Source of the DNA: a virus
IMG/VR virus record: IMGVR_UViG_3300031227_000531
Location: 1 to 20,870 of that record
Length of the DNA: 20,870 nucleotides
Strand: one strand, 5' to 3'
In this document: positions 1-20,870 of the stretch, piece after piece
How the letters are laid out: every line of letters begins with the position of its first letter
How positions within the stretch are numbered: position 1 is the first letter of the stretch
Notes under the pieces: model-generated
What the model was told of the DNA's origin: nothing
Seen by the model: the letters and a program-made list of their open reading frames with translations, nothing else
The model's database searches: none
Made by a program: the position numbers and the translations under genes

Positions 1-1
1 T

Positions 2-451
2 GGCGCTGATGGCAATCTGTATTTGATTGATATGGTGCGCGGCAAATGGGAAGCCCCTGAACTTGAAAGTAGGTGCCTTTTTTTCTGGCAGAAGTGCAAG
101 GCGCAAAACATTGACGACTTCGGCGTGCTGAGAAACCTTTGCATTGAGGACAAGGCATCCGGGACCGGGCTTATCCAAAGCATAAAGAAAAAGGGCGGTA
201 TTCCTGTTCGGGCAATTCAAAGAAGCATTGACAAATATACTCGCGTGTGTGATGGGTTAGGTTATATTGAATCTGGAAGCGTTTACTTACCAGCAACGGC
301 GGCCTTTACTTCTGATTTTATTTCTGAGGCTGAATTTTTTACTGCTGATGATTCACATAAAAACGATGACCAAATTGATCCTATGATGGATGCTATAAAG
401 GAAATGCTTGCAGGAACAGGCGGCGTTATAAGCGGCGCTAAGTGCATGTAA
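2..451 (+). CDS. Terminase large subunit, C-terminal nuclease part (5' partial)
   Basis: This is the C-terminal end of the ATP-driven DNA-packaging motor. The part seen is the RNase H-like nuclease domain that cuts concatemeric phage DNA at packaging. The frame is open from base 2 with no stop, and the first in-window start-like codon is an internal TTG, so the gene begins upstream of the window. Visible signatures are the strand reading NLYLIDMVRGKWEAPEL, the motif IEDKASGTGLI (an acidic residue followed by a small-residue turn typical of these nucleases), the segment GIPVRAIQRSIDKYTRV, and a late HKNDDQIDPMMDAI motif that supplies the last acidic metal ligands. The ATPase half is missing from the window. 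It precedes the head morphogenesis and portal genes, the usual order in siphovirus head operons. The domain call is confident; I cannot assign a packaging type (cos or pac). Confidence 0.9.
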   Translation, partial: GADGNLYLIDMVRGKWEAPELESRCLFFWQKCKAQNIDDFGVLRNLCIEDKASGTGLIQSIKKKGGIPVRAIQRSIDKYTRVCDGLGYIESGSVYLPATAAFTSDFISEAEFFTADDSHKNDDQIDPMMDAIKEMLAGTGGVISGAKCM

Positions 452-469
452 TAAATTGAGGGCAGTATT

Positions 470-1372
470 ATGAAGAATAATTTCAGGTTATCGGCAATAG
501 CAAAGACGGTTTTAATTAAGGCAACGGGCTTTGACCGGGCTATGCTTCAGATGAAAAACATATTGACCCGGACATGGGAAAAGGAATCAAGGCAAGCAAT
601 CATTGAAACCATCAGATTAATTGAAGCACACCCAAACGCCACAAAACTACAAATCAAAGCCATACAGGAAAATCTTTCAATTCAACTTGGTCAGGATTTC
701 TCCGCGCTTGTGAATAAGAAAGTTGCGTCAATGAACGAGTCGGCCTACATTGCAGGCGGTAAAGCGGCAGCACATCACGCCGGGGCAACATTCACTTTCG
801 GTTTAGCAGACAGGCAGGCAGTAGCCGCGCTGAATAATTCCCTACGGTATTGGGTTAAAGACTATTACAACGATCAAGTGATGGGCAACCTCAACGATTC
901 GCTGACTGCATTCTTTACGGACCCGGCCGTATCCCGCAAGACTTTAATCGAAGGTTTGTCTTCTGCCCTGAATGACACCCTTGCAAAATCTGATTCATAC
1001 TGGGACATGTTGGCAGACCATACCGCTACAAAGACCCGTGAAATAGGCCGTGTTTCAGGATACGAACAGGCACACGTGAAGCGTATTCAAGTCCGGGCGC
1101 ACATAGATGATCGAACTACAGATATTTGCAGACGCATGAACGGTAAAATATTAAGTGTGCCAATACTTAGAAAATCACTTGACAAACATCTTGAAGCGTG
1201 CAAAGTAGGTAACAAAGACCAGATGAAAGCAACTTGGAAATGGTGGAGCAACAAGGATGTTGCCAAGTTGTCAGAACCAAAACTACAACGTAAAGTTAAC
1301 AGCGGTCAAATTTTCCTTCCCCCGTACCATGCCCGGTGCAGGACTATTACGGTTGCGTACTTCGGAGACTAG
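470..1372 (+). CDS. Phage head morphogenesis protein (MuF / SPP1 gp7-like)
   Basis: The 300-residue product resembles minor head proteins that bind the portal and are incorporated in small copy number in the procapsid. The diagnostic part is C-terminal: a DDRTTDICRRMNGKI motif at residues 213-227 and a PPYHARCRT motif at 284-292, which together form the conserved Asp-Cys-His-Cys pattern of the Mu gpF-like domain. The N-terminal 200 residues are mostly helical by composition and not otherwise recognisable. No fused toxin or ADP-ribosyltransferase domain follows the MuF domain, unlike in some relatives. A GAGGG ribosome binding site at 458-462 sits seven bases before the ATG. Here the gene lies between terminase and portal; in many phages it follows the portal, so the order is slightly unusual. 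The family call is confident; the exact role in this phage is inferred. Confidence 0.87.
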   Translation: MKNNFRLSAIAKTVLIKATGFDRAMLQMKNILTRTWEKESRQAIIETIRLIEAHPNATKLQIKAIQENLSIQLGQDFSALVNKKVASMNESAYIAGGKAAAHHAGATFTFGLADRQAVAALNNSLRYWVKDYYNDQVMGNLNDSLTAFFTDPAVSRKTLIEGLSSALNDTLAKSDSYWDMLADHTATKTREIGRVSGYEQAHVKRIQVRAHIDDRTTDICRRMNGKILSVPILRKSLDKHLEACKVGNKDQMKATWKWWSNKDVAKLSEPKLQRKVNSGQIFLPPYHARCRTITVAYFGD

Positions 1373-1393
1373 TTTCCCGGAGGGTGCTTCTTA

Positions 1394-2722
1394 ATGTCCA
1401 AAAAATCCACAAAACCTTTTGGTGGTGCTAAAATTGTCTACGCTGCTTCCATAGTTAAGGAGAGCGTGCAAGATGCCACCATGTTCAACGGTATCAATTA
1501 TCTTGAACGCCCGCGAACCCCGATGGGCGATGACGCTATTGAATACTACACAAACACTGTTGATTATAATGCCTATCATGCTCGGTGTTTAAGACTGAAG
1601 GCTGATGTTTCGGTAGGCCTGGGCATGAGTATTGTCAGCGGCAGCGCGGGCATGATGAAACGGCTTGAGGTTGTAAACGACCACGGCGATTCTTTTATTG
1701 AAGTAATTTCCCGCGTTGCCCTTGATTATGAAACAACCGGAAACGGATACCTTGAAATAGTTGTGGGCCGGGGCGGGAAAATTGTTGAGTATTATTTCAT
1801 GCCGTCTCGCAGGGTGTACCGCCGTCCGCGCGGTGCTGATTCCGCTTATTACTATGCCAATAACGAATCCGGCGCGCTTATACCGATGCAGGGATATAAA
1901 TTCGGCGAACCGCGGGAAGCCGGGTCATATATCATGTCATTTGCTCAGTATTCTCAAACGTGCGTGAATTATGGCCTTCCTGATTGGCGCGGTGCTGTTT
2001 CTGATATTGAGCTTGACTATTACAGCATGCTTTATAATCAAAAGTTTTTTATTAATTCCGGTATACCAGATTTGGCCATTGTAGTTGAAGGCGGTTCTTT
2101 TGATAAGGATACCCAAGACGCCGTCACCTCATTTTTAAGCTCAAATATAAAGGGCGTGAATAACGCTCATAAAACCCTATACCTTCCGATTTCATCCCCG
2201 GACGTGAAGGTTAAGTTTGAAAAGCTGGGGATGGATGTTCCTAAAGATGCCAGTTTTGACACCCTACGCGCCCGCTGTCGGGACAATATTGTTTCTGCTC
2301 ATGGTGTATGCCCCCGGCTTGTAGGTATCGTTACAGCCGGTGCGCTTGGCGGTGGTGGCGAAGCAACAGGGCAGCTCAAGACGTTTCAGGAAATATCAAT
2401 CGCACCACGACAATCCATGTGGGCTACAAAGCTACAAGGCCCCTTATCTGAAATGGGCATGGGTACCGTTGAGGTCATGTTCAACGAAATGGATACCAAC
2501 ATCCAGGAAAACCCGTCTCAGTATTATCCGGCAATGATCGGGGCCGGAGTTTTAACGGTTGAAAAATCCCGCGAAGAACTAGGCTATGAAATTGTAATGA
2601 TTGGGGATGATAAAGCCAAGAAGGAAAAAGAACAGGCGGCAGAAAAGGTGAAGCTTGTTGATGATGTTGGCGAACCTGTAATTGATGCACTTGAAAAATT
2701 AAGCAAGGCACTTGATGGATAG
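1394..2722 (+). CDS. Phage portal protein (PBSX/HK97-like portal superfamily)
   Basis: The 442-residue product should form the dodecameric portal ring at one capsid vertex, through which DNA enters and leaves and to which the neck attaches. Support comes from length, position after terminase, and portal-type motifs. Around residues 45-75 is a segment on cycling lipid- or crown-like helices (YNAYHARCLRLKADVSVGLG). Residues around 120-150 carry a TTGNGYLEIV strand and a PSRRVYRR turn. In the middle is YGLPDWRGAVSDIELDYYS, comparable to the conserved 'YGxPDxxxA' segment of P2 gpQ/PBSX portals, followed by the RLVGIV..GALGGGGEA glycine-rich turn. The C-terminal end is charged. A GGAGGG ribosome binding site at 1379-1384 precedes the ATG. 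The stop overlaps the start of the next gene, indicating translational coupling. An alternative phage-portal subfamily is possible; portal function itself is well supported. Confidence 0.9.
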   Translation: MSKKSTKPFGGAKIVYAASIVKESVQDATMFNGINYLERPRTPMGDDAIEYYTNTVDYNAYHARCLRLKADVSVGLGMSIVSGSAGMMKRLEVVNDHGDSFIEVISRVALDYETTGNGYLEIVVGRGGKIVEYYFMPSRRVYRRPRGADSAYYYANNESGALIPMQGYKFGEPREAGSYIMSFAQYSQTCVNYGLPDWRGAVSDIELDYYSMLYNQKFFINSGIPDLAIVVEGGSFDKDTQDAVTSFLSSNIKGVNNAHKTLYLPISSPDVKVKFEKLGMDVPKDASFDTLRARCRDNIVSAHGVCPRLVGIVTAGALGGGGEATGQLKTFQEISIAPRQSMWATKLQGPLSEMGMGTVEVMFNEMDTNIQENPSQYYPAMIGAGVLTVEKSREELGYEIVMIGDDKAKKEKEQAAEKVKLVDDVGEPVIDALEKLSKALDG

Positions 2723-3155
2723 CAAGAGTTTAATCAATGCAATAGTTTTGCAGATCGCAGAGAAAATCCGCGATCTTTCAACTATTCAGGGGCGTGTTCC
2801 GTGGGATAAGGGGTTTTTAAGCAAAAGCATTATAGCTGTTCTTACTGGACAAGGTGAAGCAACCGTTTCAAGTAATATGTCTTATGCCCGCGCGGTGCAT
2901 GATGGTCGGAAAGCGATTGTTATTAGGCCGAAAAAGAAACGTATGCTGGCATGGAAACCCAAAGGCGCAAAGGCGTTCATATTTGCAAAGGAAGTACATC
3001 AGCCCGCCCGCGAAGGACAACCGTTTTTGCTTGAAGGCGCTGCGGATATGCAAAGCCGGGGATATGATTTTCTCAACCCGCTTCTACACGAATATGTTTC
3101 CGCTGAAATTGGCGAACAAATAAAAGATAGTATTGAGCTTAATTTTTCAGTTTAA
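2715..3155 (+). CDS. HK97 gp10-like neck / head-tail joining protein
   Basis: This product (146 residues from the ATG chosen here) resembles the HK97 gp10/Ne1 family, which contributes to the head-tail junction or tail completion. The family pattern is visible: a GFLSKSI segment (like 'tGnLrrSi'), NMSYARAVHDG (like 'n.pYA..vE.G'), an IVIRPKKKRMLAW strand, then FAKEVHQPAREGQPFLLEGA, matching the conserved 'hPG..gkPFL..A' ending. I prefer the ATG at 2715 over the TTG one codon earlier because an AAGG at 2705-2708 is well spaced for it. The start overlaps the portal stop by eight bases. It lies between portal and protease rather than after the capsid gene, where gp10-like genes usually occur. 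The family call is good; the exact neck role is inferred. Confidence 0.72.
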   Translation: MDSKSLINAIVLQIAEKIRDLSTIQGRVPWDKGFLSKSIIAVLTGQGEATVSSNMSYARAVHDGRKAIVIRPKKKRMLAWKPKGAKAFIFAKEVHQPAREGQPFLLEGAADMQSRGYDFLNPLLHEYVSAEIGEQIKDSIELNFSV

Positions 3156-3168
3156 GGGGGTTTTTATT

Positions 3169-4005
3169 ATGGCTAAAAAGTTTTTAAAAGATATAAAAAT
3201 CAATTTCATATCTTTGGTGCGCAAGGGTGCAAACAACCGCACAACCATTTTCAAGAGCGCCGATGGTGAAACCGCAGATGAACTTGTGCAGGTTCAGGCC
3301 ATTAAAAAAGATGATGTCAAGCAAATGATTTATGGCATTGTCTATGCCCCGGATGAACCAGACTTGCAAGGGCATCAAGCCTCATGTGGCGAAATTGAAA
3401 AAGGCGCTTATGGATTTATGAAAAATCTTAAAGCGCAGAACATCGACAAGGGTCATAGTAATCAGGCCGATGGCGGTGCTTTTGTAGCCGAGTCTTGGAT
3501 TGTGCGCAAAGGTGACCCGCTGTTCAGCGCCGAAAAGCCCGGTGCATGGGCTGTAGGCATTAAGTGTGAAGATGCCGCTTTATACGCTGAAGCAAAAGAA
3601 AAGTTGCCCGCTATCAGCATGGCGGGTACTGCAACCATAATTACAAAGGCCGATAGTGAAGGTGCGGACGCTGAAGGGCTACTCCGTAAAATTATGAACT
3701 TGTTTAAGGAACAAAAAATCTCTATGGAGGATGAACAGATGGAAAAAAAGGAAATACAGGAACTTATTGATGCGGCTATCACAAAGGCTGCGGAAGCAAC
3801 AGCCGCGAGCGTTGAAACACTGAACAAAGCAATGGCAACCGCGACTGAAAACATGACTGCGTTGGTAACTTCTGTTGAAGAGATTGCCAAACAGTCACCC
3901 GGCACAAAGCAAGACCAAGAAGAAACCGCTGAGATCCAGAAAGAGCAGGTCGATCTCGGCAAGCGTATCGCTGACATTGCAAACGGTACAGTCGAAAAGA
4001 AATAA
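3169..4005 (+). CDS. XkdF-like prohead protease (S78_2 type) with C-terminal scaffold-like region
   Basis: The 278-residue product looks like the PBSX XkdF family of prohead serine proteases, which cleave scaffold and other head proteins during capsid maturation. The start is the ATG at 3169 behind a strong AAGGGGG site (3154-3160), not an earlier in-frame codon inside the preceding gene. Residues 1-160 form the protease domain, opening with ISLVRKGANN. His96 in the DKGHSN motif and Ser150 in the AISMAG motif are the likely catalytic pair. Residues 186-278 are a different kind of sequence: rich in Ala, Glu, Lys and Thr, helical, coiled-coil-like, without cysteine, as expected of a scaffold. 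An in-frame start with its own ribosome binding site lies at the boundary (see nested gene). Protease followed by decoration and capsid genes matches a lambda-type head operon, although the protease family differs from lambda gpC. Confidence 0.82.
   Translation: MAKKFLKDIKINFISLVRKGANNRTTIFKSADGETADELVQVQAIKKDDVKQMIYGIVYAPDEPDLQGHQASCGEIEKGAYGFMKNLKAQNIDKGHSNQADGGAFVAESWIVRKGDPLFSAEKPGAWAVGIKCEDAALYAEAKEKLPAISMAGTATIITKADSEGADAEGLLRKIMNLFKEQKISMEDEQMEKKEIQELIDAAITKAAEATAASVETLNKAMATATENMTALVTSVEEIAKQSPGTKQDQEETAEIQKEQVDLGKRIADIANGTVEKK
3726..3741 (+). promoter_or_regulatory. Internal ribosome binding site and start for the nested scaffold
   Basis: GGAGG at 3726-3730 is followed after eight bases by ATG at 3739, all inside the protease coding sequence and in its frame. 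The position coincides with the change from protease domain to helical scaffold-like sequence. Confidence 0.55.
3739..4005 (+). CDS. Probable nested in-frame scaffold protein (internal start in the protease gene)
   Basis: This is an inferred second product of the protease gene, in the same frame, 88 residues long, starting at Met191 of the full protein. A good ribosome binding site, GGAGG at 3726-3730, sits eight bases before the ATG at 3739; an ATG at 3724 overlaps the site and is a weaker alternative. The product would be all helical, rich in Ala, Glu, Gln and Lys, with heptad-like spacing and no cysteine, which are typical properties of capsid scaffolds. The arrangement copies lambda C/Nu3, where the scaffold is made from an internal start in the protease gene. 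No separate scaffold gene is visible between protease and capsid, which adds support. The GGAGG could also be coincidental, since it encodes Met-Glu-Asp. Confidence 0.6.
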   Translation: MEKKEIQELIDAAITKAAEATAASVETLNKAMATATENMTALVTSVEEIAKQSPGTKQDQEETAEIQKEQVDLGKRIADIANGTVEKK

Positions 4006-4046
4006 GTAAACAACTAATCCTTAGCATTGAAGGAAGGTAATTAATT

Positions 4047-4538
4047 ATGGCAACCGGAAGTCTCGGAACAGTAAAAACAGCAGGCTCGGAAGATTCTCAG
4101 CTTATCGCCAGTGATGGTTGTAAGCAGAAACCGATTCAGCTCAAGGCAAACGTAGGCGCATTGTCTCGTGGGACAGTGATGGCCATGAACACCACGACTT
4201 TTTTGTGGGAACAGCACGACCAAGACGGCTCAACCGGCGCTAATGTCGCTCGATGTATTCTGGCTGTTGATGTTGCAGACAGCACCGCAGCGCAGGAGTC
4301 CATTGGTTTTTTCATCGGCAAATACCGGCTTGATGATCTCATTTTCCAGACCGATATTACCCGCATAGAAACTGCTCAAGCAATCAGCGAGCTTGCGGAT
4401 GTTGGTATCGAAATTGATGAGTCTTATATCGGGACCGTGACCAGCACCACAACCAGTTCAACTACCTCAACTACAACGAGTACAAGTTCCACAAGCTCAA
4501 CCACGAGTTCTACCACGACTACCACAAGCGGCGGTTGA
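4047..4538 (+). CDS. Lambda gpD-like head decoration protein with Thr/Ser C-terminal tail
   Basis: The 163-residue product should trimerise on the outside of the expanded capsid and stabilise it. Residues 1-125 resemble the lambda D/HDPD fold: an initial flexible strand, GALSRGTVMAMN (residues 37-48), ARCILAVDV (68-76) and a glycine-containing strand at 85-101, then a short helix with QAISELADVGIEID. Residues 130-160 are almost exclusively Thr and Ser, ending SGG and a triple stop (TGA TAA TAA). An AGGAAGG site at 4031-4037 precedes the ATG. The gene sits directly before the capsid gene, the same order as lambda D and E. The Thr/Ser tail is not part of the known family and would project from the capsid surface. 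A very similar domain plus tract recurs in the gene at 17859. The decoration call rests on position and pattern; it is probable rather than certain. Confidence 0.78.
   Translation: MATGSLGTVKTAGSEDSQLIASDGCKQKPIQLKANVGALSRGTVMAMNTTTFLWEQHDQDGSTGANVARCILAVDVADSTAAQESIGFFIGKYRLDDLIFQTDITRIETAQAISELADVGIEIDESYIGTVTSTTTSSTTSTTTSTSSTSSTTSSTTTTTSGG
4434..4526 (+). repeat. Thr/Ser low-complexity tract, decoration protein
   Basis: Codons 130-160 of the decoration protein are Thr and Ser apart from a single Val at position 131. The DNA is a degenerate run of ACN and AGY/TCN codons with mixed third positions, so it looks selected at protein level rather than being a simple DNA microsatellite. Confidence 0.95.
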
Positions 4539-4575
4539 TAATAAGTTTTTACCCCAGATCAAGGAGGTCTGACAA

Positions 4576-5583
4576 ATGGATAATCTTTTCAAAATCCGAA
4601 CACTTACAACCGCTGTCAACATGATGCAAGATCCATCCATGCTCATGTATCAGCGGTATTTTGCAGGCAAGGCACGCGGGGAAGTTAGCGACCGGCTCGC
4701 ATTTGACATTATAACCGGCTCCCAGCGGATACTTGAAAATATGAGTATTTACGCAGAAGCCAAAGTCACCGCCAAAACTGGGCGCAGCACAGTAACAATG
4801 ACGGCGCCCCGGCTGGCAACCAAGCGGCATATTGCCGCTGCAGAGTTGAACGCCATGCGTGGTTTCGGTCAACAGGCTTCTGTTGAAATGCTTTCCGGTC
4901 GTGTTGCCCGCGAGCAGAAAGACATGATGAACGAGCATTTCCGCACATTGGAGTTCTGGTCAGCCAATGCCATGAAGGGTAGAATTTATGACAGTGATTG
5001 CAGTACATTGCTTGTCGATTACCTTGTGGACAGCGGCCATCGTGTAACGCTTACCGGCACTGACCTTTTCACCGATTCATCCAGTGACCCGATTGAAATG
5101 CTGCGCGCGCATAAGCGCAAAATTGAGCAGGATTCAGGCGGCGCTATTACCAGCTTTGATTTTATCGCTGGCTATGAGGTCATTGATGCCCTTCTGAAAA
5201 ACACCCGCGTGCTGGCCCTGTTGCAGTACACCGGCAACAAGGCAATCCGCATTGCAACCGTTGGCGACATTGAAACGCTTGTCGGCTGTAAAATTATCGA
5301 GTACTCCGGCAGTTACCTTGATGCCAATGGTGCTCGTAAATATTACATTGACGCTGATCAGTATGTGCTTGTCGGCAATTCGCCCGATCTTACCGACCTT
5401 CCGTATGCCCCGATTATTGACTTTGAGGCACCCGGCGGTATTGGTAATCCGGGCAGTGGGCAAATGTGGTTTTCAAAGTCATGGGATGAAAAAGACCCGT
5501 CCGGTAAATGGATTAAGGTCGAAGGCCGCCCGCTTCCGGTGCTACAGCGTCCCGGTAATGTAATGATCGTGACGGCGGTATAA
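4576..5583 (+). CDS. Major capsid protein (lambda gpE family, HK97 fold)
   Basis: The 335-residue product is the main shell subunit. Length and layout match the lambda E family: an N-terminal arm, a long helix region (residues 80-125, AAELNAMRGFGQQASVEML) and a beta-rich C-terminal half. The ending is characteristic: MWFSKSWDEKDPSGKWIKV followed by GRPLPVLQRPGNVMIVTAV, matching the conserved 'KSWeeeDPs..wl...RPLPvp..pd....' close of gpE-like capsid proteins. The ribosome binding site AAGGAGGT at 4561-4568 is the strongest in the window and lies seven bases before the ATG, fitting the highest-expressed gene. The gene follows decoration protein and protease-scaffold, as expected. The family call is confident. 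Confidence 0.9.
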   Translation: MDNLFKIRTLTTAVNMMQDPSMLMYQRYFAGKARGEVSDRLAFDIITGSQRILENMSIYAEAKVTAKTGRSTVTMTAPRLATKRHIAAAELNAMRGFGQQASVEMLSGRVAREQKDMMNEHFRTLEFWSANAMKGRIYDSDCSTLLVDYLVDSGHRVTLTGTDLFTDSSSDPIEMLRAHKRKIEQDSGGAITSFDFIAGYEVIDALLKNTRVLALLQYTGNKAIRIATVGDIETLVGCKIIEYSGSYLDANGARKYYIDADQYVLVGNSPDLTDLPYAPIIDFEAPGGIGNPGSGQMWFSKSWDEKDPSGKWIKVEGRPLPVLQRPGNVMIVTAV

Positions 5584-5585
5584 CA

Positions 5586-5990
5586 ATGGCGCTCGCGTCC
5601 ATATTGCAGGTTCGGCAGCTTGGTGGGCTCCCTGACGACACCAAGCTTGCTGACTCTAAAATAGAACCTCATCTCAGTGCGGCAGCGCGGGAGTTACGCC
5701 GTGAAATAGGCGAGTACGCAACACGCACTGGCGATGAGAAAGAAGATTGCATTGACGCGGAGGCTTCTTTGGCTTTGGCGTATTTAATGCCCGTCCTGAA
5801 TGTCATTTGCCCGGAAGGGCTTAACACGGTGCAAAAGGAATACGGCGATCTTGGCTTGAATTTCTACGATGCCAATGATCAAAAGATTCTGATTAAGATG
5901 TGGACAGACAGGGCGGCAAAGGCAATCGCAAGAATCAAAAACGAGCAGCCCCCGGCGGGTGTGCCGACAATCGGATGGAATGTACTTTGA
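5586..5990 (+). CDS. Head-tail connector (adaptor) protein candidate
   Basis: A 134-residue, mostly helical product located directly behind the capsid gene, where head-tail adaptor proteins (HK97 gp6, SPP1 gp15 type) are found. It contains an early helical segment with SKIEPHLSAAARELRREIG (residues 24-42), a helical hairpin-type middle with EASLALAYLMPVLN, and a basic C-terminal helix WTDRAAKAIARIK, in line with the small all-helical adaptor fold. No strong ribosome binding site is present; the ATG lies three bases after the capsid stop, so translation is probably coupled. I recognise the position and architecture more than a specific family signature, so this is a context-supported inference. 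It could be a different neck protein. Confidence 0.6.
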   Translation: MALASILQVRQLGGLPDDTKLADSKIEPHLSAAARELRREIGEYATRTGDEKEDCIDAEASLALAYLMPVLNVICPEGLNTVQKEYGDLGLNFYDANDQKILIKMWTDRAAKAIARIKNEQPPAGVPTIGWNVL

Positions 5991-5991
5991 T

Positions 5992-6339
5992 ATGCACGAT
6001 TCAGCAATAGAAGAATACATCCGGATCCAGACAACATCGGTATATCCTGACGTTGAAGCTGCTCAGATTTATGTCAAGTTCCCGTCTGCTGTTTTTGGCG
6101 TATCGCGCAGCAGGCGCGGGGATTCAATCGGTAGCGAAAAACTTTCTGTTTTGGTTATAATTGTCAACACGACAAAACTTGACCGGAAGTTGTTTATCGA
6201 AAAGTTCCCGCGCAAAAATATAACGGTTGACAGTGTTGTTATGGAACAGAACTTCATTAACACCGAGCAGCAAGACTACATTGAAATAATCAAAAACAAG
6301 GGTTTAATTTTTACCCTACAGTTTAACTACGACATTTAA
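5992..6339 (+). CDS. Tail completion / terminator protein candidate
   Basis: A 115-residue product from the ATG at 5992, which comes one base after the stop of the preceding gene. Alternatives are ATG 5980 or GTG 5959, both overlapping the previous gene; GGATGG at 5973-5978 could serve either ATG, so the start is uncertain. The sequence opens with an acidic helix (HDSAIEEYIRIQ) and continues as alternating strands (LSVLVIIVNTTKLDRKLFIEKF; ending GLIFTLQFNYDI), an alpha/beta outline shared by tail terminator proteins of the lambda gpU kind. Its place between connector and tail tube is the usual one for the tail completion protein. No family-specific motif was recognised, so the role is inferred from context. 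Confidence 0.5.
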   Translation: MHDSAIEEYIRIQTTSVYPDVEAAQIYVKFPSAVFGVSRSRRGDSIGSEKLSVLVIIVNTTKLDRKLFIEKFPRKNITVDSVVMEQNFINTEQQDYIEIIKNKGLIFTLQFNYDI

Positions 6340-6351
6340 CAGGAGGCTAAA

Positions 6352-6945
6352 ATGGCCGATCAATATGCAGCACCAAACCCCACGAATAACCTTACCATCC
6401 CAAAAGGTATTCTCTACATTGCGCCGTGGGCCGGGGATGTAGCGCCGGTAGACGGAGATTTTGTCGATGTCGGCAATGCAAGTTCCGTTACGGTTGAACC
6501 GACCCGCGAAAAGTTGGAACATTTTTCTTCACGTTCCGGCACGAAAACCAAAGACCGGGTTGCAGAAATTTCATCCGGGTATAACGTCAATTTCACGCTT
6601 GATGAAATCAGCCTGGCGAACATGGCTATGTTTCTGAGAGCAACCATTTCGGAAAGTGAGTTTCTGCTTGCTAATGAAAACATCGGTGGTTTTTATGCAC
6701 TGCGCTTCATAGCTGACAACAGTTATGGCCGAGCATACAATATTAACTGCTGGAAAGTTGAAGTCGCACCTGAAGGATCAATCAATCTGATCGGTGACGA
6801 ATGGATGAGCATGGGTTTCTCAGGCGAAGGTCTAGACGATACCGCGAACCATCCAACATCGCGCTTTTTCTCCATGCGCTTCACTGACGCGGTTGCTGGT
6901 ACTACTACAACCTCAAGCACAACCACAACCACGACAGCGCCGTAG
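6352..6945 (+). CDS. Tail tube (major tail) protein with Thr-rich C-terminus
   Basis: The 197-residue product should polymerise as hexameric rings to build the tail tube. Its N-terminal half shows the typical pattern of siphovirus tube proteins: KGILYIAPWAG (residues 18-28), VDVGNASSVTVEPTREKLEHFSSRSGTKTKD (38-68 taken in pieces: a 'lGN....' turn, then 'E.l.HfSs.sG...KD'), then a TLDEISLANMAMFL helix around 82-95. A beta-rich second half follows. Residues 184-195 are TTTTSSTTTTTT-like and the protein ends Ala-Pro. AGGAGG at 6341-6346 precedes the ATG. The neighbours, completion protein upstream and (after an interruption) tail chaperones and tape measure downstream, agree with this role. The Thr/Ser tail recalls those of the decoration and appendage proteins. 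Confidence 0.85.
   Translation: MADQYAAPNPTNNLTIPKGILYIAPWAGDVAPVDGDFVDVGNASSVTVEPTREKLEHFSSRSGTKTKDRVAEISSGYNVNFTLDEISLANMAMFLRATISESEFLLANENIGGFYALRFIADNSYGRAYNINCWKVEVAPEGSINLIGDEWMSMGFSGEGLDDTANHPTSRFFSMRFTDAVAGTTTTSSTTTTTTAP
6901..6936 (+). repeat. Thr/Ser low-complexity tract, tail tube protein
   Basis: Codons 184-195 encode only Thr and Ser, followed by Ala-Pro and the stop. The ending TTTTTTAP is nearly the same as the end of the tract in the gene at 17859 (TTTTAPPPW), where the protein continues into a further domain. Confidence 0.92.
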
Positions 6946-6970
6946 TGGTTTGATTGTACATGCTATACAC

Positions 6971-7009
6971 AAAGCCCCTGCCCTTTTATGTGGGGTGGGG
7001 GCTTTTTTT
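6971..7009 (+). terminator. Intrinsic (rho-independent) terminator after the tail tube gene
   Basis: Bases 6971-6983 (AAAGCCCCTGCCC) can pair with 6993-7005 (GGGTGGGGGCTTT) as a 13-bp stem that includes two G-U pairs, around a loop of nine bases, followed by a T run through 7009. It lies 26 bases after the tube stop codon. The T run touches the AGGAGG ribosome binding site of the next gene, so no promoter fits between terminator and that gene. Confidence 0.85.
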
Positions 7010-7022
7010 AGGAGGTTTTGAA

Positions 7023-7334
7023 ATGAAGTTTTTGCTCACAGTATTTATGCTTATTTGCATGATCAGTTTTTCGGTAGCTCCGGCAGTAGCTCAGAATTTT
7101 ACATCCCAGCAAATTGATAATTTCGTACATGCATATCAAACCGTTCTTGCTTATGACAGCTCGGACAATGTTGAGTATATCGGCAAAGCATCGCCGGGCA
7201 GTGCAACCTCGGCAGCCGTTTGGCAGATTCAGAAGATTACATATTCAGGCAGTAACGCAATGACAATAAAATATGCGGGTGGTTCGTCTGCATTCTCAGG
7301 CGTTTGGGATGACCGCGCCACGTACACTTATTAG
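7023..7334 (+). CDS. Small signal-peptide protein with a phage-type C-terminal motif
   Basis: The 103-residue product starts at the ATG at 7023 behind AGGAGG (7011-7015 region); an in-frame codon further upstream would place the terminator inside the gene and is rejected. Residues 1-23 form a clear Sec signal peptide: a Lys, a long hydrophobic core and an APAVAQ cleavage site. The mature part contains EYIGKASPGSATSAAVWQI and ends with VWDDRATYTY. By memory this pattern ('YIGkA.pG...s.a.WqI.ki', then 'WddRas..Y') occurs in small virion or hypothetical proteins of other tailed phages, usually without an export signal. Function unknown. It is the first of four successive genes with signal peptides, immediately behind a terminator. 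The signal peptide is confident; the relation to virion proteins is moderate. Confidence 0.75.
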   Translation: MKFLLTVFMLICMISFSVAPAVAQNFTSQQIDNFVHAYQTVLAYDSSDNVEYIGKASPGSATSAAVWQIQKITYSGSNAMTIKYAGGSSAFSGVWDDRATYTY

Positions 7335-7346
7335 GAGGCACGCAAC

Positions 7347-8663
7347 ATGAAACGGTACATTAAAATATTATTCCTTGCGGCCTTGCTACCGTTTCTTGTG
7401 GCGGGTACTTACTACGAACCTCTTATAGGGCAGACAATGACAACGCCTCCCGGCATGTCGACCGTTGCGGAATCAGAAGCGTATACCGATGCTGAAATTG
7501 CGGCTTTGAGCGGAACGTATGCAGAGCTAGGCGAGGATGCCAACTTTGGGCAGTGTACTTGTGAAGATGGTGCAACCATCGGCGGAACACAAAGCATCAT
7601 TACGTTTGACCCACACGGTGAGTCAATATCCAATGAAGACGATGACATCATTTTATTCCAATCCGCAGACGGTACAGCAGATCAATCAATACAATTTAAT
7701 CTTGATCCTGCCGATGCTGTCAATCCGGTAATATCATCAGAGACATCAGATACTATTTTTATACAAGATAGACTTAAAATAGGCCCCCGTAATTTTGACG
7801 GCACAGAGGATGAAACATCTTTTGCACTATCATCTTTATTCGTTCCATCTACTGAAACACCATCCGATAAAATTATTACAGCAATAAACTCAACAACGAT
7901 ATTAGGCGGTTCATCTTTTCTTGCTAATTCAGAATCGAAGGGCATTGTTATTGGCACAAATTCCGTGACTACATTTGCTGGTCTTGGCCCTGGCCCTGCT
8001 GGTAGTGCGCTTATAGATTTGACTGGAGCTGAAATTTTTGGTGGGGATGGTTGGGCTGCTAATTCTACTGGCTTTGGAGATGACGAAGCAAAGCTGTTTT
8101 GCAAAGACGCTACAGGTGCGATAATCCAAAGTGCAGCCGATACGGTGGATATATCTGGTAACGCTTTAACGCTTAAACTTTTGGCTTCAGAGTCAGCATC
8201 AGATGGTAGCGAAACGGTTTTGTCTGTTGAAGAGCCTACACTTGGCGCAACGAATTACCAAGTTGTGCTTGAAGGGCATGGAAGCGGTGCAGGTATTTGG
8301 CTTGATAGCATAACGGGCGCAAGAATAAGCTCACCCGTTGCAAATGTAATCAAGCAGACAGGCGGCAGGATTACAGATACAGTCCGCATTATTGACACCG
8401 CAAGCCCATACACTGTACTTGCAACATCCTATAAAATCTTTTGTGATACAGATGATACTGCGGCTGATGGCGGTGACATTGAGATTGATTTGCCAGCAGG
8501 AATTGACGGCACTGAGTACGTTATTTATAACGTTGGTGCTGGAAACGTAACCATTGACCCGAATGGAACAGAAACAATTGACGGTGGTGCTGCTGGTGTT
8601 GCAAAGGTGTTAGGGTCTGGTGTCTTGACAATAACTTATGAAACGACCGAAGGATGGTGGTAA
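7347..8663 (+). CDS. Fibre-like protein with N-terminal signal peptide
   Basis: The 438-residue product has an N-terminal Sec signal peptide or anchor (residues 1-20: MKRYIK, then a Leu/Ala/Phe core, ending VAG). The remaining sequence is rich in Thr, Ser, Asp and Gly, beta-structured and low in Lys/Arg, like exported or appendage proteins. The last 90 residues resemble the C-terminal domain common in phage fibre proteins: YTVLATSYKIFCDT, DIEIDLPAGIDG, EYVIYNVGAGNVTIDPNG, TETIDGG, closing with LTITYETTEGWW. Middle sections are unrecognised. AGGAGG at 7333-7338 overlaps the previous stop and gives a good start. The next gene's preferred TTG begins directly after the stop. I infer an adhesin or fibre; whether it goes into the virion or is displayed by the host is open. 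Confidence 0.68.
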   Translation: MKRYIKILFLAALLPFLVAGTYYEPLIGQTMTTPPGMSTVAESEAYTDAEIAALSGTYAELGEDANFGQCTCEDGATIGGTQSIITFDPHGESISNEDDDIILFQSADGTADQSIQFNLDPADAVNPVISSETSDTIFIQDRLKIGPRNFDGTEDETSFALSSLFVPSTETPSDKIITAINSTTILGGSSFLANSESKGIVIGTNSVTTFAGLGPGPAGSALIDLTGAEIFGGDGWAANSTGFGDDEAKLFCKDATGAIIQSAADTVDISGNALTLKLLASESASDGSETVLSVEEPTLGATNYQVVLEGHGSGAGIWLDSITGARISSPVANVIKQTGGRITDTVRIIDTASPYTVLATSYKIFCDTDDTAADGGDIEIDLPAGIDGTEYVIYNVGAGNVTIDPNGTETIDGGAAGVAKVLGSGVLTITYETTEGWW

Positions 8664-8664
8664 A

Positions 8665-9630
8665 TTGAAATATCTCAGTATCCTTTTCCTGTTAATTGCC
8701 TGCCCTGTTCATGCTGAGACATTCAAGGTAGTTGTCTATGGCGACACTCACGACACGGTTGCTGGCGCGCCTATTCTGTCAGGCCATAACGATTGGATAA
8801 TATCGCAAGCAGAAGCGTTAAACATTAAGTATGTTTTGCATTTAGGTGATGGTGTTACAGACCCAGCAGACAATGAAATGATTGCAACAGAGATGCAGAG
8901 ATTGGCTACAGCAAACATCCCATATATATTCAGCTTGGGAAACCATGAGTTTGATACCGATGATTCTGCAAGCCCAGCAAGAGCAACGACATCGTTTGAC
9001 ACATATTATCCCGTTGCTGATTTTTCATGGGTTGATGGCAATTTCGATATAATGCAAAACAGCTATGATGTAATTACGGTCGGTGGTGTGGAATATCTAT
9101 TTATGACAATTGCGTACTGCCCCGATGATGATGCGATTGCGTGGGCTGATGGTATCCTTACTGCAAACACTGACAAGCATGTAATCATATCTACACATTA
9201 TTATTTTAGTTCACTTACATCAGAATATTCTAGGGGTACAAATAACGATAATTATACTTGGGCTTGCCAGAACAACGGAAGCGGTGAAGCATTATATCAA
9301 AACGTGTTTATAAATTATCCAAACATCTTAATGATTTTAGCAGGTCATAATTGGAATCCGTATTCAACGTATGTAGACGGTTCAATCATACGGAGAGATG
9401 TTGTTGACGGCGTTACGATCAACCAAATACGGCAAAACTGGCAAGCAGACACCCGTGGCAATTTATACATTAGAATTTACACAATCGACACTGAGGCAGA
9501 CGCTATTCAAGTGCAGTCATATTCACCAAGTACAGATACATATTTACTAAATTCTGAAGATAATTTTTATTTAAACAAAGCTTCAATAGGTTTTGCAAAT
9601 ATCGAATGCGAAGGCATAATAATTCAATGA
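8665..9630 (+). CDS. Secreted calcineurin-like metallophosphoesterase
   Basis: Starting at the TTG at 8665 gives 321 residues with a textbook signal peptide (MKYLSILFLLIACPVHA, then ETF). GGATGG just upstream fits it; the ATG at 8638 lies inside the previous gene and has no ribosome binding site. The catalytic domain shows the two-metal phosphoesterase motifs in order: GDTH (residues 26-29), GDGVTD (61-66), GNHE (92-95), His178 in ISTHYY and GH at 227-228. The last motif reads GHNW, so the second His of the usual GHxH is replaced by Trp. The enzyme would hydrolyse phosphate esters outside the cytoplasm; the substrate is unknown. Phosphorylated surface polymers or phospholipids are possible. 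It is embedded in a run of exported appendage-like proteins, suggesting action at a cell surface. The enzyme family is confident; activity is uncertain because of the altered ligand. Confidence 0.83.
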   Translation: MKYLSILFLLIACPVHAETFKVVVYGDTHDTVAGAPILSGHNDWIISQAEALNIKYVLHLGDGVTDPADNEMIATEMQRLATANIPYIFSLGNHEFDTDDSASPARATTSFDTYYPVADFSWVDGNFDIMQNSYDVITVGGVEYLFMTIAYCPDDDAIAWADGILTANTDKHVIISTHYYFSSLTSEYSRGTNNDNYTWACQNNGSGEALYQNVFINYPNILMILAGHNWNPYSTYVDGSIIRRDVVDGVTINQIRQNWQADTRGNLYIRIYTIDTEADAIQVQSYSPSTDTYLLNSEDNFYLNKASIGFANIECEGIIIQ

Positions 9631-9640
9631 GGGTTCGACT

Positions 9641-10906
9641 ATGAAAAAGATATTAATAGCAATAGCAATATTACTTTTCGCTTCTACTGCATACGGACAA
9701 GCTCGGTTCGACAAGGTGCATACATACTCTGGCGACTTCGGAGGAGATATTTGGTATGTGAGTGACGTTAATGGTCTTGATACTAATTCAGGCACAACGT
9801 CAAAGGTTCCATTTAAAACTATTGCTGTTGGGCTTGCTGCTTGTTCTGCCGGTGATGCTGTTTCTGTAACCGCTGGCACATATACAGAAAATGTGGTGAT
9901 GAGTACTGCGTCAGTAGAGCTATGGTGTGAGATTGGTACAATTATTGACGGTGACGGAACCTGCTTAACTGTAAGCGGTGGCACAATTAAAGTTTTAGGC
10001 CCGTTAAAGATTACGCCAGCAGCTGACCAGATTGGTGTTCTGGTAAGCACCGCTGATGGGAACGAATTTCGGAATGTTCGTGTCAAAGGTGTTGCATCTA
10101 CTACGGGATGGGATTTTAACATCGGTGGATCAAGGCTTTTTGACTGTACTGCTTCTGGTATAAAGGCAGGCGGTAAAGGGTTTGACATAGGTGGAAGCGG
10201 AACAAAATTAACTGCCTGTTATGCTGCTGGGACAACTACAAGCTACGGTTTTTTTGCTGATGGAACTATTACAGGTGGTTTCTTGTCTGATTGTATTTCA
10301 GTGGGCAATCAAACTGCTGGATATTATCTTGATGATGTTTCAGGCATGACCGTTGTTGATTGTTCAAGCGGTGCAGGGGATGGAAAATGGCGTGACATTG
10401 ACTCCGCAAATGTGTGGAGTGGATTCAGTTATCCTGAAACTAAATTTAAAGATATTGTGATAGGTACTGATGGGGAAACAACCGGCAACAGTCCCTATAA
10501 CCTGTTTAAAATAACTGGCTCCGTTGAGATTCAAGAAATTACAGGGCATGTCAATGTTATATTAACCGGCGCTAACGATGATGTATATTTCAATATACAT
10601 AATGATGATGGTGCAACTTCTAATACACTTGTTACTGCTACAACCGGAACAGATATGCCGGTTGCTGTTGGTAGTGTTTGCATGAAAGGCGGTATTATAG
10701 GTGCAGCCCTGAATGTTTTTAATGCGGCTGGCGTTGTGCTTGGATTAAGCGCCAACTCTGACAAAAAAGCATTTGGCGTACTCGCTCCGGCAGCGGGGAA
10801 TACTTATATGCAATATGTTTCATCTAATGACACATCAGGAACAATGCACTTCCATGTTATCTGGCGACCATTAACTGAAGATGGTTTCCTTGAGGTTGCC
10901 GAGTAA
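9641..10906 (+). CDS. Secreted right-handed beta-helix (pectate-lyase-like / tailspike-like) protein
   Basis: The 421-residue product starts with a Sec signal peptide (MKKILIAIAILLFASTAYGQA). Residues 34-75 read like the entry of a parallel beta-helix protein: DIWYVSDVNGLDTNSGT, then PFKTIAVGL, GDAVSVTAGTYTENVVM. About 200 residues of short repetitive beta-turns follow (for example GGSRLFDCTASGI, GGSGTKLTACYAAG, GGFLSDCISVG), as in polysaccharide-binding or -degrading spikes. The last 120 residues form a different beta-rich domain. No catalytic residues can be assigned. GAGGG at 9629-9633 overlaps the previous stop, seven bases before the ATG. In phages such helices usually form tailspikes that bind or cut surface polysaccharide, but those do not need export signals. 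It could be a released or surface-displayed depolymerase. Confidence 0.75.
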   Translation: MKKILIAIAILLFASTAYGQARFDKVHTYSGDFGGDIWYVSDVNGLDTNSGTTSKVPFKTIAVGLAACSAGDAVSVTAGTYTENVVMSTASVELWCEIGTIIDGDGTCLTVSGGTIKVLGPLKITPAADQIGVLVSTADGNEFRNVRVKGVASTTGWDFNIGGSRLFDCTASGIKAGGKGFDIGGSGTKLTACYAAGTTTSYGFFADGTITGGFLSDCISVGNQTAGYYLDDVSGMTVVDCSSGAGDGKWRDIDSANVWSGFSYPETKFKDIVIGTDGETTGNSPYNLFKITGSVEIQEITGHVNVILTGANDDVYFNIHNDDGATSNTLVTATTGTDMPVAVGSVCMKGGIIGAALNVFNAAGVVLGLSANSDKKAFGVLAPAAGNTYMQYVSSNDTSGTMHFHVIWRPLTEDGFLEVAE

Positions 10907-10909
10907 ATT

Positions 10910-11314
10910 ATGTTTAAATTATCCGACAGGTCAATGATGAATGCTGATGGAGTAGATCCCCGGCTTGTGCAGATTGCCTGTCGTGCTATTCAGATTACAC
11001 CTATAGATTTTGGTATTCCTTCATCAGGCGGGTTAAGAACTGTTGCGCAACAGGCTCGATTATTTGCAAACGGGAAATCAAAATGTGACGGCTATCTAAA
11101 AAAGAGTAAACACCAAAGCGGCAGAGCGATTGACTTTTATGCCTATGTTGAAGGCCGGGCAAGCTGGAACAGGCATTACTTGTCATTGATAGCAACAGCA
11201 TTTTTGCAGGCATCATGCGAACTTTGTTTTTATGTGCAGTGGGGTGGCCTTTGGAACGCCTGGCAATATCCTGACGGCTGGAGAGATATGCCACATATTC
11301 AAATTGTTGGTTAA
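10910..11314 (+). CDS. Endolysin, M15-family peptidase (L-Ala-D-Glu or D-Ala-D-Ala type)
   Basis: The 134-residue product is a small globular peptidoglycan peptidase, the size of the T5-type endolysin. The zinc-site motifs are visible: GGLRT at 40-44, SKHQSGRAIDFYA at 66-78 with ligands His68 and Asp75, and DMPHIQI at 126-132 with His129 as third ligand. A WGGLW segment (111-115) precedes the last motif, as in the family. There is no signal peptide or cell-wall-binding domain, so a holin would be required and a Gram-negative-type envelope is suggested. The gene lies three bases behind the beta-helix gene with only a weak ribosome binding site. A single-TM protein, holin candidate, follows. 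Family assignment is confident; exact bond specificity is not. Confidence 0.88.
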   Translation: MFKLSDRSMMNADGVDPRLVQIACRAIQITPIDFGIPSSGGLRTVAQQARLFANGKSKCDGYLKKSKHQSGRAIDFYAYVEGRASWNRHYLSLIATAFLQASCELCFYVQWGGLWNAWQYPDGWRDMPHIQIVG

Positions 11315-11338
11315 CCTTTAAAAAAGCGAATCGCGGAC

Positions 11339-11665
11339 ATGGAAAACATGGAAGTTTCTGAACGGGTTTTGAGAGATATAATTAGGTCTGAATTGTCAAC
11401 ACAACAAAAAATTTGCAGGCTGCCGATAAGTGATGAACAATGCGCTCAGATAGGCGTTATCGTTGACCAGCTTACAGGTTCGGGGAAAATAAACCTGGCT
11501 GAAGTAGTAAGTGATACTCAAGCAAATCATAAATGGCTAAAAAAACAACGTGAACGCGGCGATAAGCTATCAGCAGTTATTGCGTATACTGTTGCTGTTG
11601 GTTTTGTATCTGGTTTATGCGCCGCTGTTTGGAAAGGCTTTACAATAATCATAAAGGAGGGGTAA
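11339..11665 (+). CDS. Single-TM membrane protein, holin candidate
   Basis: The 108-residue product has a soluble N-terminal part with a predicted helix carrying Trp and basic residues (KWLKKQRERGDK, 65-76), then one hydrophobic segment at about 77-98 (LSAVIAYTVAVGFVSGLCAAVW), and a short tail. Small phage proteins of this layout next to an endolysin often act as holins or accessory lysis proteins. The ATG at 11339 has only a weak GGA upstream; ATG at 11348 is an alternative. No family signature was recognised, so the holin call rests on context and the TM segment. Confidence 0.55.
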   Translation: MENMEVSERVLRDIIRSELSTQQKICRLPISDEQCAQIGVIVDQLTGSGKINLAEVVSDTQANHKWLKKQRERGDKLSAVIAYTVAVGFVSGLCAAVWKGFTIIIKEG

Positions 11666-11666
11666 C

Positions 11667-11825
11667 GTGATCATAGAAAATCTGCTTTCTCAGATAATTG
11701 ATTTATTGAAAAGCGCAACGTCAATATCTATCGAACTTGAAAACATAACCTTCGATCCAAAGACCCTGCAGGGCAACATCGGCAAAGCACGCATTTCAAC
11801 CGGGGGCGGTAAAAATGAAGCCTAA
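11667..11825 (+). CDS. Small 52-residue protein in the lysis cassette
   Basis: A short gene starting with GTG at 11667, behind a strong AGGAGGGG site (11655-11662) that lies in the end of the preceding gene. The protein begins MIIENLLSQIIDLLKSATSI, an amphipathic helix, continues with SIELENITFDPKTLQG and ends GGGKNEA. It overlaps the next gene by 11 bases. The ribosome binding site, the filling of the otherwise empty 149-base gap and the overlap make it likely to be a real gene. Function unknown; no TM segment or lipobox is visible. Confidence 0.6.
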   Translation: MIIENLLSQIIDLLKSATSISIELENITFDPKTLQGNIGKARISTGGGKNEA

Positions 11826-12264
11826 CATTACTTATAGTTATCATGGAATGACTTGGGTGCGAAATCCAGCTGGGCTGAAATGGGTTTTGGTAGAAGATTT
11901 CAGCATCCAGACAGAAATATGCCCAAAGGAAGAAATAAAACTCGGCAAGATTACATTATATGTGTGCGGTCTACTCATCTTACACACTGGATACGAATGG
12001 GATGGCGCTACAGGCGTATTTGACACCGTTTCAAACATGAGGGCGTCTGCGGTGCATGATGCTGGTTGTGTGCTTGTACGGGCGCGTCTGTTGCTCGCAG
12101 ACACCATGATTGCATGGAACAACCTATATAAATTTTTTTGTAAGAAAGACGGCATGAGTAAATGGAGGTTTTTACTTCATCGCGCAGGATTAAAACTGTA
12201 CTGGAAAAGGCATATTGAAAAACTTCATAAATCAATAGAAGTAAAACACAAAGAGAGGGTTTAA
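11815..12264 (+). CDS. DUF1353-like phage protein
   Basis: The 149-residue product resembles the DUF1353 family of phage proteins, of unknown function, often near lysis or tail genes. The visible pattern is a central GYEWDGATG motif (residues 59-67; family 'G..tDgaS'), followed by SAVHDAGCVL (family 'a..HD.Ly'), a LLADTMIAW segment (family 'aD..f...l') and a C-terminal region with FLLHRAGLKLYWKR. A conserved Trp-Asp, His-Asp and Asp recall a metal or catalytic site, but activity is not established. The ATG lies behind a GGGGGCGG stretch inside the overlap with the small gene. The family call is moderately confident. Confidence 0.65.
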   Translation: MKPNITYSYHGMTWVRNPAGLKWVLVEDFSIQTEICPKEEIKLGKITLYVCGLLILHTGYEWDGATGVFDTVSNMRASAVHDAGCVLVRARLLLADTMIAWNNLYKFFCKKDGMSKWRFLLHRAGLKLYWKRHIEKLHKSIEVKHKERV

Positions 12265-12268
12265 GACC

Positions 12269-12610
12269 ATGAAAAAAGAAAAGAAGATCACGCTCAACGA
12301 AAAAGAAATCACTATAACTGAAATGTCTGTTAAGGAAATCTCTATCGCGCTTGAAGACATCGCCGCTGATGGTAAAGCCGTTATGGAAGGCAAGAAACCC
12401 CTTGCGACCATTGACCTGCTGTTCGGGTCTGAAGCATCTCAGATTGTTATCTGCAAATGTACGGGGCTTACCGCCGAAGAACTGGAAAATGATTATTCCC
12501 CAACCGATGTTCGCAAGCTGATTGATGAGGTGAAGTCTTTGAACCTGTTTTTTTTCGAGATGCTGGCAAAACTGGTAAAGGTTCAAGCAAGCTTACCCCT
12601 GACAAAATAA
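12269..12610 (+). CDS. Tail assembly chaperone, short form (lambda gpG-like)
   Basis: The 113-residue product is the 0-frame tail assembly chaperone, which in lambda-like phages coats the tape measure protein during tail assembly and is not in the virion. It starts with a charged strand region (KITLNEKEITITEMSVKEI), typical of this family, and is followed by an acidic helical domain. A run of eight T at 12548-12555 includes a U UUU UUC slippery heptamer in the correct frame, from which the -1 frame is open for another 85 codons. Position directly before the tape measure gene supports the role. GAGAGGG at 12253-12259 precedes the ATG. The assignment rests on the frameshift arrangement and context. 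Confidence 0.78.
   Translation: MKKEKKITLNEKEITITEMSVKEISIALEDIAADGKAVMEGKKPLATIDLLFGSEASQIVICKCTGLTAEELENDYSPTDVRKLIDEVKSLNLFFFEMLAKLVKVQASLPLTK
12550..12556 (+). promoter_or_regulatory. Programmed -1 ribosomal frameshift site (U UUU UUC)
   Basis: The heptamer T TTT TTC is in the correct register of the 0 frame, inside a run of eight T. A weak hairpin, GGTAA at 12574-12578 with TTACC at 12593-12597, may stimulate. RNA polymerase slippage on the T run is an alternative with the same product. Confidence 0.72.
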
Positions 12611-12813
12611 AAGACTTGGCCTGTTCGCTTATTGAGGCCGGGCACACTAATGCGATGGAATACGGATGGACTTTTTTTATAATAGCTTTAGACGGGCATG
12701 CAAAAAGGGAAAAAGCGTCTACTTTAAGATCAGCCATAGCCGTCCGGGTGGGCAGCCATGCAGACAAAAAAGAATGGAAAAAGTTTACTAAGAAAATGAC
12801 ACCAAAGGATTGA
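12556..12813 (+). CDS. Tail assembly chaperone extension in -1 frame (lambda gpT-like; made as G-T fusion)
   Basis: This segment has no start of its own: its only start-like codon (TTG 12616) lacks a ribosome binding site. It is continuously open from the slippery site at 12550-12556 to the TGA at 12811. A -1 shift would join 96 residues of the short form to 85 residues encoded here, beginning RDAGKTGKGSSKLTPDKIKD and ending in a basic helix KKEWKKFTKKMTPKD, giving a 181-residue protein. In lambda, the G-T fusion recruits tail tube subunits to the tape measure. The tape measure gene starts eight bases after the stop. Frameshift efficiency is unknown. Confidence 0.75.
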   Translation, partial: RDAGKTGKGSSKLTPDKIKDLACSLIEAGHTNAMEYGWTFFIIALDGHAKREKASTLRSAIAVRVGSHADKKEWKKFTKKMTPKD

Positions 12814-12820
12814 GCGAAAC

Positions 12821-15800
12821 ATGGCTACTGATAAAGAACTAAAATATAATATCAAAGTCAATACCATTGGTGATGATGCAATAAAAAAACTCGGTAAAGA
12901 CATTGCCGGGCTTTCAACCGCCACTAAAGCCTTCGGGGTTGCTCAGGCCAAGCAATCAAAAGCCGGGCTTGCTGGTACTAAGAAAATCAATACTGAAATC
13001 GCCAAAACTCAAACCTTATATGCAAAGCTCAAAACGGTATCGGTTGCCGCAATAGGGAAAATGGCAACCGCACAGGGCAAGTTAATTGCAAAAGCCAATT
13101 TACTTACGGCAGCCCTGCAGCGCTCGCAGAATGGCATGACATTCGGCCAACAGTTAGTCGGCGCAAAAGAAGCCGTACTTGCAATGGCCGGGCTTGTTTA
13201 TGGTGTTGTAAATGCCTATAAAGCTTTTGCTGATTTTCAACAGCGGCTTGGCGAAGTTAATACCCTTTTAAATCTCACTACTGAGGGGATACAGTCGCTT
13301 GGATCTGAAATTGTTTCACTTAGTAGAATTATCCCGCAGTCAGCCGCAGAATTAACAGCAGCCGAATACGATATAATTTCAGCAGGTGTCGCGCTCAAGG
13401 ATTCTGTTTATGTCCTTGAACTTTCAGCAAAGGCCGCCGTTGCTGGTGTTACAGATACAAAGACCGCTGTTGTTGCCGGTGTTGGTGCTATTAACGCATA
13501 CGGCGCGAGCATGAGTGAATTGGGCGGGTATTATGACATTCTTTTTCAAACTGTAAAACTCGGTGTAACTACTTTTCCCGAATTGTCGTCTGCTATTGGT
13601 AATGTTCTACCTATCGCAAGGGCGGCAGGTGTTGACTTTCAAACCGTTGGTGCTGCAATAGCGTCAATGACAAAGGCCGGGATTAAAACCCCAATAGCTG
13701 TCAATGCTTTGCGCGGTGCAATTAATGCCCTATCAGCGCCGACCAAAGAAGCAAAAGAAAAGATGGATGCCCTGGGCATAACATGGCAGGGGCTCATTCC
13801 TACCCTTGAAGCAATCGCCGAGCAAGGTCTTGCGGTTGACCAGATGCGCGAATTAATCCCGGACGTTGAGGCTCGCGTTGCGGTTTTAAGTTTATCACAA
13901 AATATAGACGGTTTAAAAGATTCACTTAACAGTATGAGTAAAGCAACAGGCGCAACAAAAGCCGCCTATGACATCATGGCTGAAACGCCTGAAAATCAGG
14001 TTAAGCTTTTAGGTAATGAAATCACAGCATTGAAGATTCAGCTTGGTGGCCTTGTAGCTGAAGGGCTTATACCGGCAACAGGAAAACTACGAGAACTGGC
14101 AGCCATAATGCGCGAGTTGCCTGCATCAACAAAGGTTATAGTTGGACTTTTTGCAGCAGCATCAGCCGGTGCTTTTTTGTGGGCTGCTGGTTTAGGTAAG
14201 GTGATAATTGCTTTTGCTGGTTTGTTGTTGCCAGTCATAAAACTATCAGCCGCAATGATGACATTTTCGGGGACGCTTGCATCCATGGCAATCGCAAGCA
14301 CGACCGCCGCTGTTGCAATGACAGTGTTGCTCGGACTTCTTGCCGCCGCTGGTATAGCTGCAATCGGGTATGCTGCATATAAATTCATTGAAGCGCGGCA
14401 GGCGGCTAAAGACCTAGCACAGGTTATTTCCGATTTGAACATCCAAGTTGATGACCTTGTAAAAAGTTTCAAAGGATTCAAGGACGTAAAACTTCCAAGT
14501 AATATTACCGGCAGCACAGTTCAAGAAATTATTGTTTTTAGAGATGAGCTTGCAAAAGCGCGGGCGTACTGGACAGCACTTGAGGCACAATTAAATGTAC
14601 AGGCAAGCCAAACAGGGCTATTCGGCACGCTGACCGATGATGCAAAAGCGGCCGTAAGAGAATTACCCGCTGTTTCTCAACGGCTAAGGGAAGTGCAGGC
14701 GGCGATTCAGTCTTTGCAGCAGGGGCAGTCAGAGGGAATCGTTGCAAATACGATTACAGTTGCAATCCCCGACATAGGGGAAGTACAAAAATATATTGAT
14801 GATGAAAAATCTTTGCTGAGTGATCGTATTTCTGAAATAGAGGAACTGGCAGTCGAAGAACAATCGGTCGGCACAGAAACCGCTCAAGCTATTTATGACG
14901 CCCGCGCAGAATCAGCAGGCAAGACTATGGAGCTAGTTGCGCTCGGTCTTGATTATGCTTTAGAAGCGTATGGTGCTGAGTCTAAAGAATTTACATCAAT
15001 GATGGCGCAGGCAACAGAAACGCAGACAGAATTTGAAGCACTGAGGAATGAAGCACTGGCAACATACGAAACGGCGCTGGAAAAGTTACGGACAAGTGAA
15101 CAAAAATGGGCGACATTTATTGAAGGGTTAAAACAAGAACTTGAAGACGTTAATAGCTCTCTTGATTCTAATGAAGAACAACGCGAGTCAGCAAGGGCAA
15201 GAGCCGAAGAGTTAAGATATGCGGCAAGGGAAGAAGCTGAAAAGAACACAGAAGAATCAAATAAAGCTGCGATGGAAATGCTTAGAGCGTCTGTTCGCAT
15301 AGAAAAAGAGCATTCCGGCGAACTTAAAGACGAGTCCGGCAAGATACTTGAAGATGAAAAAAAGGCGCAAAAATTAGCAGCCGATGGGATTGAAGCAAGT
15401 ATCATAGCCGCCGAAGATATAGGCGAAGAGTACTCAAGGGCACAGGCTAAAATAGCCGCAGAAGCTAAGCAAAATTATGACGACGCTAACAAAGCTATCG
15501 AAACATCTAAGTCAAAAATAGCGGATGTAAACACCGAAGCCAATAAGCTCAACGAAGAAAAAGAATTAAAAGTCACGTTGTCGCCCACCTATGAAAAATT
15601 AATTGAGCGATTTAAGGATTTAACAAAAGCAGAAACAAAAACAATTACAATACAGACTTTAGAAACGCACGCAACGGGCGGCATAGCTGGCAGTATGTTC
15701 ACGCGCAAGGCTGGCAAAATCCCCGGCGCTGGTACTACTGACGATGTTCCCGCAATGCTTATGCGGGGTGAGTATGTCATTCGGAAATCGGCGGTTGACC

Positions 15801-17476
15801 ATTTCGGGCAGGGCTTTCTTGACGGCATAAACAATATGATTTACAGCCCCGGCGTGTTGCCGAAATTCGCGGTGGGTGGCTATGTTGATTTGCCGCTTGA
15901 TAGAAAAATAGAACGGGCAGAAAAAACCATACGAGAATTACAGCTACGCTTATTGTCTGTCTCAGCATTTGAGCCCGAGATTGCACAGCGGTCTATTTCT
16001 TTAATGCCCCAGGGTTTAAATTTTGACGGTCTCAATAGAGACAATCCAGAAGGCGCGCTGCAAACAATGACCGATGCAACCAGCAGGCTTTCTGCATTTA
16101 AGGCAGTAACGAATGGAGAGCTTGCGAGTGGCGTTACCGCTGCAATGGGTCGCGGTGATTGGGATGTTGCTGAAATATTAGAAACAGAGCGAGACGCAAT
16201 CAAGCGTCTTATCCGTGACATATACGACACAATCAGAGATTTAACAAAAGACTTCCGGCGCATAATGGCAATAGCCCGGACAGAAGAAAGTGAACTCAGA
16301 AGGGATTTAAAAACAGAGCTAAGAACAATCAAAGCTGAGTTAAAAGAAAAAGAACGCGAAGAACAAATGCGGCAGATAGATATAATTGATAATGTTGCCC
16401 GCATGCAGAAAAGTGATGAAAATGAATATGATCAAACAGGAATGAGCAAGAATACTGTTGAAAGTGCATTTAGAGGTGATACGCCTCCTGAAGGTTTGGA
16501 GGAAATGCCGTCTGCTAAAAAAATCCCGTATGAAAGTGAATATAGGGTTGTCAAAACCTTAGATAGTACTATTTATTATTACACTGCAAGTTCTTCTAAG
16601 GGCAGCATTGGAAAGCGGCAAGGGGACATAGCCGGATACGTCCAAAGGGTTAACGGATGGGAGGTTGAACGCGCGGGATACATACCAGCAGGCAATCAAT
16701 CAGGCAACACAATAACGGAAACAGATTACGGTGTTTTTTATAATCCCGATGTTACTGATATAGGGCGGCAAGAATTTAAGGATTCAAGAAACACAGTCAA
16801 GATAGCGCAGAAAGCCGCCCGCAGAGAAAACATGCAAGCGCAGGATTTATTTAATTATGAAAATGCGTATATTGAGAACGAACGCAGAGAGGGTGTTGAT
16901 GATATAAAAATAGAAGCCGCGCCCGCTGTTAATGATTATGCGTCTGAGTTGTCATTGCTCAAACAGGAATTAATAAATGAAGCGCTTGTTTCAAAATACG
17001 AATTAAGTCAGGACATAAAAAAGGCAGAAGAAGACCGCGAAGACTTGCTTGACGAATACGAAATGGAACGCTTGAAATGGATTGAAGCAGACGCAGCGCT
17101 CCGGGCTGGTAATAGCAGCAGCCAACAAACGACATCAACCAGCTACTTTGCAACAGGCGGCAAGGTTACGGGGCCTGAAGGCACAGACAAGGTGCCTGCC
17201 ATGCTGACAAACGGTGAATTTGTGATGCAAAAGAAAGCCGTTAACAGTATCGGGCTTGGTTTTCTCAATCAGTTGAACAACCTTAAAATGCCGGACTTTG
17301 GCGGTGTTAAGGGGTATGCCGATGGTGGTGTTGTTGCCGCCGGTGCCGAACCCGCCGGGCCGCCACTTGGCACAATCAATATTAAGGTAGGGGAAAGCAC
17401 ACTGCCTGCTCATGTAGACAAGAATATGGCGAGACAGTTTATCCGCGAAATGAAACTTGCAGGAATGACGGTATGA
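12821..17476 (+). CDS. Tail tape measure protein (TP901-type core)
   Basis: At 1551 residues this is the largest gene; its length fixes tail length. Residues about 130-420 match the TP901-type core (AFADFQQRLGEVNTLL; ELTAAEYDIISAGV; PELSSAIGNVLPIARAAGVD; ALRGAINALSAPTKEAKEKM; GLIPTLEAIAEQGL). Residues about 436-525 contain several hydrophobic helices (for example VGLFAAASAGAFLWAAGL and AMTVLLGLLAAAGIAAIGYA), thought to reach the host membrane at DNA entry. Residues 650-930 and about 1110-1440 are coiled coil, rich in Glu, Lys and Ala. Two copies of a Gly-rich module with DDVPAMLMRGEYV/TDKVPAMLTNGEFV occur at 951-1023 and 1444-1505. There is no visible peptidase domain. At about 1.5 angstrom per residue, the rule used for other siphoviruses, the tail would be about 230 nm. 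The stop overlaps the next start (ATGA). Confidence 0.92.
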   Translation: MATDKELKYNIKVNTIGDDAIKKLGKDIAGLSTATKAFGVAQAKQSKAGLAGTKKINTEIAKTQTLYAKLKTVSVAAIGKMATAQGKLIAKANLLTAALQRSQNGMTFGQQLVGAKEAVLAMAGLVYGVVNAYKAFADFQQRLGEVNTLLNLTTEGIQSLGSEIVSLSRIIPQSAAELTAAEYDIISAGVALKDSVYVLELSAKAAVAGVTDTKTAVVAGVGAINAYGASMSELGGYYDILFQTVKLGVTTFPELSSAIGNVLPIARAAGVDFQTVGAAIASMTKAGIKTPIAVNALRGAINALSAPTKEAKEKMDALGITWQGLIPTLEAIAEQGLAVDQMRELIPDVEARVAVLSLSQNIDGLKDSLNSMSKATGATKAAYDIMAETPENQVKLLGNEITALKIQLGGLVAEGLIPATGKLRELAAIMRELPASTKVIVGLFAAASAGAFLWAAGLGKVIIAFAGLLLPVIKLSAAMMTFSGTLASMAIASTTAAVAMTVLLGLLAAAGIAAIGYAAYKFIEARQAAKDLAQVISDLNIQVDDLVKSFKGFKDVKLPSNITGSTVQEIIVFRDELAKARAYWTALEAQLNVQASQTGLFGTLTDDAKAAVRELPAVSQRLREVQAAIQSLQQGQSEGIVANTITVAIPDIGEVQKYIDDEKSLLSDRISEIEELAVEEQSVGTETAQAIYDARAESAGKTMELVALGLDYALEAYGAESKEFTSMMAQATETQTEFEALRNEALATYETALEKLRTSEQKWATFIEGLKQELEDVNSSLDSNEEQRESARARAEELRYAAREEAEKNTEESNKAAMEMLRASVRIEKEHSGELKDESGKILEDEKKAQKLAADGIEASIIAAEDIGEEYSRAQAKIAAEAKQNYDDANKAIETSKSKIADVNTEANKLNEEKELKVTLSPTYEKLIERFKDLTKAETKTITIQTLETHATGGIAGSMFTRKAGKIPGAGTTDDVPAMLMRGEYVIRKSAVDHFGQGFLDGINNMIYSPGVLPKFAVGGYVDLPLDRKIERAEKTIRELQLRLLSVSAFEPEIAQRSISLMPQGLNFDGLNRDNPEGALQTMTDATSRLSAFKAVTNGELASGVTAAMGRGDWDVAEILETERDAIKRLIRDIYDTIRDLTKDFRRIMAIARTEESELRRDLKTELRTIKAELKEKEREEQMRQIDIIDNVARMQKSDENEYDQTGMSKNTVESAFRGDTPPEGLEEMPSAKKIPYESEYRVVKTLDSTIYYYTASSSKGSIGKRQGDIAGYVQRVNGWEVERAGYIPAGNQSGNTITETDYGVFYNPDVTDIGRQEFKDSRNTVKIAQKAARRENMQAQDLFNYENAYIENERREGVDDIKIEAAPAVNDYASELSLLKQELINEALVSKYELSQDIKKAEEDREDLLDEYEMERLKWIEADAALRAGNSSSQQTTSTSYFATGGKVTGPEGTDKVPAMLTNGEFVMQKKAVNSIGLGFLNQLNNLKMPDFGGVKGYADGGVVAAGAEPAGPPLGTINIKVGESTLPAHVDKNMARQFIREMKLAGMTV
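15671..15889 (+). repeat. Tape measure Gly-rich module, copy 1
   Basis: Residues 951-1023 begin ATGGIAG, contain GAGTTDDVPAMLMRGEYVI and GFLDGINNM and end AVGGYVD. They align with copy 2 at 17150-17335 over most of the length. Confidence 0.8.
17150..17335 (+). repeat. Tape measure Gly-rich module, copy 2
   Basis: Residues 1444-1505 begin ATGGKVTG, contain GTDKVPAMLTNGEFVM and GFLNQLNNLK and end YADGGVV. Similarity to copy 1 is at protein level; the DNA has diverged, so the duplication is not recent. Confidence 0.8.
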
Positions 17477-17859
17477 TTACACTTGACGATTTAGAACTCC
17501 CGTATGAGCTTTTATGGTCTGACGAATTTGCGTGGACAGGCGTTTCAGCATCGGCACAATACAGTTTGCAAGGTGTCCAGCATGTTCAAAAATCAAGTTC
17601 AGCAAGCGGGCAAGGGCGGCCAATCACATTAATAAGCCCGGACGCATGGATCACCCGCGCTGACATAGAAACCCTGTATGCAAAATCAGCAGACGCAGAA
17701 ACAGAAAGTATGTTATTAACACTACATGACGGCAGGACTTTCAATGTATTTTTTAGACAATGGGAACCACCTGTTATTGAAGCAACCCCGATAATGAAAA
17801 TGGCAAACCCTGAAACCAATGAAGAATACATCGTGTCAATAAAGCTGGTAACGATATAA
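17473..17859 (+). CDS. Tail protein following the tape measure (tail tip candidate)
   Basis: A 128-residue product overlapping the tape measure stop (ATGA) and the next start (TAATG), so translation is tightly coupled. Conserved-looking parts are GRPITLISPDAWITRADIETL (central), LTLHDGRTFNVFFRQW and PPVIEATPI, then a final VSIKLVTI strand. I recall this pattern ('gRPItL......itradvdaL', then 'dGr.f.V.Frh..pp') from small tail proteins right behind tape measure genes in phages of proteobacteria, where they are annotated only as tail protein. The beta-rich outline would suit a distal tail or tube-tip initiator. The specific role is inferred from position. Confidence 0.6.
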   Translation: MITLDDLELPYELLWSDEFAWTGVSASAQYSLQGVQHVQKSSSASGQGRPITLISPDAWITRADIETLYAKSADAETESMLLTLHDGRTFNVFFRQWEPPVIEATPIMKMANPETNEEYIVSIKLVTI

Positions 17860-19361
17860 TGTTTAATCAAGCAAAATACGGGCCGGATTATACTCAAGTT
17901 GGTTATTGGAAACCGGGCAGGCAGTACAGCGTTAACGATCTTGTGCGCCCTGCTGCCGATAATGGCCTTGCGTATAAGGCTTTAAACGATGGATGGACAA
18001 GCAGCGATGGCGCCCCGACATGGCCGACTGGGCCCGGCGAAACTGTTGCAGAATTTACCGGCCTTCAATGGGTTGCTGTATTTGACCGGACTTATAAAAT
18101 CGCAATAGGCGGCATGTGCTGTACTCATGATGGAACAATAGCTGCAGGGGCCGGGGTGCTTCGGGTCGGTCAGATATTAGCTATTAATAGCGCGACTTAT
18201 AAATGGTGCGGGTGGAGCAGGTCAAGCGATAGTGAAGAAGACATTGCACGCGGTATCCTTGCCCATAATGTTGACGCAACAGACAGCGAACAGCGGGCTA
18301 CAATTTATGGCGCTGGCGAATACGATTATTCTGCTATTTACTGGCAGCTAGGTCATACTGGTAAGTTTAGAGCGTACGCTCTTGACCAGCTTTCAAAGCG
18401 CGGAATACTTATAAACAAATCAATAATAACAACCGTAACTACAACGACATCATCAACAACATCGACCACAAGCACTACCAGTTCAAGCTCGACCACAAGT
18501 TCGACTAATTCAACGACCAGCACAACCAGCTCGACGAATTCGACAACCAGCACAAGCTCAACTACAAGCAGCACTACTACAACAGCACCGCCGCCTTGGA
18601 CACCGGCTGAGATTGATACAAAATTATGGTTTGATGCCGACGATGCAGACACCTTGACCATGACCAGCGACGAAGTATCAAAGTGGGCTGACAAATCCGG
18701 CAACGATCACGATCTTGAAGCAACCGATTCAACATACCGGGGCAGGCCAAATGTATCAACAAAAGACGCTCTCAATATTTTAACTTTTGACGGTGTGCGT
18801 GATTGCATGTCAATGCTGAATGAATCACCGTTTGCGCTTGGCGCTGTTGGATTTTTCATGGTGGTAAAATATATAATCCAAACACCGGAAATCCATCGTT
18901 GGCACATATCGGGTTGCAGTAGTGAAGCTCTGGGAGCAGATCGTAACATTTTTGAGCTGTATCTTTCCGGCAGTTCCGATAAAAAGAATGTAGTCAAAGC
19001 CGGGGCCGGGTCAGGCGGTGCTGGTTATGCCGGTGGTGCATTATATGATGGCGCTTGGCATGTTGTCGGCGGGTCGCATATTGGATCAGCTGTTAGTAGC
19101 TGTTTAGATTCAGTTGAATATGGTACGGATACTTATGCAGATACAGGAACGGTAAAGCATCTTGGCGTTGCTTGCAATTTAGACCCTGCAACCGGAGACC
19201 CGATCAATGATTACCGCACCCAATCTGAAGTTGCTGAAATTGTCGTAGTCGATAGCTTGACCGACAAGGCAAAAATTGAGGGGTATCTTGCATGGAAGTG
19301 GGGGCTTGAGGACAACTTACCAGAAGGCCACACATATAAAAACGAACGACCGGAGTTATAA
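17859..19361 (+). CDS. Multi-domain appendage protein: CBM-like, decoration-like, Thr/Ser stalk, LamG-like
   Basis: The 500-residue product is modular. Residues 10-72 resemble a chitin-binding-type (CBM5/12-like) module: YWKPGRQYSVNDLVR, LAYKALNDG, PTWPTGPGETV, LQWVAV. Residues 99-163 align without gaps to residues 37-101 of the decoration protein (17 identities in 65 by my count). Residues 191-243 are a Thr/Ser tract with a few Asn, followed by APPPW. Residues 247-500 look like a concanavalin/LamG-like sandwich: LWFDADDADTLTM, VSKWADKSGNDHD, LTFDGVRDCM, closing with KIEGYLAWKWGL and LPEGHTYK. The start (TAATG) overlaps the preceding stop. Two carbohydrate-binding-type ends joined by a stalk suggest a receptor- or surface-binding appendage. 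Attachment to the capsid via the decoration-like domain is as plausible as attachment to the tail. Domains are called by eye. Confidence 0.7.
   Translation: MFNQAKYGPDYTQVGYWKPGRQYSVNDLVRPAADNGLAYKALNDGWTSSDGAPTWPTGPGETVAEFTGLQWVAVFDRTYKIAIGGMCCTHDGTIAAGAGVLRVGQILAINSATYKWCGWSRSSDSEEDIARGILAHNVDATDSEQRATIYGAGEYDYSAIYWQLGHTGKFRAYALDQLSKRGILINKSIITTVTTTTSSTTSTTSTTSSSSTTSSTNSTTSTTSSTNSTTSTSSTTSSTTTTAPPPWTPAEIDTKLWFDADDADTLTMTSDEVSKWADKSGNDHDLEATDSTYRGRPNVSTKDALNILTFDGVRDCMSMLNESPFALGAVGFFMVVKYIIQTPEIHRWHISGCSSEALGADRNIFELYLSGSSDKKNVVKAGAGSGGAGYAGGALYDGAWHVVGGSHIGSAVSSCLDSVEYGTDTYADTGTVKHLGVACNLDPATGDPINDYRTQSEVAEIVVVDSLTDKAKIEGYLAWKWGLEDNLPEGHTYKNERPEL
18429..18587 (+). repeat. Thr/Ser low-complexity stalk, appendage protein
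   Basis: Codons 191-243 encode Thr and Ser with one Val and two Asn. Two degenerate 30-base direct repeats lie at 18498-18527 and 18528-18557 (each AG(T/C)TCGAC then AATTC), indicating growth by tandem duplication. Confidence 0.95.
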
Positions 19362-20191
19362 TGCCAGGACTTTCTACAGCGGGTATTCAAATAGATTTTA
19401 GTGACGCGATGTGCAGCGTTGGCGAATGTGGCGGGCGCACATTTGAGGTCACGCCAGCAGGATCATTAGAACCGGGCGATGATGTTGTATTCAATGTCTA
19501 CGGTGCAACCAGCGGACTGCTCAGCGGCGTTGAAATGATGTGGGGCGGTCATTCGCTTGGAGACCCAACAGAAACAAACCCTGTAGTGATGGCTGTTACT
19601 GAAACGCTTTCTTTCCGGGGTGTTGATAAGATGCAATTGAAATACCCCGGCAATAATATTACCTGTATAGCTGTCACTGACATCATGGAACAAAATACAG
19701 TCACGAACGCTTTAACGCTTTTAGTTCCGGCTGGCGATTCTTTGACTTTAGAGCGTATTGGATTTTCATGTGTTGGTAAAACAGGCAGCGTGAAATTATA
19801 CGGTACAGTGAGTGCTTCTTATGATGGTATCGGGAGTAAGCTTTCATGGGATTGGACTGTCCCTATTGCCGGTGGTGACCACTATTTTTATCTTCTGCAA
19901 AATGACGCCCTTGTCTATTCGCACATGATAACTATCAGCCTTGATGATTATGTTACCTTGTCGCCGGTTGACGTTGTTGTGGTTATAAGAGAATACACCA
20001 CGGACGTTCTTGTTACCGGCGCGGCTGTTGAAATTAATGGTGTGTATATAGGCGATACTGACGAAAACGGGCGTATAAATTTAGGCTCAAAAGACATAGG
20101 CCGCTACACTATTAAAATTACAAAAACCGGATATATTGATTCTGATTTAGATGATCTTGAAAATGATAGTTTCGTTGTTGGGGAGTCTTAA
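19361..20191 (+). CDS. Tail or appendage protein with C-terminal carboxypeptidase-regulatory/PEGA-like domain
   Basis: A 276-residue beta-rich product, coupled to the previous gene through a TAATG overlap. The N-terminal 200 residues are not recognised; they contain several Val/Thr strands and a cluster with Cys (MCSVGECGG). Residues about 205-276 look like a small Ig-type sandwich of the carboxypeptidase-regulatory or PEGA kind: VVVIREYTTDVLVTGAAVEI, NGVYIGDTDENGRINLG, GRYTIKITKTGYID. Such domains occur as surface-exposed add-ons in phage tail and capsid proteins. There is no signal peptide. A structural role in the tail tip or fibre is inferred from the position behind the tape measure. Confidence 0.55.
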   Translation: MPGLSTAGIQIDFSDAMCSVGECGGRTFEVTPAGSLEPGDDVVFNVYGATSGLLSGVEMMWGGHSLGDPTETNPVVMAVTETLSFRGVDKMQLKYPGNNITCIAVTDIMEQNTVTNALTLLVPAGDSLTLERIGFSCVGKTGSVKLYGTVSASYDGIGSKLSWDWTVPIAGGDHYFYLLQNDALVYSHMITISLDDYVTLSPVDVVVVIREYTTDVLVTGAAVEINGVYIGDTDENGRINLGSKDIGRYTIKITKTGYIDSDLDDLENDSFVVGES

Positions 20192-20194
20192 CCA

Positions 20195-20870
20195 GTGGCA
20201 GAACAAACAGTTGAATTATATGTGGAACGTGAAATGCCTACAGCCGGTGGCAGTGAAGACCCCGCTGACTTTATAACTACTGGCGTTATTAACGGCATCC
20301 CGCCCGCACTATATTATGGCATGTCTTACCTGTATCCTGAAGCAATGGAGGTTGACGGAAGTCTGGTAACTGCAAGAATAAAAATAGACGAACGAACTGT
20401 CAAGCCGATAAGTTTTCTATTGCGTATCCAAGATACAGCGGGAGAGTTTTGGAGCGTTACGCCTGAAGGGTTATATTATGATATTCCGCTTGGAGAATGG
20501 CAGACCAATTTTAACATGCTTGGCGATTTGGGCGTGTGGTCTTGCGAAGTTGACAGAATGGTTGAAGGTGTTAATTCAATTTTAGCTTCAGGCCCGCAAG
20601 TTGTTGGTGGTTTTACAATCCCGGCAGGTTCGGTTGCAGTTGATTTGGGAAGTAATGGTGGGCTAGCGTTTTTAGAATCACCATACTTTACAGTAAACGC
20701 CGCAGTTGATAATTTGACTATTGATTTTGATTATTTCACATTTGAAGATCCACACGATACAGGCAATGAATCAAGGCTTGATCTAGCTTGGGACAAGGGA
20801 GTTTTTGGCGAACCTGATTATGAAAGTGGCAGTGAAATCTTTGAACTTGAAGATTGCGAAGTCGGGGAAA
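20195..20870 (+). CDS. Unrecognised structural-type protein (3' partial)
   Basis: An open frame starts at GTG 20195, three bases after the preceding stop, with GGGGAG at about 20180-20185 as ribosome binding site, and runs off the window end: at least 225 residues. It begins MAEQTVELYVEREMPTAGG. The sequence is acidic and beta-rich, with aromatic segments such as GLYYDIPLGEWQTNFNML and LGVWSCEVDRM and a late YFTFEDPHDTG stretch. No signal peptide, no known motif. By neighbourhood it is a tail or appendage protein; the true function cannot be read from this part. Confidence 0.6.
   Translation, partial: MAEQTVELYVEREMPTAGGSEDPADFITTGVINGIPPALYYGMSYLYPEAMEVDGSLVTARIKIDERTVKPISFLLRIQDTAGEFWSVTPEGLYYDIPLGEWQTNFNMLGDLGVWSCEVDRMVEGVNSILASGPQVVGGFTIPAGSVAVDLGSNGGLAFLESPYFTVNAAVDNLTIDFDYFTFEDPHDTGNESRLDLAWDKGVFGEPDYESGSEIFELEDCEVGE

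Follow-up and report, generated by a model that had tools for sequence, protein, structure and literature searches.

Why do several structural proteins of one phage, in both head and tail, carry stretches made up almost entirely of threonine and serine, and what might be attached to them? We addressed this question in a window of 20,870 nucleotides, corresponding to the whole of positions 1 to 20,870 of the viral record IMGVR_UViG_3300031227_000531. As listed in Table 1, Thr/Ser tracts are found in the decoration protein (ORF 4047-4538), the tail tube protein (ORF 6352-6945), and the product of ORF 17859-19361. The pure run at the C-terminus of the decoration protein comprises 30 residues, not the 31 given in the preliminary description, or 32 residues when the preceding TV is counted. 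The stalk of the third protein (aa 191-242) contains pure runs of 23, 9, and 15 residues broken only by V and N, and is followed by APPPW and then the C-terminal domain. A six-frame scan of the window revealed no other Thr/Ser run of at least 7 residues, and the longest run in any remaining window gene was 5. In within-protein shuffles (20,000 each), the maximum run lengths were 13, 8, and 10 for the decoration protein, the tube protein, and ORF 17859-19361, compared with 30, 12, and 23 observed. The scan and the shuffles confirm the initial observation that nearly pure Thr/Ser runs set three virion proteins apart from every other gene in the window.

Table 1. Tract-bearing proteins of the window and their parts
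Feature	Position	Strand	Evidence
Lambda gpD-type (HDPD) head decoration domain	4047..4436	+	PF02924 E 7e-9, above cut-off; phrog_49 head decoration E 2.6e-9; adjoins major capsid gene 4576-5583
C-terminal 30-residue pure Thr/Ser tract of decoration protein, then GG-stop	4440..4529	+	sequence scan, shuffles, selection
Major tail tube protein, folded part	6352..6900	+	phrog_807 'major tail protein with Ig-like domain' E 4.2e-28
C-terminal 12-residue Thr/Ser tract of tube protein, then AP-stop	6901..6936	+	sequence scan; kept in relatives
Second gpD-type (HDPD) domain, aa 87-183 of ORF 17859-19361	18117..18407	+	PF02924 E 1.2e-11; phrog_49 E 1.6e-13; structure model mostly confident
52-residue Thr/Ser stalk (94% T/S) between HDPD and C-terminal domain	18429..18584	+	sequence scan; disordered in structure model
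C-terminal LamG-like domain, known phage virion-protein family	18591..19361	+	phrog_10356 virion structural protein E 1.3e-14 over aa 150-498; cyanophage virion proteins

The PF02924 scores were 36.3 bits for ORF 4047-4538 and 45.2 bits for ORF 17859-19361, with a curated cut-off of 29.1. Because an HDPD domain directly precedes its tract, the product of ORF 17859-19361 is, on sequence grounds, a gpD-type paralogue of the decoration protein that additionally ends in a LamG-like part. Its gene sits in the tail module, so placement on the head and placement on the tail are both possible. The LamG-like part had no Pfam match and was modeled with low confidence, and the model of the complete protein was poor; a homologous domain at another locus (L290) matched Laminin_G_3 (E 8.9e-6, 26.4 bits), just under the curated cut-off of 27.6. 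The idea of three independent tract proteins was rejected, since the decoration protein and ORF 17859-19361 both carry the gpD domain: three proteins do bear tracts, but what had been taken for a separate appendage protein belongs with the decoration protein. Compared with lambda gpD-type proteins, which share this domain, the decoration protein has an added Thr/Ser tail, and the second protein differs further in its N-terminal extension, stalk, LamG-like domain, and gene position.

A close relative, G001 (44.8 kb), whose capsid protein is 89% identical to that of the window, carries the same three tracts and also a fourth tract protein just past the position of the window's end, which the initial list, correct for the other three, had missed. 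The tract codons are mixed and include all four Thr codons and both Ser codon blocks. Between the window and the 89% relative, the decoration tract differs by ~12 synonymous substitutions and a single amino acid change (T<->S), although only about 20% of its possible nonsynonymous changes would keep T/S, and its pN/pS of 0.11 equals that of the folded domain in the same protein. No amino acid changes were found in the tube tract, and three of the six in the ORF 17859-19361 tract were T<->S. The substitution pattern thus indicates that the Thr/Ser identity of the tracts is under purifying selection, as had been suggested from the varied third codon positions. Chance composition as the source of the tracts was ruled out by the shuffles and this codon-level selection. 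It is also highly improbable that the tracts are functionless by-products of repeat expansion through slippage at the DNA level. Tract length does vary among relatives, with some tracts nearly pure Thr (~60 in L155), and the window tracts show a weak tandem periodicity of 12-27 nt; against this stand the mixed codons, the excess of synonymous changes in the decoration tract, the confinement of the window tracts to virion proteins and to the reading frame, and the linkage to an enzyme family described below.

We also investigated the tracts across relatives. An initial search for close relatives that used the capsid protein as its sole query yielded two loci, and a scan for the TTTTAP-stop pattern, which is biased toward that motif, served as a seed finder only. 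In the clade with related tube proteins, 25 phages had tracts in both tube and head proteins, none in the tube only, two in the head only, and 38 in neither. Tree-based independent pairs offered few independent changes (2-5 pairs on the tube tree), and this comparison was underpowered. The Ser content of head and tube tracts covaries within a phage (rho 0.58, n = 28). The tract-bearing head proteins are non-homologous between phages and include HDPD decoration proteins, small basic proteins, and the Ad1 adaptor, together with phrog_673-like, Phage_cap_E, and HK97-like capsid proteins. The co-occurrence of tracts in head and tail proteins that had been anticipated was thus borne out, and, with the covariation in Ser content, it supports one stalk type common to head and tail; random, independent loss of tracts among relatives was looked for and not seen. 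The isolate phages searched contained no close relative of the decoration protein, the N-terminal part of ORF 17859-19361, or the GT4 enzyme described below, and gave weak matches only for the tube, the capsid, the LamG-like part, and the fourth tract protein.

In G001, the fourth tract gene is followed, downstream of the tail genes, by a gene island that encodes glycosyltransferases and methyltransferases, and the island products have no membrane segments. No transferase is present in the window; its record ends before the island position, so the island of the window's own phage would lie out of view. G001 contains glycosyltransferase genes, as do 8 of 17 tract-bearing records. The GT4-type family from the G001 island occurred in 7 of 17 tract-bearing and 0 of 22 tract-free records (p = 0.0013), and PF00535 alone gave no separation (5/17 and 4/22, respectively). 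In the reverse test, Thr/Ser runs of at least 10 residues were found in 58 of 77 enzyme loci and 0 of 38 controls (p = 1.7e-16), and at the level of whole records tracts were present in 41 of 47 enzyme-bearing records and 0 of 24 controls; the controls differ from the enzyme-bearing records in lineage and perhaps host, so host or habitat may confound the link. Some enzyme-bearing records have no long tract (G004, 98 kb; six of the 47), and one tract-bearing record (G011, 49 kb) has no transferase that could be seen. Capsid typing of the 47 records with phrog_29 and PF05065 gave at least two capsid types, with ~30 left untyped. The island genes are conserved among enzyme loci, and a tract gene lies no more than 700 nt upstream of the GT4 enzyme in 24 of 64 loci. 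This family is specific to viruses, with 74 viral loci against 3 loci among 84,980 species genomes. The glycosyltransferase genes expected elsewhere in the phage genome are therefore present in relatives and statistically tied to the tracts in both directions.

These data are probably best explained by phage-encoded O-glycosylation of disordered Thr/Ser virion stalks. The tracts would form mucin-like stalks projecting outward from head and tail, which would be O-glycosylated in the host cytoplasm by the phage-encoded island. The soluble GT4-type glycosyltransferase would add the first sugar, and GT2 and further GT4-like transferases, methyltransferases, and an acetyltransferase may then extend and cap the glycan. 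The stalk would be terminal on the decoration and tube proteins, and on the second decoration-type protein it would carry the LamG-like domain outward. The glycan coat would most likely hydrate and protect the particle and set its contact with cell surfaces and extracellular polymers. Alternatively, the tracts might attract the host's own general O-glycosylation machinery and be modified by it, with the phage island making another glycan. The absence of a transferase from the window leaves room for this reading, but we consider it improbable, because the enzyme family that tracks the tracts is virus-specific and because virions are assembled in the cytoplasm, whereas general O-glycosylation in many bacteria is periplasmic. 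It is also unlikely, if less so, that the tracts carry no modification and serve as flexible spacers or brushes that resist proteases, with the island acting on the host's envelope or on phage DNA and simply being found in the same phages. Bacterial proteins active on carbohydrates commonly contain Thr/Ser linkers as spacers (PMC6821194), there are phage glycosyltransferases that modify DNA or host serotype (PMC12619734), and in some tract-bearing records no transferase was seen. However, the terminal tracts of the decoration and tube proteins link nothing, the tracts and one enzyme family are strongly associated both ways, and the island proteins lack the membrane segments expected for envelope modification. 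On informal inspection of G001, no DNA-hypermodification gene was noticed.

The model of the GT4 enzyme showed a GT-B fold (pLDDT 94.9) with fold matches to MshA, BshA, TarM, and SdgB (Foldseek E 3e-13 to BshA). With VIA, Z was 17 to 7mi0 and MshA; the comparison with SdgB gave Z 14.8, rmsd 16, and 10% identity. In the E-x7-E motif of the C-terminal domain, E319 and E327 showed no variation across sets of 8 and of 52 sequences. When the enzyme profile was searched against PDB sequences, the only hits were marginal ones to GT4 proteins. The GT-B fold alone does not specify which acceptor the enzyme uses.

According to accounts (PMC12619734, PMC12363180, and PMC11652166) of Freeman et al. (2023, Cell Host Microbe), the mycobacteriophages Che8, Corndog, and Myrna encode glycosyltransferases that glycosylate capsid and tail-tube C-termini, with shielding from antibodies as the reported effect. 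Phage glycosyltransferase genes, here in relatives, are common to both systems, and capsid and tube C-termini would be the sites here as well. Because those accounts already describe phage-enzyme glycosylation of these C-termini, the general strategy is not new, and the preliminary description overstated this point; what appears new is the mucin-like form of the tracts, along with the GT4 family and the range of unrelated virion proteins involved. The Che8 capsid protein ends in ...FNKTGS and its tube protein in ...SDGS, without a Thr/Ser tract, and the HMM of the GT4 family gave no match better than E 0.34 to the three Che8 transferases, gp108-110. A spread over decoration, adaptor, and tail-tip proteins does not appear in the accounts citing Freeman et al. 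No paper on Thr/Ser-tract phage virion proteins was found in the literature searched, which covered few subscription papers.

Since relatives with tracts usually also have genes of their own for enzymes that attach sugars, the particles of these phages probably bear a covering of glycosylated bristles. This would be a different and apparently common form of phage virion glycosylation, tied to environmental phages unlikely to meet antibodies. As both the acceptor (the tract) and the enzyme family are recognizable, the purpose of phage glycocalyces becomes testable; the tract may also serve as a sequence signature for glycosylated virions in metagenomes, and the GT4 family and island as candidate enzymes for mucin-like polymers made in bacteria. 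More tentatively, a 'virion mucin' system could be widespread and modular in uncultured phages, with Desulfobacterota probably one group of hosts among several. A single virus-specific GT4 enzyme, together with its island, would then glycosylate Thr/Ser stalks on any outward-facing virion protein (decoration, capsid, tail tube, adaptor, or tail-tip), giving the particle an overall glycocalyx and a platform on which sugar-binding domains are displayed.

The serine-rich repeat adhesins (GtfA/GtfB) and SD-repeat adhesins (SdgA/SdgB) of Gram-positive bacteria likewise have a long low-complexity Ser/Thr acceptor, which is glycosylated cytoplasmically by GT-B enzymes, and the phage enzyme matches SdgB, among others, in fold. 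They differ in being bacterial surface proteins exported by accessory Sec rather than virion proteins, and there is hardly any sequence identity; in the phage, the acceptor consists almost wholly of Thr/Ser, and the GT4 activity is predicted. Lambda gpV and T4 Hoc display accessory Ig-like domains on tail tube and decoration proteins, respectively. In these proteins and in members of phrog_807, as here, accessory and often carbohydrate-binding parts are displayed repeatedly on head and tail, including at the tube C-terminus. In contrast to these systems, the tube C-terminus here is a disordered tract in place of a folded domain, and in one window protein the stalk still ends in a LamG-like domain.

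The window, a single IMG/VR virus record of 20,870 bases, appears from its gene content to be the part of a long-tailed phage genome that encodes the head and tail. The end of a terminase-like ORF is followed by a head morphogenesis gene, portal, protease, decoration protein, major capsid protein, and completion genes, then by the tail tube, a variable stretch (beta-helix, metallophosphoesterase, and M15 peptidase-like genes), the tape measure, and tail-tip genes. Pure Thr/Ser runs were found in the decoration protein (30 residues), the tube protein (12 residues), and a third ORF (23, 9, and 15 residues). No Thr/Ser run of at least seven residues was found in any other frame of the window, and the observed lengths were never attained by within-protein shuffles. 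The tracts were then compared with those of G001 (IMGVR_UViG_3300035698_009643), a close relative whose capsid protein is 89% identical and most of whose genes are collinear. The decoration tract showed ~12 synonymous differences and one amino acid change, from Ser to Thr. Amino acid changes were absent from the tube tract and numbered six in the third tract, three of them Thr/Ser exchanges. Since Thr/Ser would be retained by only ~20% of the single nonsynonymous changes that are possible, Thr/Ser identity in the tracts is maintained at the protein level.

Coordinates of features in the window and in related loci
Record	Coordinates	Feature	Observation
Window	7347-11314	Tube to tape-measure genes	Variable, not collinear with G001
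Window	8638-9630	Metallophosphoesterase	Start resembles a signal peptide
Window	9641-10906	Beta-helix/DUF1565 protein	Start resembles a signal peptide
Window	10910-11314	M15 peptidase-like gene	Weak match
Window	17859-19361	Third tract protein	gpD-type domain, tract directly after it, C-terminal domain
L007 (in G001)	11336-12424	Fourth Thr/Ser-tailed protein, virion-like	Slightly past the position that corresponds to window base 20870; Thr/Ser tail of 31 residues, the last of them TTTTTAP
L145, L146	7804-8732	Thr/Ser-tailed adaptor gene	Overlaps the start of another ORF in a different frame; that ORF bears its own Thr/Ser tail
L193, L194 (tract-free relatives)	7343-8080	gpD-type decoration ORF	Ends in a tail rich in Pro, Glu, and Ala (...QPPADQPPAEQPAA), which may be another kind of low-complexity display tail

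The preliminary description had counted three virion proteins with such stalks and called the third an appendage protein. All three tracts are present, but residues 87-183 of the third protein form a lambda gpD-type decoration domain (Pfam E 1.2e-11; phrog_49 E 1.6e-13), so the three cases represent two lineages, one of gpD-type proteins and one of tubes. The C-terminal domain matches the phage virion structural family phrog_10356, and its homologue in the related locus L290 gave a Laminin_G_3 match slightly below the curated cut-off. The structure model was mostly confident in the gpD domain, showed a disordered tract, and did not resolve the LamG-like part. The best interpretation of the protein is a paralogue of the decoration protein, with an extra and probably sugar-binding domain borne on its stalk. 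The shared gpD-type domain supports the earlier proposal that the decoration stalk is this stalk minus its terminal domain.

Relatives were gathered by tube alignment after removal of the tract. Nearly all complete tubes of the window's own clade end in a Thr/Ser tract or, failing that, in five or more threonines. No tube tracts were found beyond this clade, where other genes in the fetched flanks contained no pure run of at least nine residues. With thresholds of at least seven residues for the tube and eight for the head, both tracts were present in 25 phages, the tube tract alone in 0, the head tract alone in 2, and neither in 38. The head protein carrying the tract varies by phage: gpD-type decoration proteins, small basic proteins (56-117 aa), an Ad1 head-tail adaptor, a phrog_673-like protein, and major capsid proteins themselves, either Phage_cap_E or HK97-like (the latter assigned in L163 by reading of the sequence). 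Within a phage, the Ser content of the tube tract was correlated with that of the head tract (rho 0.58, p=0.001, n=28; rho 0.47 once two poly-Ser phages were left out). On the tube tree, the tract observations mostly reflect shared ancestry and provide only 2-5 independent contrasts; the tracts on non-homologous head proteins are a stronger sign of repeated selection. In loci L172 and L174, the tube and small head ORFs carry poly-serine rather than threonine tracts, with Arg or Cys interruptions, and tract composition switches jointly within one phage.

The sequence of G001 extends beyond the position matching the window's end. The fourth tract gene has Vibrio and Shewanella phage relatives annotated only as hypothetical, and a tailed homologue is present in L029. 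It is followed by three more genes and then by an island encoding a GT4-like transferase, GT2-like transferases, a hexapeptide transferase, two methyltransferases, a radical-SAM-like protein (sequence motifs only), and a further GT2. No obvious membrane segments were found in the island proteins. The window itself ends before the island position, so no island is visible in it.

Among tube records of at least 20 kb, the GT4-like enzyme (43-51% identity) was detected in 7/17 of the tract clade, G001 included, versus 0/22 outside it (p=0.0013); among records of at least 35 kb with duplicates removed, the counts were 7/9 and 0/14. Three of the seven (G004, G006, and G010) have tubes with just five or six terminal threonines. 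A search starting from the enzyme yielded 74 viral loci, only three loci in 84,980 species genomes (Deltaproteobacteria, Desulfobacteraceae, and unclassified Proteobacteria MAG contigs), and no locus in 50,697 isolate phage records. The genes surrounding the enzyme include recurrent members of the island. As controls, 38 tract-free tube loci of comparable length were used. Pure Thr/Ser runs of at least 10 residues occurred in the fetched flanks of 58/77 enzyme loci versus 0/38 controls (p=1.7e-16), and of 36/47 versus 0/38 when enzymes were clustered at 80% identity. In whole records, at least five tract-pattern matches were found in 41/47 enzyme-bearing records versus 0/24 controls (3/24 with isolated matches counted). 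At 24/64 loci, a gene with a tract is located upstream of the enzyme at a distance of at most 700 nt. Six enzyme-bearing records have no tract match, such as G004 (98 kb, tube ending in five threonines only), and the long tract-bearing record G011 has no transferase. The controls belong to other lineages, perhaps with other hosts, and the link between tract and enzyme may therefore be confounded.

The enzyme's structure model was excellent (pLDDT 94.9) and showed a GT-B fold, as in MshA, BshA, TarM, and SdgB. Because SdgB, of the same fold, glycosylates Ser-Asp repeats of bacterial adhesins, a low-complexity Ser/Thr acceptor is plausible by analogy. Phage-encoded O-glycosylation of the tracts is the simplest account; the modification is inferred, as are its chemistry and role. 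The tracts would be the acceptors, and once glycosylated would form a mucin-like coat over head and tail.

Searches of open-access literature turned up no paper on virion proteins with Thr/Ser tracts, which does not prove that none exists. In mycobacteriophages, capsid and tail-tube subunits carry C-terminal glycans added by phage glycosyltransferases (Freeman et al. 2023, as cited in PMC12619734 and PMC12363180), and the system proposed here would work alike. However, the capsid and tube proteins of mycobacteriophage Che8 lack a Thr/Ser tract, and its transferases do not match the GT4-like family. The tract system therefore differs from the known kind in acceptor, enzyme, and breadth.

At five enzyme loci (L279, L282, L283, L289, and L291), ORFs of 57-70 aa consisting mostly of a Thr/Ser tract lie close upstream of the GT4 gene; these are possible dedicated acceptors or display peptides.
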